Virus record (IMG/VR): IMGVR_UViG_3300032294_002706
Coordinates: 1 to 64,000 of that record
DNA: 64,000 bases
Strand: one strand, 5' to 3'
Origin: a virus
The position numbers and the translations under genes were made by a program. Below the pieces are notes generated by a model, which worked only from the letters and a program-made list of their open reading frames with translations, was not told where the DNA came from and made no database searches. The number at the start of each line of letters is the position of its first letter. Within the stretch, counting starts at the first letter, position 1. Of this stretch, positions 1-64,000 are shown piece by piece.

Positions 1-1439
1 CCTGATGTTCCAGAAGAACCGTCAATTCCGTTGACTCCGCTTGATCCAGAAGAGCCTGAAGTTCCAGAAGAACCTGAAGTTCCACTTGATCCAGAAGAGC
101 CTGAAGTTCCAGAAGAACCTGAAGTTCCACTTGATCCAGAAGAGCCTGAAGTTCCAGAAGTACCTCGAGTTCCACTTGATCCAGAAGAGCCTGAAGTTCC
201 AGAAGTACCTCGAGTTCCACTTGATCCAGAAGAGCCTGAAGTTCCAGAAGTACCTCGAGTTCCACTTGATCCTGAAGATCCTGATGTACCTGATGACCCG
301 CTTGATCCAGAAGTTCCACTTGATCCTGAAGAACCTGATGTACCTGATGATCCACTTGTACCACTTGATCCTGAAGAACCTGATGTTCCAGAAGAACCTG
401 AAGAACCGGCCGGTCCGACTTGAGCAAATGTTGTATGTATGTGTGAATATGAATTTGACGATTGAAAATAAACTTCAGCTTGATGTGAAGATGAGTTTCT
501 ATTTCTAGAGATAACTACGACCAAGAATCTATCATACGCTGAAACATCAATTGGATTTTGAATATACATGTTCAATTGAATCACTTGCGAAGTTGTATGG
601 TCATATAGGTACTGTAAATCTGACCCGTTTGCGACTAGGTTAGTCCAAGCCCCGCCGGATGTACCGCCCAATAGGTAAAATCTTAATCCAATATTGTCAA
701 CATCATTATTAGTATCAGCTTTTGCGTAAATGTTCATTTCCCATATACCTGGAGGTATGATATTCGCAGCAATCGTTGCTGACGGTAAATCACTTTTGTA
801 TATTGCAAACTGAACCAACATATAATCAACTGTGTTGGAGTTATTGGTCGAAAATGTAATGGTTGTTTGGGGGTCAGTCAAATCAGGTAGTATAGCTAAT
901 TGAGATACGTCAGTATTGTTGGTTGGAGAAACCGTTTGTGATGATAAGTTATTGAATGTTGTACCGATTGCAGCATTCAATACTGCATTACTAACTTTCG
1001 CGAGAGCTGGAGAATTATCATCGATATAATTCATGTACAGGACATAACCGCCCGCTCCAGCGCCGTCGGCTCCTGAAGTTCCACTTGATCCTGAACTGCC
1101 AGAAGACCCAGAAGTTCCTGAAGAACCTGAGGTTCCGTCACTTCCATCAACTCCACTTATTCCCGATGTTCCTGATGAGCCTGAAGTACCGGTTGAACCT
1201 GAGCTACCTGATGTACCAGTTGTTCCTGACGAACCGGAAGTACCAGTTGTGCCAGAGCTTCCGCTTGTACCTGACGTGCCTGAAGAACCGGACGTGCCTA
1301 AAGTTCCTGAAGTACCAGTTTGTGGAGAATCATTCCATGAAAGATTTCCATTGGAGTCAATTGCTAGAAATCGGGTCTTAGTATTATCCTGGGTGACCCC
1401 GCTGAGGTCGACTTGTTTTATTTTAATTTTATGAGGCAT
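1..1439 (-). CDS. Collagen-like tail fibre or virion surface protein (C-terminal end outside window)
   Basis: The minus strand is open from an ATG at 1439 to the left window edge, so the protein is at least 479 residues and its C-terminus is missing. It begins MPHKIKIKQVDLSGVTQ. From about residue 38 comes a run of G-x-y triplets, mainly GTS and GSS, ending near GADGAGAGG. A globular domain of about 200 residues follows (contains YVLYMNY and RFLVVVISRN), then a second G-x-y block (GPAGSSGSSGTSG) that runs off the edge. Glycine at every third position is the collagen-like pattern found in many phage fibres, where it forms trimeric shafts. A late-type promoter lies just upstream. The plus-strand frames here give Pro/Glu/Val-rich shadows and are not genes. 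Fibre role is inferred from the repeat and from the neighbouring adhesin-like gene. Confidence 0.75.
   Translation of the reverse strand, partial: MPHKIKIKQVDLSGVTQDNTKTRFLAIDSNGNLSWNDSPQTGTSGTLGTSGSSGTSGTSGSSGTTGTSGSSGTTGTSGSSGSTGTSGSSGTSGISGVDGSDGTSGSSGTSGSSGSSGSSGTSGADGAGAGGYVLYMNYIDDNSPALAKVSNAVLNAAIGTTFNNLSSQTVSPTNNTDVSQLAILPDLTDPQTTITFSTNNSNTVDYMLVQFAIYKSDLPSATIAANIIPPGIWEMNIYAKADTNNDVDNIGLRFYLLGGTSGGAWTNLVANGSDLQYLYDHTTSQVIQLNMYIQNPIDVSAYDRFLVVVISRNRNSSSHQAEVYFQSSNSYSHIHTTFAQVGPAGSSGSSGTSGSSGSSGTSGSSGTSGSSGSSGTSGSSGSSGTSGSSGSSGTRGTSGTSGSSGSSGTRGTSGTSGSSGSSGTRGTSGTSGSSGSSGTSGSSGTSGSSGSSGTSGSSGTSGSSGSSGVNGIDGSSGTS
40..264. repeat. Five 45-bp tandem repeats inside the collagen-like gene
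   Basis: Five head-to-tail 45-bp units at 40-84, 85-129, 130-174, 175-219 and 220-264. Units 1-2 are the same as each other; units 3-5 are the same as each other and differ from 1-2 at a few bases. Each unit encodes 15 residues, five G-x-y triplets, on the minus strand. More degenerate copies continue to about 420. The length keeps the reading frame, so copy-number change would lengthen or shorten the fibre shaft without breaking the gene. Confidence 0.9.
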
Positions 1440-1467
1440 TCAACTGGACTTGCATTTTTCTACTAGA

Positions 1468-1480
1468 GTTATTTATCAAC
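1468..1480 (-). promoter_or_regulatory. T4-like late promoter
   Basis: Minus-strand GTTGATAAATAAC, 29 bases before the ATG of the collagen-like gene. It matches the core of the T4 late promoter (TATAAATA) and recurs, nearly identical, before other minus-strand structural genes (4898-4910, 49968-49980). Confidence 0.75.
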
Positions 1481-1498
1481 CCTAAGCCTAGAAACGAG

Positions 1499-2455
1499 TT
1501 AGCCTCTTTTTTCTCGAGCATATAAAATTGCTTCAACATATTTAGCGGAAGCCGTATCAGGTTTAACAAAACTTAGATCTGCATCAAATGGGCTTGAATC
1601 CCTAAAGTCCGCTTTATAGAATAGCTCAGTAGATCGATCGCCGGTTACTCCAGCATTGTGCATGATGTTACAGCGAGTGTAATCCGAAATTGATGAAGTT
1701 CCCCAGCTAAAATCCAAGTCCGGAGTGACTATTGTTTGAGCTCCCATCTTCCATGCACCCCAAAGAACTGACCACATGTCAGCACACCATTTTTGAACTG
1801 GATTATAGGTTTTCAATTCTTCGGCAGATAAAGTTTTACGTTCCTCATTCTCACGATCTGACATGTACTTGTATAGTAATAATGAGTCTTCCTTGACCTC
1901 TTGCCAGAAATCAGCAGTAACTCCTTTCATTAGATATTGTGCACCTCCTGAGCCTTCCTCGTTCTTATCAACCGTCTCTGGTGGAATTTTTGATAGACTA
2001 CATAGGTCTAGAAAAAGATCATCAGATTTGCTCTTTATGTAGTTCGCACCAATATAGGAAATTGTATCGCTTAGGTACCAATACATATCACTATGCATTG
2101 AATCAAAATCCGGAAGCTGTCTAAAGATAATATCCGAATCATGATAGAAAATAGTTTCACCACGAAGTTCTGGGAATCGTCTAAAGTGTTGTTCTAGAAT
2201 ATCAGGTCTGAGAATTGGAATGTAACCGAAATTATCTTTTACTGTTTTTTCATAGAAAAAAAACCTAACGGTTGGATATTTAGTAGCAAGAGCAAGGCCC
2301 TCGTATGATGGATTACCTGAATAGGCCCAAAGAATTTCAATCCAATTTGGATTAATTCCAAGCTTGATAAAATTATGGATTAGTACTTCAACTTGCCAAT
2401 GAAAGTACGGATGGTCCGGTTGAGCGGACATGAAAATAGTCTTCTTAGTTAACAT
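1499..2455 (-). CDS. Glycosyltransferase-like protein (GT-A type)
   Basis: 318 residues. The sequence suggests a GT-A fold glycosyltransferase: an N-terminal half rich in beta/alpha segments and a DxD motif at D106-S-D108 (FYHDSDIIF), which in this superfamily binds the metal-nucleotide-sugar. A second acidic stretch, TPDLDFSWG, and a histidine-containing C-terminal segment (NIMHNAGV) fit the usual acceptor/metal-binding end. No signal peptide or membrane segment is seen. It lies between two Ser/Thr-rich fibre-type genes, one collagen-like (1-1439) and one with poly-Thr linkers (2496-4871). That position suggests it decorates a virion fibre, but this is inference. It could instead modify host surface sugar or phage DNA. 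Family assignment is by motif only. Confidence 0.6.
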   Translation of the reverse strand: MLTKKTIFMSAQPDHPYFHWQVEVLIHNFIKLGINPNWIEILWAYSGNPSYEGLALATKYPTVRFFFYEKTVKDNFGYIPILRPDILEQHFRRFPELRGETIFYHDSDIIFRQLPDFDSMHSDMYWYLSDTISYIGANYIKSKSDDLFLDLCSLSKIPPETVDKNEEGSGGAQYLMKGVTADFWQEVKEDSLLLYKYMSDRENEERKTLSAEELKTYNPVQKWCADMWSVLWGAWKMGAQTIVTPDLDFSWGTSSISDYTRCNIMHNAGVTGDRSTELFYKADFRDSSPFDADLSFVKPDTASAKYVEAILYAREKRG

Positions 2456-2495
2456 ACTAAATTATACTAAGAAAGGGGCTGGAGTTTAATCGTTT

Positions 2496-4871
2496 TTATT
2501 GATTTGAGGCTTCGCATGCATCACATGTAATATACGCTCCGTTTATCGGTGGAATCCAGTTGGTAATTGGGTTAGTTGCAACACCTGTCACTGTGTAACA
2601 ACCTGGTGAGTAACCATCGTTCAATCCGCTAAAGTAATACGAGCGGCCTAATATCGGACTAAATCCAGACGTTGCAAAATCAACAGATAGAGTTATTTCA
2701 GGATTTGCACAATTCGCTAGATCAACTTGATCCCCTAATTCAGCGGTCGTCGTAGTAGTCGTTGTATCTCCAAGCACGGTCGTCGTAGTCGTCGTAGGAG
2801 CTGCCGTTGTCGTAGTCGTCGTTGGAGCGATCGTTGTTGTAGTGGTTGTTACTCCATAGCTTGCACAGTTAATTTGAGTAAGAATTTGATTATCGTAATT
2901 AAATTCATAACAGAATTCGCAAACTCCACCGTTTATCACAATTTTAAACTGAATATTTTGAGTTATTCCAGTTACATTGTATGTATCAGGCGTTGAACCA
3001 GCAAAGACCAGGGTATTATCTACCGCAAGTTCGTAAGGAACTCCAGCTGGGCCGGAAATTCCTACTTTTACGTGATCGTAGCTCATAATCGCCGTAGTTA
3101 TTGTAAATAAACTACAGTAATTTGTGGTCGTCGTGGTAGTTGCAGCGGTTGTCGTGGTGGTCGTGGTTGGAGCTACCGTCGTCGTAGTCGTAGTAGGGGT
3201 AGCTATTGTCGTCGTGGTCGTTGTTGGTGCGGCTGTCGTTGTGCTAGTAGTAGATGTGCTAGTAGTCGTTGCAACCGTAGTAGTCGTGGTTGTTGTTGCT
3301 CCAGCTACAACGCTAACTGAGTATTGACAACCGCTCAACGTCGTGAATACATAAGTTCCATATACTGAACTTATTCCAGCGCTCGCGTATTCAGTATCAA
3401 GACGATTGAATATCCATGATAGGCTAATATTTACTCCATGTAATGCAGTTAGATCATAGCTTCCTCCGGCAGTCGGATAGAAAGTTACTGTGTATGGACC
3501 GCTAGGTGTTCCAACGAAGTTTACAATATTTGCATTTATCGCATTAGCAACAATTGAACCAGGAGAACATGTTGTTGTAGTTGTTGTCGGTGCAATGGTC
3601 GTTGTTAAAACTGGAGTTAACGTGGTTGTTGATGTGGTTGTTGTTACAACCAACGGAATCAAAAAGAAAGGACTAAATGATGATACTTGTGCGTATATTT
3701 TTTTGGTTGAATAGTTTGGAGCATAAGGTCCAACTAATACCGTTTCATCAACATAAATTCCACCGACTTCGTGAAATATTCTAACTGCATTAAACGCGGA
3801 AAGGCTTATTGATTGAGGTAGCGTAAATCCAATTATTGCGCCAATCGCCAATGGAGTTGTGATATCGTATGCAAGCAAAGTATTCGTTAAGTAATAACCG
3901 GCAGGCAAGCTTGCACCTGGTGGATTTACGGTAGGTACTGGAACTTGACACACGGTAATTGGTGAACTTGCGGTAACTGCCGTATCTAAAATAGTAGTCA
4001 CGCCATATTGCGGGAACTGCAATGTATCATTCCCAGCAGTTATTATATTGGTTAAGCAACTAATTCCAGCCGCTCCGCAATACGGATCAGCTGATGAATA
4101 TATTAAAGTAACTAGGTCATTTGCATCAAGTCCATAACCAGCAACTGACGTATTCCAATAAAGCTCATCGGTCGAATCGACCAATGAATAATTAGAAGCA
4201 GTTACTCCATTGTCCTTGCTAAAATACGCTGGTGCTAAGTTGTCTCCATTTCCAACGATTATTTGTTGGCCATTCACAAAAAGTAGGTATTCGCTAGTCG
4301 ATAATGGAGCAGGCATTGGTAATAGCCCATCCGACACCAGAGCACCGTCTCCAGTAATAACGTTTGGAACAGCAGATCGTGTGATTGCTGCTCTACATGA
4401 ACCGCCGCCTCCACCTGAAAGTAGAGTCCAACCGGTTGAAACTAAGTATCCGTAAAATCCTTCAACTCTGCCGCTTTGTGCTGTGATGTAAACGATTTCT
4501 CCCGGAATTCCAGTTGGAGGTAAAATTCCATAAACCTTTAGTCTTAATCTTTTTCCCTCTAGTACATCTTCAACAACAACGTTCTTGGCAGTGACTGCTC
4601 CAGTCGGATACAGTTTTATCACTTCCGGATAACTGCCGCCGGCTTGTTGAGCACCGTAAACCGTTAAACCTTGTCTAAGTTTAATCGTGTCCGCTGTGAT
4701 TCCATGAATGTCAACAGTCACGCCAGCCGTCTGGTCGTAGTTTATTGAAGTTAAAAATTCATCGAGTGCTGTCTTTAATGTGTTAAAATTAAGATTAGAC
4801 AGGTCTACTACTGAGCTTAAGCTCGTCCCGTTGATTGATTTTATACTTGAAATTTTTACTTTTACTGACAT
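2496..4871 (-). CDS. Large adhesin-like virion protein with poly-threonine linkers
   Basis: 791 residues. Residues 1-400 are a beta-rich region with a GGGGGS hinge. The C-terminal half has three Cys-containing domains of roughly 80-90 residues, separated by threonine-rich linkers at about 407-433, 523-584 and 674-712 made of T6-T7 runs joined by short AAP, IAP or VAP spacers. Domain ends carry paired cysteines (for example CEFC and CDAC). This modular layout suits a cell-surface-binding fibre or baseplate decoration, with the linkers acting as extended, possibly glycosylated, mucin-like spacers. The threonine codons are a mixture of ACA, ACC, ACG and ACT. A late promoter lies 27 bases upstream of the ATG. 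Receptor and exact virion location are unknown. Confidence 0.65.
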   Translation of the reverse strand: MSVKVKISSIKSINGTSLSSVVDLSNLNFNTLKTALDEFLTSINYDQTAGVTVDIHGITADTIKLRQGLTVYGAQQAGGSYPEVIKLYPTGAVTAKNVVVEDVLEGKRLRLKVYGILPPTGIPGEIVYITAQSGRVEGFYGYLVSTGWTLLSGGGGGSCRAAITRSAVPNVITGDGALVSDGLLPMPAPLSTSEYLLFVNGQQIIVGNGDNLAPAYFSKDNGVTASNYSLVDSTDELYWNTSVAGYGLDANDLVTLIYSSADPYCGAAGISCLTNIITAGNDTLQFPQYGVTTILDTAVTASSPITVCQVPVPTVNPPGASLPAGYYLTNTLLAYDITTPLAIGAIIGFTLPQSISLSAFNAVRIFHEVGGIYVDETVLVGPYAPNYSTKKIYAQVSSFSPFFLIPLVVTTTTSTTTLTPVLTTTIAPTTTTTTCSPGSIVANAINANIVNFVGTPSGPYTVTFYPTAGGSYDLTALHGVNISLSWIFNRLDTEYASAGISSVYGTYVFTTLSGCQYSVSVVAGATTTTTTTVATTTSTSTTSTTTAAPTTTTTTIATPTTTTTTVAPTTTTTTTAATTTTTTNYCSLFTITTAIMSYDHVKVGISGPAGVPYELAVDNTLVFAGSTPDTYNVTGITQNIQFKIVINGGVCEFCYEFNYDNQILTQINCASYGVTTTTTTIAPTTTTTTAAPTTTTTTVLGDTTTTTTTAELGDQVDLANCANPEITLSVDFATSGFSPILGRSYYFSGLNDGYSPGCYTVTGVATNPITNWIPPINGAYITCDACEASNQ

Positions 4872-4897
4872 GCAGAGTTACTGTGTTTGGGCTTTTA

Positions 4898-4910
4898 GTT
4901 ATTTATCAAC
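4898..4910 (-). promoter_or_regulatory. T4-like late promoter
   Basis: Minus-strand GTTGATAAATAAC, the same 13-mer as at 1468-1480, just before the poly-Thr adhesin gene and after the stop of the amidoligase-like gene. Confidence 0.75.
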
Positions 4911-4926
4911 TTTGAGTACCCCATCA

Positions 4927-6279
4927 TTATTTTAGGAGTCTCTTACTGCCCTTTGCAGTGCCGGCAATAATCTCTGTTTTATTATCAACTTCTGAGTCTA
5001 GCGCAATTACGCCAGATCTCACAATGCACTCATTTAGATTGGCATAAATGATACTATCCGGAGAACAGTTAATGTAGCTTAAGTCAATTCGGTTTGCGCC
5101 GCCTCTCTCAAATAGGCAATCGTCTAGGTGAGAATATCGGATATCATTATCGGTTAGGATTCGACATTCTGCAATTCTAGAAGATCTAACTTTGCAGCTA
5201 TGTAACATGCAATGAGACAGTTCAGCCTCAATTGAACAATTAATAAAATCTAAATCGTGGAGCGAGAATCCCTCCTTAATGATCGAGTCCTTGACCTGCA
5301 CTCTTTTTGAGTCAGTGTCGTAATTCAATTTGCCCTTTTTCATTTTACCGAAGGTTATTAGGTCAAATAGACTTTCTCTTAAGTTATTATAGTTAGACTC
5401 AACTATTCTAGGATCGTCCTTTAGGTCGATGTAAAGCTCAATATCTGGAAAATTCTTTATGAAATTTTCATAAGTTTTTAGGGCCAACGTATTGTGCCTT
5501 TGTAGCTTAATAACGTCATTGATCTTTTTCTGGTCTTCGATTGAATAGGTGGTATTTGAGGTTAGGGTCTCATATAACTTCTCAGACATGTAATTTATTA
5601 GATTCGTTGCATCAGCTCTACGCGTTTGGTATTCAGGTCCACCGGCATACCTAATCTCAAGATAACCCTCTCTTAACTTTTCAAAGTTTAGGCCAAAGTA
5701 CTTAGATTGAGGAAAGGCAAAGTCCATTGGATTTCCAGGTTTTGCATAAGGTAATGCGTTCTCGGCAACGAATTTATCTTTTGGATAGATGTTACTAACT
5801 GAGTTTTTATAAATTCTCTGAATTCTAGATTTTGCAGTAGGCCACATTTCAAATATCTTTTCCTCGTTAAGAGAAAGGATACACTTGAAAACATTTAGAT
5901 TCTCAAGTCTTTCAGTTAGACCCATATCAAATTCATTAAATGACAAGTTAATGTGAAGTCCAGTACGGTCGGTTGTGAATCCATTCTCATCGATAAAATT
6001 CATCACCTTGTACATGATATGAATTGCTTCAGAATAGGGCATTACTCCAGTTACAAGTTCATTCATTTTGAATCCACCTGAAAAGTCAGCTTCAAGTTTG
6101 AATTGGTCTCTTGACACTGGCAGGTCTGATCGATATTCGTCAGTCCATGTGATATCCTTATTGAGTGCAGTTTTTAATTTCTCTGCAAGCTCTTCTCTTG
6201 GAATCGGCGAAAAAAATTCGAACTCGAATCCTAAGTTAACATTGTCGAAGATTTTTGATTTGGTTAAGTCTTTGTACAT
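4927..6279 (-). CDS. Amidoligase-like enzyme with C-terminal pentapeptide-like repeat domain
   Basis: 450 residues. The first ~300 resemble the putative amidoligase (COOH-NH2 ligase, glutamine-synthetase/GCS-like fold) family. GFEFEF at 17-22 is the acidic strand that opens the fold, GLHINL at 107-112 resembles the family H-x-N/H-x-G element, and LEIRYAGG at 207-214 resembles the LExR strand. Such enzymes join a carboxylate to an amine using ATP. Residues about 330-425 change to short regular repeats (DLDFINCS, SRIAECRI, SHLDDCLF, DLSYINCS) like a right-handed pentapeptide-type beta-helix, with many cysteines. It lies in the middle of the virion structural module with a 4-base gap to the upstream gene, so it may modify a virion or host-surface component. 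Function is inferred from motifs; substrate unknown. Confidence 0.55.
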   Translation of the reverse strand: MYKDLTKSKIFDNVNLGFEFEFFSPIPREELAEKLKTALNKDITWTDEYRSDLPVSRDQFKLEADFSGGFKMNELVTGVMPYSEAIHIMYKVMNFIDENGFTTDRTGLHINLSFNEFDMGLTERLENLNVFKCILSLNEEKIFEMWPTAKSRIQRIYKNSVSNIYPKDKFVAENALPYAKPGNPMDFAFPQSKYFGLNFEKLREGYLEIRYAGGPEYQTRRADATNLINYMSEKLYETLTSNTTYSIEDQKKINDVIKLQRHNTLALKTYENFIKNFPDIELYIDLKDDPRIVESNYNNLRESLFDLITFGKMKKGKLNYDTDSKRVQVKDSIIKEGFSLHDLDFINCSIEAELSHCMLHSCKVRSSRIAECRILTDNDIRYSHLDDCLFERGGANRIDLSYINCSPDSIIYANLNECIVRSGVIALDSEVDNKTEIIAGTAKGSKRLLK

Positions 6280-6283
6280 AATA

Positions 6284-8356
6284 TTATTTGTTTATTGAAA
6301 TGAATGGTACGTTTAATCTTGGTCTAGCATTGTCAATTATTTCAAGCAGAGATTCGTCTCTAACAAAGAGTTGACTCACTATGAATTCATGATCCTCTTC
6401 CTGAACCATTGTGTTGAATAGTCGTATATTTGCAATTGAGTAATTGGCACTAGGTAGGGTCCAATTTTCGGTTGTCTCAAAAGAAAATTGACCAGTCTTC
6501 ACCGAATTTGAATAGACGCTAATTAATCTATTAAAGTTTTTCACGTTTGCCGGATCTTGCCAAAATGAGTAAAAGTTAACTTCAAGTTGACCGTATTGAG
6601 CGGATACTGGAATTATTATTGAATACCACTTGTCATAGTTTAGAGTTCCAACCGGAAATGTGTGATTTGTTCCGTTGATATTAACGTAGGTAGTTACAGT
6701 TGCAGTTAATCCGTCAATGTCAACTAGATTACAGGTAATTGTCATTCCCTTTTCTTGAAAATTATCGAATCCATCGATTAGCTTTATTGATTGGGTGCCT
6801 TTGTTAAATTTGACTAGTGCACTAAAAGTCATGTTTGGAGTATTAACAGTAGATGCAACTGCTTTATAAACTACCGCATTCTCTGACTGCTTGAATTGAA
6901 AAACTCCAGCTGAAAATTCGGTAATGTCTCTACGCTCGCTTGGGTTAAGTCCTAAATTCTTGTAACCTTCAACCGCCACATATTTTCCAGTAGCTGGGTT
7001 ATAGGAATCCTTAGGCCCATTCATTTTAATTGGCAAAAGTTTGCCTGAACTACTTATGGTAGAATCTCCAGTATTCAATTTTCTAGCGGTCCATGCTGTG
7101 TAAATTTCGCTATCTTGATACGCATATAATGTGTAAGGTTGACTAGGCGTGAGCTCCTGATCTGAGCTTGTTCCATTCGATACTACATTATAACTAATAA
7201 TTGCAGGTTTAACTCCACTCATATCATAATAGTACTCAATCAAAGGCGCATAGTTAAATGTGTAATCTAAAATCTTATTGCTTAGATCCGGATGAATTGA
7301 TCTGCGAGTTTCATCGAATTTATGAGATATTGTCTTGTATTGTTTCTTATCAAGAGCGTCCTTCTTTTGAACCTCGGCAGGTTTACCAAATAATTCATCG
7401 CTTGACATGATGATGTTATCTAGGAATCGACGATCCTCAGTTTTCATTAACATATCAATGTTTGGACTGAATTTAGTCAATTGTATTTTCCAATAGAGCG
7501 GCTCCATCATGAATCCTCTAAATAGGTAAGATCCTTGAATCTCGTACATTCTATTGGTTAATGGAAAGTACATGTAGTCTCTTTTGCGAGGCTGTGTATC
7601 CGGTCCAAATATTGACTGAAAGTATATGTGATCAATATGAATCTCAAATGGAATTTCAAAATCAACTCCAAACTCCGTAAAGTTAGGCTTGTTATCTGGA
7701 AAAGTATTATTGGGTACGACGACCTTAACGCATTTGCGATCAGTTGTTTTGAAAAGAGTCCATTCCTTAAATATGAAATCTCCACCGTCTCTATCCGGCT
7801 CAGTTTTAAAGTAGACGACTTCATGTCCAAATAGCTTATTGGTTTGTAGGCTAAGTTCCTTTGCAATACCGATTGCGGTACCAACCTCATACGGCTTGAA
7901 ACTTGCCTCTCTTTCAGCAATAATTGCTGGACATCTTTCGGTTGAACAATAAACGGTTGGCGTGAATAGTGATTCAGCAACGTAAGTACTGTTTAGCCGA
8001 AATTTAACAGAATTGACAGTTAGGGGTGTTGTAATTTGATTATAAGTAGTATCATCATACTCGTACTTTACTTCTAAAAAGACTGGTGCATCTCCGAAAG
8101 TTAGAACAGAAAGTTCGCTTAGATCAGCTGGTGAGAATGGATACCATAGTGACCAATTTCCACGGTCAGAAGAGTATCTCATTTTACGAATGATATTTGA
8201 TGAACTTGCACTACCTAGGTCAAGGTCTTCGTCAAAGCCAACGATATTGAGTGCACCAGGTACAGGTTCTCCAGTAGAAAAAATTCTGTAATTCTTACTG
8301 TAGGTGATGGTGTTTTTCGGAGGCTCCGGAATTACCTTGTAGGTGATTACTTGCAT
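6284..8356 (-). CDS. Tail or baseplate structural protein, function unknown
   Basis: 690 residues, beta-rich, no catalytic motif seen. It begins MQVITYKVIPEPPKN. Around residues 80-170 it has a WYPFSP-type segment and two cysteines (CSTERC). Residues 510-690 resemble a concanavalin/LamG-like jelly roll (LVKFNKGTQSIKL, WYSIIIPV), which often binds sugars. A late promoter (8373-8384) lies 17 bases before the ATG, and the gene ends 4 bases before the amidoligase-like gene, so the two are probably cotranscribed. A tail-tip or receptor-binding role is inferred from position and domain flavour only. Confidence 0.55.
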   Translation of the reverse strand: MQVITYKVIPEPPKNTITYSKNYRIFSTGEPVPGALNIVGFDEDLDLGSASSSNIIRKMRYSSDRGNWSLWYPFSPADLSELSVLTFGDAPVFLEVKYEYDDTTYNQITTPLTVNSVKFRLNSTYVAESLFTPTVYCSTERCPAIIAEREASFKPYEVGTAIGIAKELSLQTNKLFGHEVVYFKTEPDRDGGDFIFKEWTLFKTTDRKCVKVVVPNNTFPDNKPNFTEFGVDFEIPFEIHIDHIYFQSIFGPDTQPRKRDYMYFPLTNRMYEIQGSYLFRGFMMEPLYWKIQLTKFSPNIDMLMKTEDRRFLDNIIMSSDELFGKPAEVQKKDALDKKQYKTISHKFDETRRSIHPDLSNKILDYTFNYAPLIEYYYDMSGVKPAIISYNVVSNGTSSDQELTPSQPYTLYAYQDSEIYTAWTARKLNTGDSTISSSGKLLPIKMNGPKDSYNPATGKYVAVEGYKNLGLNPSERRDITEFSAGVFQFKQSENAVVYKAVASTVNTPNMTFSALVKFNKGTQSIKLIDGFDNFQEKGMTITCNLVDIDGLTATVTTYVNINGTNHTFPVGTLNYDKWYSIIIPVSAQYGQLEVNFYSFWQDPANVKNFNRLISVYSNSVKTGQFSFETTENWTLPSANYSIANIRLFNTMVQEEDHEFIVSQLFVRDESLLEIIDNARPRLNVPFISINK

Positions 8357-8372
8357 TAAAAAAATCCTTTTT

Positions 8373-8384
8373 GTTATTTATCGC
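8373..8384 (-). promoter_or_regulatory. T4-like late promoter
   Basis: Minus-strand GCGATAAATAAC, 17 bases before the ATG at 8356. A plus-strand TAAATA (8411-8416) lies back to back with it, 21 bases before the ATG at 8437. The 80-base gap therefore looks like a divergent late promoter pair. Confidence 0.7.
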
Positions 8385-8436
8385 AGCGGATTCAGGTTTT
8401 AGCCGTCAAATAAATAATAAGAAAATCGGGGTATCA

Positions 8437-9228
8437 ATGAAACCTTTAAACCCCAAGCTTGTTCTAGACCCAATGTGGCTTTGTCAAGCGAATTTTGTTG
8501 ACTTAGAGTATTACACGTACATTCTCTTGGACGCGAAGCAGAAGTATCTCACTAACTTAGATAGTGACTTTTCCAACTTTTACGAAATAGTTTTCCATTA
8601 CCTAAATTTAAACACTGTAATAGCTGATAAAAAGGTGTACGATTCACATTTGAATGTGGTTAGGTCACACGAAAAGTTAATGGAAATAGTAACTCAATTG
8701 GCCCAGTCGGATGACTCTAATGGGAAGAGTATCGTTAAGGCATGCTCGTCAATCCTGTCTGAGGTAATGGAGTCTTATTTAAAGAAGCAGATTCCTGTAT
8801 TAGAGCATATTCACTTTCATCTAAATAACAATCAAATACACAAGCAAGATGTGATCTATATTGTTAGTAAGTCCACTAAATTGGACAGATATGAAGTTTA
8901 CCGATTAAATCTAAAAAGCAAATGCAATCTAGGTTACTCAATCACAAGAAAGGCAGTATTGGATTTACCGGGTCTAAAGAATTCAGAGTTTAAGGCCAGG
9001 CTGCTTGAGGCAAAGCCTAATTTAAAAGATTTTAATCCTGACCAGAACGTGATAGTTGTTTCAGGCACTGATCATGTTGTGCTATCTGATGGAATTTGTC
9101 TTGCAAAGGACATTATCTTGGTCAATCGCATCATGAAACCAGTCCATGGATTTGACGCTAATGTTCTATTGGATTACAGCCGAATGCTTGAAAAAAAGAA
9201 GGCTATTCCCTTTAAATTAAAGGCTTAA
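8437..9228 (+). CDS. Conserved-looking protein of unknown function, lone plus-strand gene in the tail module
   Basis: 263 residues from the ATG at 8437 (MKPLNPKLVLDPMW). An in-frame start further upstream at 8371 would place the promoter region inside the gene, so the inner start is preferred. The protein is mixed alpha/beta with no membrane segment or recognisable motif. The N-terminal 100 residues are helical (YYTYILLDAKQKYL), and the C-terminal part has alternating hydrophobic strands (NVIVVSG, CLAKDIILV). It is the only plus-strand gene between 1 and 29 kb. Its TAA (9226-9228) overlaps the stop of the convergent fibre gene (9225-9227). An AAATAAATAATAA element upstream is a possible late promoter. 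Function not recognised. Confidence 0.7.
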   Translation: MKPLNPKLVLDPMWLCQANFVDLEYYTYILLDAKQKYLTNLDSDFSNFYEIVFHYLNLNTVIADKKVYDSHLNVVRSHEKLMEIVTQLAQSDDSNGKSIVKACSSILSEVMESYLKKQIPVLEHIHFHLNNNQIHKQDVIYIVSKSTKLDRYEVYRLNLKSKCNLGYSITRKAVLDLPGLKNSEFKARLLEAKPNLKDFNPDQNVIVVSGTDHVVLSDGICLAKDIILVNRIMKPVHGFDANVLLDYSRMLEKKKAIPFKLKA

Positions 9229-12020
9229 GTGGCAGTTTCGTACGTAAAGTGGCATTGAAACTTAATAAGCTTGTCATAATAGTTGCCGTCCGCCGGAGCC
9301 GAAGTTGGAACCCATGATTCGTATAGACAGTCAAGAGCGGTAACTGGACTTAATTTACTAGTACCTGCATTACGACTAGCGAAGCCTGAATTACTAAACG
9401 CATCCACTCCTTTAACATCTCTTTCGCCAAAGAATAGTGCAGCTGGGGAATAGCTTGCTGAACCGCTTGCTGAGCTGTTCTGAACCCTGCCGAGTCTAAT
9501 TTCGGACTTTCCAGTTGGGTTGATTGGTAACGCATTGGCCGTTAGGCCTACAGCGCCAGAGGTTAAAACGGTTCCGCCGGTTACCACACCAGCACTATAA
9601 GTTAGGGGATTCTGATAGAATGCTGGAGACTGTACGACTGGATAAGTTGGGCCTCCGACCACGACCACAATAAGTGGATTCACACTATTGTCTATTTGTA
9701 GATTAAAGCTACCGGCGAGCACAGTGTCGCTAAGACGATCTCCCATTCCGGTGGAAAAGATCGAACCCACTGAACCTCCAGTTGGTTCAAGGTGTGTTCC
9801 AAACGGTAGAGTAAGCCCTATTGCACAGCTATTGAGCCACGTCCCATTTGTAGCATATAAGAAATCACAACGACTTGCATTTGAACCGGCTGCATATACT
9901 GAAGTCGGCGTGTTGGATGCGAATGTTCCAGTATAAGTTGTTGTTATCCAGTTAAATGTGGGGCTAATCGTGAAGTTTACCCAACATGTCACCTTTTTTC
10001 CAATCTTAACGTATCGTGCGTATTCAACTGTGATTGGAATATCACGGTATGTATAGCTTGATCCTGATCCAAGAGGGCCGTACAGTCCTTCTTCTTCAAC
10101 TGTACCGCTTGATGTCCAATATGCTCTAGCTGGATTAGCATAACTAGCTAAGTAACCTGACGTAGTGGTCATAAGTCTCTTAAATGATGGATTTGAGTTT
10201 GTTAGATTTTGTAGGGCTCCACCGTAAAGTGTTGGACTCCATGTGCCTTCTTCGTAATCATCGAGCGTATTTGGATCAGCCGATAGAACTTGAGTTACTG
10301 GGAATGGCAGACCTTGTGCGAGGCGATCCTCTTTTACGACGACTGCATTGTTTAGTGAAATTGTTGCCGCTGCATTTGAGGTTTGAAGTTTAAGGTTACC
10401 GTTAGTTGCGGTAATCGTCCAAGTAACTCCAGTACCGGAGGTATAGTCTATACCGTTTGATTTTATGGTTGAGGTAACGCCAGAACCTAATACAATATTT
10501 TGATTAAAGTTAAAGGTCACTCCACTTGGAGCATCGAAATCAATTGAGTTATTATTCGCTGGATTAAATCCTATTCCAAAGTAATTAACGGCTAAGCCTG
10601 CTCCAAAGCTGATATTTCGTTTAAAGAATAAACCATCAACTGAAACGCCGGCTCCAACTGCAGTAACCTCGGTGTTTGCTAATATGTGCTCGTTCGTCAA
10701 TTTCATTTCAATGGTTCGGCCAACTGACTGCGAAGTACCGGCCTTGTTGATTAACCAACGGTGTTCGCTATTTCTTCGAGGTGAGAATGACTCAGCAACC
10801 TCACTTCCGCTTGAAGAAAGATCATATTCAGCTCGGAGCATATAGTCTCCAGGATTGGCAGTAGTTCCACCACTGATTGTGAATCCGCCTAATCGATACT
10901 TTCTGATTCTTAAGTTTTCAAAGCTTGGACTAATCAAGAAGTTTTGAGAAGTAATTCCATTATAAACAGTAGGTAGAGTATCTAATGAACCTAGTTCAAT
11001 TTGACCTCTATAACCTTTTGATGCTGAATTAGTTTCAAATTCTTTTGCGGCATCCGCTGTGCCGTTAAAGAAAGAGTAAACCGATAAATTTGAAGTTTGT
11101 GGAAATATGCTGTCTACTGAGGCTGGATAAGTTATGAATTTATGAGGAGATCCTGAATTACCTAAACTAGTTAGATCAATTACTGGAGTACCAGCTAAAG
11201 CATAGGCATAGGTTTCACAAAGAGAGAATACTGTTCCACTAGAAGAATACACGTAATATCCTCCATTATTTGTTAATCCGCCGATTGATGTACCGCCCTC
11301 ATTAGAATAGGTTACGAATTGGCCAGTAGTTAAGCCGTGTCCAGCCGAAACAGTTATTTGATTATTAGTCAAACTTACAACCGACGAACTACTTGCATTA
11401 AATGATACTTCGGTTGATGAATTTGCAATCGCTGCAATGTTTGAGGAGACTAATGCTAATGAGCGTGTTTTTAACTCATTGAAATTATAGAGAACTGTTT
11501 GATAATTTGTTCCTAATCCTGGAATTACAAAGTTAGGGTCTCCACTAGTCACGCTATTTGTTAAATCTAATCCTGCTGTAACTCTAGGTTTTACGACTCT
11601 AGAAGAGGCTCCCAATCTAACGTACGGAGAAATATTTGTACCTAGTGCAGTTTGAACTAGCGTATTGAAATCTGTCAATACTTCCCAACCATAGAGATTA
11701 GATCCACTGGTTAATACTTTTTTAAAAACTTTGTCCGCTGTGATTAAAACGTCGCCGGTTCTAATACCAGACGGTGCACCAGATGGTGCGCTTGTGGAGG
11801 CGGTTGCTGGAGTTGTTCCGTAAATAACTGAGCCAGTTTCACCAGTTGGGCCGATTGGGCCGATTGGGCCAGCCGGGCCGATTGGGCCAGTTAGGCCGAT
11901 TGGGCCAGTTGCACCTATGCCGAGTGCAATTAATTGATTAAAGTTGAAGTTTACTTTATTTGAGACATCAACTTGACTATCGGTTGCAAATATCTCCTTT
12001 AAATTTATAATGATTGCCAT
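9225..12020 (-). CDS. Tail fibre-type protein with short collagen-like segment
   Basis: 931 residues. The N-terminal 30 residues (MAIIINLKEIF, NKVNFNFNQLIAL) are followed at about 35-70 by a G-x-y run (GPIGLTGPIGPAGPIG). A long Ser/Thr/Gly-rich beta region follows, typical of phage fibres. Asn/Gly-rich repeats around 200-560 suggest a beta-helix or triple-stranded shaft. The C-terminus ends in a beta-rich knob-like region (LYESWVPTSAP, LIKFQCHFTY). It abuts the 2077-residue gene: the first base of its ATG is also the last base of that gene's stop. The likely role is a side or tail fibre or baseplate appendage. The exact T4 counterpart is not clear. Confidence 0.6.
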   Translation of the reverse strand: MAIIINLKEIFATDSQVDVSNKVNFNFNQLIALGIGATGPIGLTGPIGPAGPIGPIGPTGETGSVIYGTTPATASTSAPSGAPSGIRTGDVLITADKVFKKVLTSGSNLYGWEVLTDFNTLVQTALGTNISPYVRLGASSRVVKPRVTAGLDLTNSVTSGDPNFVIPGLGTNYQTVLYNFNELKTRSLALVSSNIAAIANSSTEVSFNASSSSVVSLTNNQITVSAGHGLTTGQFVTYSNEGGTSIGGLTNNGGYYVYSSSGTVFSLCETYAYALAGTPVIDLTSLGNSGSPHKFITYPASVDSIFPQTSNLSVYSFFNGTADAAKEFETNSASKGYRGQIELGSLDTLPTVYNGITSQNFLISPSFENLRIRKYRLGGFTISGGTTANPGDYMLRAEYDLSSSGSEVAESFSPRRNSEHRWLINKAGTSQSVGRTIEMKLTNEHILANTEVTAVGAGVSVDGLFFKRNISFGAGLAVNYFGIGFNPANNNSIDFDAPSGVTFNFNQNIVLGSGVTSTIKSNGIDYTSGTGVTWTITATNGNLKLQTSNAAATISLNNAVVVKEDRLAQGLPFPVTQVLSADPNTLDDYEEGTWSPTLYGGALQNLTNSNPSFKRLMTTTSGYLASYANPARAYWTSSGTVEEEGLYGPLGSGSSYTYRDIPITVEYARYVKIGKKVTCWVNFTISPTFNWITTTYTGTFASNTPTSVYAAGSNASRCDFLYATNGTWLNSCAIGLTLPFGTHLEPTGGSVGSIFSTGMGDRLSDTVLAGSFNLQIDNSVNPLIVVVVGGPTYPVVQSPAFYQNPLTYSAGVVTGGTVLTSGAVGLTANALPINPTGKSEIRLGRVQNSSASGSASYSPAALFFGERDVKGVDAFSNSGFASRNAGTSKLSPVTALDCLYESWVPTSAPADGNYYDKLIKFQCHFTYETAT

Positions 12021-15000
12021 TAAATGAATTTAATTTTTATTTTTGGCACTAGTTTTACACCGGTGTTAGGTTTTATCAAAATCGAGCCTTCTACTAGGTT
12101 TGATTTGGTATTATTTATTTTGACATTTCGAATTAAGCTATAACCTAGATCTCCAAGCAAATCGTAATCTACTTGAATGAAGTTAACTAAATTATTAGGT
12201 ATTGTACTATCATTTAGTGAATAGAACTCGAAACTTTCAATTGAATATAACTTAATTAAGTTAGTAGAGCAGTATTGAGCTAAGTACTGTTCAAAGGTTA
12301 GATCACCAAGAAATTCTGTACTCGTTGTAATTAAGTTGCCAGTCTCATCCTTAAAGAACTTTTGGAATTCAGAGCGAAGACCGTTATCTGATAGGTGCTT
12401 AGTTATTAGGTCAGTTATGTTCAATTTGAAACGAACTTCATTTCCAAAAATCGAATATTCTAAGTTAGAGGTTGTTGCAGTTGAGGTTAAGAAGGTTGGA
12501 TTATCTACCTCAAGTGCAGTGAATGACTCAATTGTAAAACCGGTCGGAACATTGATAAGCTTCGAAATGAACGAATAGTCTTCTGTAACCCTACGGCTTC
12601 CTGGAATTCTAGAGAATGTGTTCTTTTGTGAATACTCAAAATGGTAATTGTAATCCCAGCTAGAAGATAAGATATTTAAAGAGGTTCGGTCAATTGGAGT
12701 TTCTCCAATTAATGGATACTCAGCTGAATAGTTTTGGCTGTTCTCTAAATCTAAAATTGAAGTTTTTGCGTACTTAACAAACTCAAACTCCGGTATTACA
12801 AAGAAATTTTCAACGTGAGGATTTAGGCAAACATTTGCACTAGTTAAGTCATTTTCATTTATTGAAAAATTGTACTTGAATCCAGCGGTCGGTTTAGTTA
12901 TAATATCATATTCGCCAGAGTATCTGTTAACTGAGTAGGCTTGTGAATTAACTTCACTTAGCGTAACTCCTGCAATTTGATTAATTTGACCAGATTGAAC
13001 AGACTCTTGTGAAATCTTAACAATTGTTGATTTTGAAATTTCATCAGCAGCCAGCACCTCCATTGAGAGCTTCTTGACGTTTAGATTAATGCCATCAGTA
13101 TAGGTTTCCCAGCTAATAACTTCTTGTGATTTGTCCAATAGTTGAACAAATTTGGCAAATGAAAGATTTCCAAATAATTTATCAAAGTACTTGACTCCTC
13201 CAAATATTTGAAAGTGTTGAGCTTGCTCTACCCAAGTAGAAGTGATACCATTTGGAATACCCGAATCAGCGTAAGAGAATGAAACTAAGTCCCCTAAATT
13301 AATAGTTGCTGGAATAACGGTCTTAAGCGATTTAGTTGAGCTTTGGGACAAAATGGCTAGATTTTGATTTGCTCCAGCGATTCCGTCCTCAGTCAATGTA
13401 ATATTTGCTAAGTTGGTTGGAGTCGGCAAAACTGGTGTACTTGAAGGACCGCTAACTGTTTGAATTTGTAAAACAATACTCTTTTGACCTGGTTTTATTA
13501 TATAAAATGGAGAAAATCCGATATTTGACTGTTCTATTTCAGAGTCAGCTGCTGAATCATAGTCCAGCAATCCAATAAGCTTGCGAGTTTCAATAGACTC
13601 AGGCAATAGAGTAGCTGTGCTTATATTGATTCCACTCGTAGACAAGTCAACTCCTCTAGACAACTTAATCGTTGAATAGGCGGCTGCTTTATTATTGTAT
13701 TTCTTATTTTTTGCAAAATACAAGAAAGAATGAGTTAAATTAGAAACATTGCTAAATTCAATTCGGTAATCTCCGAATACCGAATCGTAATAAGACACAT
13801 TATGTTCTATTGAAAATTCGTCTAGTGCAGTAGAATTTGAATCAACTGGACTCGGTACAACCCAATTCGATTTGAATAGAACCTCTGTTCCGTTAGTTAT
13901 GCTTGTAGTTATGCCTCCATTAACATAGGCGATTGGTATTGTGAAAACTCCAGAAGAATAAGTAACTGAAGATGATGCTGTGTAAACAACTTCCTCGTAA
14001 CTTGAGTTAGCAATACCATACGCTATTTTAAACGAGTTTCCGCTCTGTAAAATCTGATTTAATTTATAGCTTTGATTAATTGTGCCGTTTGCAAAAAATG
14101 AAGAACTAACAGCTGACACTTGATTAATCGCTAGGGTTCCACCATTTAGGGTATTATTAAAAACTCCCGAACTTGGATCAAGTTGACCTGATCCAGCAGC
14201 GGCAGTATTCAACTCCCAGCTATCTTGGAACTCTGATTGAATTCTAACGCAAGGATATGTTCCTTGATTTAAAATTAGAGGTAGAGCCTGGGAAACACTA
14301 GCGTAAGTTCGCTCTCCTAGTCGATCTCCATTAGATATTAGTCCATTGCTGACATCCGAGTAAACGGTAGATCCAGCCGAAGCAATTATTGAAGAATATA
14401 GAGCAATTGGTGAGCTGGATGGAGAAATTACTGGCGCGTAAATAATATGAACAGTTTGGCCTAGATCGGCTGAGATCAAGGTAGTTCCATTAATTAAGTT
14501 TAGGTAAGTTGTTAAACTTGAAACAGTAATAGTTGCATCAATTGAATATCTAGTTTGAGTTGTCCTAAATGAATTATTGAATAGGGAAGTTTGATTGATC
14601 AAATCGCCAGTTGATGTTGACCAATCTGCAGTTAAGATTGAGTTGTCTAATAATCCTTTATAGCCGATTGCTACCTCTATTAGTACTGTGATCGATTTAG
14701 CATTCGTATTTTCAATCACTCTGTACTTTATAGGTTGCCGAGTTACAGTTGGAATCTCTTTAATTGGTTTAAGTAACACACTGAATTTGTAGTCTTCGAA
14801 TCGAGTTGTGTCAATTATTGAATTCCCAAAATCATCAATTTCATAGAATTTGAATTTGGCACCTTTAAACGTTGTTTCATACTGCTTGGTGAATTGATTC
14901 TTATTTAAAATTGAGTATCTAAATTGAGGCCTATCAACCTCAAATCCATTAACCTTTGGAATGTACGTAAAATAAGTTTCAAAATATTGAGTCGACCCGG

Positions 15001-18000
15001 TCAATTGGTCAATGTCAATTGGAGAATCAAAATACGAAAAGTTATATCGTGCAAGTTTAGGATCATTTAAGTATCCAAACTCTGATTCAATATAGAACCA
15101 CTCATGTGTCAACTTTTCAGGAGTTGGAGAAGTTTCTCGATGAGATGGTCCAAAATTATCCTTGCCAAACATAAGGTCGGAGTTTAATCGATATGGATTA
15201 TCACGGCCATCTGTTGAATCTTCCAGCCCCCATTTAGTTATGTATGGAATTACTCTACCGGTCGAGGCATAGTCTTTATTAAAATTTTCAAGGTAAACAT
15301 GGTATTCACTTGACACATTTCCTAAAACGTAACGATCTCGATTCTCATAAGTCAAATTTTGTTGACTTTGATATGCGTGGTCAGCCTTTAGTGCAAACGG
15401 GCCGCTATAATCTATTAGATCATTAGATTCATCGTAATAGGCTAAGTCTAATCGGTCTGGATATAGTGTACTGATTGGGTCAGTTGTAGTATTTGGTCTC
15501 TTTTTTCCGTATATTAAAATTGCATCTCCTCTAACCACCGTGTACTTTGATAATTGATCTGTATTTTGCCAAACTAGGGGTCTTGGCCCAGTTCCAACCG
15601 AGGCCATATCGTATAGTTGACCATTTACTTCAATGTCGCCATCTCCTATTATTTGGTATGAGTACTTTGTAAAGTCTAACATTGTAACATTTGCTGGAAT
15701 GTAAATGTCTTTATATAGATCAAGTAATAAATTTCTAGAGTATCGAGTTGAGTAAGTTGAAAAATCAATGTCCATTACTTCAAAAATTGAAAGTACTCCA
15801 ATTTTAGGTTTAAATAATTTTCTGATTTCTATTTTATCATAATTAACATTGACCACTTCATCATCGATTAGCTCAAGTGTTGCGTAGTTATTGAAGTATG
15901 AGAGCGCGGTTGCTTGATCAGCATCAGACAGTCCGCTTTTAACTAAATCAACCGCCCTACACACTCGACTAATCTTTGACCAGTTAGTGTTGGTCTTTAC
16001 GACTATATCATCAAGTATTGGAGTCAACTTTTCAATATTTCCAATATCAATGATTGCATGAGGTTTACTTAAAAATCCACAATCTGCCCAAACTAACGAA
16101 CTTGTGGAAGTTCCATTTATTTTAAAAGTTAAGGAAGATGCAGCAATTACCCTAATTTTTAACTCTCCGTAAGTATCTCCAAATTCACGAGACTGTATGA
16201 ATACTGTATCGTTGAATGGTACTGCAATAATAGAGGAGTTTTTTAACTGTATGGTAATTCCATAAATTGCTTGTGTGATTTGACTAATATCTAGGTCCGC
16301 ATTAACGTATATTCTAGAACCGTAAACTCCTTCAACGTATTCAGTTCCATTAAAGTACCACTTGCTGTTATCGATTGTTGAAATGTATTGTGTTCCGATA
16401 GCTGCTGGTGAATATTGTGTGTTGGATGGAGGTACTGAATTTGGATCGAGCGCTGAGAAATTTATAATTGGAATAGTTGGATAATCAACAACGTATGTGG
16501 TTCCAGTAGGCAAGCTTGAAGGTCCGCCAGTAAAGTACGATTTTACAAAAACTATTTCATCGTATCTTCCACCGCTATCATTTACGTCTAGGCAACTTCC
16601 ACTAGGATGGTATATTCTAAGACGATCCAAATGATCGGGCTTATTAACCAATTGTAGAGCAACGGTCGACTTGGTGTCAACCTTTGAAATTGAGGCAGTT
16701 GGCTGAGAAATTAAATCAGTAGGTCCAAAGAATGCACCTAGATCAACGCTAACATCATCTATTTTAAAGGTGACTAGTGTATCGCTTTGATTCCAATCAT
16801 TTGAATTAATTAGATGAAGATCTCCAGTTTTTGACTTGATATATGGAAAGAACAGAGTCTCAGTCGATGTTCGGTTTTGATTTATATCACTAAGGTTTTG
16901 ACCTAGAGCTTTTCCATTAAGCTTAACTCCAGTTGAATTAGTTAAGGTAAGCGAAATATCATCAGCTTGACTGTATTTTACCGGTAACGCTTGATCATTA
17001 ACAAATGGATCAAATACCAGAGTCTCAAGTTCAACCCATGGATCACTAATCGTTGAACTTTGAAGTTCAAACTTAATGGGATTAATATTATTAGCAGTTA
17101 TTGTAAGTTGCGTGCCTTGGGGAAAATTAGTGTATGTTCCAGAAATTGTTAGAACTCCACTACTAAATACGGCATTCGTAACTGAAATATTACCTGATCC
17201 AGTAAATGAAATATTATTGACGCCTAAATCTTCTAGATTAGTACCGGTTACCGATAACGTAAATGTTGAGCTTGGAGATAATGACAGTTGGCTAACTGTT
17301 TCAATAGCAACTACATTTTCGGAAGACTCAGAATACATTCGGTCTAAATCAATTTCAAATTCTTCTAGGTCAATGTCATTACAGTAAAAACCAAAATATC
17401 TATTGAATTCATAGTCATTTGAAGTAATATCGTTAAATAGGAATTCCATATTTAAGATTTTAGGATATACGATCTTATTTCTTTCATATCCTAATGTTAC
17501 AAATTCTTCAACCTTTAAGAGAGGTAGAGCTCTGCTAAATACTGTACTTAACTGCTCAGGAATTTCAACATAAGTACCGGATGAAATTGAAGCTCCACGA
17601 TATAGAGAGTAACCGCCAGTTTTGTGATTAACGTATAACGGTTTTTTAGTGAACATTGGGTTTTTAGCTATATTCTCCAAGTACTGTCCAATCTTTGAAG
17701 TTTTTCCAAGATCAAAAACTTTTACAATGGTAGAATGCTTAAACGCTTCGGTTGCAAATTCTTGAACTGAAATGTTTTGTAGAGTTTTTCCCTGACCTGC
17801 AGTATAGTTTGAGGCTCCAGGTATTTTAAAAATGACAAATTTGGTTGGAACTACTTGATCTAAATAGAGAGGAGCAAAGTAAGAAAATTTCTCAGAGTAT
17901 TGTCTACTCGTTAAATACTTTGCACCACTGGTATACAGATCAAAATCGAATTGATCTTTAAGATCCTTAGCAACAGCATTCTTACCAATGGTTGAACCTA

Positions 18001-18253
18001 CTTGATATGCAATTGACGATGGTGTTTTACCATTATCGTAAAATTTATAGAGATTAATCTCATGGTTTGAATTTTCGTTTATTGCGAATCTCTTATACTT
18101 TTGATCAGCGAGCTGTTCATTTGCATTAATGGAATTTAACCACAGATCTCCACCTGAATCAACGGTTAACTTAATGTTAGTTGTTAATTTTGGGTTAGTT
18201 CTTAATAATTGAAAGCTTACGTTTCTCTCAGCAAGTTGAGTGTATGTTACCAC
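12020..18253 (-). CDS. Giant virion (baseplate/tail) protein, 2077 residues
   Basis: The largest gene of the window. It begins MVTYTQLAERNVSFQLLRTN and is beta-rich throughout with many FEFY and YNFSYF-type aromatic strands. Repeated Ser/Thr-rich Ig-like segments occur (for example residues 340-400 with SLSPSSTFTLSVTG, and further copies after 1250). No enzyme motif, signal peptide or membrane helix is seen. It is the third gene downstream of the gene at 21854-24028 in a run with 0-16 base spacings. Size and position suit a baseplate or tail-fibre connector. T4 has no single protein of this size, so no one-to-one name is given. Confidence 0.6.
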   Translation of the reverse strand: MVTYTQLAERNVSFQLLRTNPKLTTNIKLTVDSGGDLWLNSINANEQLADQKYKRFAINENSNHEINLYKFYDNGKTPSSIAYQVGSTIGKNAVAKDLKDQFDFDLYTSGAKYLTSRQYSEKFSYFAPLYLDQVVPTKFVIFKIPGASNYTAGQGKTLQNISVQEFATEAFKHSTIVKVFDLGKTSKIGQYLENIAKNPMFTKKPLYVNHKTGGYSLYRGASISSGTYVEIPEQLSTVFSRALPLLKVEEFVTLGYERNKIVYPKILNMEFLFNDITSNDYEFNRYFGFYCNDIDLEEFEIDLDRMYSESSENVVAIETVSQLSLSPSSTFTLSVTGTNLEDLGVNNISFTGSGNISVTNAVFSSGVLTISGTYTNFPQGTQLTITANNINPIKFELQSSTISDPWVELETLVFDPFVNDQALPVKYSQADDISLTLTNSTGVKLNGKALGQNLSDINQNRTSTETLFFPYIKSKTGDLHLINSNDWNQSDTLVTFKIDDVSVDLGAFFGPTDLISQPTASISKVDTKSTVALQLVNKPDHLDRLRIYHPSGSCLDVNDSGGRYDEIVFVKSYFTGGPSSLPTGTTYVVDYPTIPIINFSALDPNSVPPSNTQYSPAAIGTQYISTIDNSKWYFNGTEYVEGVYGSRIYVNADLDISQITQAIYGITIQLKNSSIIAVPFNDTVFIQSREFGDTYGELKIRVIAASSLTFKINGTSTSSLVWADCGFLSKPHAIIDIGNIEKLTPILDDIVVKTNTNWSKISRVCRAVDLVKSGLSDADQATALSYFNNYATLELIDDEVVNVNYDKIEIRKLFKPKIGVLSIFEVMDIDFSTYSTRYSRNLLLDLYKDIYIPANVTMLDFTKYSYQIIGDGDIEVNGQLYDMASVGTGPRPLVWQNTDQLSKYTVVRGDAILIYGKKRPNTTTDPISTLYPDRLDLAYYDESNDLIDYSGPFALKADHAYQSQQNLTYENRDRYVLGNVSSEYHVYLENFNKDYASTGRVIPYITKWGLEDSTDGRDNPYRLNSDLMFGKDNFGPSHRETSPTPEKLTHEWFYIESEFGYLNDPKLARYNFSYFDSPIDIDQLTGSTQYFETYFTYIPKVNGFEVDRPQFRYSILNKNQFTKQYETTFKGAKFKFYEIDDFGNSIIDTTRFEDYKFSVLLKPIKEIPTVTRQPIKYRVIENTNAKSITVLIEVAIGYKGLLDNSILTADWSTSTGDLINQTSLFNNSFRTTQTRYSIDATITVSSLTTYLNLINGTTLISADLGQTVHIIYAPVISPSSSPIALYSSIIASAGSTVYSDVSNGLISNGDRLGERTYASVSQALPLILNQGTYPCVRIQSEFQDSWELNTAAAGSGQLDPSSGVFNNTLNGGTLAINQVSAVSSSFFANGTINQSYKLNQILQSGNSFKIAYGIANSSYEEVVYTASSSVTYSSGVFTIPIAYVNGGITTSITNGTEVLFKSNWVVPSPVDSNSTALDEFSIEHNVSYYDSVFGDYRIEFSNVSNLTHSFLYFAKNKKYNNKAAAYSTIKLSRGVDLSTSGINISTATLLPESIETRKLIGLLDYDSAADSEIEQSNIGFSPFYIIKPGQKSIVLQIQTVSGPSSTPVLPTPTNLANITLTEDGIAGANQNLAILSQSSTKSLKTVIPATINLGDLVSFSYADSGIPNGITSTWVEQAQHFQIFGGVKYFDKLFGNLSFAKFVQLLDKSQEVISWETYTDGINLNVKKLSMEVLAADEISKSTIVKISQESVQSGQINQIAGVTLSEVNSQAYSVNRYSGEYDIITKPTAGFKYNFSINENDLTSANVCLNPHVENFFVIPEFEFVKYAKTSILDLENSQNYSAEYPLIGETPIDRTSLNILSSSWDYNYHFEYSQKNTFSRIPGSRRVTEDYSFISKLINVPTGFTIESFTALEVDNPTFLTSTATTSNLEYSIFGNEVRFKLNITDLITKHLSDNGLRSEFQKFFKDETGNLITTSTEFLGDLTFEQYLAQYCSTNLIKLYSIESFEFYSLNDSTIPNNLVNFIQVDYDLLGDLGYSLIRNVKINNTKSNLVEGSILIKPNTGVKLVPKIKIKFI

Positions 18254-18269
18254 AAGTTTATGTTATATT

Positions 18270-21200
18270 TTAATCAGTTGAACCTACTGCACTAAATGTT
18301 GAAATATCTAATTGGCTAAGTGGAGTAACAACTGCAGTTTCTTTTTCGTATTGAGTACCGACGGTTACGTCAAATGAAAATACTGAACCTGTTGAGTAGA
18401 TGTCTAATCCAATTTTCTTAGAGTACTTAACATTTTTTAGACCAGTTGGATTTGCTACTCTCCAGCCGCCAATGAATCCAAGTTTGTCGCTAGCTCTAAA
18501 TTGGAATATTAACGGAATCTTAATTGCATTAGCTGATCCGTATGCAAGCTGTTTGGTTGCGCCGGATGGGCTTAATCCAGCAACGGATACTGCCGAATAA
18601 GATGATGGTGCCATGTACAAATAAGCTCCACATGTATACTTACCTACTAAAAACTCATCGTTCTTAAGAAATCCATTCTTAATAGGGTATTGATTTTCTC
18701 TTAGCGTAGAAGAGGTTGTTCCCAACGTAACCGTTGTAGGTCTTTGATAGGCCGCTTGTTGCAGATAAGATGCGCCGAATACATTGGTTCCCTCAGACTC
18801 AGTAGTTTCGCAATGAATTGCTTGACTGAATGGAAGATACTTTTGAATGGTATCGGTCGTAAGATATGAAGGTCTTGCTGGAACCCAAGTTGTTTGATTC
18901 CAGGCAGTAGTTATCTCTGGGTGACTTTTGTGAATGCAGAACTCGCTTAATTTACCGTTACCGTTTGGCGTTGAACTAGTTAATGTGCCGTTCCATATAT
19001 TTGAATTAGCTGTCGTAGTATACGGAGTAGCCGATAGAGTTGGGTCAAACGGCACATAGTGACCGTATACATAAGGTACGTAGTTTGAACCTATTTGGAA
19101 TCCGTCGTATGCGTAGTTACCGGATGCCGCATTGACGTATGGATATACTCCTTGATTATCTCCAGCATATAGGTCATTTGCTAATGTAATATCTTTGTAA
19201 CGACTATACATAAATTGACTTTGAACATGAGATGATTGGTAACCGTCCTTTTGTACAAAATTACTAATGGTCTGATCAGTTGAGTTATTAATGCTTAATG
19301 GAACTCTGTCATATCGTAAATTCTTATGATAGTTAGAAGTCGGATATGCAACCGGATCCGATGTGTCAGCCGGAACTCCAATTCCTCCAGCTAAAGTTGA
19401 AATTAATTGTAGTGCAGTTTGTGATGTATTTTGTAATTGTACAATGTATTGTACTGCCACGACTTTTCCATTAGTATATTGTACTGGAGTTACACTAGTA
19501 TCTTTGATTAGATCCTTATAGTATCCAGCAAACAGAGAAATTGAATCTCCATTCTTTACTTCTTTTTCATTACCTAATTGATCAATGATACTTACTTTTA
19601 AAGCGCCGGCTCCAGTAGATATTGAAGTTTGAACTGCCGATAAATCATCAGCAATTGCCTTTAACTTTGTGTAAAGATCAACAACGTTTCCATCAGTTGC
19701 AAAAAATCCACTCGCAACGTCCTCAGCTTTGTGGGCGTAATACTTATCACGAGTCGTGAATGCGGTGGAAAGGTGAATATCTAATCCTTTTGAATTTAAT
19801 TCATCCTGGAAGTTTAAACGTGCCTCATCTGCAAATGCTTGTTGAGATACGATTGTTGCATCTTCAACCGTTTCAATATCAGCTGGGAATTCAACTAGAA
19901 TACTATCAGACCAGCCTGATTCAATTGGAGAATCTGGCCAACCTGCTTCAGATAAACTCTTGATTCTAATTTCAACGACTTCTCCCTTTTTAATTGGAAT
20001 GTCTAATTGATTTGAGTTAACTGTATCTGGATCCGCTAAATTTTCATCTGCCCATTCATAATAACCGGTTGACGTATTTAGCTTTTTAGTTCTGGCTTTA
20101 GATAAGTATTCTCTCCATGGCGAGAAGGCTCCAGTTACTTTATTTCCATTTGCATCAACGAACTCTATTTGATCGGCTGTTTTGCTACTGCCGGTCTTGC
20201 TTAAAGTACGATAAGATATTTTAAATTGAGCTACATTCTGTAATCCATGTAGAGTTTGTCTAGGTTCTGGAATAGCCCAAAATCCTCTAACTCGATATTC
20301 AGGATTCTTTATGAAACTTGGGGTTGATTTGATTGAGGTTGTAATATCGCTTACAACACTTTGTAAAGTTTTAGAAAGAGTTAATCGACGATCAGCATAG
20401 GTCTTTAAGTCTTGTTCAAGTTTTAATTTTTGACCTTCATTCAAAGACGCATTCGTATTTAAGTTAGCACGAGTTGCACTAATCTGCTTGTCAAGTTCAG
20501 ATATTTGAGATGAACTTTGTTCTTTAGATGCAATTTTTTGCTTGATCGCAAGAGTATTATCCGCATCCTGTATATGTTGATCAATTTGAATAACTTTAAA
20601 GTTAGTCGCAGTTGCAACCACTGGATTCGGACTCTCTCCTAATGAGGCTGGTAATTTTTTTTCCTTTGCATAGTTTAAGAAAATAAGACCAAAATCGGAT
20701 ACGAAATTTTGATAGAATTGAGTTAAGGTTAACTCTTTTCCATTTTGCATTGCAATGGTTAGATCATTGGTGTAAATTCCAAAACCTTGAGAGTATTGAT
20801 CAGTGGTTACCGCTAATCTATCACTTACTGGTTTTAAGAAAATTATATCTCTCTCATTATATCCAACATTTAGTTGAACAAGAGTAGATCTTTCAAGAAT
20901 CGGTTTAATTCTTAATTGGGCAGTACCTATTGCAATTCCGCTAGAACCGAAAACTAATTCAAGTATTACAGTGCGAGAGTTAATATCAACCGATTTGACT
21001 AAAAATTCACTATTATCAGCTGCAATTAATTTGTCTCCAGCCTTCAACGTTTTTTCTATTGTTCCGCTTGAAGTACTCTCAGTTAATCCAGAGTATTGTA
21101 GAGTTCCTAAACGGTATTTACGAATGGTTTCAGTTAGAGTTTGTCCACCGACTATTGCAGTTTCGCTATCTTCCAAAATGTCAAGAACATCGAATGCTCC

Positions 21201-21848
21201 TCTAACCGTATTCTTAGCCGGCGAAAGTTCTAATTCCGCAGTATCTTCAAAATATTGAATACCTCGATTGTTTAGATCTCTAATTACTGCAGCATAGGAT
21301 AAATTGTTTTTACCTCGGTATGTGGCATCAAAGTATTGAGTGTCACTAGCTATTTGAGAGGTAATGATTACTCGAATTACTTCAAAACGATTAATATCCG
21401 GATCAGTTGTTATAGTTGACGTATCAATATTAACGTAGAGTAATGGATTTAAGAAAGATTCAAAGAACCAATTCGTTTTGTAGTTGAACGCAGCAGGTAC
21501 TGCAACGCCAGTTGAACTCACTCTTTCTAGATCGTCAATTACTGTAGAAATATCCTTCAATTCAAAAGTTCGTAAGTTGCCGTCTTTGTCTTTTACACCA
21601 AGCTGGTTTGCATTGCCGCTTAATAGACTATTGAACTTCTCTTCAATGTTTTGAATTTGAGTGTTTAGGTAGCCAAATGATGGAATGTTATAGGTTGCAG
21701 TGCTTCCGTCTTGTTTGGTTTGAGTGACACTAACTGAATTAGCCTTAGTGGATAAGGACGTATTAAGCTTTAGCAAGAACTCTTGCATGTTGTTAATATC
21801 AACGCTTAGTTCTGCTAGGTAATCGGTTAGTGATGATTTATCTGCCAT
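18270..21848 (-). CDS. Large baseplate/tail protein with coiled coil and FN3-like domain
   Basis: 1192 residues. The first 90 are helical and likely oligomerising (DYLAELSVDINNMQEFLLKL). Residues about 430-510 form a charged coiled coil (SSQISELDKQIS, KLEQDLKTYADRR). Residues ~520-660 look like a fibronectin type III-type domain (FKISYRTLSKTGS, VVEIRIKSLSEAGWP, SGWSDSILVEFP). The C-terminal 350 residues are Tyr/Asn-rich and beta-structured. It sits in the same minus-strand run as its neighbours (16 bases to the next gene, 5 from the previous). Structural role in the tail or baseplate is inferred from context; no catalytic residues were recognised. Confidence 0.6.
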   Translation of the reverse strand: MADKSSLTDYLAELSVDINNMQEFLLKLNTSLSTKANSVSVTQTKQDGSTATYNIPSFGYLNTQIQNIEEKFNSLLSGNANQLGVKDKDGNLRTFELKDISTVIDDLERVSSTGVAVPAAFNYKTNWFFESFLNPLLYVNIDTSTITTDPDINRFEVIRVIITSQIASDTQYFDATYRGKNNLSYAAVIRDLNNRGIQYFEDTAELELSPAKNTVRGAFDVLDILEDSETAIVGGQTLTETIRKYRLGTLQYSGLTESTSSGTIEKTLKAGDKLIAADNSEFLVKSVDINSRTVILELVFGSSGIAIGTAQLRIKPILERSTLVQLNVGYNERDIIFLKPVSDRLAVTTDQYSQGFGIYTNDLTIAMQNGKELTLTQFYQNFVSDFGLIFLNYAKEKKLPASLGESPNPVVATATNFKVIQIDQHIQDADNTLAIKQKIASKEQSSSQISELDKQISATRANLNTNASLNEGQKLKLEQDLKTYADRRLTLSKTLQSVVSDITTSIKSTPSFIKNPEYRVRGFWAIPEPRQTLHGLQNVAQFKISYRTLSKTGSSKTADQIEFVDANGNKVTGAFSPWREYLSKARTKKLNTSTGYYEWADENLADPDTVNSNQLDIPIKKGEVVEIRIKSLSEAGWPDSPIESGWSDSILVEFPADIETVEDATIVSQQAFADEARLNFQDELNSKGLDIHLSTAFTTRDKYYAHKAEDVASGFFATDGNVVDLYTKLKAIADDLSAVQTSISTGAGALKVSIIDQLGNEKEVKNGDSISLFAGYYKDLIKDTSVTPVQYTNGKVVAVQYIVQLQNTSQTALQLISTLAGGIGVPADTSDPVAYPTSNYHKNLRYDRVPLSINNSTDQTISNFVQKDGYQSSHVQSQFMYSRYKDITLANDLYAGDNQGVYPYVNAASGNYAYDGFQIGSNYVPYVYGHYVPFDPTLSATPYTTTANSNIWNGTLTSSTPNGNGKLSEFCIHKSHPEITTAWNQTTWVPARPSYLTTDTIQKYLPFSQAIHCETTESEGTNVFGASYLQQAAYQRPTTVTLGTTSSTLRENQYPIKNGFLKNDEFLVGKYTCGAYLYMAPSSYSAVSVAGLSPSGATKQLAYGSANAIKIPLIFQFRASDKLGFIGGWRVANPTGLKNVKYSKKIGLDIYSTGSVFSFDVTVGTQYEKETAVVTPLSQLDISTFSAVGSTD

Positions 21849-21853
21849 TTAGT

Positions 21854-24028
21854 TTATCTAATTATTTTATCGACACTGAACGTTAAAGTTTTAGGATCTT
21901 TACATACTATTTCAATAATAGGTTTGCCAGTTCGACCGTAGGTTGTTGGAAAATCCGCAGCGGTTAATGTTGCAATTATTACACTGTACTGGCTTCCCGC
22001 ATTTACAATATTCTGTGAATCCGTTTTTATGGTTATTGTGTAAGAATTTGGAATGATTTGCGAATCGCAAACAATTTTTAATGATTGACCTGCTTTCCAA
22101 GTATTTGAAGAATCATCAATGAATAGGGTTAAATTACGATCCATTGTCCAAGGAATTGGGCTACCTGATCCGTTAACTTTTAGATGTCGAATTTGAGTTC
22201 CGCCTATTCCTAAGCTTTCAGTTCGTGAACCTAGCGTATTCACGCTAAAGTCTGCATCATTTATCCTAGAGAAAGCTTGAATATCTGAATAGAACGTGAT
22301 TTCTCCAGGAATGTGCTTGTCTAGCGAAACACCATATCCTGATTTAAAGGAGTCGGTGTTATATGTTATTTGTAATGAAGTATTGTTACTTAGTATCTCG
22401 TCAATTCTAGCATTTGCTGAATCGATTAGATCCATGATTGCGGATGCTTCTGCAAATGCAGCGGTTGATGCAGCAACGGTTGTTTCAAGAACGCCTATTC
22501 GTGTAGCTAAACTTTTTAGAGCAGTAGTATTTAATAAAGCATCTTTAGCTAAGTCAACTTCATCTGATAGTGTATTAAGTTCTAAAAGTTTATCATTAAA
22601 CTTTGTCTGTAGGCTTCTCATTTCCGTTAAAACATCCGTGAAAAGATTTAGAGAAAAAGTATTGTAATCATTTATTGATTTTTCAACTGCAACATCTTCA
22701 ATTGAGGTATCAAATTTAACGTTAACCTTGAATGCAAATGAATTACCATTGGTTTTATTGATTGTGTCTGGCTTGTTCTTAGTGATCATTGGAATAATGA
22801 ATTCACTTCCACTTTGAACCACTTTATTCAAGAAATAAACTCCATATAGGTTGGTTACGCTAACTGGTTCAGTTCCAGCCGTTGCATTTGGAGCTGGATC
22901 ATACACGTCATAATAGATTAGGATCGCATTAAATTCAAAATCCTCATTTGTGTAACTGTCATTTAATTGAGCAAATGATTTAATATCTGGATTTTGAGAA
23001 GCAATTAGATAGTTTGAAAGTGAGAAATCAATTACAACACCATCTAGCGTTGAACGTAAGTACTCAACGGTTCTGGTTCCGCTGTTATAGTTCTTGAAAA
23101 TTCTCTGAACTTTAGGCGTTGAACTTGTAACCCCGTATGGAGTTCCAAAGTAGGCAGCTTGGTCCGTATAGTAAGAATTATTAATCGATGAAGCTCCCCA
23201 CCAAAACCCAGTTGTGGTAGGCTGAACTGTTAAAGTATCTGATATTTTTGAACTAACTGTGTTTGTATCTAAATCATAAAATGCTTCAAGATTCATTCCA
23301 GCAAATGGATGAGTATCATTATAGTGTCTACCGTTTAGGTACTCAACATCTAACGGATCTCCAGGTGTATTAACAATTAGCATACCAGGTCCATAATTCT
23401 CATCAGGTTTTGAGTTGAATAGAACAGTTGGAGTTGATCCAACGTTTGTTGGAACATGAATGTATAATTCGCTGTATGAATTATCTTTACTGCGAACTGA
23501 GTTAACTACATCAATTTCGCCAATATACTTAACAACACGGTCATACGTAGAGATTGTTGGATCGTACCAATCTTCCGCCCAGCGTTTTTCACCAGCTGGC
23601 AAAGTTGAAATTACCTCGGAGGTGGTTGCATCTCTCCAACGCACTGCACCAAGCTCCTTCAACCATTTCCAAAAAACTCTCTCAGATACATTTAATTTCT
23701 TTTCACGATTGTAGGTTGATTGAGAAATTAATAAGCTCTCAAAGTTTAGAGCGTAGTTTTGAAAACTATTAGCTAGGTTAATATTTTCATTAGCTGAAAG
23801 ATTATTAAGCAGAGGAGTTTCACCAGGAGCTAGGAACTGGACTTTATTATCAGTTTGCATTGTTGCAGGGATCCCAATCTCTGGAATACGTAACAATGCG
23901 AACTTTGAAAATTTAAACTTATTTGTGTTATTGTTAAAGGTTAAACTTAGGTCCTCAATCGCGCTCTGAAAAGAATAGAACATTCCTTTCTGAGTTTGTA
24001 TGGGTTTTATTAATGGTGCAACTGCCAT
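21854..24028 (-). CDS. Baseplate/tail structural protein, function unknown
   Basis: 724 residues. The N-terminal part contains a segment of structural type (FYSFQSAIEDLSLTFNNN, RVFWKWLKELGAVRW). A central beta region is followed at about 465-545 by an uninterrupted coiled coil (LQTKFNDKLLELN, RIGVLETTVAAS, SANARIDEILS). The last ~150 residues form a beta-rich domain. The gene is 5 bases from the next gene and 14 from the upstream one, inside a single late operon. The coiled coil suggests trimer formation, as in fibres or baseplate spikes. No specific T4 homologue recognised. Confidence 0.55.
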   Translation of the reverse strand: MAVAPLIKPIQTQKGMFYSFQSAIEDLSLTFNNNTNKFKFSKFALLRIPEIGIPATMQTDNKVQFLAPGETPLLNNLSANENINLANSFQNYALNFESLLISQSTYNREKKLNVSERVFWKWLKELGAVRWRDATTSEVISTLPAGEKRWAEDWYDPTISTYDRVVKYIGEIDVVNSVRSKDNSYSELYIHVPTNVGSTPTVLFNSKPDENYGPGMLIVNTPGDPLDVEYLNGRHYNDTHPFAGMNLEAFYDLDTNTVSSKISDTLTVQPTTTGFWWGASSINNSYYTDQAAYFGTPYGVTSSTPKVQRIFKNYNSGTRTVEYLRSTLDGVVIDFSLSNYLIASQNPDIKSFAQLNDSYTNEDFEFNAILIYYDVYDPAPNATAGTEPVSVTNLYGVYFLNKVVQSGSEFIIPMITKNKPDTINKTNGNSFAFKVNVKFDTSIEDVAVEKSINDYNTFSLNLFTDVLTEMRSLQTKFNDKLLELNTLSDEVDLAKDALLNTTALKSLATRIGVLETTVAASTAAFAEASAIMDLIDSANARIDEILSNNTSLQITYNTDSFKSGYGVSLDKHIPGEITFYSDIQAFSRINDADFSVNTLGSRTESLGIGGTQIRHLKVNGSGSPIPWTMDRNLTLFIDDSSNTWKAGQSLKIVCDSQIIPNSYTITIKTDSQNIVNAGSQYSVIIATLTAADFPTTYGRTGKPIIEIVCKDPKTLTFSVDKIIR

Positions 24029-24042
24029 AGTACTTAATTAAA

Positions 24043-25110
24043 TTAGTTTACTGTTTTTATGTTATGTGAGCTTGTAATAACGAATCTAGCCGAAGTAACG
24101 GTAGGGCTTCCTATCGTTTCGTATTTTGTTAAGCTAACTGATGATCCGAACTTTCTTAGAGCGGCTCCACCAAGATCAGAGGTTCCTAATGGTGATTGAA
24201 CGTTTCCGTTGAATAATTGAACGTAATGATTTGATGAAAGTGCGGTAATTGCGGCAACCGGCGTAGCCGCAGCGCCTAATGAACTTCCATCTAAAAGAAC
24301 TGGAGTTCCAGTAGCAGAATTTGTGAATCCTGGTACAATTCGAATAGGTCCCCAACTTGCAACAGCCACATCAACGCTAGCAGAGGTTTGATAATCTCTA
24401 ACTACGATTGTGAAAGTTTGTCCTGGATCAGGTCTATCTGCTGGATCTTCATAAACGAATATGATTACCGGCTTTGATGAACTTGGGCTAGTATCCGCAG
24501 ATTTAACGGTTAGGTAAATGAATTGTTTACTTGATTTAGTTAATTTTAAAACTCCATAATAATAATCAACACCGCCAGTATTTAAAGCAGTTGTTGTGAT
24601 TACGGTATTTGTACTACCTTCTGTACTTTGAGTGATTGCTTGCTTTGGAAATGCTGCTTCTCCATAGAATTGTGAAGGAACTGAAACCGTTGAACTTCCA
24701 ACATAAAATCCGTCGGCAGTTACGTTTGCTAATGGAATTCCTACTCCTAATCTTTTAATAGCCATCGTATTTGCTGTACCGCTCATGTCAATTGTTCCAC
24801 CTGCTTGAATTACAAGCTTATCAATTGATAGAATAGATTTGCCGGAGCTCTTGGTTAAGCTACCGATAGTGTTAGTAGAATCCATGAAGGTGATACTATT
24901 TCCAAGAATAACGTTGTTCGTTTTTACTTGATTAAAGTAGTTGTCCACTCCAATGTACTTGTTAGTCAAATCTATCTCAAATGTATTGATTAGATCTTCA
25001 ACCTTTCCTTTGATCACGGAAACGTTAGCGTTTAGGATTAAACGCATGTCTGAGATGAAAGTTGACTCTAATAGAGGTTGTGTGTTTAGAGTTACGTTAG
25101 TAAATGCCAT
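24043..25110 (-). CDS. Virion structural protein, probably tail/baseplate-associated
   Basis: 355 residues, beginning MAFTNVTLNTQPLLESTFIS. Residues 10-70 are predicted helical; then come beta repeats with TIDMSGTANTMAIKRLGV-type pattern, followed by an Ala/Ser/Thr-rich C-terminal domain (QTFTIVVRDYQTSASVDV). No enzymatic motif. A late-type promoter (25134-25146) lies 24 bases before the ATG, so this gene may head the transcription unit that runs down to 9225. Role inferred from position only. Confidence 0.5.
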   Translation of the reverse strand: MAFTNVTLNTQPLLESTFISDMRLILNANVSVIKGKVEDLINTFEIDLTNKYIGVDNYFNQVKTNNVILGNSITFMDSTNTIGSLTKSSGKSILSIDKLVIQAGGTIDMSGTANTMAIKRLGVGIPLANVTADGFYVGSSTVSVPSQFYGEAAFPKQAITQSTEGSTNTVITTTALNTGGVDYYYGVLKLTKSSKQFIYLTVKSADTSPSSSKPVIIFVYEDPADRPDPGQTFTIVVRDYQTSASVDVAVASWGPIRIVPGFTNSATGTPVLLDGSSLGAAATPVAAITALSSNHYVQLFNGNVQSPLGTSDLGGAALRKFGSSVSLTKYETIGSPTVTSARFVITSSHNIKTVN

Positions 25111-25133
25111 TTTTTAGGTAGTTTTTTGTCTTT

Positions 25134-25146
25134 TTTATTTATTAAG
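25134..25146 (-). promoter_or_regulatory. T4-like late promoter
   Basis: Minus-strand CTTAATAAATAAA, 24 bases before the ATG at 25110. Same TAATAAATAA core as at 28541-28552. Confidence 0.65.
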
Positions 25147-25161
25147 AAAACCAGGAGGACC

Positions 25162-28100
25162 TTACATTTTGGCCTTTCTGCGGTTTAGTGTGTCCGTTAA
25201 GTATTTCTTATACTCAGGAATTGCTTTTGTATTTGCAGCAAAAAAGTCACGAGTTAATGAGAATACGTTATTATTAACGTCGGTCGCATCAACTGTTATT
25301 GAGTATGCACCAGGTTCGTCAAATCTCCAAATGAAAAATGAGGTTGATTTAATTTTAGCAATTTCTTCCCCAACATGTTTCAAGGTCCAAATACACTCCT
25401 TTTTAGAATCGATATTTGAAATTGCTGCAAATACTGGGTGCTCCAGAGGTACGACTAGACCATCCGATCCAATCTTCAAGTTGGTTAGATTAAAGGTGTT
25501 TTGATCGTAGTTTGAAGGTAAGAATCCTCTAACTGACGCGGACGGAGTTGAGGATGGTCCGCTTGTAGTATTAGTGAATTCAATGAAGCCTTTGTTTATC
25601 CAATAGTTAATGTTATTGGCATTTGCATAGATAGCAGGCTCGAGTGTATTTGGGTTAGAATATTCAAATCGCCATTCGGATACTGAAGTACCGGAAGGAC
25701 CGTATCCATGTGCGGAAATTACAGTAAGAGTTAGTGTATTGAACTCGGAGTTCTGAGTGAATGTTCCCTCTATCCATTTAGTTGGGTCGCTTGCACTTAG
25801 TGCCCTGATCATGGTTCCGCTTTGAAATTCTTTTCTCATGTTTAGAGTGAATGTGAAAACTGTTCCGAAAGAGCTTGAGCTAATTATACCAGGCGTTTTA
25901 GAAACGGCAGTTTCACCAGTCTTTTCTAAAATATCATCAAATGGTGCATTTAAGAAAAGCAGGTCATCGTCTATCCTTCTAGCTATTTGCGAAAGCTGAG
26001 TGTTTAGTCTATCCACTAGATCTCTGGAATAAACTCCAAATGGATAACAAAAAGTTTTTATTCTAAATTCATTCCCTGCTGAAGTTAAGACCTTTAGGAT
26101 TCGGTGAAGTCCCCTGTCCTGTTCAATTGCCCTTGCGTGAACTCGACCGTTTAGTGCAACGTATCGATATTGACTAACTTGAGCATCACTTGCAGAATTT
26201 AATTGATTGGCTAAGTCATCTGCATCAGTATAAGAGGTAACTACGTAGCTATTTAAAATATTCCAGTCTAGGAAATTAATGAAGTTAATTGTATCAAAAC
26301 TATTTGTCATGTTAGGTAAATCCAATATGAATCCGTTTATTCGGTCCGGTACGTAAGAAAAGTCACACATTCGATTCATTACTAATTCTCCAATTGTGGA
26401 TAACCCATAATCTGCTAGGGTAGGCTGGCCGAATTCACCTTTGCCTGTACCCCATTGTATGGCAACGTGATTGTCTGAGTCATCTATCGGCTCAAAACCT
26501 AAGCCTTCAGAATAAACTTCAACCTCTCTTTGTGGATTTCCGACTCCAAAATTATTGGAATAGGTATTCCAGTCAAGATAGTGAGCGGGTAAATCGGTGC
26601 TGGTGCTACCGGCTTGGATAACATTTGCAAATGGCTGATACAATGGGCTTGATGCAAGATCACCTATTGTAACATTATCTAAGTTTCGGAAATCATAGCG
26701 ATTCTTGTCCTGAATCTTAGTAAATATTTGAATAACAGGTTCCTCAGTTATAACGGTTGGGCGTAAGTAACTCACATTTTGTCCACCTTGCATATCGTAC
26801 ACAGTTGACTTGATTGTGTAGCGTCCAATATAGGGTAGAATGTGAGGAATTTTAACTAGGTCCAGCAAATTACCTCTCCAATTAAAAACATAGCCTTGTG
26901 GTCCAGAGATATCCCATTCAATTTCGTATCCATTTCGGTATTTGATATTGCCTATTGTGTAATGAGTTCCGCCAAAGTCAGCAAATTTAGAGCCGTCTAA
27001 TTGAGCGATCGTGAACTCTGGAATATAGGCTTCTAATGCGACCGGACATCCAACCTTTCCGTCAATATCATCGCCGCTGGTGAGTGGATTTGGCTGACCA
27101 TGGTATTGGAACTCGTAGTTATTTAAGTTTTGATAGTAATCTTTGATTGCTACAAGTAATGCAGGAATCTCTGAAACTGGATACTTTTGCGAGTATTGAT
27201 ATGGTTGAGTGGTTGATGTATTGAATGTTATGCTTGGAAATTGCGAAAGCACTGCAGTGTTAGACGGAGGTGCTATGCTAACTGTTTTAGGATATAGGGT
27301 TTTAATATCTCTAATTTGTAATAGTTGAGTCTTTGTAATTGGTGAGTTAATCACAACATTATAGTCATCATTAATCTCTAATGAATTGATATAGGTAACA
27401 TCCGACCAGCTTCTTAGGTTAAATTTATGAAAGTATATGAATTCGCCGATAATGTCCTTAATAACAACGTTTACTGGTAGCATGTCCTGCTTTAACTTAG
27501 TAGAGAGTCGGTTAAGTTTGTAGAATATTTCGTTAACCTCAAATTCAGTTGTGAATTCTACTTCTGGAACCCCGTCATCATCGTAATTATCGCTAGCTAC
27601 TGAAAATTCGTAAGCTAGAGCAAGAAACTCAGTCTTTTTGAATTTACCGCCTTTTTTAATTTGGCCGTTTAGTTCAACTAGATCGATTGAGTCTAGATTA
27701 CCTTGCGTCATCAAGTCTGTGATATCGACCATTGCATACTTTTGGTAATATGCTGAATTTGAATCGCGATCTTGCCAGTATTCTTTGACCCTAAGCACGT
27801 CTCGATAACCTAGAATGTTTATTAGATTAATTAATCCCTTGTAAGTACCAATATACGGATAAATTTGGTCTCGGTTTACAAGTATTTCTTTTCTAGCCTG
27901 ATTAATTTTATTCCAATCGGGTAAACTTTCCTTTAGATCATAGTCCTTAAGTAATAGGGCATCTTCTCTATTGAATTTAATACCGAAGTTTTCAAGCCAT
28001 ACTCTAAATCGGGCATCCTCATCCTCTCCCTCACCGTAAAATGTGATTGTTCCGATTAACTTGGTCTCTGAGGTAGTTTCATAGTAAATGTCTAAGATTC

Positions 28101-28518
28101 TAGTGTATGCAACCTCGTCAGTTGGTGCAAAACCAGCATTGACCTGTAATGGATACGCTAAGTCAAGATTAGTTGAACCGGTTGGATTGATATCAGAATA
28201 GACAACGTCTATTGAGTTAGCTCTATTTAAGAATATGGTTGAATCAGTGTTCTCATCTTCCTTTGATATTGTGAATAGAAAGAACTCCTTTGAGAATTGG
28301 GCAGTACGCCATTTGAATCTCAAGGCAGAACCTGGAGCCAGTGCTGGAAATTTATAGGCCGCACCTACTTTTTCTAGAATAAAGAGGTTAGAAACATCGT
28401 ACAGTGCAGTTGAAACCGGTAAAAAATAGTCAGCTCCTTCCCAAACACCGTTGGTATTCTGCGAAAAGTTATAAGATTCTCCGTTTTTATCAAAAAATAC
28501 GAGATTGTTAATATTCAT
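25162..28518 (-). CDS. Large baseplate wedge-like protein, 1118 residues
   Basis: The first ~250 residues carry a helical segment (NKINQARKEILVNRDQIYPY followed by GTYKGLINLINILGYRD) resembling the tail protein I/baseplate-type element that packs at the baseplate-tube junction. Further on are PKD/Ig-like beta domains (IGRYTIKSTVYDMQG near 570 and PGAYSITVDATDVNNN near 1080). It ends in a basic tail (KKYLTDTLNRRKAKM). A late promoter lies 23 bases before the ATG. It is the first gene of the minus-strand tail region after the gp55-like gene. The baseplate assignment is inference from that motif and the context; the exact counterpart is not established. Confidence 0.55.
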   Translation of the reverse strand: MNINNLVFFDKNGESYNFSQNTNGVWEGADYFLPVSTALYDVSNLFILEKVGAAYKFPALAPGSALRFKWRTAQFSKEFFLFTISKEDENTDSTIFLNRANSIDVVYSDINPTGSTNLDLAYPLQVNAGFAPTDEVAYTRILDIYYETTSETKLIGTITFYGEGEDEDARFRVWLENFGIKFNREDALLLKDYDLKESLPDWNKINQARKEILVNRDQIYPYIGTYKGLINLINILGYRDVLRVKEYWQDRDSNSAYYQKYAMVDITDLMTQGNLDSIDLVELNGQIKKGGKFKKTEFLALAYEFSVASDNYDDDGVPEVEFTTEFEVNEIFYKLNRLSTKLKQDMLPVNVVIKDIIGEFIYFHKFNLRSWSDVTYINSLEINDDYNVVINSPITKTQLLQIRDIKTLYPKTVSIAPPSNTAVLSQFPSITFNTSTTQPYQYSQKYPVSEIPALLVAIKDYYQNLNNYEFQYHGQPNPLTSGDDIDGKVGCPVALEAYIPEFTIAQLDGSKFADFGGTHYTIGNIKYRNGYEIEWDISGPQGYVFNWRGNLLDLVKIPHILPYIGRYTIKSTVYDMQGGQNVSYLRPTVITEEPVIQIFTKIQDKNRYDFRNLDNVTIGDLASSPLYQPFANVIQAGSTSTDLPAHYLDWNTYSNNFGVGNPQREVEVYSEGLGFEPIDDSDNHVAIQWGTGKGEFGQPTLADYGLSTIGELVMNRMCDFSYVPDRINGFILDLPNMTNSFDTINFINFLDWNILNSYVVTSYTDADDLANQLNSASDAQVSQYRYVALNGRVHARAIEQDRGLHRILKVLTSAGNEFRIKTFCYPFGVYSRDLVDRLNTQLSQIARRIDDDLLFLNAPFDDILEKTGETAVSKTPGIISSSSFGTVFTFTLNMRKEFQSGTMIRALSASDPTKWIEGTFTQNSEFNTLTLTVISAHGYGPSGTSVSEWRFEYSNPNTLEPAIYANANNINYWINKGFIEFTNTTSGPSSTPSASVRGFLPSNYDQNTFNLTNLKIGSDGLVVPLEHPVFAAISNIDSKKECIWTLKHVGEEIAKIKSTSFFIWRFDEPGAYSITVDATDVNNNVFSLTRDFFAANTKAIPEYKKYLTDTLNRRKAKM

Positions 28519-28540
28519 GTGTGATGCCTAGCTCTTTACC

Positions 28541-28552
28541 TTTATTTATTAG
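28541..28552 (-). promoter_or_regulatory. T4-like late promoter
   Basis: Minus-strand CTAATAAATAAA, 23 bases before the ATG at 28518. On the minus strand it is preceded by a small inverted repeat, AACCTGAGTAAAGGTT (28552-28567), which may help end transcription from the gp55-like gene. Confidence 0.65.
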
Positions 28553-28607
28553 AACCTTTACTCAGGTTAGGGCCGAATGCGCTATCTATGACTAGGTACA
28601 AAAAGGT

Positions 28608-29027
28608 TCATATCGTGTAGATCTCGCTCTCGCCTGAATAGCTTAACGAAACGAACTCGACTTTCTCGCCCTTGCCAATATGCTTGTAGATCTTTTTATA
28701 TTCCTTGGCATACCCGTTTTTTGCGATCTGAGTAAAGTAAGCAAAGGCATTATTTGACTTTTCTTCATTGAAATTTCGCCAGTATCTCAGCAGATCAAGC
28801 AGAGCTGACTGAATACAGTCCTCTTTGTCTAAAGGGTTACTGAATCTGAGCTTTAAGATTGCACGGTTTGCTAAAATTATAAAATAGTTGATTGCAATCG
28901 GTGAAAGTTCACCAGCTTTGTGTTGATAACCGGTTTCTTCATTTAGAAGTCCGTGCTTACACCTAATTATTTCATTTGTGAAGTCTCTATTGTTAATGTA
29001 GTACTTACTGTCCTTGGCTTTTGACAT
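28608..29027 (-). CDS. 55: gp55-like late-transcription sigma factor
   Basis: 139 residues. It resembles T4 gp55, the divergent sigma that directs host RNA polymerase to late promoters. The shared pattern is YxxNNRDF near the N-terminus, a region-2-like helical block (INYFIILANRAILKLRF, LDKEDCIQSALLDLLRYW) and then NFNEEKxNNAFAYFTQIAKNGYAK followed by basic residues, matching the T4 NFDETKYKNPHAYITQ block. It is shorter than T4 gp55 (185 residues). I do not see a clear sliding-clamp-binding tail; the C-terminus is SGESEIYTI. It lies 3 bases downstream of the RuvC-like gene. The TATAAATA-type motifs in this window are its expected targets. Confidence 0.8.
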   Translation of the reverse strand: MSKAKDSKYYINNRDFTNEIIRCKHGLLNEETGYQHKAGELSPIAINYFIILANRAILKLRFSNPLDKEDCIQSALLDLLRYWRNFNEEKSNNAFAYFTQIAKNGYAKEYKKIYKHIGKGEKVEFVSLSYSGESEIYTI

Positions 29028-29030
29028 GAG

Positions 29031-29705
29031 TTATGATTCTTTTAACGACTTGTGTATTTTTAGCACAGCTAAATAAGAATCAATCATGTCCATGAACGGA
29101 GATTTCACGGTTTGATCTTTAAGGATCTGATCCTCGTACTTATTTATCACCTGGTGAAGACTACTGCCGTCAGCAATCATTGGAGTTGATTTGAACTGCT
29201 GGTACACGTCGTATTTGCCAGCATGGCCTTTGGCTCCAATTGCATTCTTAAGCTCCCCAGGTGAGAATATGAACACGCTTTCCTGATGACCGCTCAGAGT
29301 AGTATCCAAGATCTTCTTTCTGAGCATGCCAGTCGCTTGGCATATATCAATCAAGGCATTACCTTGAGCTCCATACGCAACTCCCTCAATCGAAACAATT
29401 AGAGGTTGGCCATTTAGTCCAGGTAAAACAATTTGATTGACTCGGTCTATTAGAGTGTCGACTAGCCTAGAGTAATTCTCTAATTTAGCTCGTTCGGTGG
29501 CCGAATAGGTGTCGTGTTTAAGATTCTTAGGGGGGAGAAAAATGAATTCGAGAGTTGGATGCTCAATTTGAACGTCCTCAAGTAGTTTTCGGTGTGCTTT
29601 GGTTAGATTTGAATTGACACATGCGATCCAGCTAAAACTTTTAAAGTCTTTACTGATACAAACAGCTGGAAACTGTATTGAAAAGTCTATGCCAATTACA
29701 AACAA
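29031..29705 (-). CDS. RuvC-like Holliday-junction resolvase (RNase H fold)
   Basis: 224 residues. It opens with the RNase H-fold strand VIGIDFS (D7), has a second acidic residue in VSIEGVAYG (E107) and the C-terminal DMIDSYLA pair (D206, D209), the DEDD arrangement of RuvC nucleases. The Gly/Ala-rich YGAQGNALIDICQATGMLR helix is typical of phage RuvC-like proteins. It would cut branched DNA before packaging, the job done in T4 by the unrelated endonuclease VII. It is cotranscribed with the gp55-like sigma factor. A related N-terminal fragment occurs at 62041-62160. Confidence 0.75.
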   Translation of the reverse strand: MFVIGIDFSIQFPAVCISKDFKSFSWIACVNSNLTKAHRKLLEDVQIEHPTLEFIFLPPKNLKHDTYSATERAKLENYSRLVDTLIDRVNQIVLPGLNGQPLIVSIEGVAYGAQGNALIDICQATGMLRKKILDTTLSGHQESVFIFSPGELKNAIGAKGHAGKYDVYQQFKSTPMIADGSSLHQVINKYEDQILKDQTVKSPFMDMIDSYLAVLKIHKSLKES

Positions 29706-29902
29706 AGCTCATTTTGGTGATTTTGAATATTCTACTACTAAAAAAACTTTAGTTTTGCCTAAAACTTTAGTAAAAGTTACTGTAGAATAAGGGTGTTGGG
29801 AGGGTATAGAGCCTAGAGACCTAGTACCTAGTCTACTTATTTAATATAAAATAAAGAATTAAGGTACCTAGTACTAAGAATCTTAGCCCCTAAGCTACTT
29901 TC

Positions 29903-29934
29903 TACTAATTATTAGTATATTCTATCTTGTAAAA
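29903..29934 (+). promoter_or_regulatory. Bacteroidota-type promoter with overlapping palindrome
   Basis: The 239-base gap 29706-29944 separates divergent genes. It holds TATCTTGTAAAA (29923-29934), close to the Bacteroidota -7 consensus TAnnTTTG, 22 bases before the ATG at 29945. Just upstream is a palindrome, TACTAAT-T-ATTAGTA (29903-29917), and a second one, CTAAG-AAT-CTTAG (29874-29886). The rest is AT-rich with repeated CCTAG/GTAC words (29811-29875). The palindromes look like operator sites. No ORF is supported in the gap. Confidence 0.5.
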
Positions 29935-29944
29935 TACAATAATC

Positions 29945-30688
29945 ATGTTTGATCCACATCAATTAGAAAAATTTCTGTTTTTTGACATTGAAACTGCAGG
30001 AGCAGAGTCAAATTTTTCAGAATTATCCCCCAAAATGCAAGAGCTTTGGTCAAAAAGAGCCAAAATCTTAAGAACCCAACTTGGCGAAAAGTATCCAGAC
30101 AACAAAGACAAATCAGACGATGAGCTTTTTCAAATGAAATCTGCTCTTCAAGCTGAATTCGGTAGAGTTGTTTGCATCTCATTCGGTAAGCTCAAATTCG
30201 TTGATGGGGCACCAACCGCTCAAATCGTTTCCTATTCTGGAAATAACGAAATTGACATTCTAAATCAATCGTTCAAGTTAATGACAGGTTTAACAAAGAA
30301 CGGTGTTAAACTTTTTGGGCATAATGTTAAACGATTCGATGTTCCGTTCCTATGTAAAAGAGCTTTCATTCATGGAATTGAGCCAGCAACTCCTCTTCAA
30401 GTTTGGGACAAGAAACCTTGGGAAATATCAATAACTGACACTTCTGAACTTTGGTCATTCGGCGCATGGCAAGAGGGATTTACCTCGCTTGATCTATTGG
30501 CATCAGTTTTAGGCATAGATTCGCCAAAGGACGATATTAATGGGGCAGAGGTTCACGAAACTTTCTATGCTGGCGATTCCGATAGAATCAAAGAATACTG
30601 CCAAAAGGACGTAATTACGCTAATGCAGACAGCTTTAAGACTATCTGGCCTAAACCGAATCGAAAAGTCTGATATAATAATAAAGTAA
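29945..30688 (+). CDS. 3'-5' exonuclease, DnaQ/PolB-exo-like
   Basis: 247 residues. Exo I FFDIETAG (D14, E16), exo II GHNVKRFDVPFL and exo III EYCQKDV give a DEDDy proofreading-type nuclease. The best fit is the predicted PolB-like 3'-5' exonuclease family rather than T4 DexA. It stands alone with no polymerase domain and is separate from the exonuclease domain in the polymerase fragment at 50545-51918. It may trim DNA ends in recombination or degrade host DNA. It is the first gene behind the promoter at 29903-29934; groEL follows 16 bases after its stop, so the two are probably cotranscribed. Confidence 0.75.
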   Translation: MFDPHQLEKFLFFDIETAGAESNFSELSPKMQELWSKRAKILRTQLGEKYPDNKDKSDDELFQMKSALQAEFGRVVCISFGKLKFVDGAPTAQIVSYSGNNEIDILNQSFKLMTGLTKNGVKLFGHNVKRFDVPFLCKRAFIHGIEPATPLQVWDKKPWEISITDTSELWSFGAWQEGFTSLDLLASVLGIDSPKDDINGAEVHETFYAGDSDRIKEYCQKDVITLMQTALRLSGLNRIEKSDIIIK

Positions 30689-30704
30689 AATAATCAAATA
30701 ATAA

Positions 30705-32288
30705 GTGAAGCAAACTAAATTTAAGGCAGAAGCCAGACAGCAATTAGCCGCAGGTATTAATGCATTGGCTGAAGCGGTCAAGGTAACTTTAGGCCCAAGA
30801 GGTCGTAATGTTGTTATTGCTCGTGATAACCGTGTTGCAATAACAAAAGATGGAGTAACTGTTGCTCGTGAAGTTCAACTTGAGGACTACATGGAAAACG
30901 TTGGAGCTCAAATGATCAAGCAGGTTGCAAATAAAGTTGCAATGGAAGCCGGCGACGGTACAACCACTGCTACTGTTCTTGCACATGCAATCTTTACCGA
31001 AGGTAACCGATTAATCGAGACAGGCTCTCATCCAATGGATCTTAAAAAAGGAATCGAGCTCGGCATGGAGCATATCATTGCTAATTTAAAAGAACAGGCC
31101 CAAAAGGTTGAGGACTTTGAAAAAATTAGACAAGTTGCAACAATTTCAGCAAATAATGATGAAGAAATTGGATCAATTATTGCTGATGCAATGAAGGCCG
31201 TAGGATTCGATGGAATCATTACTGCTGGTGAAAGTAAGACTGGCGAAACTTTCGTTGAAATCGTTGAGGGTATGCAATTCCAAAATGGCTACTTGTCTCC
31301 ATATTTCATTACTAATCCGGAAAGAAACACGGTTGAGTTCGAGAAACCTTTAATCCTAGTGTATGACGGTAAGATTTCAAATCTATCCGATATGCTACAA
31401 TTCTTAGAGCACTCAAACAAACAAAGACGTCCACTATTAATAATTAGTGATGGAGTCGATGGTGAAGCCCTAAACACTCTACTTGTTAATAAACTACAGG
31501 GCACTTTAAAAGTAGCAGCAGTTAAATCACCAGGATTCGGAGAACAGCGGCGTTTTAAACTACAGGACATTGCTACCTTAACTGGTGGAAAATTAATTTC
31601 TGAACTAGACGGAGTTACTCTTAAAGAGGCAGTTGCCACAGCTTACGTCGGAGGTTGCGATAAAGTTACAATCACATCAGATTCAACCACGCTAATTGGT
31701 GGATTTGGAACAACTGAATCAATTGCTGAATTAACAGATGATCTAAAGTCTCAAATTCAAGCATGTGAGTCTGAAACTACTAAACTCCTGTTAAAGGAAA
31801 GACTTTCTAAATTTGAGGGAGGAGTTGCAATAATTAAAATTGGAGCAACTTCTGAACTTGAAGCTAGAGAAAAATCTGATCGTATCGATGATGCGCTAGG
31901 CGCAACTCGTTCGGCTGTTGCTGAAGGTATTGTTATGGGAGGAGGTCTTGCTCTAGTTAAGGCAGTAAATTCAGTTGAATACGTTTCACCTAACCGCGAT
32001 ATTCAACTAGGCGTAGAACTAATCAAAAAAGCGTGCCACCAGCCGTTCCGTTCTATCTTAGAAAACGCTGGAGTTAATCCGGATATCGTTCTGAGCAAAA
32101 TTAACGAAGGCGCTCCAGGATACAATGCTAAAACTGAGGAATACATTGACATGATCGATAATGGAATTATTGATCCAGTTAAAGTTACTAGAACTGCTCT
32201 AGAGAATGCAGTTTCAATCGCAGGTCTTTTAATCACAACTGACTGCTTAATGGTACAAAAACCCCAAATGAACTCTCAAGTTCAATAA
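30705..32288 (+). CDS. groEL: Phage-encoded GroEL chaperonin (60 kDa)
   Basis: 527 residues from a GTG start (KQTKFKAEARQQL, no ATG available in frame). The GroEL hallmarks are present: VTLGPRGRNVVI near residue 27, TKDGVTVA at 48-54, ATP-site GDGTTTATVL at 83-92, and the C-terminal equatorial domain with GIVMGGGLAL. It folds proteins in a double-ring cavity with GroES. The C-terminus ends QKPQMNSQVQ and lacks the Gly-Gly-Met tail of bacterial GroEL. Few phages carry a full chaperonin; T4 encodes only the co-chaperonin gp31. A GroES-like gene is at 45768-46100, so the pair is present but unlinked. A terminator-like hairpin follows. Confidence 0.95.
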   Translation: MKQTKFKAEARQQLAAGINALAEAVKVTLGPRGRNVVIARDNRVAITKDGVTVAREVQLEDYMENVGAQMIKQVANKVAMEAGDGTTTATVLAHAIFTEGNRLIETGSHPMDLKKGIELGMEHIIANLKEQAQKVEDFEKIRQVATISANNDEEIGSIIADAMKAVGFDGIITAGESKTGETFVEIVEGMQFQNGYLSPYFITNPERNTVEFEKPLILVYDGKISNLSDMLQFLEHSNKQRRPLLIISDGVDGEALNTLLVNKLQGTLKVAAVKSPGFGEQRRFKLQDIATLTGGKLISELDGVTLKEAVATAYVGGCDKVTITSDSTTLIGGFGTTESIAELTDDLKSQIQACESETTKLLLKERLSKFEGGVAIIKIGATSELEAREKSDRIDDALGATRSAVAEGIVMGGGLALVKAVNSVEYVSPNRDIQLGVELIKKACHQPFRSILENAGVNPDIVLSKINEGAPGYNAKTEEYIDMIDNGIIDPVKVTRTALENAVSIAGLLITTDCLMVQKPQMNSQVQ

Positions 32289-32313
32289 TCGAATATTAGC
32301 CATCGAGGAATAT

Positions 32314-32345
32314 GCGCCTGTTGAGTAATTCTCACGGGCGCTATT
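32314..32345 (+). terminator. Probable rho-independent terminator after groEL
   Basis: GCGCCTG(T)TGAG - TAATT - CTCACGGGCGC stem-loop (32314-32341) with one bulge and one G-U pair, then only a weak TATTCTGTTT tail. It ends the exonuclease-groEL unit before the long gene at 32382. Confidence 0.6.
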
Positions 32346-32381
32346 CTGTTTAGCTGGATCGATAGATAAAATAAAGAGTTT

Positions 32382-35300
32382 TTGCAATTGGACAATCAGT
32401 TTAAGCAACTAATTAACGATATTAAGTGCGGAAGAACAGCCGCTCCGATGTTTACTGAGGATGACTTAGCGAAGGTCAAAGCCTGTTTGCCTGAACCGGT
32501 TGCGCCACCGCCATCCAACGTAAATGTTACTGTCCCAGAGACAGATTCATGCGTAAATGATGGCATTGAAGAAGTTAAAAAGATCATGCTAGATCAACTT
32601 TCTAAACAGGCAACCGTTATTGAACTTGCAACAATCAAAGGTAAGTTAGAAGAGGCCCAAGATCATTATAAGGTCATCTCAGTTCACTATCGAGAACGTT
32701 ATAGATTCTTCAATGATACCATAACAACTTTAGCCCCATTCACATCAGAGTTCCTTTATTGGCAGGACGAATTCAACCGATTGACTCAACTTGAAAAGAA
32801 AATCTATGATGATTATGTTAATGGTAATATAGCTGCGCTTGTAATAGTAACTATTTTAAAGTGGTTTACTGAGATCAATGATAAAACCTTTCTCTTAATT
32901 GTAGGCGGTAACCTTGATGATCTAACTAAATCATTCGGTGCGCTTGCTGTAACATCATTCATGTCATCTGATGTGTATAAAGCCTATTCAACGGCTCGAT
33001 CTGCTAGAATAGCAGCCGCCAACTCTCAAGCTCAATCAAAAGCTGCTGCAACAAATGCCTTAAAAACCAAAATTCAATCAATCCCTAATCTTGGGCTAGC
33101 GGCCGGCGTTAAAGCAAATGCACTTAACACAACCAAAAAAATAAGTGGACAGCTGATCCCAATATTTAATGATATCGATGTGGTTCAACCAGTCACAAAA
33201 TTAGTTACGTCAGCTAGATCATTTGCCTATGAGGTTAGACTTCTTGACCTAGATAACTGCAAAATATCTGTGCCTCAAGTAAAAGCAGACGGATCGTCGG
33301 ATCAAGTCGAAAAGACAATTAACATTAGAACTAACCCTTACCTAAAATTTTCTTCATTTGCTAATACGATAGGAACAGCAATTCAATCTAGAGCATTTCA
33401 GTCGGGTTCTCCAGCTGAAACCGATTATGCGTTCATTCCTGGAGCACTATACAATGAAACAAATGGATATGCTGGCCTCTATAAAAAGTTAGCTAATCCA
33501 GTTAGGTACCTGTACACGCCTGAAGAAAGGGGACTTACGGTTGATCCGAATAAAATAGATCCAGTCATAAATGAAGTAGAGAATGCTCCAAAATCAATAA
33601 CGGAAGAGGGCACAACCTTTTACATTGCCAACCAGGAACAGTACTCTAAATTTTACGAAGATGCAGCAAAAACTTTGCCTACTAAATTAAAAAATGAAAG
33701 AGCCGTTGTTTTTCCAAAGCAGATCGAGAAAAATTTAGAAGATCTTAAGGCACTAGGCCAATCTGAAGCTGCCGACTTCTTTAGAAAAACTACGGATGCT
33801 GAAGTTAAATTAGCTCGTCCATTAACTTACAAAGCAAAAGGTTCAAACATCTATCTTGCCGGAGAATTCAAGTATTCTTCATTAGATAGAGTCGTTTCAG
33901 CTAGACTTGCATACTACACCAAGGCGGCTGACGAAATTGATCAAAAACTTAAGGATATTCAATCAGACATTGATCAGATTTCCGAATTAATAACTCAAAA
34001 TTCAATGGATCCTGACGTTTTAGTTAAGAGGATTTCAGCGGTTGCCTGTTTTAAGGGAGCAGCTGATACCAAAGCAACCGCAAAGGATTGTGAGGCTGAA
34101 ACTGCTGCAAAATTAGGAACTGACCCGTTAATGATTCGTACTTTTTCTGGCACGGATTCAAGTCTGCCGGACATGAACAATCCTTGTTATTGGAAAGAAT
34201 TTGCAAATTCACTAAATAAAGTTAGTATTCTACCTGTGCCTGATCTAACTGCTCCACTATTTAGATATTATCCAATAAACAATATCATTCCAACTCCAAT
34301 AGGAGTGGTCATGATTCCAATGCCTCAAAAATGGAGAGTCCTATTTTCATTATCATCTCCGCTTGGAACATTGGTAACCTTTTTAACTCTGCCTGCGCTT
34401 ATCGTTGGAATTCCATTACCGTCGGTTTACATGTTCTACTTTTCTCCAGACGGTAATAAGTACATGCTACTTGCTCCAAACTTTCCATTAGTATTTACGC
34501 CAGGTGCAAGCAAGTATGGATTTGAGATTGATACGTCCGGTGAATCCAATAATCCAATTGGTCTAAGCAATACAAATCCTCATAAGGGCCAATTAGTCAA
34601 AGGCTCTTTAACTATACCGATTAAACTAGCAGCAAGTTCATCAAAAGCCGTTAGGTTAGCAGCCTTTGCTGCTGATCTAGCTCAAGGTAAAATTCCATCA
34701 ATTAAAACGCCAGACGGTCTCGTAATTAAAGAAATCGATCCACAATTCTACCTACAAAATTATTTGGGACAGTTTGAAGCCTCTGCTGCTGCCCTTGATG
34801 GCGGTGCGGCAGAAGAATTCATTAACATCACTACTAAATTTAAAGCTGATCTCAATGCTCAATTTAAGATTTTAGGGGATATGCAAATAAATGCGGTCAC
34901 TAGATTAAAGGAAAAAACCAGATCAACTAGACAAAAAGGTGTAGTGGGTGCCGAAGATATTACTGACCCTAAGGATAGGCTTGCCGCAAAGGATAAAGCT
35001 CGAGCTCTTGATCCAATCAAATTAACTGAAAAAATTCAAAGCGTTCTTTCCGATTTTGAATCATACATCGATAAGATAAATTTAGGCACAATATCAATCC
35101 CAAAGAATGCTACTCGACTTAACCCTAAATTACCAGGTGCCGTAACTGCAGTACAGCCAATAATAGAAAAAGCCTCTAGGGGAGAACTTATTCCAGATTT
35201 AAAATCTAAAAACTTGATTTCAATAATCAAGAAGTTTGCATCACAAATTGATCCAAGTAAACTTGATATACCGAAGAAAGAATTCAACTTAAACAAATTA

Positions 35301-36740
35301 GAAGACGTTGATGAATTTAAAAAAGCAATAAAGAAATTTGCAACTGACGCATTAGCTCACGCAACTGGAGATAAAACTACAAATGAAGACATTGATCCTA
35401 ATTTATCTGAGGAAAGAAAGGCAGAGATTGCAAAAGCAAATGAACTACGAAAAAAGAGAATCAAAGCAGCTTTCGCATTATCTTCACTTGCATTAACGCC
35501 ACCAACTCTTAAATTATTTGATCCGGCTGCTCCATGTTGTGCAACTGATTCCGCTAAACCAAATAACCTACCTTCTCCTCAAGTGCTGGCCGCAATTGCT
35601 ATTTTTAATGCTTTATTAGATGCATTTTTGCAAGGAATAACGATTGATACCCTAAAGAGCATGTTCGGAGATGCAGTTGACCGTATCGGAATAGACTCAG
35701 TAAAAACGCTATTCGATTCAGCACTATCTGCATTTCCGCCAATTACAATTCCTGAATTACCTGACGTAGTTGCAATATTCAAGACCATGATACTCCCTGT
35801 GTTAACCGCAACTCATATACCGCAAGCGCCCATTCCACTAGGCCCAGTATTTCCAGTGCCGATTGTAATTCCATTAAACGAGATCATAAAACCTTTGCTA
35901 AAAGCGGCAATTGCATATTTACTTGAATTACTATTGAGATTACTATCCGATGCCGGCAACATGCTAGAATTTACAGCAATTAGTATCGATTCTCCAACTC
36001 TTCAGGAAATTATTAAGCAAGTTCCATGTGGCGATTCTCAATTTGCAACAGTTTCTACGACGAATATTTCAAAAACAGTCTCAGTGAAACTGCCGAATGG
36101 AATAGTCTTGACTTTACCAAAGATTCCGAATATTCCATTAGACATTGTCTCTTATTTTGCATTGCTAACTTCTACTGACCTAGTCGAATTAATTAGAGGC
36201 CTGTTATTTGCAGCGATTGATGGAATCCTAGAACCTCTTAAAAGCATTGTTGTGCCAGTTTTAAATATTGCGCAAAGTTTTAAAGACTTATCTCTTAATA
36301 TTATTGAAGCATCAAATCCATTCATTCTACCAATTAAATTAATTATATTAGCTCTACAACTTCAAATTCCAAATTCAGCTAAGACTAGCATTATGAATCT
36401 TGAAGCGATTAACTTAATTAGAGCCGCATATTTACCAGTAGTAACTGCAGCTGAACCAATCTTAAAAGAAACAGCGTATCTTCTTGCAATTCTAGCTCCG
36501 GCTTTTGCAAGTAAACCTGGTGTCAAGATTGCTAGAATTGCAGCAAATCCATTTGTTAATCAGGATGATCTTCCACCATGGGAAAGACTGACTCATAAGA
36601 ATCCACTATTTGCAATTTTTCTAGATGAAATTGCTTGGAGATCCAGTCTAACCTCAACCGGTAGTCTAATATTTGCAACAAAAATGCCAGGAATATTCAC
36701 CGGCGCTAGGACAATTACGTCAGATCCTGGAATCCACTAA
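32382..36740 (+). CDS. 1452-residue protein with hydrophobic C-terminal half; probable virion protein
   Basis: Start taken at TTG 32382; TTG 32388 is also possible, and no ATG is available in frame upstream of the conserved-looking N-terminus. The first ~250 residues are helical (KKIMLDQLSKQATVIELAT, a Tyr/Arg-rich YRERYRFFNDTITTL). The middle is Lys/Asp-rich and helical. From about residue 1010 on, many leucine/isoleucine/proline-rich segments appear (AIAIFNALLDAFLQGI, LLKAAIAYLLELLLRLL, IIKPLLKAAIAY), which could be amphipathic or membrane-active helices. No catalytic motif is seen. Size and composition fit a tape-measure-like or cell-envelope-penetrating virion protein, but it lies between groEL and the S1-like gene rather than in the tail module. 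Function not recognised. Confidence 0.6.
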   Translation: MQLDNQFKQLINDIKCGRTAAPMFTEDDLAKVKACLPEPVAPPPSNVNVTVPETDSCVNDGIEEVKKIMLDQLSKQATVIELATIKGKLEEAQDHYKVISVHYRERYRFFNDTITTLAPFTSEFLYWQDEFNRLTQLEKKIYDDYVNGNIAALVIVTILKWFTEINDKTFLLIVGGNLDDLTKSFGALAVTSFMSSDVYKAYSTARSARIAAANSQAQSKAAATNALKTKIQSIPNLGLAAGVKANALNTTKKISGQLIPIFNDIDVVQPVTKLVTSARSFAYEVRLLDLDNCKISVPQVKADGSSDQVEKTINIRTNPYLKFSSFANTIGTAIQSRAFQSGSPAETDYAFIPGALYNETNGYAGLYKKLANPVRYLYTPEERGLTVDPNKIDPVINEVENAPKSITEEGTTFYIANQEQYSKFYEDAAKTLPTKLKNERAVVFPKQIEKNLEDLKALGQSEAADFFRKTTDAEVKLARPLTYKAKGSNIYLAGEFKYSSLDRVVSARLAYYTKAADEIDQKLKDIQSDIDQISELITQNSMDPDVLVKRISAVACFKGAADTKATAKDCEAETAAKLGTDPLMIRTFSGTDSSLPDMNNPCYWKEFANSLNKVSILPVPDLTAPLFRYYPINNIIPTPIGVVMIPMPQKWRVLFSLSSPLGTLVTFLTLPALIVGIPLPSVYMFYFSPDGNKYMLLAPNFPLVFTPGASKYGFEIDTSGESNNPIGLSNTNPHKGQLVKGSLTIPIKLAASSSKAVRLAAFAADLAQGKIPSIKTPDGLVIKEIDPQFYLQNYLGQFEASAAALDGGAAEEFINITTKFKADLNAQFKILGDMQINAVTRLKEKTRSTRQKGVVGAEDITDPKDRLAAKDKARALDPIKLTEKIQSVLSDFESYIDKINLGTISIPKNATRLNPKLPGAVTAVQPIIEKASRGELIPDLKSKNLISIIKKFASQIDPSKLDIPKKEFNLNKLEDVDEFKKAIKKFATDALAHATGDKTTNEDIDPNLSEERKAEIAKANELRKKRIKAAFALSSLALTPPTLKLFDPAAPCCATDSAKPNNLPSPQVLAAIAIFNALLDAFLQGITIDTLKSMFGDAVDRIGIDSVKTLFDSALSAFPPITIPELPDVVAIFKTMILPVLTATHIPQAPIPLGPVFPVPIVIPLNEIIKPLLKAAIAYLLELLLRLLSDAGNMLEFTAISIDSPTLQEIIKQVPCGDSQFATVSTTNISKTVSVKLPNGIVLTLPKIPNIPLDIVSYFALLTSTDLVELIRGLLFAAIDGILEPLKSIVVPVLNIAQSFKDLSLNIIEASNPFILPIKLIILALQLQIPNSAKTSIMNLEAINLIRAAYLPVVTAAEPILKETAYLLAILAPAFASKPGVKIARIAANPFVNQDDLPPWERLTHKNPLFAIFLDEIAWRSSLTSTGSLIFATKMPGIFTGARTITSDPGIH

Positions 36741-36745
36741 TTTTT

Positions 36746-36773
36746 AAAACCTGAAGAGGTTTCTGTGTATAAT
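36746..36773 (+). promoter_or_regulatory. Candidate promoter: AAAACCTG-N14-TATAAT
   Basis: AAAACCTG at 36746-36753 and TATAAT at 36768-36773, 14 bases apart, 30 bases before the S1-like gene. The same pair with the same 14-base spacing precedes the Hc1-like gene (42940-42967). The first element also forms a small hairpin (AAACCT-GAAG-AGGTTT). Confidence 0.45.
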
Positions 36774-36803
36774 TAAGTAGTTAATCTCACTAATACAACA
36801 TAT

Positions 36804-37985
36804 ATGCAAAAAAACCAAAACGCTCAAGAAGTTATTGATTTTGATTTGCTATTCAGCCAAGGCAATAGCAAAATCAATCATAGAATTAAATTAACTCCAG
36901 CGGACAAAAAAGCGGGTGTAAGAATCTTTTGTAAAGAACCTTATACTCAAGAACTTTACGACCTTTATTATTCATCAGGTACAATCCTAAAACCTGCAAA
37001 TAAGGACTTTGAAGTCGGACAAGTTTGTAAAGTAACAGCAAAACGTGTTGACTTTGACAATAAAATGATTGAAGCTCAAGACGATGCAACTCTATCTACA
37101 ATCTTCATTCCATTTAGAGAATTTACCGAAGAGCCATCATTATTAGTTCACAATGAAATAAGCGCCAGCTTTAAAATTGTTATCTATAAAGTGGAAGGTG
37201 AAGACTATTTAGGTTCTGAAAAACGTTGTGCAGCATTAACGTACCGTGAAGATCTTGAAGAATTCCTTAAGACTGAAAAATGGTTCTACGTTAAAGTTAC
37301 TAACTTGGTTAAAGGTGGTTACCTTGCTCTTTACAAAGGCACAGTTAAATGTTTCTTACCTGGATCGCATGCAGCAGCTAACGTAATCAGAGACTTTAAC
37401 GAGTACTTGAACAAGGAAATTCCAGTAATGATCGAGAACTACGATTCAGCGAATAAACTATTCATTGTTTCTTACAAGAAGTACATTAAGCAGACATTAC
37501 CACAAAGAGTTCACGAACTTAAATTTGGTGAAAAATACACAGGTATTCTAACTAACAAACCTTATGACTTTGGAATGTTCGTTGAATTCCAAAATTATTT
37601 CACCGGCTTATTGCATAAAACTGAATTTGTCAATTACGAAGAAGTTAGTAGAAACTATAAATCCGGAGATCAGATTGACTTCTACATCAAGGATATCGTT
37701 CTTAAGAAAGGCGAACCTAGAATAATTCTAACTGATTCTCTTGAAAAAATCGGAGAAGATCAACTGATTTGGCAAAGTTTAAAGGACTCAATTGAAGGTA
37801 AAACCTTAAATTTCACTCTAAATAAACAAAACTTTAGCCTAGAGATTCAAATGCCCGATTCAGATCGAGTATTTCACACGGATGTGAACCATCTAAAAGG
37901 CCGAACTCGAATTAACGACGAGGGCCAAATTAAAGTTCACCGAGTCGATACTATCAGAAAACAATTAAAGTTCGACTTTATTTAA
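36804..37985 (+). CDS. S1-domain RNA-binding protein (ribosomal protein S1-like)
   Basis: 393 residues with three OB-fold S1-like modules: about 70-105 (VGQVCKVTAKRVDF), 158-225 (WFYVKVTNLVKGGYLALYKG, then CFLPGSHA) and 238-305 (FGEKYTGILTNKPYDFGMFV, then GLLHKTEFVNY). The third is the most canonical. Bacterial S1 has four to six such domains and helps ribosomes bind mRNA that lacks a Shine-Dalgarno site. In Bacteroidota, where such sites are rare, S1 is thought to be especially important. The protein has its own candidate promoter and stands just before nrdB-nrdA. It could steer host ribosomes to phage mRNA or protect RNA; the family is clear, the role is inference. Confidence 0.75.
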   Translation: MQKNQNAQEVIDFDLLFSQGNSKINHRIKLTPADKKAGVRIFCKEPYTQELYDLYYSSGTILKPANKDFEVGQVCKVTAKRVDFDNKMIEAQDDATLSTIFIPFREFTEEPSLLVHNEISASFKIVIYKVEGEDYLGSEKRCAALTYREDLEEFLKTEKWFYVKVTNLVKGGYLALYKGTVKCFLPGSHAAANVIRDFNEYLNKEIPVMIENYDSANKLFIVSYKKYIKQTLPQRVHELKFGEKYTGILTNKPYDFGMFVEFQNYFTGLLHKTEFVNYEEVSRNYKSGDQIDFYIKDIVLKKGEPRIILTDSLEKIGEDQLIWQSLKDSIEGKTLNFTLNKQNFSLEIQMPDSDRVFHTDVNHLKGRTRINDEGQIKVHRVDTIRKQLKFDFI

Positions 37986-37986
37986 A

Positions 37987-38068
37987 CCTAAAACCACAAA
38001 GAGTGGTATTTTATATTCGAATAAATAATCAAGATGCAAAGGTCGAATAATAAAATATCACTTTTTTA
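37987..38068 (+). terminator. Hairpin with T-tract, with a competing upstream hairpin
   Basis: Arms AGTGGTATTTTATATTCGA (38002-38020) and TCGAATAATAAAATATCACT (38043-38062) pair with one bulge, and a TTTTTTA tract follows: a terminator-like structure after the S1-like gene. The left arm can alternatively pair with TAAAACCAC just upstream (37989-37997). The rest of the 198-base gap to nrdB contains an inverted repeat GGTTAAC...GTTAACC (38085-38119) and no supported gene. Confidence 0.5.
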
Positions 38069-38183
38069 TGTTCGGTGCTCTTTGGGTTAACCATTTAAAC
38101 ACAATAGTTTCTGTTAACCAAGCACACAACACCATAACTCGAACTTTACATCACATTTTACACTTAACCTAATAATAAAGAAC

Positions 38184-39149
38184 ATGATGGAACCTATTTT
38201 ACAAGAGAATCCAAATCGATTTGTTGTCTTCCCGATTCAGCACCATGACCTGTGGGAATTTTACAAAAAATCAGAAGCTTCATTCTGGACAGCTGAGGAA
38301 ATTGATCTAGCTGCTGACCTAGTTGACTGGCGATCTCGATTAAACGATGACGAGCGTCATTTCGTTAAACACGTATTGGCATTTTTTGCCGCAAGCGACG
38401 GTATCGTTAATGAGAATCTTGCCGAGAACTTCGTTAAAGAGGTCCAGTACCCGGAAGCAAAATTCTTTTATGGATTTCAGATCATGATGGAAAATATTCA
38501 TTCTGAAACCTATTCTCTTCTAATTGATACGTACATCACCGACCCAGAAGAAAAAATGCATCTATTTAGAGCAATTGATACTATCCCAGCCGTTGCAAAG
38601 AAGGCCGAGTGGGCCCTTAGATGGATCAAGAACTCTACATTTCAAGAGAGACTAATTGCATTTGCGGCGGTTGAAGGTATATTCTTCTCAGGTTCATTCT
38701 GTTCTATTTTTTGGCTTAAGAAAAGAGGCCTCATGCCAGGACTAAGTTTTTCTAATGAACTTATTTCACGAGATGAAGGTTCTCATACTGACTTTGCAGT
38801 CCACCTACACAACAACCATGTAGTTAATAAAGTTTCAGAAGAAAGAATAAAAGAAATCATATTATCCGCCCTAGAAATTGAAAAAGAATTCATCATAGAG
38901 GCTCTTCCTATTAAATTAATAGGCATGAATTCTGACTTAATGAAACAATACTTGGAATTTGTTACCGATAGATTACTATCTGATTTAGGTTGCTCAAAAG
39001 TTTTTAATTCAACCAATCCCTTTGATTTCATGGTTAACATTGCGCTAAATGGCAAAACTAATTTCTTTGAGAAAAGAGTTGGTGAATACCAAAAAGCTGG
39101 AGTTAAATCTGGAGGAGACGCAGGATTTTCATTAGACGCAGATTTTTAA
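38184..39149 (+). CDS. nrdB: Ribonucleotide reductase class I, small (beta) subunit
   Basis: 321 residues. It makes the radical used by NrdA to reduce ribonucleotides to deoxyribonucleotides. Metal ligands are recognisable: D41 ([10 protein letters not shown]), E103 and H106 ([10 protein letters not shown]), E164 (AVEGIFFSG), E198 and H201 ([10 protein letters not shown]). The radical tyrosine is Y110, eight... residues after the first E/H pair in the standard spacing. The [10 protein letters not shown] segment resembles eukaryote-type R2 more than the E. coli type. The C-terminus FSLDADF is the tail that docks on NrdA. The order nrdB-nrdA (21-base gap) is the reverse of the common bacterial order. 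It supplies DNA precursors during infection. Confidence 0.95.
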
Positions 39150-39170
39150 AAAACAGCAAAAACTAAATAA

Positions 39171-41591
39171 ATGAAGGTAATAAAAAGAGATGGCCATAGT
39201 GAAACGCTAAAGCTTGATAAAATCACGAACCGAATTAAAAAACAAACATACGGATTAAATACTGACTACGTTGACGCCCTAGAGGTTGCAACCAAAGTAG
39301 TGTCCGGAATTTACGATGGAATAAGCACGCAGCAACTCGACCTATTAGCGGCAGAAACTGCAGCGGCTTTGACGTATATTCATCCAGATTATTCAATTCT
39401 TGCCGCTAGAATTGCGATAACTCGCTTACACAAAACTACTCATAAATCTTTTAGTGATACGATTGATCACTTATACAATTACATAGATCCAAAGACTGGT
39501 AAGAATGCCTGCATTATCTCAGATGAGACTTATGAAGCTGTTCAAAAGTACAAGAACACACTAAATGAAGCAATCATTCACGATAGAGATCTTAATTTTG
39601 ACTATTTTGGGTTTAAGACTCTTGAAAAAAGTTACCTATTAAAAACTCACGGCCAACCTGCTGAAACTCCTCAGCATCTTTACATGAGAGTTGCCGTTGG
39701 TATTTGGGGAATGGACATTCAAAATGTTTTAAAAACGTATGAATTACTATCCACTCATCAAATGACTCATGCGACTCCAACTCTATTTAATGCTGGAACA
39801 AGAAGACCTCAGCTTTCTTCATGTTTTTTATTAATGATGGATGAGGATTCTATTTCTGGAATCTATAAAACTCTTTCTGATGTTGCTGCCATTTCTCAAA
39901 ATGCTGGAGGTATTGGTATAGCTGTCTCAAACATTAGAGCGACCGGTTCTTACATTAAAGGTACAAATGGTACCTCAAACGGAATCGTTCCAATGTTAAA
40001 GGTTTACAATGAAACTGCTAGATACGTTGATCAAGGTGGTGGAAAACGTAAGGGCTCTTTTGCAGTTTATTTGGAACCATGGCATGATGATGTTGAAGAT
40101 TTTCTTGATCTTAGAAAAAATCACGGTAAGGAAGAGCGCAGAGCAAGAGATCTTTTCTTAGCAATGTGGACTCCTGACTTGTTCATGAAACGCGTTGAAG
40201 AGGATGGAGATTGGACGACTTTCTGCCCAGCCGAAATCGACTGTGAACTTTGGGAAATGTACGGAGAAGAATTCGAAAGTAATTATGTTCGCCTTGAAGC
40301 AGAGGGTAAGGGTCGTAGAACCTTTAAAGCTCGTGTACTATGGCAAAAAATTCTAGAGTCTCAAATTGAAACAGGTACGCCATACATTCTTTTTAAGGAT
40401 TCTGCAAATCGCAAATCAAACCAAAAGAACTTAGGCACAATTAAATCTTCTAACTTATGTACGGAGATTATTGAGTACACATCAAAGGATGAACAAGCTG
40501 TTTGTAACTTAGCCTCAATTCCAGTAAATCAATTTGTTGTCTTAGGTAAGAAAGCCGGTAAATTAAGAAAGCCTACTGCTGAATATAATTATAATGCTCT
40601 ATACGAAGTTGCATATCAAACTACGCTTAACTTAAACAAGGTAATTGACGTCAATTTTTATCCAACTCCTGAGACCAAAAACTCTAATCTAAAACACCGT
40701 CCAATTGGAATAGGCGTTCAAGGTTTAGCAGATACGTTTGCTCTAATGGGATTAGAATTTGGAAATGAAGAGTCTAAAAAATTGAATGAGGAAATCCATG
40801 AAACCATTTATTATGCAGCAATGGACGCCTCAATTGACTTAGCTAAAAGAGATGGAGCGTATTCTTCTTATGAAGGTTCTCCATTAAGCACTGGCCAATT
40901 TCAATTCAATTTATGGGGATTTACTGATGAACAATTGTCAGGCCTCTGGGATTGGGCAGCCTTGCGTAAGAAGTTAATGAAACACGGTGCTAGAAATTCC
41001 CTATTGCTTGCTCCAATGCCAACCGCGTCAACTGCTCAAATCATGGGTAATAATGAAGCGTTTGAGGCATTTACCTCAAATATCGGAACTCGTAGAACTT
41101 TAGCTGGTGAATTCATAACCGTCAATAAACATCTAGTTAGAGACCTTGCTGAACTTGGCCTTTGGTCAGATTCAATGAGAAATCGAATCATCGTAGAAAA
41201 AGGATCAATTCAAAATATTCCTAATATCCCGGATGAGCTTAAACTAATTTATAAAACGGTTTGGGAAATATCTCAAAAGACGATCATTGATATGTCAGCT
41301 GACCGAGGTAAATTCATTTGTCAATCTCAGTCCCTTAACCTCTTTTTTAGAGATGTTAATACTGCCAAATTGACCTCAGCTCATTTCCATTCTTGGAAAA
41401 GAGGACTTAAGACCGGCATGTATTACTTAAGAACTGAAGCTGCTACTTCAGCAATTGCTGGACTGGGAGTAGATGCCTCTACTAAATCACAGCCTGTCAT
41501 CCAGATTGCACAAGGAGAGGCTTTGCAGAACGCAAATGATATAGTCTGTTCTCTTGATAACACGGATGAATGCCTAGCTTGCGGGTCATAA
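39171..41591 (+). CDS. nrdA: Ribonucleotide reductase class I, large (alpha) subunit
   Basis: 806 residues. Residues 1-90 form the ATP-cone regulatory domain (MKVIKRDGHSETLKLDKI). The catalytic barrel shows the redox cysteine in RRPQLSSCFLL, the NLCTEI segment and the thiyl-radical cysteine in AVCNLASIPVN. The C-terminal pair C801-L-A-C804 (DECLACGS) is the swinging arm reduced by thioredoxin or glutaredoxin. Length is normal for the family, and no intein, intron or frameshift is visible, although phage nrdA is a common target for them. It is cotranscribed with nrdB and ends at a clear terminator (41612-41637). Confidence 0.95.
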   Translation: MKVIKRDGHSETLKLDKITNRIKKQTYGLNTDYVDALEVATKVVSGIYDGISTQQLDLLAAETAAALTYIHPDYSILAARIAITRLHKTTHKSFSDTIDHLYNYIDPKTGKNACIISDETYEAVQKYKNTLNEAIIHDRDLNFDYFGFKTLEKSYLLKTHGQPAETPQHLYMRVAVGIWGMDIQNVLKTYELLSTHQMTHATPTLFNAGTRRPQLSSCFLLMMDEDSISGIYKTLSDVAAISQNAGGIGIAVSNIRATGSYIKGTNGTSNGIVPMLKVYNETARYVDQGGGKRKGSFAVYLEPWHDDVEDFLDLRKNHGKEERRARDLFLAMWTPDLFMKRVEEDGDWTTFCPAEIDCELWEMYGEEFESNYVRLEAEGKGRRTFKARVLWQKILESQIETGTPYILFKDSANRKSNQKNLGTIKSSNLCTEIIEYTSKDEQAVCNLASIPVNQFVVLGKKAGKLRKPTAEYNYNALYEVAYQTTLNLNKVIDVNFYPTPETKNSNLKHRPIGIGVQGLADTFALMGLEFGNEESKKLNEEIHETIYYAAMDASIDLAKRDGAYSSYEGSPLSTGQFQFNLWGFTDEQLSGLWDWAALRKKLMKHGARNSLLLAPMPTASTAQIMGNNEAFEAFTSNIGTRRTLAGEFITVNKHLVRDLAELGLWSDSMRNRIIVEKGSIQNIPNIPDELKLIYKTVWEISQKTIIDMSADRGKFICQSQSLNLFFRDVNTAKLTSAHFHSWKRGLKTGMYYLRTEAATSAIAGLGVDASTKSQPVIQIAQGEALQNANDIVCSLDNTDECLACGS

Positions 41592-41611
41592 TCCAAACTT
41601 AATTTCAATCA

Positions 41612-41637
41612 AATGGGGGCCTTGTGTCCCCATTTTT
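41612..41637 (+). terminator. Rho-independent terminator after nrdA
   Basis: AATGGGGG (41612-41619), 7-base loop, TCCCCATT (41627-41634), then TTT. It separates nrdBA from the late operon that starts right after it. Confidence 0.8.
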
Positions 41638-41641
41638 GGTT

Positions 41642-41649
41642 TATAAATA
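41642..41649 (+). promoter_or_regulatory. Perfect T4 late promoter core TATAAATA
   Basis: TATAAATA exactly, 8 bases before the ATG at 41658. Given normal T4 spacing (start about 6 bases downstream), the mRNA would have almost no leader. It drives the operon 41658-42934. Confidence 0.8.
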
Positions 41650-41657
41650 ATACTATC

Positions 41658-42212
41658 ATGGAAATACTATCATTTGACAAATTTAAGTTATTATTGGAGG
41701 CTGACGAGGCAGCTCCACCAGCTCCGGAGCCGGCAGCTGAACCTACTCCACCTGCTGATCCATCCGCATCAGCTCCACCGCCACCTATGCCGGACCTAGG
41801 AGGATCTCCAATGCCCGACCCTTTAGCTGGTGCAACATTACCTCCTGATCCAAATGCTCCAGCTCCAACCGCTGGAACCTCAGTATTTAAAGTCGTATTT
41901 TTAGACTCTGAAAAACCATGGCACTCTAAGTATGCTGACGGCGGCGGAGTTAAGAGGTATAAAGAATACGAAATCACTCAAGGCGATCTAGATAAATGGA
42001 TTACCGACTCTAAGTTAGAAGCAAATAAAGACGCTCTTTCTCAAGCTGTGAGCGGTAAAAAACCTATCGAGAAAACTCTATTTGATAAATTAAAAGCAGC
42101 AGCAACTTCAAATAAACTTGGTAAGGACCGTGGCGACGTTGATGTAGATTATGATACTAAGCAAATCCCATCAACCTCTAAACTTGACCTAATTTTCATA
42201 ACAACCAAATGA
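41658..42212 (+). CDS. Probable capsid-internal protein with prohead-targeting-like N-terminus
   Basis: 184 residues from ATG 41658 (MEILSFDKFKLLLEADE). The in-frame upstream extension to 41613 crosses the terminator and promoter, so it is rejected. The N-terminal SFDKFKLLLE fits the motif shared by several proteins here (xFxxFxxxE) and resembles the T4 internal-protein targeting peptide removed by the prohead protease. Residues ~18-75 are a Pro/Ala/Asp-rich linker; residues ~76-184 form a Lys-rich alpha/beta domain (FKVVFLDSEKPWHS, DLDKWITDSKLE). The late promoter supports a virion or prohead role. The next gene overlaps its stop (ATGA). The function of the folded domain is not recognised. 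Confidence 0.6.
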   Translation: MEILSFDKFKLLLEADEAAPPAPEPAAEPTPPADPSASAPPPPMPDLGGSPMPDPLAGATLPPDPNAPAPTAGTSVFKVVFLDSEKPWHSKYADGGGVKRYKEYEITQGDLDKWITDSKLEANKDALSQAVSGKKPIEKTLFDKLKAAATSNKLGKDRGDVDVDYDTKQIPSTSKLDLIFITTK

Positions 42213-42934
42213 TAAAGCGTTTTAAAAACTTCATATATGAATCAAAGTTTGATTCTCTTTCACTTACTATTGCTCATGATCTATTTGCAATCGTGAAAAA
42301 TACTGCAGGTACCAAACCTGGTAAAGCAGTTCATCGGGAACTAACTTATTCGGAGCCTCTAGAGTTTAGTCTAAATTTTATTGTTAAAAGAGTCGTTCAA
42401 TTTAATCCAAGGAAATCTACTCATTTTAAAACTCTACCTTGGGAAGTTTTGAATTTTGAAGATAATGGCTTTGCGCTAGATGCAAATGCATACATTCCAA
42501 AAGTGTCAGATTACGAGGATCCTGAACTCGAATTAGTTCTCTACATTAGCCCAGATGCTGAACCTGTAAGTTATGAGACACTTAGCCATAAACTAGTTGA
42601 ATACGTTAGGCACGAAATCGAACATCTACTTCAAACTGGACTCAACCGTCGAGTTGGCCACATAATTAAAACTCCAAATAAGGTTAGATCAAAGGCGGAA
42701 ACTTCGTATAAGTACTTTTTATTAGCTGACGAAATTCCAGCAATGGTTGCTGGAATGCATGCAGCGGCAGTCAGAAAGAGAATTCCACTAGATCAAGAAT
42801 TCGAAATTTATTTAAAGCCTTTTCTTAAGTCAGGTTTAATAAATGACGAAGAATTCAATAAGGTCATTAAAACCTGGATAAAATTTGCAAATCAGGTTTA
42901 CCCAGATGCTAAATTTTCTAACAAAGTTTATTAA
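42209..42934 (+). CDS. HExxH metallopeptidase-like protein with capsid-targeting-like N-terminus
   Basis: 241 residues; the ATG overlaps the previous stop (ATGA). It starts MIKRFKNFIYESK, the same F-x-x-F-I-x-E motif as other candidate prohead cargo here. The zinc-site motif HEIEH is at 135-139. A downstream acidic residue, E175 in LLADEIPAMVAG, fits the third ligand of gluzincin-type metallopeptidases. The C-terminal 60 residues are helical. It has no signal peptide. The late promoter at 41642 and the coupled upstream gene suggest it is made with virion proteins. Proteolysis of a host or virion target is the likely activity; the substrate is unknown. The motif is clear, the family is tentative. 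Confidence 0.6.
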   Translation: MIKRFKNFIYESKFDSLSLTIAHDLFAIVKNTAGTKPGKAVHRELTYSEPLEFSLNFIVKRVVQFNPRKSTHFKTLPWEVLNFEDNGFALDANAYIPKVSDYEDPELELVLYISPDAEPVSYETLSHKLVEYVRHEIEHLLQTGLNRRVGHIIKTPNKVRSKAETSYKYFLLADEIPAMVAGMHAAAVRKRIPLDQEFEIYLKPFLKSGLINDEEFNKVIKTWIKFANQVYPDAKFSNKVY

Positions 42935-42939
42935 TATTT

Positions 42940-42967
42940 AAAACCTGGTGAAATTTTACTATATAAG
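42940..42967 (+). promoter_or_regulatory. Candidate promoter: AAAACCTG-N14-TATAAG
   Basis: AAAACCTG 42940-42947 and TATAAG 42962-42967, the same elements and spacing as at 36746-36773, 21 bases before the Hc1-like ATG. Confidence 0.45.
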
Positions 42968-42988
42968 ATACAAAAAATCTTTGAAATT

Positions 42989-43180
42989 ATGACACCACAA
43001 TGGTTAACTGAATTAAAAGAAGCAGTTTCTCAACTTGAAAATGAAACTGTGAAGTTCTACGAAAAGGGTAATAAATCTGCTGGAACTAGAACTCGTAAAC
43101 TTTTGCAAGATATTAAAGCAGTTTGTCAAGCCGGCAGAACTCACGTTCAAGAAGCAAAGACTAACGAGCCAAACGCTTAA
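42989..43180 (+). CDS. Histone H1-like (Hc1-type) DNA-binding protein
   Basis: 63 residues, helical. It shows the hallmark of the Bacteroidota/Chlamydia Hc1-like family: an acidic N-terminal helix (LTELKEAVSQLENETVKF), then KGNKSAGTRTRK at 26-37 and a second helix (LLQDIKAVCQAGRTHVQEAK). Bacterial members condense DNA and modulate transcription. It lacks the long Lys/Ala-rich tail of chlamydial Hc1. It has its own candidate promoter and a strong terminator, so it is a single-gene unit that could be highly expressed. A role in phage or host nucleoid remodelling is inference; acquisition from a host gene is plausible. Confidence 0.75.
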   Translation: MTPQWLTELKEAVSQLENETVKFYEKGNKSAGTRTRKLLQDIKAVCQAGRTHVQEAKTNEPNA

Positions 43181-43204
43181 TCTCTTAATAAAAAGTTCAC
43201 ATTA

Positions 43205-43238
43205 AAGGGCGAGTCTAAAAAACTCGCCCTTATTTTTT
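43205..43238 (+). terminator. Strong rho-independent terminator
   Basis: AAGGGCGAGT (43205-43214), loop CTAAAAA, ACTCGCCCTT (43222-43231), then ATTTTTT. A perfect 10-bp stem after the Hc1-like gene. Confidence 0.9.
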
Positions 43239-43292
43239 GAAACTACTTACGGTTTTTTAGTACAATTTTATAAATTAAAATCATTTTTGAAC

Positions 43293-44345
43293 ATGGAAGA
43301 TCTATTCAATCTCAATCTCGATGATTTCTCAGGAAAATCATCATCCGCTGCTCGTAAAGTCGACGAGAACATGTACAATCCCGGTCCAGACCAAGGTCAG
43401 AACGGTATTTACAAATCGGTAATTCGTTTTATCCCATGGGTAACGGATCCGTCTAAAAGCCGCTATAAGAAGTACGCTGCTAAACTTACCAACCCTCTAA
43501 CCAATGAGAAATTGTATGTGGACTGCCCTTCAACTACGGGAGCTTCATCAATTCTTTGGACTTTAGATCTAGAGTTGAAACGTTTGAAAACTGAGGAACC
43601 TCAAATCGTTGAGGAAATCCAAAAATACTTCAATCGTTATTACAACTACTACTCTTGCGTTTACATCAAGAAAGATCCTCAGTTCCCTAACTTAGAAGGT
43701 CAAATCAAAGTGTACTCATACGGTTACACAATTGATAACTTGATTCAACAAGAAATCAATCCAGAATCTGAATTAGTAACGACTCAAAAAATCAATCCAT
43801 TCTCACTTACTCAAGGTAAGGATTTTGTATTGGTTATTAAGCGCAAAACTAAAGCATGGAGAGATTTCAGCTCAAGTAAATTCATGAACGAAGTTAGCCC
43901 ATTGATCATTACTCATGGAGGAAAAGAAATTCCAGTTTCTACCGATCCTAAAGTAATGCAATTCACTAGCGAATACTTTAAAAAGAATTCGCCAGACATG
44001 AGCCAATACTTCTTAAAAGAATGGACTGACTCTGAGTATGAAAAGGTTGCAGACTACATTAAAGCAATCGTTCCTTACAAGCAAATCATTGATAACTTGG
44101 TTTCAAATACAAAGGACGAGAGAATGAAGAAGCACTTCACCAACTCAAAACCAGTAAATCGTTCTCAAGCTCCAATGGGAGAAGATATTGAATTTTCTCC
44201 AGCACCTGCTTCAAAATCAAGTGCAATGTCAATTGATCTTGATGACGATTTCACAAGTGAACCTGCTCCAGCTGCAAAAGCTTCGCCGGCTAAATCAGCT
44301 CCAGCTAAATCTGATGATCTAGACGATTTATTCGCAGACCTATAA
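43293..44345 (+). CDS. 32: gp32-like single-stranded DNA-binding protein
   Basis: 350 residues from ATG 43293 (MEDLFNLNLDDFSGK); an in-frame TTG two codons earlier is less likely. It coats ssDNA in replication and recombination. It has the gp32 layout: a short N-terminal self-association region, an OB-fold core with aromatic-rich strands (YKSVIRFIPWV, NRYYNYYSCVYIKK, FVLVIKRKTKAWRDF) and a flexible Ala/Pro/Ser stretch leading to an acidic tail (DLDDDF, DDLDDLFADL) that in T4 recruits partners. The zinc-site cysteines of T4 gp32 are not evident. It is the first gene of a gp32-orf-rnh-groES-HAD operon. Confidence 0.85.
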   Translation: MEDLFNLNLDDFSGKSSSAARKVDENMYNPGPDQGQNGIYKSVIRFIPWVTDPSKSRYKKYAAKLTNPLTNEKLYVDCPSTTGASSILWTLDLELKRLKTEEPQIVEEIQKYFNRYYNYYSCVYIKKDPQFPNLEGQIKVYSYGYTIDNLIQQEINPESELVTTQKINPFSLTQGKDFVLVIKRKTKAWRDFSSSKFMNEVSPLIITHGGKEIPVSTDPKVMQFTSEYFKKNSPDMSQYFLKEWTDSEYEKVADYIKAIVPYKQIIDNLVSNTKDERMKKHFTNSKPVNRSQAPMGEDIEFSPAPASKSSAMSIDLDDDFTSEPAPAAKASPAKSAPAKSDDLDDLFADL

Positions 44346-44360
44346 AAATATCCAAATAAC

Positions 44361-44651
44361 ATGGAAAATAATAAAAACGATAATTCAGAAATCGCTAACC
44401 CAGTTGAAACTCCTCAAGCTGAGGCTCAGCAACCAATTGCAACTCTGCTATCTTCAATAAGTTACACTGACCAAGCAGATTACGAAAAATTCTTGGCAAA
44501 TTTAACTCCTGAACATGCAGTATTGGTGTTAGTTTCATCAGCTAATCACTGTCAAGCAAAAGGTGTATTTAACTTGGATGAAGCCGAGTTAATCGCAAAG
44601 GCTATTAAAACGTTGAGCAAACCTCAACCTAATGTAGAACAATCTAAATAA
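44361..44651 (+). CDS. Small protein of unknown function between gp32 and RNase H
   Basis: 96 residues. The N-terminal 30 are polar and probably disordered (MENNKNDNSEIANP). Then come two or three helices (ADYEKFLANLTPEHAVLVLVSSANHC and LDEAELIAKAIKTLS). In T4 the neighbours of genes 32 and rnh include 33 and 59, but the sequence does not clearly match either. Spacing is 15 bases to gp32 and 7 to the RNase H gene, so it is cotranscribed with replication genes. Function not recognised. Confidence 0.65.
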   Translation: MENNKNDNSEIANPVETPQAEAQQPIATLLSSISYTDQADYEKFLANLTPEHAVLVLVSSANHCQAKGVFNLDEAELIAKAIKTLSKPQPNVEQSK

Positions 44652-44658
44652 AACTAAC

Positions 44659-45768
44659 ATGAATTTAATCATTGATGGAAATGCCTTTCTTAACGTAGCA
44701 GTTAGCATAGCCAAGAATATCTTAGCTAATGACAAACGAGTGGGCGAAAAGTATTACGTCTCTGATCTGTTGAATGACGATAAATTCATGCTTAAACAGG
44801 CAAGTAAGGATACTTTCAGGGCTTTTTCAGTAAACTACCTTGGAAGTATTCTTGCTCCGTTTAAGGAAAATATCAGTTCTGTATTTTTTGTATTCGACTC
44901 TAAAAGTTGGAGAAAGAAATACATCAAGGAACACTTTGAGGCTCACGGCGACGGAGATTTCTCTTACAAAGGACAACGTAAGTATGACGATAAAATTTAT
45001 CTCTTTTTTGAATACTTCCAAACAGAAATCTTAAACACAATTTCTGAAGAATACGGAATTGTTGTTAACCGGGTTCCTGGAGCGGAAGGTGATGATTTAA
45101 TTGCATACATTTGCGAAAATCTAAGAGAAGATATTTGTATTTGGTCAGTCGACAAGGATTTAACACAGTTGCTTGAAAGCAACAAGCGTAAAGTAATCCT
45201 AATAATGCCAAAGCAGATGACTAAGTACAAAAAGATCTACACTACTGAAGATTTTGGTCAGGTCCAAGAGGCTGAGATTGATCTATTCAATTTTAACATT
45301 GAATCAATCGATAATTCAGCAATAGTTAACATAATTAACGATTTGACCCAAAAAGATTATAAACATCTAACGGTTGATCCAACACTAGACATTCTAACTA
45401 AATGTTTAGGTGGAGATTCCTCAGATAATATTCCAAGAGTTCATCCAAAAATGACTCCAGCTAAGGTAACTAAGATCATTGATTACTTACGTGAATCGTA
45501 TAACTGGAAAGAGATCACTCCTCTAATTGATTCAGGTGATCAAGGTTTCATTGATATTTTACGTGAAGTTACATGTGAAGTTCTAAAGATAAAGGAACCT
45601 GGTGAATGGCAGACGATCGAGAATAACCTTAATCGTAATAAGACACTAATTCGTTTAAGCACTGCAGTTTTTCCAACTGACGTATTAGAATCGATCAAGC
45701 AAAGCGTTGACTTAACAGTAAGACGTAAGTTTAATTATTACAAATTTAAAAAAAATTATAAGAACTAA
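44659..45768 (+). CDS. rnh: RNase H / 5'-3' exonuclease (FEN1-like), T4 Rnh type
   Basis: 369 residues. It removes RNA primers and 5' flaps during lagging-strand synthesis. Acidic metal-site motifs in order: NLIIDGNAF at the N-terminus, FVFDSKSWRKKY, GAEGDDLIAYI, WSVDKDLTQL, and the H3TH region LGGDSSDNIPRVHPKMTPAKVTK. Length is slightly above T4 RNase H (305). Its last base is the first base of the GroES start, and it sits beside gp32, its functional partner in T4. Confidence 0.85.
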   Translation: MNLIIDGNAFLNVAVSIAKNILANDKRVGEKYYVSDLLNDDKFMLKQASKDTFRAFSVNYLGSILAPFKENISSVFFVFDSKSWRKKYIKEHFEAHGDGDFSYKGQRKYDDKIYLFFEYFQTEILNTISEEYGIVVNRVPGAEGDDLIAYICENLREDICIWSVDKDLTQLLESNKRKVILIMPKQMTKYKKIYTTEDFGQVQEAEIDLFNFNIESIDNSAIVNIINDLTQKDYKHLTVDPTLDILTKCLGGDSSDNIPRVHPKMTPAKVTKIIDYLRESYNWKEITPLIDSGDQGFIDILREVTCEVLKIKEPGEWQTIENNLNRNKTLIRLSTAVFPTDVLESIKQSVDLTVRRKFNYYKFKKNYKN

Positions 45769-46100
45769 TGAGCATAGACGTTCAACAAGGATTTATTCCA
45801 CTATTCGAAAGACTCTTAATTCTACCGGATAGCGTAGAAGTAAAAACTGAGACCGGCATTCTACTTTCAGTAGATGCACGCAAACGTCCCAATACTGGCA
45901 AAGTCGTTGGCCTAGGTCACCTAGTCGCAGACAACTCAAAATGTCCAGTTAAAGTTGGTGATAGAGTTCTTTACCAAAGATACTCAGGACTTGACGTAAA
46001 ATGGGATAGTCAAAACTATCATCTAGTAATGGCAAACGATCTCTTAGCCATAATCAATAAGGATCAAGAAACACAATTTGAATTAAATGAGCAATCTTAA
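45768..46100 (+). CDS. groES: GroES-like co-chaperonin
   Basis: 110 residues. It follows the GroES 10-kDa pattern: an N-terminal strand FIPLFERLLILPDSVEVKT, a mobile-loop region ETGILLSVDA, then NTGKVVGLGHL, KVGDRVLYQRYSG and a C-terminal ANDLLAIIN. The mobile loop has the Gly-Ile-Leu-type hydrophobic contact used to bind GroEL. It is a standard GroES more than a T4 gp31. Together with the GroEL at 30705-32288 the phage has a complete chaperonin system. The start overlaps the RNase H stop (ATGAG-type overlap), and the next gene overlaps its 3' end by 14 bases, so translation is coupled. Confidence 0.85.
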   Translation: MSIDVQQGFIPLFERLLILPDSVEVKTETGILLSVDARKRPNTGKVVGLGHLVADNSKCPVKVGDRVLYQRYSGLDVKWDSQNYHLVMANDLLAIINKDQETQFELNEQS

Positions 46101-46686
46101 AAGTTTCACGCAATTCGTGAACGAAGAAAAATCAAACGACTTTAGGATCTTTTGTGATCTTGACGGAGTCCTAGTTGATTTTAATAGAGGATTCATTGAG
46201 CTTGCCAGTAATACTGAAAAACTTTCGCCAAAAGCCTATGAAAAGGCTCACGGTAAAGATTCGCTATGGCCGCTAATCGATGAATTGGGAGAATCCTTCT
46301 GGGAAAATCTACAATGGATGAAGGACGGTAGAGAACTATGGGATTATCTTAAGAGATATGATCCAATAATTCTGTCTTCTCCAAGTAAACACCCAGGCTG
46401 TTTTACCGGAAAGGCTAAATGGGTAAAGCTTCATTTAGGAATTGACCAAGATCCAGTAACAGACCCTCAAAATTTTACAAAGGACACCCGATTTATCTTA
46501 GCTAATCGCAAGCACGATTACGTTGAGCCTGCAAAAACTCTATTTAAAAAGAAACCTCTGTTAATCGATGATTTCAATAAAAAACTAGAAAAATGGACTA
46601 ATGCTGGAGGAATTGGAGTTTTACATAACGATTCGACTGATACAATTCGAGTGGTTGAGGAAATTCTAGGCCCAGCTGAAGACTAA
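46087..46686 (+). CDS. HAD-superfamily 5'-nucleotidase-like phosphatase with capsid-targeting-like N-terminus
   Basis: 199 residues. The HAD motif I CDLDGVLVDF places the nucleophile and acid/base at D24 and D26. SSPSK near 100 fits motif II, and PLLIDDFNKK fits the motif IV acidic pair, as in the 5'(3')-deoxyribonucleotidase (NT5C-like) group. Residues 1-14, MSNLKSFTQFVNEE, precede the enzyme domain and match the F-x-x-F-V-x-E motif seen on other candidate head-packaged proteins here. It would release phosphate from nucleotides, either in the cytosol or, if packaged, early in infection. Downstream is a 54-base spacer with two small hairpins, then a strong terminator. Confidence 0.7.
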   Translation: MSNLKSFTQFVNEEKSNDFRIFCDLDGVLVDFNRGFIELASNTEKLSPKAYEKAHGKDSLWPLIDELGESFWENLQWMKDGRELWDYLKRYDPIILSSPSKHPGCFTGKAKWVKLHLGIDQDPVTDPQNFTKDTRFILANRKHDYVEPAKTLFKKKPLLIDDFNKKLEKWTNAGGIGVLHNDSTDTIRVVEEILGPAED

Positions 46687-46740
46687 AGTTCTCGGACTTA
46701 AACCGAGTGGTGGAACGCTGACCAACCGGTCGGCCTAAAT

Positions 46741-46768
46741 AAAAAAGGACTCGAATGAGTCCTTTTTT
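46741..46768. terminator. Bidirectional rho-independent terminator
   Basis: AAAAAAGGACTC - GAAT - GAGTCCTTTTTT, a perfect 12-bp palindromic stem with a T-tract on both strands. It sits between the convergent HAD-phosphatase and tail-sheath genes. The bases just before it (46687-46740) contain CTCGG-N7-CCGAG and GACC-N4-GGTC mini-hairpins of no known role. Confidence 0.9.
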
Positions 46769-46788
46769 TATTAAGTAGTGTGTGTCTT

Positions 46789-49700
46789 TTAGAATGATGG
46801 AGTAAATCCAGTAGAGTTTGAAGCAAGTTGACCTCCAGCTCTTGTGATTGTGATACGGTTGATGAACTTGTGAATACCTCTTGGGAAATCAACGATAATA
46901 TCAATGATACCAGCGTTATTTTCAAGAACTTCAGTTCCATTGTTTGAATCATCAAATACTACATCGAATGTTGAGATACCTCTAGCGTCTTGAACTGCAG
47001 TTAAGTAGTTCTTAACAAGAGTTTTAACTCTTAATCTAGTAGTAGTATCGTTGAAGTCGAATAGGAAGTTCAATAAGATTCTTTCAATATCTCTTTCAAT
47101 CGTTACTAGAGCTTCTCTTACGTGAACGTTATTTAAAGCTGATTTAACTTTTTGGTATCCAGTGTTGTTTGAGAAAATCATAACACCGAAACCTCTACGT
47201 CTAACGATCAAGTTGAAACCTACTGGCTCCAAGAAGTCTCTATCGTCATTCGTTAAGTCATACTCAACTCCTGTAATTTCTGGTTCAGAGATAATACCTC
47301 TTTTTCCTGCTACGATTGAGAAAGTGTTTCCACTAGAATACTTCTTCATGTAAGTATTCGCAACGTAAGCAGCTGGCGGAATTGATTTATTTCTACCACC
47401 TTCAAAGATTACTAAGTTAGGCATGAAATACGCAGCATAAGATGCGATTGAAATACCATTTTTCTCTCCAGTTGCAAAATTGAACGTGTAAGATGGATTA
47501 GACGATAAGTTACCACCAGTCGAAATGTATTCAGCTGATACTAAATTGGTGTTAACATCAATGAAGCTTGGATCAATTGATTTCTCGTATTGTGCAAAAG
47601 ATGGAGCATTTAGGATAGCTAGAGCTTTTCCGTGATTTGCTGCAAGTTGAGCAAGTTGTTGCTTAGAAGCGCTCCAAATTTGACCTTCATACGAATCAAT
47701 AATGTAACGGTAATCTAGAGTTTCGTTATCGGCTAATGTAGAAGCAATGTTAGTATCATTGAACATATAGTCCAAGATAGTGTTTTGACGATCCGCTGTT
47801 CCGTTAGGATACAATCCGCTTTCATCAACTTGCATTGCTGGAACATAGAATCCTCTAAGATCAGTTACGTAGTTTTTAATTCCTTTGTAAACTGTAAGAC
47901 CTGCGGTTCCGCCTAAAACAGCTGGAGTAATATCGATACCTGTGATATTTGAATCAGCTGCAGTATCAACAGTAACCGTGTATTTTAAAGTTTTAACCGG
48001 TAAGCTAGAAGGACCGTAGTTTACAGTAACTAGTTGACTGTAAACTGATTTAATTCTTAATGCACGATTACGAATTACTTGATCTCCGTTTGTGTCTTTA
48101 ACGATTCCGGCTTTAACCCATTGTCCAACTTTAAAGAATGAATCCACTAGAGTTCTCTTTGTTGAATCGTAAGTATATCCAGTATTTGCAACTTCTTTCT
48201 TAGCAGTATTTCCATAAAGTGAAGGATTCAAAGTAAATACCACTTGATTAGGAGAAAAGAATCTGTAATTGTTAGCTCCGGTAGTGATGAAGTAGCTAGA
48301 ATCAGTCAAATCGAAATCCGCTTTAAATTGAGTAACTGTAGTTGATTTGATATGTAGATAAGCTGGTGCTGGACTAGCGATACCGTCAGTTATGTACTTA
48401 ACGTCAACTTGATTTTGGAATGCTGCATCTTGATAAGCGTAAAACTCGATGTACTTGATTTGACCTGTGCTTTGAGTTTTAACCAAACCGTCAGTCGATA
48501 AGTAAAGAGTAGTAGGCGTGCTAGATGGAGCAGCTAAGTAGTGTAGAGTGTCTCCGGTTTTAATAAATCCATTTGCCCATGCAGTATACAATTTACTTCC
48601 GATTGTTGCAACGATGTACTTATCGCCAGTCGGTAAATTAGATGGACCTGAAAGCTTTTGAATTGTGTAAGTTTCACCAGCCGCATAAGTTGAATTATAA
48701 TCAACGCTGTCTAATGCGAAGTAGTACTCGTATCCAGCTGATTTTCTGTAGCTCAATACATCGATTAGAGCAACTGGATCAACTGTGCTGATTCCGTTAT
48801 CTACTGTGTAAAGTTGCTTAGTGTTATCAGTTGTGTTAAGTTCATCAAACCCGTATCCAACTAGATCAATTCTTTGCTCTGCGATTGGCTCAGTTGAACT
48901 ACCGCTATCGAATGTAGCATTAGTTAAGTCAATCATGTCAACTTTCTTGTAGTCAATTGCGCAAAATACTCCAGATTGACTAAACTTTCTATTAAATAAT
49001 GCGTCGATTGAAGCAACTGCTCCAGTTAAATCTCTAAAATCAGGAATCATTGCTCCGATCGTACGATTTACTACTGAAACTTCTCTCAATGAAAGGAAAT
49101 CATTCATCTTTGCAAGTTCAATACCTGATGGATTAAAGAACTGTGCGTAAATTGGATCTTTTGAAAGTCTGGCGTAATCAGTCCAATCTCCTTCAACTAC
49201 TGCGATTTCAACGAAGTAATCTGCTACGTAATCGTCTGGGTGTAAGAATTCTGGAATTTCTACTTTATCTCCTAGCAGTTTGTAGTATTCCTTAACTTTA
49301 ATGTCGTATCCAGTAGTATCAGCTACTCTAACCCATGCAGTAACAGCTTTCTTAGAAAGGTTAACTAAACTTAAAAGTTTATTAGCGTCTCTGTCCGCTG
49401 TTCCAGTTGCTGGGAATGAGTCACCTAACTGAATGTTTTTGTACTTGTTAACTGCATCAACATCAGCAAACCATAGTTTCTGAGTATTGTAGAAGTGTGA
49501 AAGGCTATCTTGATAAAGATTAGCCGCCCAAGTTGAATTATTTGATGCTGATTCAGTATTGAATGTTGTAAAGTATGCAACGTCCGTGTCTGCAACAGGT
49601 AAAAGATTCAAAGCGTAAACTGGGCCTTGTCTCAAAGCTACTTCTATAGTTCTGTGAAAGAAGCTTCCGTTCTTTTCTAGTTTAGAATCATTTTCTCCGT

Positions 49701-49881
49701 ATACTGTAGTTAATGAACGTAAGTCATTAACTAGTACTACTGAGTTGATAGGTCCCTTTTTGCTAGTTCCTATTACGAGTCTTCCTGTCGATAGAGGCAA
49801 GCTGAGATTAGGGCTTTCGTCGATTTCGACCGTGTAGACACCGCTTGACTTGAATCGGTTCAGATTTAATTTTTCTGCCAT
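46789..49881 (-). CDS. 18: Contractile tail sheath protein (gp18-like)
   Basis: 1030 residues. The N-terminus (RFKSSGVYTVEIDES, LVIGTSKKGPINS) and especially the C-terminal ~250 residues (EPVGFNLIVRRRGFGVMIFSN, HVREALVTIERDIERILLNFL, FPRGIHKFINRITITRAGG) are typical of myophage sheath subunits, whose ends form the contractile core and link neighbours. T4 gp18 has 659 residues; the extra ~370 lie in the middle as beta-rich inserts, likely surface-exposed. It is alone on the minus strand between plus-strand replication genes, with two late promoters upstream and a bidirectional terminator downstream. Confidence 0.9.
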   Translation of the reverse strand: MAEKLNLNRFKSSGVYTVEIDESPNLSLPLSTGRLVIGTSKKGPINSVVLVNDLRSLTTVYGENDSKLEKNGSFFHRTIEVALRQGPVYALNLLPVADTDVAYFTTFNTESASNNSTWAANLYQDSLSHFYNTQKLWFADVDAVNKYKNIQLGDSFPATGTADRDANKLLSLVNLSKKAVTAWVRVADTTGYDIKVKEYYKLLGDKVEIPEFLHPDDYVADYFVEIAVVEGDWTDYARLSKDPIYAQFFNPSGIELAKMNDFLSLREVSVVNRTIGAMIPDFRDLTGAVASIDALFNRKFSQSGVFCAIDYKKVDMIDLTNATFDSGSSTEPIAEQRIDLVGYGFDELNTTDNTKQLYTVDNGISTVDPVALIDVLSYRKSAGYEYYFALDSVDYNSTYAAGETYTIQKLSGPSNLPTGDKYIVATIGSKLYTAWANGFIKTGDTLHYLAAPSSTPTTLYLSTDGLVKTQSTGQIKYIEFYAYQDAAFQNQVDVKYITDGIASPAPAYLHIKSTTVTQFKADFDLTDSSYFITTGANNYRFFSPNQVVFTLNPSLYGNTAKKEVANTGYTYDSTKRTLVDSFFKVGQWVKAGIVKDTNGDQVIRNRALRIKSVYSQLVTVNYGPSSLPVKTLKYTVTVDTAADSNITGIDITPAVLGGTAGLTVYKGIKNYVTDLRGFYVPAMQVDESGLYPNGTADRQNTILDYMFNDTNIASTLADNETLDYRYIIDSYEGQIWSASKQQLAQLAANHGKALAILNAPSFAQYEKSIDPSFIDVNTNLVSAEYISTGGNLSSNPSYTFNFATGEKNGISIASYAAYFMPNLVIFEGGRNKSIPPAAYVANTYMKKYSSGNTFSIVAGKRGIISEPEITGVEYDLTNDDRDFLEPVGFNLIVRRRGFGVMIFSNNTGYQKVKSALNNVHVREALVTIERDIERILLNFLFDFNDTTTRLRVKTLVKNYLTAVQDARGISTFDVVFDDSNNGTEVLENNAGIIDIIVDFPRGIHKFINRITITRAGGQLASNSTGFTPSF

Positions 49882-49904
49882 CGCTTTTGCGTATTATTTT
49901 GAAG

Positions 49905-49919
49905 TTATTTATTTATCGC
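49905..49919 (-). promoter_or_regulatory. T4-like late promoter, proximal, for tail sheath
   Basis: Minus-strand GCGATAAATAAATAA, 24 bases before the ATG at 49881; it contains two overlapping TAAATA cores. Confidence 0.75.
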
Positions 49920-49967
49920 ATTAAGTCCAAATTCATACTTTTTGAACTTGGGCTAGTCGCGTCTTTA

Positions 49968-49980
49968 GTTATTTATCAAC
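49968..49980 (-). promoter_or_regulatory. T4-like late promoter, distal, for tail sheath
   Basis: Minus-strand GTTGATAAATAAC, the same 13-mer as at 1468 and 4898, 87 bases before the sheath ATG. Two tandem late promoters would suit the high copy number needed for sheath. Confidence 0.7.
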
Positions 49981-50024
49981 CGCCAGCATAATAAACTTAA
50001 ACTTTTTCCACTTTTGGGGTAAAA

Positions 50025-50036
50025 GATCTTGTAAAA
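50025..50036 (+). promoter_or_regulatory. Host-type promoter element GATCTTGTAAAA
   Basis: GATCTTGTAAAA, 11 bases before the ATG at 50047. It shares CTTGTAAAA with 29923-29934 and TTTGTAAAA with 53173-53181, near Bacteroidota -7 elements. Confidence 0.4.
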
Positions 50037-50046
50037 CTAACTAAAT

Positions 50047-50526
50047 ATGGCAAATACAGACAATTCCTGCGCAAAATTAGAAATTAATGACCTTTGGTCA
50101 AATCGTACAGAATCCAACACGGACACTCTTGGCGACATTATGAACTTACAAGCCGATACTCAAAAGAATGTTTACGGTTATGACTTCAAAAACATGACTC
50201 TACGTGACCTAATGACATTTTGGCACATGAATAATCATGCAATGATTGATGAGATTCACGAAGCAACCGATGCACTAGGCGGAATCAAGGACGGGGACGG
50301 CAATGCCATCTGGAAAAGATGGAAAAAAGCCCATGAAGGATACTCAGATAAGAAATTCTCAGATTTATCAGAGGAAGACCAACTAGAGTGCAAATTTGAG
50401 GTGATTGACATGCTACACTTCTTTATGAATTACGCAATTTCGATAGGAATGACTCCTCAGGAGATGTACAATATGTACATGTCTAAAAACGAAGAGAACC
50501 GAGCACGTCAACAGAATGGTTATTAA
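50047..50526 (+). CDS. 56: gp56-like dCTPase/dUTPase (all-alpha NTP pyrophosphatase)
   Basis: 159 residues. It closely follows T4 gp56: two metal-binding helices E69-I-H-E72 and E118-V-I-D121, WKRWKKAHEGY, LSEEDQLECKFEVID and a C-terminal KNEENRARQQNGY (T4: KNKENFARQDNGY). T4 gp56 hydrolyses dCTP and dUTP (and the diphosphates) to monophosphates. This keeps plain dCTP out of phage DNA and feeds dCMP to the hydroxymethylase. It is the first gene of the replication run starting at 50047. Combined with the gp42-like gene at 60269 it argues for modified cytosine. Confidence 0.85.
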   Translation: MANTDNSCAKLEINDLWSNRTESNTDTLGDIMNLQADTQKNVYGYDFKNMTLRDLMTFWHMNNHAMIDEIHEATDALGGIKDGDGNAIWKRWKKAHEGYSDKKFSDLSEEDQLECKFEVIDMLHFFMNYAISIGMTPQEMYNMYMSKNEENRARQQNGY

Positions 50527-50544
50527 TTGGTAAAATAATAAAAT

Positions 50545-51918
50545 ATGATTGTAAGTACTGAATTTCACACGGAAGACTCAACGCTAGTCATTTCGTATTA
50601 TAAGCCAGATGGAACAATTGGATTTATGAAAAAACCAATTCTACCTCATGACCTTTATAACTGGAACCTAACTCCAACTCCGACCGAGCACCGTAACTGG
50701 GATGGAAAATTTCTAAAAAAGGTTCAAGGTAAATGGTTGAGTCGTTTTAGACTTGAAGAATTGACCCAAATTCGATTAGATCAAACTGAGTTAGATTCAA
50801 TTTATTCAGATGATAGTCCAAAAAAATACTATCTGGATATTGAGATTCAGTTATTATCAACCGACTTTCCGGATCCAAACAAAGCAGCAATGCCAGTTAA
50901 TTTAATAACGTTTGTGAATGAGGATAATATTTGTTTTGTAATGTCAACCATGAAGAACTTAGAGAATCCAGTAATTTCTCAAATGCAAGATGAGGTTAAC
51001 GATTACTTTAAGGCACACGGCCAAGACTTTACTCTTAAGTATCTGTTTTTTGAGACAGAGGAAGAGATGATGACAACCTTTTTCCACAAAGTGCTTCCTA
51101 AAATTCCATTCTTAACCGGTTGGAATGTAATTGGATTTGACTGGTTATACTTAATCAATCGTTGTAAGAATTTAGGAATTGAGCCAATGGCAAAAATGCC
51201 ATCTAAAACATTGATCGGTAAGGCTAAAATGCCAGTTCACATGGGACTTCTGGATTACATGGAAGTTTTCATGAACACAAAGCCGTATAAGGTCGTTGAG
51301 AATTATAAGTTAGACTACATCGCTAATCTTGTGCTTGGAACCACTAAATTACATAGTGAGTATGCGACCATGCTAGAAGCTCAGCAGGACGTTGAGAACT
51401 TCATCAAGTATAACATCATCGATACGATTCTTATCAAGCTAATAGAGGACAAGCTTGGTCTACTTGATGTAGCCTTTGCCATCTCTAAATTTGCGAGAGT
51501 CGATGTTTCTAAAGTATTTTCAGCAGTATTCATTACTGAAACCTTAATGTGTAGAGAATTCTTAGAACGCGGTTTATACATGGCAAACGATCGAAGAGAT
51601 CTTGAAGAGGACGCAACTTACGATGGTGCATACGTTGCAAAACCTGAACCTGGATACTATAAGTACGTATCATGTTTTGACTTTGCCTCAATGTATCCAA
51701 ACATTCAAATTCAGTTTAATATCTCGCCAGACGCGTACTTAGGCAAAAACAAACCTGATCAAGAACCTACTGAAGGCCAGATCCTAACTAAAAACAATAC
51801 TCTATTTACTAAAAAGTTTGATTCAGCAGCTCGCACAATCTTAACTCGTTTGTATAACGGTCGTGTGGACACGAAGAATGAAATGAAAAAATTAGAAGAG
51901 CAACTAAATGCTAAATAA
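50545..51918 (+). CDS. 43: Family B DNA polymerase, N-terminal part (exonuclease + palm motif A); split gene
   Basis: 457 residues. It has the proofreading exonuclease motifs: exo I D98-I-E100 (YYLDIEIQ), exo II GWNVIGFDW (D199), exo III YNIID (D293). Polymerase motif A is at D379 (CFDFASMYPN). It stops after a helical LYNGRVDTKNEMKKLEEQ, just before where the fingers and motif B (KxxxNSxYG) should begin. Motifs B and C (YGDTDS) are absent from it and from the rest of the window. The end is a clean TAA, with no intein motif and no frame that continues the homology. This looks like a split gp43 whose C-terminal subunit is encoded elsewhere. The next gene overlaps by 11 bases. Confidence 0.85.
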   Translation: MIVSTEFHTEDSTLVISYYKPDGTIGFMKKPILPHDLYNWNLTPTPTEHRNWDGKFLKKVQGKWLSRFRLEELTQIRLDQTELDSIYSDDSPKKYYLDIEIQLLSTDFPDPNKAAMPVNLITFVNEDNICFVMSTMKNLENPVISQMQDEVNDYFKAHGQDFTLKYLFFETEEEMMTTFFHKVLPKIPFLTGWNVIGFDWLYLINRCKNLGIEPMAKMPSKTLIGKAKMPVHMGLLDYMEVFMNTKPYKVVENYKLDYIANLVLGTTKLHSEYATMLEAQQDVENFIKYNIIDTILIKLIEDKLGLLDVAFAISKFARVDVSKVFSAVFITETLMCREFLERGLYMANDRRDLEEDATYDGAYVAKPEPGYYKYVSCFDFASMYPNIQIQFNISPDAYLGKNKPDQEPTEGQILTKNNTLFTKKFDSAARTILTRLYNGRVDTKNEMKKLEEQLNAK

Positions 51919-52600
51919 TTTCAAAAAAATATTACATAAAATTATGAATGGATACGATATAGAAACACTGATCGCTGTAAAATCAAGTTTTCAAGCTAAT
52001 AAATTTCAGTGGATAAAAACAAATGACCCAAACAAAATGGGTAAAATAGTTGAAGTTAGAGACGTTGTTCCTGGTCGAAATGGTAGATTTCTTGCAATGT
52101 TGTCAGATGGCTCTCAACTTGATACTGATCTAGTTTCATCTAACTTAATGATGATAACTGACGGACAGGACCCACTATCGTTTGATGAAATTCGATCAAT
52201 CAATTACATTCCTTCTCTTTCTGAAGAGGTACAGGTTTCAAGCGATATTCCTGCCGAATTTGCAACAGAAATCAAGACACAGGCAATTCAGTCAGCTCCA
52301 ACGGCCTTTCAACCTGCTCAACTTGCACCAGAACCAGCGAAAATTCAAGCAAGCGTCGATCCAGGCGATCTATTTGGAATGTTTTCACTAGAGGATACTG
52401 ACTTAAATCTGTCAGTCAGAGTTAAGCTACCTAGTAAAACTCTACTAAAGATGATGTATCAGAATTCAAAGAACAAGGAAGAGTTTTTGACAAAACTATC
52501 AAACTATATAAATAATAACGTAACGGTTGATGCTATTAAGAAAACCATGAAAAAGGCATTAGCTGGTGACACTAAAAAGAAGACAACTCCAAATGAATAA
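51908..52600 (+). CDS. Unknown protein following the split polymerase
   Basis: 230 residues (start ATG 51908; an internal ATG at 51944, MNGYDIETLIA, is an alternative). Residues ~30-85 form a small beta-rich domain (MGKIVEVRDVVPGRNG, FLAMLSDGSQLDTDLVS) like a KOW/SH3-type barrel. Residues ~100-155 are an Ala/Pro/Gln-rich linker, and 160-230 are a helical, basic C-terminus (LLKMMYQNSKNKEEFL, KKTMKKAL). It overlaps the polymerase gene 5' and the next gene 3' (8 bases). It occupies the slot where the polymerase C-terminus might be expected but shows no polymerase motif. A role as a polymerase accessory protein is speculation. Confidence 0.65.
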   Translation: MLNNFKKILHKIMNGYDIETLIAVKSSFQANKFQWIKTNDPNKMGKIVEVRDVVPGRNGRFLAMLSDGSQLDTDLVSSNLMMITDGQDPLSFDEIRSINYIPSLSEEVQVSSDIPAEFATEIKTQAIQSAPTAFQPAQLAPEPAKIQASVDPGDLFGMFSLEDTDLNLSVRVKLPSKTLLKMMYQNSKNKEEFLTKLSNYINNNVTVDAIKKTMKKALAGDTKKKTTPNE

Positions 52601-53156
52601 GCCCCTAATCTCAAAAGAAACTAGCAAATTCGGTAGATTTAACGTGTTGACCTTAACTAAGGACCAGCATTCAAATCAGTATTTAGCTGATGATCTTGAG
52701 TACATTTGCTTAATTCCATTTGAAAAATCTTCAGAGAACTCAATCAAATCAATTTACGTACTAGATTATCTTAATCCAGTATCGGATTCTCAAACCGAAT
52801 CTTTGATCATCGATACTGTCAACCCTGACCTTGATAAAACTCCATACGATAGCGTTTGTCGTGCTCTAGTTGAAGAAGCCGGTTTAAATATTGACGAATT
52901 GGGACTTACTGAAAATAGTATTTACTATTTGGGAGACATTCAAACAAGTTCACCAATGTCATGTAAGATGCACTGTTACGGAGTTGATACTACAAGCAAC
53001 TCCATTCTTGAATTCACAAGAAATTTATCAAAGGACCATTTCACAAAGGACAGCTCATCAATCAAAAAGGTAGGCTTTCACCAAGTAGTAAATGGCGATT
53101 TTCCGGACTCTACTATTTTAGCAGGGTCATTTTTATTAGTTTCATATTTCAACTAA
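52593..53156 (+). CDS. Degenerate Nudix-like protein
   Basis: 187 residues from ATG 52593, whose codons overlap the previous stop; the longer start at 52566 would overlap more and is not preferred. RALVEEAGL (about residue 89) matches the second half of the Nudix box (REUxEExGU) with Ala for the first Glu. The earlier G-x5-E half is not evident. Flanking strands (EYICLIPFEKSS, SIYVLDYLNPVS) fit a Nudix fold. It would hydrolyse a nucleoside diphosphate derivative if active; the missing residue makes catalysis uncertain. T4-like phages often carry a Nudix enzyme (NudE). Medium confidence in the fold, low in the activity. Confidence 0.5.
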   Translation: MNKPLISKETSKFGRFNVLTLTKDQHSNQYLADDLEYICLIPFEKSSENSIKSIYVLDYLNPVSDSQTESLIIDTVNPDLDKTPYDSVCRALVEEAGLNIDELGLTENSIYYLGDIQTSSPMSCKMHCYGVDTTSNSILEFTRNLSKDHFTKDSSSIKKVGFHQVVNGDFPDSTILAGSFLLVSYFN

Positions 53157-53165
53157 ATCCAATTC

Positions 53166-53187
53166 AGTATCCTTTGTAAAAGATACT
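53166..53187 (+). promoter_or_regulatory. uvsX promoter region with inverted repeat
   Basis: AGTATC - N10 - GATACT (53166-53187) encloses TTTGTAAAA, the element shared with two other plus-strand leaders. It lies 21 bases before the uvsX ATG and could be a promoter with an operator or an mRNA hairpin. Confidence 0.4.
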
Positions 53188-53207
53188 AAAGATTAATTTT
53201 TATACAC

Positions 53208-54398
53208 ATGGCAAAATCAACAATGGACGCATTCGCCAAGTTTAACGACTTGCTCGAAAAGAAAGTCAAATCTAAAATTGAGATCCGCGGATTCTCAGAC
53301 ATCGAAGAGTATATTCCAACCGGAAACTACTTATTAAACGCTCAAATGTCGGGCTCGGTATTTGGAGGTTATCCCAACACTCGAAGCATCGGTATTGCCG
53401 GAGATTCTGGAGCAGGTAAAACATTCCTTTGCCTAAACGCAGTTCGTGAGCTTCAAAAGAAAGACTATATGGTAATCTACATTGATACCGAAGGCGCAAT
53501 CGATTCTAGCGATTACCTAAAGTTCGGAGTAGACTTATCCAAACTAAAGTATCTTCGTATGGGTATGATCAGTGAAGTTAAGTTTTTCGTGAACGACCTG
53601 ATTGAAACAATCAAAGAAAATCCAGGTCTTAAGATTGCACTATTTGTAGATTCAGTCGGAATGCTAGACACTGATAAGAGCAAACGTGATATGGATGCAG
53701 GTAAGAACGCTGCAGATATGGGTCTCCGTGCAAAAGAGATGAGATCCTTATTCAAGTCATTGACTCTAGATCTTTCGAATTACAAGATTCCATTCATCTT
53801 TACAAATCACACCTATGCCTCAATGGATCAATACACTCCAAAGGGTATGTCAGGCGGCGGTGGTCCAGAATTCTCTGCATCAATTATCTTAATGTTGAGT
53901 AAAGGGACACTAAGAGATGAAGCTAAAACAACTACCGGAATTATTGTTCGTTCTAAAACCAAAAAGAATCGTTTGGCTAGACCAATTGATATTGAGTTTC
54001 ATATCTCTTTCCATAAGGGTATGAATCCATTCGTTGGACTAGAGCAATACGTTAGTTGGGAAAATTGTGGAGTCGGTAGAGGTAATAAGCTAACTGAGAA
54101 AGAATTCTCTAAGCTTAAACCTGATGAATCTGAACTATGCTCTAAATTTGAAGTTGATGGTGAGACCTTCTACTTCTTACCTAAAAAATTAGGTAAAACC
54201 TACATCATTAGACATAACGGTGATGCTGTTCCAGTTAAGGAATTTTTCTCAGCAAGACTTTTCACTAACGAGGTGTTAACTGAATTAGATGAAAAGATCA
54301 TCAAACCAACCTTTAAGTTTCCAGAAACTCAGGATGGAATTGATAATATGGAAACCGAAGAATTAGAAGACTTAACTGAAAATGACAATGACCTTTAA
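53208..54398 (+). CDS. uvsX: UvsX-like RecA-family recombinase
   Basis: 396 residues. It forms the presynaptic filament on ssDNA for recombination-dependent replication and repair. Walker A is GDSGAGKT at 65-72, Walker B is around KIALFVDSVGML, loop L2 is FTNHTYASM with GMSGGGGPEFSAS. Length equals T4 UvsX (about 390). The C-terminus is strongly acidic (ETEELEDLTENDNDL), as is common for RecA-type autoregulatory tails. It is first in a uvsX-orf-gp41-orf-gp47-SET-gp46 run. The next gene overlaps by 17 bases. Confidence 0.9.
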   Translation: MAKSTMDAFAKFNDLLEKKVKSKIEIRGFSDIEEYIPTGNYLLNAQMSGSVFGGYPNTRSIGIAGDSGAGKTFLCLNAVRELQKKDYMVIYIDTEGAIDSSDYLKFGVDLSKLKYLRMGMISEVKFFVNDLIETIKENPGLKIALFVDSVGMLDTDKSKRDMDAGKNAADMGLRAKEMRSLFKSLTLDLSNYKIPFIFTNHTYASMDQYTPKGMSGGGGPEFSASIILMLSKGTLRDEAKTTTGIIVRSKTKKNRLARPIDIEFHISFHKGMNPFVGLEQYVSWENCGVGRGNKLTEKEFSKLKPDESELCSKFEVDGETFYFLPKKLGKTYIIRHNGDAVPVKEFFSARLFTNEVLTELDEKIIKPTFKFPETQDGIDNMETEELEDLTENDNDL

Positions 54399-54732
54399 TC
54401 TGAGCTCATTAGCTCCTCTTAAATATTCCCTTGAAGCTCACATTGCCCTGCCGAACTATCCAACTCGGCAGGACTTTGTGTTCGATATCGCTTCATATCT
54501 AATTAGAGTTTCCGAAAGTAAGTCCAGAAAATTGGACCCAGAGGATCTAAAGTTTTCAACAAAAACTCTAAAGTACGTTTTCAATGACAAGATGAACGAT
54601 GATGAATTTCGTGATAGGATAAAACTTATTATGAAAGACATGATAGAAGATGGTAGTTTAGTAAAGGCTGGAGAAAATCTAGTAATTTCTCAAACTGAAT
54701 TTTTAAAAATTTATACAATTTCGAATAACTAA
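54382..54732 (+). CDS. Small protein of unknown function coupled to uvsX
   Basis: 116 residues, starting inside the uvsX 3' end (ATG 54382 or 54388). It is mainly helical (DFVFDIASYLIRVSESKSR, RDRIKLIMKDMIEDG), ending in a beta wing-like segment (LVKAGENLVISQTEFLKIY) that would suit a winged-helix fold. T4 UvsY occupies a comparable functional niche but no sequence match is evident. Its position between recombinase and helicase suggests a mediator or helicase-loading accessory; this is inference only. Confidence 0.6.
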   Translation: MTMTFNLSSLAPLKYSLEAHIALPNYPTRQDFVFDIASYLIRVSESKSRKLDPEDLKFSTKTLKYVFNDKMNDDEFRDRIKLIMKDMIEDGSLVKAGENLVISQTEFLKIYTISNN

Positions 54733-54738
54733 AAAAAT

Positions 54739-56262
54739 ATGACGATAGACTTTAAAGAGAACATTGAGCTTCTCGAAAAAATAATCTTTAACTTTGTTTT
54801 GACTGATGACGATGGTGATGTCGTGATAAAGCCAAAGAACTATGATTCAATGGACAAACGCGAAATCCTTCCGCTAGTTAAGGCTCATTATTTTAATGAT
54901 GATACGTTACAGAGAGTCTATCGAGTTGCAAAAAAATTCTTTGTTGAATATTCAAATCTTCCAACTCGAAATGAACTTCGCGAGCTTTGTAATCTTTCAA
55001 ACTTAGATATTCCAGAAGCAAAGTTTAATGCTCTGTTTGCAGTTGATCTTTCTAGTTATAATTACGACTTTCTATTCAAATACACAAAGGCTTTCATATT
55101 TTATAAGAATCTAAATGCGTCAGTAATTGACGTACTTTCTTATTTGAAAACAACTGAAATTAACCCAGAAAACGTTGAACTAATAACCAATGAAGTTAGG
55201 GAAAAATTCAATGAGAAATTAAACGTATCATTCACGAATGCCGAGTCCGGCCTAGATTTCTTTAACCCAGTAGATCACGTTCAATTATCAAAGATCGGTA
55301 ACCCCACTGGATTTAAGTTTTTTGATAAGACGCTGGGTGGAGGTTGGAACCCAAAAACGCTAGTAGTTTTTCAAGGTCGACCTAAGGTTGGTAAATCCAT
55401 GGTACTTTCAAATATTGCAGGTAGAGCATTCGTTTCTGGTTGTAATGTTGGAATCGCAACCCTTGAATTATCTGACCGAAAGTACATGAAACGCTTAGGC
55501 TCTATGATCTTAGACATTCCATTTAAGGATTACGACTCAATGTTGGATAATACTCAAACCGCTGAGGTTGCGAGTAAAATGGTTAATTTAAAGAAGACTG
55601 TTCCGACTCTTGGAGAATTGATTGTAAAAGAATTTCCTACTGGAACCGCGTCAGCTATTGATGTTGAAAACTACTTTCTAAAAGTTCAACAAAATACTGG
55701 AAAGAAATTCACAGTAATCGTTGTTGACTACATCAACTTGATGAGACCTATGAGAGAACAGGGAAATGTTTACGAAAAGATCAAAGTTATTTCAGAGGAA
55801 TTACGAGCAGTTGCAATCCGAAACGAATGGTGTATTATTACTGCAACTCAAATCAAAAGAGATGCAGTAGACGATCAAGACTTAAGCATGTCAGACATCG
55901 CCGAATCTTTCGGTTTAGTGCATACGGTAGATTCTCTATTTGGTTTAATTAGAGGCCCAATGGAAAAACGTATGAAGATCAAGTTAATTGCGAATCGAGA
56001 TGGAGGATACACTGAAAGTTTTAAAATGTACAGAATGAGTTATGAATTCGCAAAATTGACCGAAGAAACCGATCCAGCTTCTGAATTCTATTCGGACGAT
56101 GATGATACTCAGTCTCTTGAAAATCAAATGCGAACTCAATACAATACAGTCCATACAACGACTTTACCTCCAAACCTAATTACAATGGAAGAGGCAATGA
56201 GTCGACCTGCACCTCAATACAAATCTCCAAGCGATTATGATGATTTGCTAAATTCAATTTAA
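54739..56262 (+). CDS. 41: gp41-like replicative DNA helicase (DnaB family)
   Basis: 507 residues. It unwinds the fork as a hexamer and partners with the primase. The N-terminal ~190 residues are helical. The RecA-like C-domain has Walker A GRPKVGKSM (about 213-220), the ELSDRKYMKRLGSM segment, Walker B VIVVDYINLMRP, TATQIKRDA and an arginine-containing KLIANRDGGYTESF. Length is near T4 gp41 (475). It starts 6 bases after the previous stop. No intein is visible, although this family is often targeted. Confidence 0.9.
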   Translation: MTIDFKENIELLEKIIFNFVLTDDDGDVVIKPKNYDSMDKREILPLVKAHYFNDDTLQRVYRVAKKFFVEYSNLPTRNELRELCNLSNLDIPEAKFNALFAVDLSSYNYDFLFKYTKAFIFYKNLNASVIDVLSYLKTTEINPENVELITNEVREKFNEKLNVSFTNAESGLDFFNPVDHVQLSKIGNPTGFKFFDKTLGGGWNPKTLVVFQGRPKVGKSMVLSNIAGRAFVSGCNVGIATLELSDRKYMKRLGSMILDIPFKDYDSMLDNTQTAEVASKMVNLKKTVPTLGELIVKEFPTGTASAIDVENYFLKVQQNTGKKFTVIVVDYINLMRPMREQGNVYEKIKVISEELRAVAIRNEWCIITATQIKRDAVDDQDLSMSDIAESFGLVHTVDSLFGLIRGPMEKRMKIKLIANRDGGYTESFKMYRMSYEFAKLTEETDPASEFYSDDDDTQSLENQMRTQYNTVHTTTLPPNLITMEEAMSRPAPQYKSPSDYDDLLNSI

Positions 56263-56277
56263 AAAAACACAAATAAT

Positions 56278-56952
56278 GTGATACCTAGACAACACGAAGA
56301 CAGCTTAGATGATGACGATTTTAAGTCGTTAAATTATCATGAAGATGAAGACTTCTTATTTGAAAGAGATGATGAATTATCAGATGATCATTTGTTAACT
56401 GACGAGTACGATGACGATGAACTTGAAAGACGTAAGTCAGCCTATGCTGATCTAAAGAAAAACGACAAGATATTCAACAACACCTATAATCTTGGACTAG
56501 ACACGTCGGATGATGAAGAAGAAGGTGCTCCAAGAGCCAGCACTTCTGAGATAAAGCTAGATAGCGGATCTCCTGACTACCACATGTACGATCCAGAAAA
56601 GTTCTCAGAGAGCCTCGACCTTAAGATCGTTCAGCGAGACATATATGAATTCATCAAAACCAATCCAAGGGTGAAGGACGTCCTCGGAAATGAACCAGAC
56701 AAAAAGAAATTCACTAAACCTGAAATCAACGAACTGTTTGAAATTCTAAATTTAGGGTTGGCGAATGGAGCAACTGGAAACGTCTTTATAAATCCAATCC
56801 ATGTGCTTGATTCAATCTCTTCATTAATAAACATGGAGTACAAAAAGATATTTGACCAGTTAACTTATGACAATAAGGAGATTTTATTGGTAGAATTAAA
56901 CAATAAGTACGGATTCTTAGACAATACCGGCAAGAACTATAAAATATTCTAA
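56278..56952 (+). CDS. Acidic-N-terminus protein of unknown function
   Basis: 224 residues from GTG 56278 (the ATG two bases earlier is out of frame and stops at once). Residues 1-55 are extremely acidic (DSLDDDDF, DDELSDDHLL, EYDDDELERR). The C-terminal ~110 residues form a compact helical domain (IVQRDIYEFIKTNPRVKDVL, PEINELFEILNLGLANG, YKKIFDQLTYDNKEILLVEL). An acidic tail plus helical domain could mimic DNA or bind a basic replication protein. It lies between the helicase and gp47 genes with a zero-base gap to the latter. Function not recognised. Confidence 0.6.
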   Translation: MIPRQHEDSLDDDDFKSLNYHEDEDFLFERDDELSDDHLLTDEYDDDELERRKSAYADLKKNDKIFNNTYNLGLDTSDDEEEGAPRASTSEIKLDSGSPDYHMYDPEKFSESLDLKIVQRDIYEFIKTNPRVKDVLGNEPDKKKFTKPEINELFEILNLGLANGATGNVFINPIHVLDSISSLINMEYKKIFDQLTYDNKEILLVELNNKYGFLDNTGKNYKIF

Positions 56953-58065
56953 ATGAAACTCACAAATATTCGAAAAATAACGTTAGTTGGAGATCTTCAT
57001 CTTGGTATAAAAAATAATTCAGTAGAATGGCTTCAAATACAAAAGGACTTTCTACTGGACTTTTTATTAACAAAGGTTGATGAAGATTTTGACGAAGACC
57101 GAGACATCCTCTTTTTAGAAGGGGACATTTTCCATTCTAGAGAATCAATTAATGTTAGAATTCATGATGAGGCATTAACCATATTCAAGGCATTGTCTCA
57201 AAAGTTTAAGCGTGGAATCTACATTATCATTGGAAACCATGATGTGTATTACAAAGATAGAAATGCCGTGCACTCGCTTAAGGCAATATCTCATATCGCT
57301 GACAACATTCACGTTTTTGAAAATCCTGAAATTCTAACAATTAACGGAACTCACAACTTCTTAATGTTACCTTGGGTTGAGGACGTTCGTCGAATAAACC
57401 AAATCATAACTGACCACCAAGATCTTTGTGAGTACATTGTTTGTCATGCGGACATTAAGGGACTTCGTTTCAATAAATGGACAAAGGTCGAACATGGAAT
57501 TGAAGTGGATATGTTAGGCTCTTACAAAAGAGTCTATGCTGGACATATTCATCATCGTCAAGAATTTAAAAACGTACTCTACACCGGAACTCCATATCAA
57601 ATGGATCGCGGCGATCGGGATAATGTTAAAGGATTTTACGAATTGACCCTTACTAAGGACTCAGTTTCTGAGAGATTCATTGAGAATACGCAATCTCCGG
57701 TTTACAAGAAGTTCGATATTTACGAATTGCTAGAGATGCCAGTAGAACAAGTAGTCTCAAGTCTAAATAATGCTTTCGTTGATGTAATGATAAGCGTTAA
57801 TTTCGTAAATAAATTTCCAGTTACTAGATTCATTGAAGCTGTCTCTAAGTCAACTCACCGAAAGATTGAATTCTTTACCTATGTTGACCAAGTTAAAGAA
57901 GACTCAACTGTCTCAGATTTTAATCCTGAAGATCAATTCAATGTAATCGATATTTTCAAGAGCTTTATTAAATCAAAGGAATATTCTCAAACCTTTAAGA
58001 CTGATCTTGCCCGAAAGTTCGTTGAGATTCATAACTTAGTAAAACAGGATGGATCACATGAATAA
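56953..58065 (+). CDS. 47: gp47-like recombination nuclease (SbcD/Mre11 family)
   Basis: 370 residues. The metallophosphoesterase motifs appear in order: TLVGDLHLG, LFLEGDIFHS, IIIGNHDVYY, YIVCHADI and YAGHIHHRQEF, binding two Mn ions. With gp46 it resects double-strand ends for recombination-dependent replication and host DNA degradation. Length is close to T4 gp47 (339). It starts immediately after the previous stop (TAA-ATG), and the next gene overlaps its stop, so the cluster is translationally coupled. Confidence 0.9.
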   Translation: MKLTNIRKITLVGDLHLGIKNNSVEWLQIQKDFLLDFLLTKVDEDFDEDRDILFLEGDIFHSRESINVRIHDEALTIFKALSQKFKRGIYIIIGNHDVYYKDRNAVHSLKAISHIADNIHVFENPEILTINGTHNFLMLPWVEDVRRINQIITDHQDLCEYIVCHADIKGLRFNKWTKVEHGIEVDMLGSYKRVYAGHIHHRQEFKNVLYTGTPYQMDRGDRDNVKGFYELTLTKDSVSERFIENTQSPVYKKFDIYELLEMPVEQVVSSLNNAFVDVMISVNFVNKFPVTRFIEAVSKSTHRKIEFFTYVDQVKEDSTVSDFNPEDQFNVIDIFKSFIKSKEYSQTFKTDLARKFVEIHNLVKQDGSHE

Positions 58066-58549
58066 AGCTCCAAAGATATTAAATACCCTTTACATAAAGC
58101 CAATCAATGATAAGGAGTTTGGAGTATTTACTAATGCTCCTCTATACAGAGATTCAATCGTTGAATTTTGTGCTTGGCTGCCAGTAAGCCAAAAGATTCA
58201 AATCCTAATTGACAAGAATGACCCTAGTCTGAGTCAAAAACTATTCATTAATCCAGACGGAATTGAAAAGGAGAGGCAATTCGCAGCTAAGATTGCTGAG
58301 CTTGATTTACAGGAAAGACTAGATCGCGGTTTAATAACTCCTGAACAATTTAAAGCGATTCTAATTGAGGTTGCCAATCCAACTAAATTATTGAGTGTGG
58401 CTTCACATGCAATACTGTTAGGATTCGGATCTCTTTATCGTCGAAGTGAAATGCCTAATATTACTTGGGAATACGATAGTGATTCTAAGTTGTATAAGTT
58501 TTATACAACCCAAGACGTTGCTGCAAACCGCGAACTTACATACTTTTAA
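58049..58549 (+). CDS. SET-domain protein between gp47 and gp46
   Basis: 166 residues (start 58049; ATG 58058 is equally possible). It has the compact SET architecture: an early strand (KEFGVFTNAPLYRDSIVEF) where SET proteins have GxGxFA...I..G..I, the LGFGSLYRRSEMPNITWEYD block (usual LGxGSLYNHSxxPN) and C-terminal DVAANRELTYF (usual DIxxGEELTYDY). The NH of the NHS motif is replaced by RR and the protein ends right after the TY, losing the terminal Tyr-Gly. SET proteins use SAM to methylate lysines, so activity may be lost or altered. Phage SET proteins of this type exist. It is embedded by overlap in the gp47-gp46 operon. Confidence 0.65.
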   Translation: MDHMNKAPKILNTLYIKPINDKEFGVFTNAPLYRDSIVEFCAWLPVSQKIQILIDKNDPSLSQKLFINPDGIEKERQFAAKIAELDLQERLDRGLITPEQFKAILIEVANPTKLLSVASHAILLGFGSLYRRSEMPNITWEYDSDSKLYKFYTTQDVAANRELTYF

Positions 58550-58551
58550 TC

Positions 58552-60213
58552 ATGAAGATACACGAATTTTCTTTTAGAAACATCTGCTCATACGGCAATA
58601 AATTACAAACATTCAAGTTCACAGATGAACCTCGACTGATCCTAGTTCAGGGTAAAAACGGTAGTGGCAAATCTTCAATCTCGGATGCTTTAACCGTGTC
58701 AATATACGGTAAATCTGCAATTCGCAAGACAAAGGAAATCCCTAATCGAATCAATAAGAACGCCTATACTCAGATTAAATTCGTTACCGGAAACGGCCAA
58801 CTTATTGATATTGAAAGAGGAATCGAACCTAACTTTTCAAAGCTTTCAATTGATGGAGTTGAATATAATTTGCCAGATAAACGAAGAGTCGATGAATTCA
58901 TTGAAGACGAATTGACCAAGATACCCTTTAACGTTTTCTCAAATACCATTAGCTTGTCAGTTAATGATTTTAAGAGCTTCGTTAAACTTAGCCCAGCCGA
59001 TAAACGTCAAATCATCGATAAGATATTTGGTCTAGACATAGTTAACGATATGGCTAAGGTTGCAAAGGAAGAATCCAAAAAGATTAAGGGTGATATTCTA
59101 CCTCTTGAATCAGCAATTTCGAGCAATCAAAGATTATTAGAATCTTCAATCTCTCAACTTGAAGCCTTACAGTCTGAAATAAAAACGAGTAATGATGCAA
59201 AAATTGCAGAATTAAACGCGGCGCTTGAACAGTTAGCGACTGATAAAAAAGCAGCTCACACAGAAGCTAGTAGTTTTTCAGGTAAAATTTCTGAAATTAG
59301 ACAAAGTATTAGAGCTGAACAGGAGAAACTAAGCACAGTTAGAGTTAACATTTCTGAAATTCAAAAGAAACTGGACATTTACAATAAGAATAAGTGTCCG
59401 CATTGTCTTTCTGATTTAACTGATGAGGTTCATTCTCAAATCAAAGATAAGCTTGTTGCAAAAAAGACTGAACAAGAATCAGCGTTTCCTGCAATTTCAG
59501 AAAGAATTAAAGTTCATGAGAAAGACTTATCTGCTGTAGAAACAGAATCTAGTGAAGCAAAGGGCAAGTACTATCAAATTGAGGCTCAAATAACTGCAGT
59601 TAAGCGTGAAATATCTGATCTAAGCCGACAGGGTAACCAGGCATCAGATAAACATTTAACTGAGGTCATTAACAATATCAAGTCAGAGATCCAGACCTCT
59701 AGCTCTAGTCTATCTGAAAGACAGGAAAAGTTAAAAGTTTCCCAAGAGATGGAAATGATCTTATCTGATAACGGCATGAAGAAGATGCTAATGAGCCAAA
59801 TCATTCCATTATTGAATAAAAAGATACTAAAGACTGCTAAAGTCTTAGAGTTTAAATTCGCATTCGAGTTTGATCTAGAGTTCAATCCAATAATAACTCA
59901 TTTGGGCATGCAAGTTTCGCCAGATTCATTATCGGCTGGTGAGCAAAAGAAAATGAATCTAATCGTTTTACTGTGCATACTAGAATTAATTAAATTAAAG
60001 CACAATAAGGTGAATCTTCTCTTCTTGGACGAGGTGTTCTCTTCACTAGACGTTGATTCAATCTTTAGAGTAGTTGACCTTTTGAAAACTTTTGCCAAAA
60101 AGTACAACATGACAGTTTTCGTGATCTCCCATGATCCTTTACCTGAAGAGTATTTTGATACCAAGATCCAGGTTGAAAATACTGATCATTTTTCTGACCT
60201 AAAAATCGTTTAG
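58552..60213 (+). CDS. 46: gp46-like recombination ATPase (SbcC/Rad50 family)
   Basis: 553 residues. Walker A is GKNGSGKSS (34-42). A central coiled coil (about 170-420) carries the zinc hook C282-P-H-C285. The ABC signature SLSAGEQKKMN and Walker B LLFLDEVFSSLD follow in the C-terminal lobe, then VFVISHD. It partners gp47 and powers end resection. Length equals T4 gp46 (560). It is the last gene of the uvsX-gp46 run; a short AT-rich spacer with a promoter precedes the next. Confidence 0.9.
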   Translation: MKIHEFSFRNICSYGNKLQTFKFTDEPRLILVQGKNGSGKSSISDALTVSIYGKSAIRKTKEIPNRINKNAYTQIKFVTGNGQLIDIERGIEPNFSKLSIDGVEYNLPDKRRVDEFIEDELTKIPFNVFSNTISLSVNDFKSFVKLSPADKRQIIDKIFGLDIVNDMAKVAKEESKKIKGDILPLESAISSNQRLLESSISQLEALQSEIKTSNDAKIAELNAALEQLATDKKAAHTEASSFSGKISEIRQSIRAEQEKLSTVRVNISEIQKKLDIYNKNKCPHCLSDLTDEVHSQIKDKLVAKKTEQESAFPAISERIKVHEKDLSAVETESSEAKGKYYQIEAQITAVKREISDLSRQGNQASDKHLTEVINNIKSEIQTSSSSLSERQEKLKVSQEMEMILSDNGMKKMLMSQIIPLLNKKILKTAKVLEFKFAFEFDLEFNPIITHLGMQVSPDSLSAGEQKKMNLIVLLCILELIKLKHNKVNLLFLDEVFSSLDVDSIFRVVDLLKTFAKKYNMTVFVISHDPLPEEYFDTKIQVENTDHFSDLKIV

Positions 60214-60240
60214 GCTAACCTTTTTTCATTTTCTTAGTAT

Positions 60241-60248
60241 TATATTTG
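60241..60248 (+). promoter_or_regulatory. Bacteroidota-type -7 element TATATTTG
   Basis: TATATTTG is an exact TAnnTTTG, 20 bases before the ATG at 60269, with a T-rich stretch (60221-60233) about 20 bases upstream in the -33 region. It is the best host-like promoter in the window. Confidence 0.5.
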
Positions 60249-60268
60249 AATAGTATTATTTCCGAATT

Positions 60269-61162
60269 ATGATTACATTTACAGGGCTCACTTTTGCACA
60301 AGCATATAAGCATTCAATAGAGTATCTATTGGCTAATGGCATGGTTAACAATGCTAGGGGCACAACAAGTAAAGAATTGCTTGATGTTGCAATAGTGGTT
60401 GAGGATCCGACTCAGTGTCTATATGATAATGAAGTTAGAGGTTCTCAGCAAAAATATATTGCTGCCGAATTTTTATGGTACTATGCTGGTCGAAATGATG
60501 TTGCTTTCATTTCAAAATGGGCAAAGTTCTGGGAAACCATTCAAAACCCAGACGGCACTGCGAATTCAGCATACGGAAACCTGATCTTTAATGAGAAGAA
60601 CCAATACGGCCTTACTCAATATCAATGGGCAATTCAAAGTTTAATGAATGATTCTAGCACAAGACAAGCAATTCTTCATTTTAATAAACCTTCTCATCAA
60701 TATTTGACCAATAAGGATTTCGTATGTACAATGTACGCAAATCTACATATTCGCCAAAATAAGTTATACATGAGCGTCTACATGAGAAGTAATGATGCAA
60801 TTTGGGGTACTTCGACCGATGTTGCCTTCTTTTGTTCGTTACAAATGCAGATTCATGCTCATCTAAAGGAAATTTATCCAGATCTTGAACTTGGGACCTA
60901 CACTCATGTTGCAAATTCATATCACGTTTACGATAGGCATTACGATCTAGCGCAAAGAATGATTAATTCAGACTTTATCCCGGTCAAATTACCTTCAATT
61001 ACGACTGATTTGATAGACATAGACGGTTCGTCAAGTCAAGATTTTAATATTGTATTTGCAGCATCTACTGGCCAGACTGATGAACTTGTGTTATTTCAAC
61101 AAGATAACGATCTTTTGAAATGGATTTTTGAAAAATTAAAAGAGGATAAGAATGTCATTTAA
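60269..61162 (+). CDS. 42: dCMP hydroxymethylase-like enzyme (thymidylate synthase family)
   Basis: 297 residues. The catalytic cysteine is C153 in DFVCTMYANLHIR (T4 gp42: DFMCTNTVQYLIR; thymidylate synthases have PCH). The phosphate/base block MRSNDAIWG is near-identical in pattern to T4 gp42 (MRSNDVVFG). D184 falls where thymidylate synthase has the dUMP-selecting Asn and T4 dCMP hydroxymethylase has Asp. HVYDRH (219-224) is the other substrate loop. The prediction is dCMP to 5-hydroxymethyl-dCMP with methylene-tetrahydrofolate, giving hmC-DNA. A thymidylate synthase with altered pocket is the alternative. It is longer than T4 gp42 (246). The dCMP deaminase gene overlaps it by 11 bases. Confidence 0.75.
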   Translation: MITFTGLTFAQAYKHSIEYLLANGMVNNARGTTSKELLDVAIVVEDPTQCLYDNEVRGSQQKYIAAEFLWYYAGRNDVAFISKWAKFWETIQNPDGTANSAYGNLIFNEKNQYGLTQYQWAIQSLMNDSSTRQAILHFNKPSHQYLTNKDFVCTMYANLHIRQNKLYMSVYMRSNDAIWGTSTDVAFFCSLQMQIHAHLKEIYPDLELGTYTHVANSYHVYDRHYDLAQRMINSDFIPVKLPSITTDLIDIDGSSSQDFNIVFAASTGQTDELVLFQQDNDLLKWIFEKLKEDKNVI

Positions 61163-61625
61163 TTCAGTTAGCACACAGCGTCAACACCTAATAGATGTTA
61201 CCTACATCAAGATGGCCCAAACTTGGTCAGGTCTTTCTCATGCGATCCGTAAAAAAGTTGGAGCCCTAATCGTAAAGAACAATACAATCATTGCTGATGG
61301 GTATAATGGCACTCCTTCCGGTTTTGAAAATGAATGTGAGATTGCAATAAGCCATGAGGATGGTTCATTCAAGGAATATCAAACTAAATGGTACGTTTTA
61401 CATGCAGAATCTAATGCACTTGCAAAGGTTGCCAAATCAACACAAAGTAGCGACGGGGCTACTCTTTATATTACCTACTCTCCATGCACAGATTGCAGCA
61501 AATTAATTTTACAGGCAGGAATCAAGCGAGTTGTGTATTTAGAAGAATACCGAGATATCGCCGGCCTTGACTTCTTAAGAAGAGCTGGCGTTGAAGTTAA
61601 AAAAATCGACCCAGAAACACTATGA
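61152..61625 (+). CDS. cd: dCMP deaminase
   Basis: 157 residues. The zinc-binding and catalytic motifs HAE (84-86) and PCTDC (C112, C115) belong to the deoxycytidylate deaminase family. It converts dCMP to dUMP for thymidylate synthesis. It overlaps the gp42-like gene, so both enzymes compete for the dCMP pool released by the gp56-like enzyme. The GYNGTPSG segment is the usual substrate loop. Length is near normal (T4 Cd 193). Confidence 0.9.
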   Translation: MSFNSVSTQRQHLIDVTYIKMAQTWSGLSHAIRKKVGALIVKNNTIIADGYNGTPSGFENECEIAISHEDGSFKEYQTKWYVLHAESNALAKVAKSTQSSDGATLYITYSPCTDCSKLILQAGIKRVVYLEEYRDIAGLDFLRRAGVEVKKIDPETL

Positions 61626-62023
61626 TCGATTCATTAGAAAGAAAGCTTGAAATCGTTTTCGTAAGAGATCAAAAACAATTCATTCAAGCTTTTAATAAAA
61701 AGCAGAAGTGCGATTATTTACTAAATGTGAATAAAATAATAAAGGAAAAGTTCGATCACGAAATTCTTGTGCCGAACAAAATCCAAGCGTTCCTAATAAA
61801 TTATGAAATTAAGAAATTAATTGACAAAGCGATTAATGTTAGGAATCGTAAATACAATCGAATAATCTACGTTAATGCTGGTCTCAGCGTTAGTAACATC
61901 AATAATACTGTCAAGTTTCTGAATACTGCATACGGAACAATTGAATTCGTTCCTAGCTTAATAGACGGAGATTTTGAAATTGGCGAACTTACTGGAGTAG
62001 AGACAATAAAAAAGGGGCATTAA
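61622..62023 (+). CDS. Protein of unknown function after dCMP deaminase
   Basis: 133 residues; the start overlaps the previous stop (ATGA), implying coupling. It is Lys/Asn/Ile-rich and alpha/beta (LEIVFVRDQKQFIQAF, FLINYEIKKLIDKAI, YNRIIYVNAGLSVSNI). No motif recognised. The stop codon lies in the loop of the following terminator. Confidence 0.6.
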   Translation: MIDSLERKLEIVFVRDQKQFIQAFNKKQKCDYLLNVNKIIKEKFDHEILVPNKIQAFLINYEIKKLIDKAINVRNRKYNRIIYVNAGLSVSNINNTVKFLNTAYGTIEFVPSLIDGDFEIGELTGVETIKKGH

Positions 62024-62040
62024 GCCCCTTTTAAGTTTTA
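62010..62040 (+). terminator. Rho-independent terminator
   Basis: AAAAGGGGC (62010-62018), loop ATTAA, GCCCCTTTT (62024-62032), then AAGTTTTA. It ends the 60269-62023 operon and, being nearly symmetrical, probably also the convergent minus-strand unit. Confidence 0.85.
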
Positions 62041-62160
62041 TTAGATAAAGTTTTCGAAGTTCTTTTCGCTTTCATTATAAAATCCGTAAAATCGATACTC
62101 GGTTCCGTCAAATATACAGATGCCTGGACTATTAATGGAAAAATCTATTCCTATATTCAT
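62041..62160 (-). pseudogene. 39-residue RuvC-like N-terminal fragment
   Basis: The minus strand encodes MNIGIDFSINSPGIC and continues to a TAA at 62041, 39 codons. The opening IGIDFSI..P..CI matches the first strand (with catalytic Asp) of the RuvC-like protein at 29031-29705 (VIGIDFSIQFPAVCI). The rest of the RNase H fold is missing. It may be the remnant of a second RuvC-like gene cut off by recombination at the terminator, or a very short gene. Confidence 0.55.
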
Positions 62161-62214
62161 TTATTTCTGGTTAAGAAGTCCTATTTAAAATTTCAAATAC
62201 TTTGCGTTGTTCAT

Positions 62215-62955
62215 CTAGATATACATAGTTGCCTCGTTTAAGGCTGACTCATTAGTTTGTAATATTGATTTCAGAATTGATATAAATTCATTTTTTCCGA
62301 AAGTTTTGTATCGTAATGGTTTAAATATCTCATCTGAATCATATCCCAATACAAAATAAGTTGGACCATCTCCTTCATCTGTAATTGCGTCAAACGATAA
62401 ATTAACCTTTCTGTCCTTTAAATCTATCTGAGACTTGTAACCTATGGTCCACTTTCTGCCATTTCTTTGCATTGCATGTTTTCCATCCATAGTTAATGCA
62501 TTACCATTATGTGGTAAGTAAGTTATGTCATTTCCAGAATCTAAGATTGCTTTAGAAATACTTCCAACAAATCGGTTATTAAGTTTTTTACCACCTAGTC
62601 TTGTCATTTTTTCAATAAAAGAAAGGGGGGCCTCTGTAGTATTATATAATTCTTCAATCTCTTCAGGAGTTGCTCCTAATTCAATCGCTTTGTTTCCAAG
62701 ATCTGAGAATTGGGACTGTCTGTAAGGCGATGTTCTGCTAGAACTATCGTATTTGAGAGGTGCTCCTGCGAGTTTTAGACCAGCAATAAATCTAGATATA
62801 GCTTTTTCCTTATCTTTAATAAGCTTAGCCGCTTTTTCTCCTTCATCGTTTTTCATAACAAGATCTAACATACGATCCCAGTCCTTTGTCTCTACTCGAG
62901 CAGCTTCGTTTACCGAGTTTATAAATTCTTCAAATAGTTTAAGTTTAAATTTCAT
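62215..62955 (-). CDS. Candidate capsid-internal protein with targeting-like N-terminus
   Basis: 246 residues. It starts MKFKLKLFEEFINSVNEAAR, a basic F-x-x-F-I then V-N-E, similar to the prohead-targeting motif of neighbouring genes. The rest is Lys/Asp/Ser-rich and mostly helical up to residue ~140. A beta-rich part follows (GRKWTIGYKSQIDL, RKVNLSFDAITDEGDGP, TYFVLGYDSDEIF). No catalytic motif recognised. It overlaps the small upstream gene by an ATGA, and lies downstream of two more motif-bearing genes, so it belongs to a coupled minus-strand cassette. Function unknown; head packaging is inferred. Confidence 0.55.
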   Translation of the reverse strand: MKFKLKLFEEFINSVNEAARVETKDWDRMLDLVMKNDEGEKAAKLIKDKEKAISRFIAGLKLAGAPLKYDSSSRTSPYRQSQFSDLGNKAIELGATPEEIEELYNTTEAPLSFIEKMTRLGGKKLNNRFVGSISKAILDSGNDITYLPHNGNALTMDGKHAMQRNGRKWTIGYKSQIDLKDRKVNLSFDAITDEGDGPTYFVLGYDSDEIFKPLRYKTFGKNEFISILKSILQTNESALNEATMYI

Positions 62956-63113
62956 AATTTTAAATTTTTTTCAGGAGTAAGTTCTTCTACTGAATAAATA
63001 TCTCCTCCTGAACTAAGTTTCATCTTATTCCAGATATCGGTTTCAATTTTCATCAAACGGTTTAAAGTTACTTTACCCGAGGCTTCATTTACAAATTGAG
63101 TAAACTTCTTTAT
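62952..63113 (-). CDS. 53-residue gene with capsid-targeting-like start and no ATG/GTG/TTG
   Basis: The open frame lies between a stop at 63117-63119 and a TGA at 62952-62954 that overlaps the next gene's ATG (ATGA). It reads ATA-KKFTQFVNEASGK and ends ELTPEKNLKL. No standard start precedes KKFTQFVNEA, the same motif as in 46087-46686 (KSFTQFVNEE). The ATA (63113) overlaps the TAA stop of the upstream gene; an ATC just before it is the other choice. Initiation at AUA or AUC by translational coupling is the simplest reading; a sequencing error or an inner ATG at 63053 would be alternatives. Confidence 0.5.
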   Translation of the reverse strand: MKKFTQFVNEASGKVTLNRLMKIETDIWNKMKLSSGGDIYSVEELTPEKNLKL

Positions 63114-63457
63114 GATTTAGATTTCTCAACCTTTCCTGAATAGATCAATGCATCTTCTGGTTTGTTTTGGTCATTAACCGCGACAATATCAAAATCTCCA
63201 TCCTTATCCGCTTTTGGTGAAATTGCAATGATTGCACCAGCTTTAATGCTAGGATTAGTTGATTTACTCACATTGAACGAAATCATTTCCTTGGTCGTGA
63301 ATTCGCTATCGCTAGTTCCTTCAACTCCAAAAGATTTTCCGTCCGCTGTGATGTTGAGAGTATACGAACCGGGTTTCGCAGCAGTAGTCGGCTCCTCCTG
63401 CTTTGGAGCAGTTGCCAGGTCTTCCTCAGCTAACCATTGTTCAAATAACTTGATCAT
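63110..63457 (-). CDS. Small acidic protein with capsid-targeting-like N-terminus
   Basis: 115 residues, MIKLFEQWLAEEDLATAP: the F-x-x-W-L-A-E form of the shared N-terminal motif, followed by an Ala/Pro/Glu/Thr linker (residues ~14-30). A small beta-rich domain follows (SYTLNITADGKSFGVEGT, AGAIIAISPKADKDGDFDIV). No enzyme motif. The downstream small gene starts at its stop codon; the gap to the acidic gene upstream is 7 bases. Likely virion-internal or prohead component by motif and neighbours; function unknown. Confidence 0.5.
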   Translation of the reverse strand: MIKLFEQWLAEEDLATAPKQEEPTTAAKPGSYTLNITADGKSFGVEGTSDSEFTTKEMISFNVSKSTNPSIKAGAIIAISPKADKDGDFDIVAVNDQNKPEDALIYSGKVEKSKS

Positions 63458-63464
63458 TCTCTAA

Positions 63465-64000
63465 TTATGCGTTTTCGTCTTGGTCTTCGTCGTCTCCGAT
63501 AGCGTTATCGTCGTCGTCTTGGTTTTCGTCTTCATCACTTTCTTCTGTGCAAAGTTTCTTAACTGCTGCACATACTAGATCGCAAATGTCTTCTTTTGTC
63601 ATTTCCATCTTTTCAGCGATATCTTCAATGATGTCTTTAAGATCATCTCCGAACTCTTCCATTAAAGTGGCTAATTGTTCTTCGTCGATTACTGGCTCGT
63701 CAGACGGCATATCGTCATCGTTTGCTGGCATATCGTCGTTTGCTGGCATTTCTTCTTCTGCCTCAGCGAACATGTTAAAATCTTCGTTAACGAATTGTTC
63801 AAAGCGAAGGATTTTTCCTTCTTCAACAGCGTCAACTGTTGCAATTGTTGGTTTTGCGTACATTGGGTTAAATGGTTTTTTCTTTGCCGTTCTTGAAATA
63901 AGGTCACGAGTTACCGCCTTCCATGTTGGGTCATAATTGTGGTTGAATTTTCCACCTTCAAAATCGGCATTTCTGTCAATCACTCGTTGATAGCCTTTCA
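63465..64000 (-). CDS. Acidic virion/prohead-type protein (N-terminus outside window)
   Basis: Open on the minus strand to the right window edge; a GTG at 63983 is in frame but the frame continues (KGYQRVIDRNADFEGGKF), so the true start is beyond. At least 178 residues are present. It contains an internal RFEQFVNEDFNMFAEAEEE, the same F-x-x-F-V-N-E element that is N-terminal in other proteins here. The C-terminal half is strongly acidic (MPANDDMPANDDDMPSDE, EDENQDDDDN) with a helical IIEDIAEKMEMTKEDICDLV. The internal site could be a protease cleavage or recognition site in a core or scaffold protein. Function not established. Confidence 0.55.
   Translation of the reverse strand, partial: KGYQRVIDRNADFEGGKFNHNYDPTWKAVTRDLISRTAKKKPFNPMYAKPTIATVDAVEEGKILRFEQFVNEDFNMFAEAEEEMPANDDMPANDDDMPSDEPVIDEEQLATLMEEFGDDLKDIIEDIAEKMEMTKEDICDLVCAAVKKLCTEESDEDENQDDDDNAIGDDEDQDENA

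What the first reader, a model, noticed from the sequence alone, without database searches (positions are those of the whole stretch)
41658..64000. Shared capsid-targeting-like peptide on at least six proteins
Proteins at 41658, 42209, 46087, 62215, 62952 and 63110 start with a short basic/hydrophobic peptide of pattern F-x-x-F/W-(V/I/L)-x-E (SFDKFKLLLE, RFKNFIYE, SFTQFVNE, LFEEFINSVNE, KFTQFVNE, LFEQWLAE). A copy is internal in the acidic protein at 63465-64000 (RFEQFVNE). T4 internal head proteins carry a similar N-terminal targeting peptide cut by the gp21 protease after (L/I)-x-E-like sites. The set includes two enzyme-like folds, so this phage may load a defined cargo of enzymes into its head and inject them with the DNA. 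To my knowledge such a cargo set has not been described for this phage type.
Basis: partly seen in the sequence, partly recalled or inferred. Interest (0 to 1): 0.85.

Follow-up and report, generated by a model that had tools for sequence, protein, structure and literature searches.

The report
Expanded T4-type capsid-targeting tag set
Many unrelated proteins of this uncultured large phage begin with the same kind of short peptide that phage T4 uses to put proteins inside its head, so the phage probably carries a cargo of enzymes in each particle and releases them into the cell it infects.

Summary
The peptide is real and far above chance. A tag matrix, trained without T4 and without the genome tested, scores 94 of 41,634 N-terminal windows at 10 bits or more in seven related records, against 24 of 342,494 elsewhere and about 0.8 in shuffles. 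The family matrix run on the T4 proteome ranks IPII and IPIII first and second of 49,554 windows. The spacing equals the residues assigned by mutagenesis to targeting (4, 7) and processing (8, 10) in T4 IPIII. The record encodes a gp21-like protease and gp23 outside the window. With tags removed, 130 tagged proteins of eight genomes form 84 families: the tag is modular. New here: the two largest relatives read (270 and 253 kb) carry 23 and 25 tags, and the protease is fused to a domain with about ten 14-residue repeats of a similar motif, perhaps the docking site. Virion content, cleavage and injection are untested.

The parts
41658..42212 (+). tagged protein with Pro/Ala-rich linker; odd tag SFDKFKLLLE at 41670-41699
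   Evidence: homologues in G004 and G008 carry canonical tags; beside the 42209 homologue in all seven records of the family
42209..42934 (+). tagged metallopeptidase-like protein (HExxH); tag RFKNFIYE at 42218-42241
   Evidence: relaxed tag pattern and HExxH in 48 of 48 distinct homologues; AlphaFold mean pLDDT 91.5, residues 1-7 under 50
46087..46686 (+). tagged 5'-3' deoxyribonucleotidase; tag SFTQFVNE at 46102-46125
   Evidence: phrog_2643 E 1.6e-23; homologues in Atu_ph07, Phosso and Cr30 begin at the catalytic domain without a tag
62215..62955 (-). weakly tagged orphan; LFEEFINSVNE at 62905-62937
   Evidence: 7.6 bits; no homologue in the relatives searched
62952..63116 (-). short frame with a very good tag, KFTQFVNE at 63084-63107, but no standard start codon
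   Evidence: 28.6 bits; stop-to-stop frame without ATG/GTG/TTG before the motif
63110..63457 (-). tagged small protein; tag LFEQWLAE at 63425-63448
   Evidence: 23.3 bits; tag kept in the 12 distinct homologues shown, down to 28% identity
63465..64000 (-). protein with acidic C-terminal half and an internal copy of the motif, RFEQFVNE at 63783-63806; the ORF runs on to 64124 of the record
   Evidence: rank 4 of 40,322 windows; same residue 108 in G001, G002 and G003

Best explanation
The peptide is a T4-type capsid-targeting sequence (CTS). During head assembly each tagged protein is drawn by its N-terminal peptide (two aromatic residues three apart, then Ile/Leu/Val-x-Glu) into the internal scaffold of the growing prohead. 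The gp21-like protease then cuts after the Glu and frees the protein inside the head, and the protein is ejected into the next host with the DNA. Shown by sequence: the shared N-terminal motif, its match to T4's functional residues, the modular use, and the protease and gp23 in the record. Inferred: incorporation, cleavage and ejection. More tentative: the tag docks on, or imitates, the 14-residue repeats (Y-x-x-Y-[LVI]-A-E) of the scaffold-like domain that is fused to the protease in this lineage.
For: Leave-one-out matrix: 94 of 41,634 N-terminal windows against 24 of 342,494 elsewhere at 10 bits or more; shuffles total about 0.8, reversed proteomes 5. The matrix, made without T4, puts T4 IPII and IPIII first and second of 49,554 windows, the gp23 stretch FGSFLTE|AE, which ends at residue 65, sixth, and ipI ninth; T4 gp23 loses 65 N-terminal residues (PMC9958956, passage). 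T4 IPIII: residues 4 and 7 target, 8 and 10 are processed. gp21-like PF03420, E 2.5e-12; gp23 PF07068, E 1.2e-41; phrog_207 head maturation protease, E 4e-37. 130 tagged proteins, 84 families after tag removal. 48 of 48 distinct homologues of 42209 keep a relaxed tag pattern, although the model leaves it outside the confident fold. Shared tag residues use the same codon in 0.44-0.52 of cases in four records, 0.43-0.44 expected, so selection acts mainly on the peptide. Own gp23 has AINE|S near residue 51; of 11 distinct gp23 N-termini that passed my filter (16 ORFs), 8 have [IL]NE[SA] there. Tag density at 12 bits: nine phages with the repeat array 3.6-9.1 per 100 kb, eight without it 0-1.8.
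Against: No virion data exist for this lineage in what I read. Cargo is not basic (median pI 5.5), whereas the T4 internal proteins are described as basic. Some relatives carry the tag on peptidoglycan-cleaving enzymes (Phage_lysozyme, VanY), odd for head cargo if they are the endolysins; in G002 and G003 the tagged lysozyme is the only Phage_lysozyme match. No enrichment of T4-like late promoters before tagged genes. The docking idea is weak in one direction: a matrix made of the scaffold repeats gives 2 N-terminal windows in the top 20 of this record (1.9 expected), 3 in G001 and G004, 5-9 in G002, G003, G005 and G008 (2.3-2.7 expected), but also 4 in S-PM2 and 4 in SPO1; it does rank T4 IPIII and IPII second and third. 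No detectable homology between the fused protein and gp22 (hhalign probability 0.8%). The nine array phages are related, and the matrix comes from them, so the density contrast is neither nine independent cases nor unbiased.
Confidence: 0.82

Rival explanations
1. The peptide targets proteins elsewhere, for example an amphipathic membrane anchor or a signal for another phage compartment, and resembles the T4 tag by convergence.
For: Short, N-terminal, partly hydrophobic and basic; some tagged proteins are cell-wall enzymes.
Against: An anchor would not need a Glu at a fixed place with Ile/Leu/Val two before it, nor would its matrix rank T4 IPII and IPIII first in T4. gp21-like protease and gp23 are present.
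Confidence: 0.08
2. The tag marks substrates of the prohead protease or proteins bound to the scaffold as assembly factors, which leave the head or are degraded and are never injected.
For: Carriers 65884 and 66208 lie beside gp23 and look like small core components; T4 core proteins gp22, gp67 and gp68 are cut to fragments by gp21 (PMC5694885, passage).
Against: In this record 7 of the 9 carriers at 12 bits or more lie over 10 kb from gp23, and several carriers in the family are enzymes (nucleotidase, NUDIX, AAA ATPase).
Confidence: 0.07
3. Chance and loose pattern choice: common amphipathic N-termini fit a degenerate motif.
For: A looser pattern raises the background (15 N-terminal hits, shuffle mean 5.3, maximum 14).
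Against: Leave-one-out and shuffle results; zero windows at 12 bits or more in S-PM2, HTVC008M and SPO1; conservation of the tag in 48 of 48 homologues.
Confidence: 0.02

Closest known systems
T4 capsid-targeting sequence of IPI, IPII and IPIII
   Same: Position at the N-terminus, spacing aromatic-x-x-aromatic-[IL]-x-Glu, presence of gp21-like protease and gp23, varied proteins behind one tag
   Different: T4 has three proteins annotated ipI-ipIII and three N-terminal windows at 12 bits; records here carry 5-23; cargo is near-neutral and in part enzymatic; the protease is fused to a repeat-bearing domain, whereas T4 has a free gp22
SPN3US/phiKZ ejection proteins with propeptides
   Same: Many proteins packaged and ejected; prohead protease removes N-terminal propeptides (PMC5694885, passages)
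   Different: Several of those propeptides exceed 100 residues; of the N-terminally processed SPN3US head proteins only gp45 has a CTS-sized one
P1 DarB capsid-targeting sequence
   Same: An N-terminal stretch sends DarB, and a reporter, into the head (PMC9024508, passages)
   Different: Longer than 9 and shorter than 30 residues, and no consensus among Dar proteins by the authors' BLAST
Protease-scaffold gene pairs of other tailed phages (recalled: lambda C/Nu3)
   Same: Protease and scaffold encoded in one reading frame
   Different: Here the scaffold-like part holds a repeat that resembles the cargo tag; I recall no such tag set in lambda and did not test it

Membership tests
T4-type capsid-targeting sequence | Short peptide at the extreme N-terminus | tested here: met
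   94 N-terminal against 24 other windows
T4-type capsid-targeting sequence | Aromatic residues at T4 positions 4 and 7, Ile/Leu at 8, Glu at 10 | tested here: met
   Family matrix compared with mutagenesis summarised in PMC9026906; the pattern was part of the selection, so the independent part is the T4 retrieval
T4-type capsid-targeting sequence | Portable between unrelated proteins | tested here: met
   84 families among 130 tagged proteins, chosen with the looser pattern and so including some false ones; nucleotidase homologues with and without tag
T4-type capsid-targeting sequence | gp21-like protease and gp23 in the same phage | tested here: met
T4-type capsid-targeting sequence | Directs proteins into the prohead and is cut after Glu | not testable with these tools
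   needs virion mass spectrometry or fusions
T4 internal proteins IPI-IPIII as protein families | Homology of the mature part | tested here: inconclusive
   PHROGs scan of the proteins of six of the seven window copies (not 62952) and four further ORFs gave two families, both for the nucleotidase; the IPs were not compared directly
T4 gp22 scaffold | Detectable profile homology of the fused domain | tested here: not met
   hhalign of the whole fused protein (33 sequences) with six gp22s: probability 0.8%, E 0.068
Peptidase S77 (gp21) | Profile match over curated cut-off | tested here: met
   42.8 bits, cut-off 27; H85 and S140 columns invariant in 33 sequences (the catalytic role of these residues is recalled)

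The most novel reading that the evidence does not exclude
The cargo tag is a single, detached copy of the scaffold's own repeat. In this lineage of huge-phage relatives the protease-scaffold carries about ten such repeats in 14-residue register, forming long helices that offer many docking sites; this multivalence let the phages expand from T4's few internal proteins to about twenty unrelated injected enzymes and effectors. It would explain how the T4 core recognises the CTS.
Probability: 0.38. Interest if true: 0.87.

Novelty: new variant of a known kind. Interest (0 to 1): 0.72.

Why it matters
A 2023 review says that the mechanisms that localise certain proteins in the T4 scaffolding core 'remain mysterious' (PMC9958956, passage). 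A lineage whose scaffold-like domain carries a repeated relative of the tag gives a concrete, testable docking site. The tag also acts as an annotation tool: it picks out, among the many unknown genes of uncultured large phages, proteins likely to enter the host first, where T4's examples (IPI, IPIII, Alt) counter defence or take over transcription. It may also provide new tags for loading proteins into phage heads.

Tried and rejected
T4-type late promoters (TATAAATR within 100 nt): 1 of 11 tagged and 4 of 119 untagged genes in this record; 1 of 15-26 or fewer in most relatives (2 of 15 in G001), so no clear enrichment; T4 itself, as control, gave 0 of 6 tagged and 23 of 255 untagged. Not used.

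gp22 homology of the fused domain: not found. An eye-level likeness of T4 gp22 'EWLAENKLAVDKGIK' to the repeats was not taken as evidence: T4 gp22 ranks 7th with the tag matrix, but gp22 of five other phages ranks 32nd to 101st.

Repeat matrix used to retrieve tags: absent in this record and weak or moderate elsewhere, told under evidence against.

Fold of 42209: no Foldseek match at E 0.001 or better; VIA-align best Z 4.8, with zinc peptidases and IrrE at Z 3-4.6 among unrelated rows; sequence search of the PDB empty. Function left as metallopeptidase-like from HExxH only. The scaffold model has low confidence (mean pLDDT 57.5), with the repeat region drawn as long helices.

The gp23-centred loci L008-L087 are a poor place to measure tags: 17 N-terminal hits in 418 non-redundant proteins, shuffle mean 2.7, 7 of the 17 from G000 itself.

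Pfam: 20 tagged or motif-bearing ORFs of this record gave no match over a curated cut-off; 6 of 30 representatives from relatives did.

The nearness of this record to the published bS21 phages (PMC9723584) or moraphages (PMC12619734) was not tested; only passages were read. No bS21 match in G000, which may be a fragment; 3 of 10 records have one.

Full report
WHAT WAS CHECKED. The window is the first 64,000 bases of a linear IMG/VR virus record of 129,692 bases. The rest was read in stretches and ORFs were called with a simple longest-ORF rule, so start codons are not verified. All seven peptides of the finding are present. The strict pattern F..[FWY][VILFMT].E occurs in the first 35 residues of 8 of 131 proteins; 500 shuffles average 0.47 with a maximum of 3; the rate inside proteins is about six times lower.

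RELATIVES. gp23 of this record found 128 related stretches in viral contigs, of which the tool kept 80 loci. Six related records were read whole or nearly so (G001-G005, G008), then seven named phages and the 462-kb record LR756500. With a slightly looser pattern the counts in the first 30 residues were: G000 12 of 130 (shuffle mean 1.3), G001 17 of 218 (2.8), G002 25 of 320 (3.9), G003 27 of 318 (3.4), G004 9 of 160 (1.6), G005 14 of 210 (2.7), G008 10 of 164 (1.7); LR756500 34 of 663 (11.3), T4 8 of 261 (3.4), KVP40 13 of 386 (4.0), Melnitz 10 of 208 (2.1), S-PM2 3 of 246 (3.6), HTVC008M 2 of 190 (2.3), Cr30 3 of 267 (4.5), SPO1 2 of 196 (1.8). By this looser pattern Melnitz and KVP40 exceed their largest shuffle (6 and 12) as well; by the matrix at 12 bits each has one N-terminal hit.

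THE MATRIX TESTS. A 12-column matrix trained on tags of the other genomes, G000 and G001 being left out together, gives at 10 bits or more 9, 14, 23, 25, 6, 11 and 6 N-terminal windows in G000, G001, G002, G003, G004, G005 and G008, and 4, 4, 3, 3, 3, 7 and 0 elsewhere. Orthologous cargo in the training set makes this not fully independent. The same kind of matrix from all seven records (90 distinct tags), applied to T4, which took no part, ranks IPII and IPIII first and second of 49,554 windows; third is a window inside a 587-residue ORF, fourth gp61.1, fifth an ORF that overlaps tRNA genes, sixth the gp23 stretch AQAFGSFLTEAE, ninth IPI (gene names). Known from a review: CTS residues 4 and 7 of IPIII target, 8 and 10 are processed, and gp21 cuts after L/I-x-E (PMC9026906, passages).

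MODULARITY AND CONSERVATION. Tags removed, 130 tagged proteins from eight genomes form 84 families (chosen with the looser pattern, so some are false). The nucleotidase 46087 has tagged forms in G000-G003, while homologues in Atu_ph07, Phosso and Cr30 start directly at the catalytic domain; those of HTVC008M, Melnitz and immuto have N-terminal extensions without a clear tag. Of 76 homologues of 42209 longer than 200 residues, 48 were distinct; all 48 keep a relaxed tag pattern and HExxH, down to 33% identity. AlphaFold models 42209 well (pLDDT 91.5) except residues 1-7. Thus a conserved peptide lies outside the confident fold, as expected of a handle. Homologues of 41658 and 42209 stand side by side in all seven records.

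CARGO. Tagged proteins with a domain match over cut-off, 6 of 30 representatives scanned from relatives: NUDIX, leucine-rich repeats (one scanned member of a family of seven in LR756500), Phage_lysozyme, VanY, AAA, DUF2201 metallopeptidase/VWA. In this record: deoxyribonucleotidase by PHROGs, while Pfam matches were under cut-off. A phosphoribosyltransferase-like loop in 121744 is an eye reading without a database match. Median pI after the tag is 5.5, against 5.7 for untagged proteins.

THE SCAFFOLD. The gp21-like domain lies in a 663-residue ORF at 68437-70428(-) of the record, just before gp23 in the direction of transcription. Residues about 290-440 are a tandem array of 14-residue units, consensus I-x-Y-[ST]-[EN]-Y-[LVI]-A-E-x-[LV]. 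An ORF with at least four units (5 to 10 found) is present in 67 of 80 loci, 66 of them in exact register of 14; in the other 13 loci gp23 begins within 900 bases of the locus start, so the gene before it is cut off. LR756504, LR756501 and LR745206 have the array as well, nearly perfect; Lak-A2 has the protease in a long ORF without the array. Before fetching I wrote the prediction that LR745206 would have many tags and Lak-A2 few; over the first 200 kb, 8 and 1 N-terminal windows reached 12 bits. Over all phages: 3.6-9.1 per 100 kb in nine with the array, 0-1.8 in eight without. The matrix comes from the array lineage, which biases this contrast, and the array phages are related. The tag matrix ranks the best array unit of each record 10th to 50th among 35,186-81,121 windows, but the reverse search fails in this record and is only moderate in others. 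The likeness is in pattern; preferred residues differ (Phe-Phe-Asn in tags, Tyr-Tyr-Ala in repeats). I therefore hold the docking idea at 0.38.

NOVELTY. In T4 a varied set of injected proteins behind a conserved CTS is established (PMC3012670, passages; PMC9391042, passages); P1 DarB has a CTS of its own (PMC9024508, passages). Nine searches of the paper library were answered (lists capped in 76 and 120); none of the titles or abstract starts listed describes a CTS set in huge phages or a scaffold repeat resembling the CTS. The huge-phage paper PMC7162821 has no 'targeting sequence', 'prohead' or 'internal protein' in its main text (term search). Most subscription papers are not covered.

Noticed in passing
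L242 967-1131 (T4 18966-19130, gene 61.1): T4 gp61.1, a hypothetical protein, begins MKTFKEFIKED and ranks 4th in the T4 proteome with the tag matrix: a candidate further internal head protein of T4.
   Followed up: no
L234:8015-8335 (Caulobacter phage Cr30 28015-28335, -): Tagged protein MKTFKQFFNES... with a weak PARP-like match (E 0.0018, under cut-off): possibly an ADP-ribosyltransferase cargo like T4 Alt.
   Followed up: partly
record 128725-129390 (-), L006:4725-5390: Protein with a tag-like stretch TIREYLNEQ followed by YHGST, which looks by eye like an ADP-ribosyltransferase start; no Pfam match.
   Followed up: partly
window 30705-32288 (+): Phage-encoded GroEL-type chaperonin (PF00118, E 8.1e-68); a DnaJ-like ORF lies at record 70493-71386 (-) by eye.
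   Followed up: partly
window 50545-51918 (+): ORF that looks by eye like the exonuclease half of a family B DNA polymerase, ending early; the gene may be split.
   Followed up: no
window 3-1439 (-) and 2496-4871 (-): Low-complexity proteins among the tail-region ORFs: GTSGSSG repeats and long Thr runs.
   Followed up: no
record 118866-119522 and 123124-123885 (-): Two ORFs that look by eye like GIY-YIG homing endonucleases, near a cluster of tagged genes.
   Followed up: no
record 108266-109003 (-), L005:4266-5003: Protein with two internal copies of the motif (residues 129 and 181); weak match to phrog_24078.
   Followed up: no
G002 220818-221663 and G003 171610-172434: Tagged proteins that join an annexin-like stretch (by eye) to a phage lysozyme domain: a cell-wall enzyme with a head tag.
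   Followed up: partly
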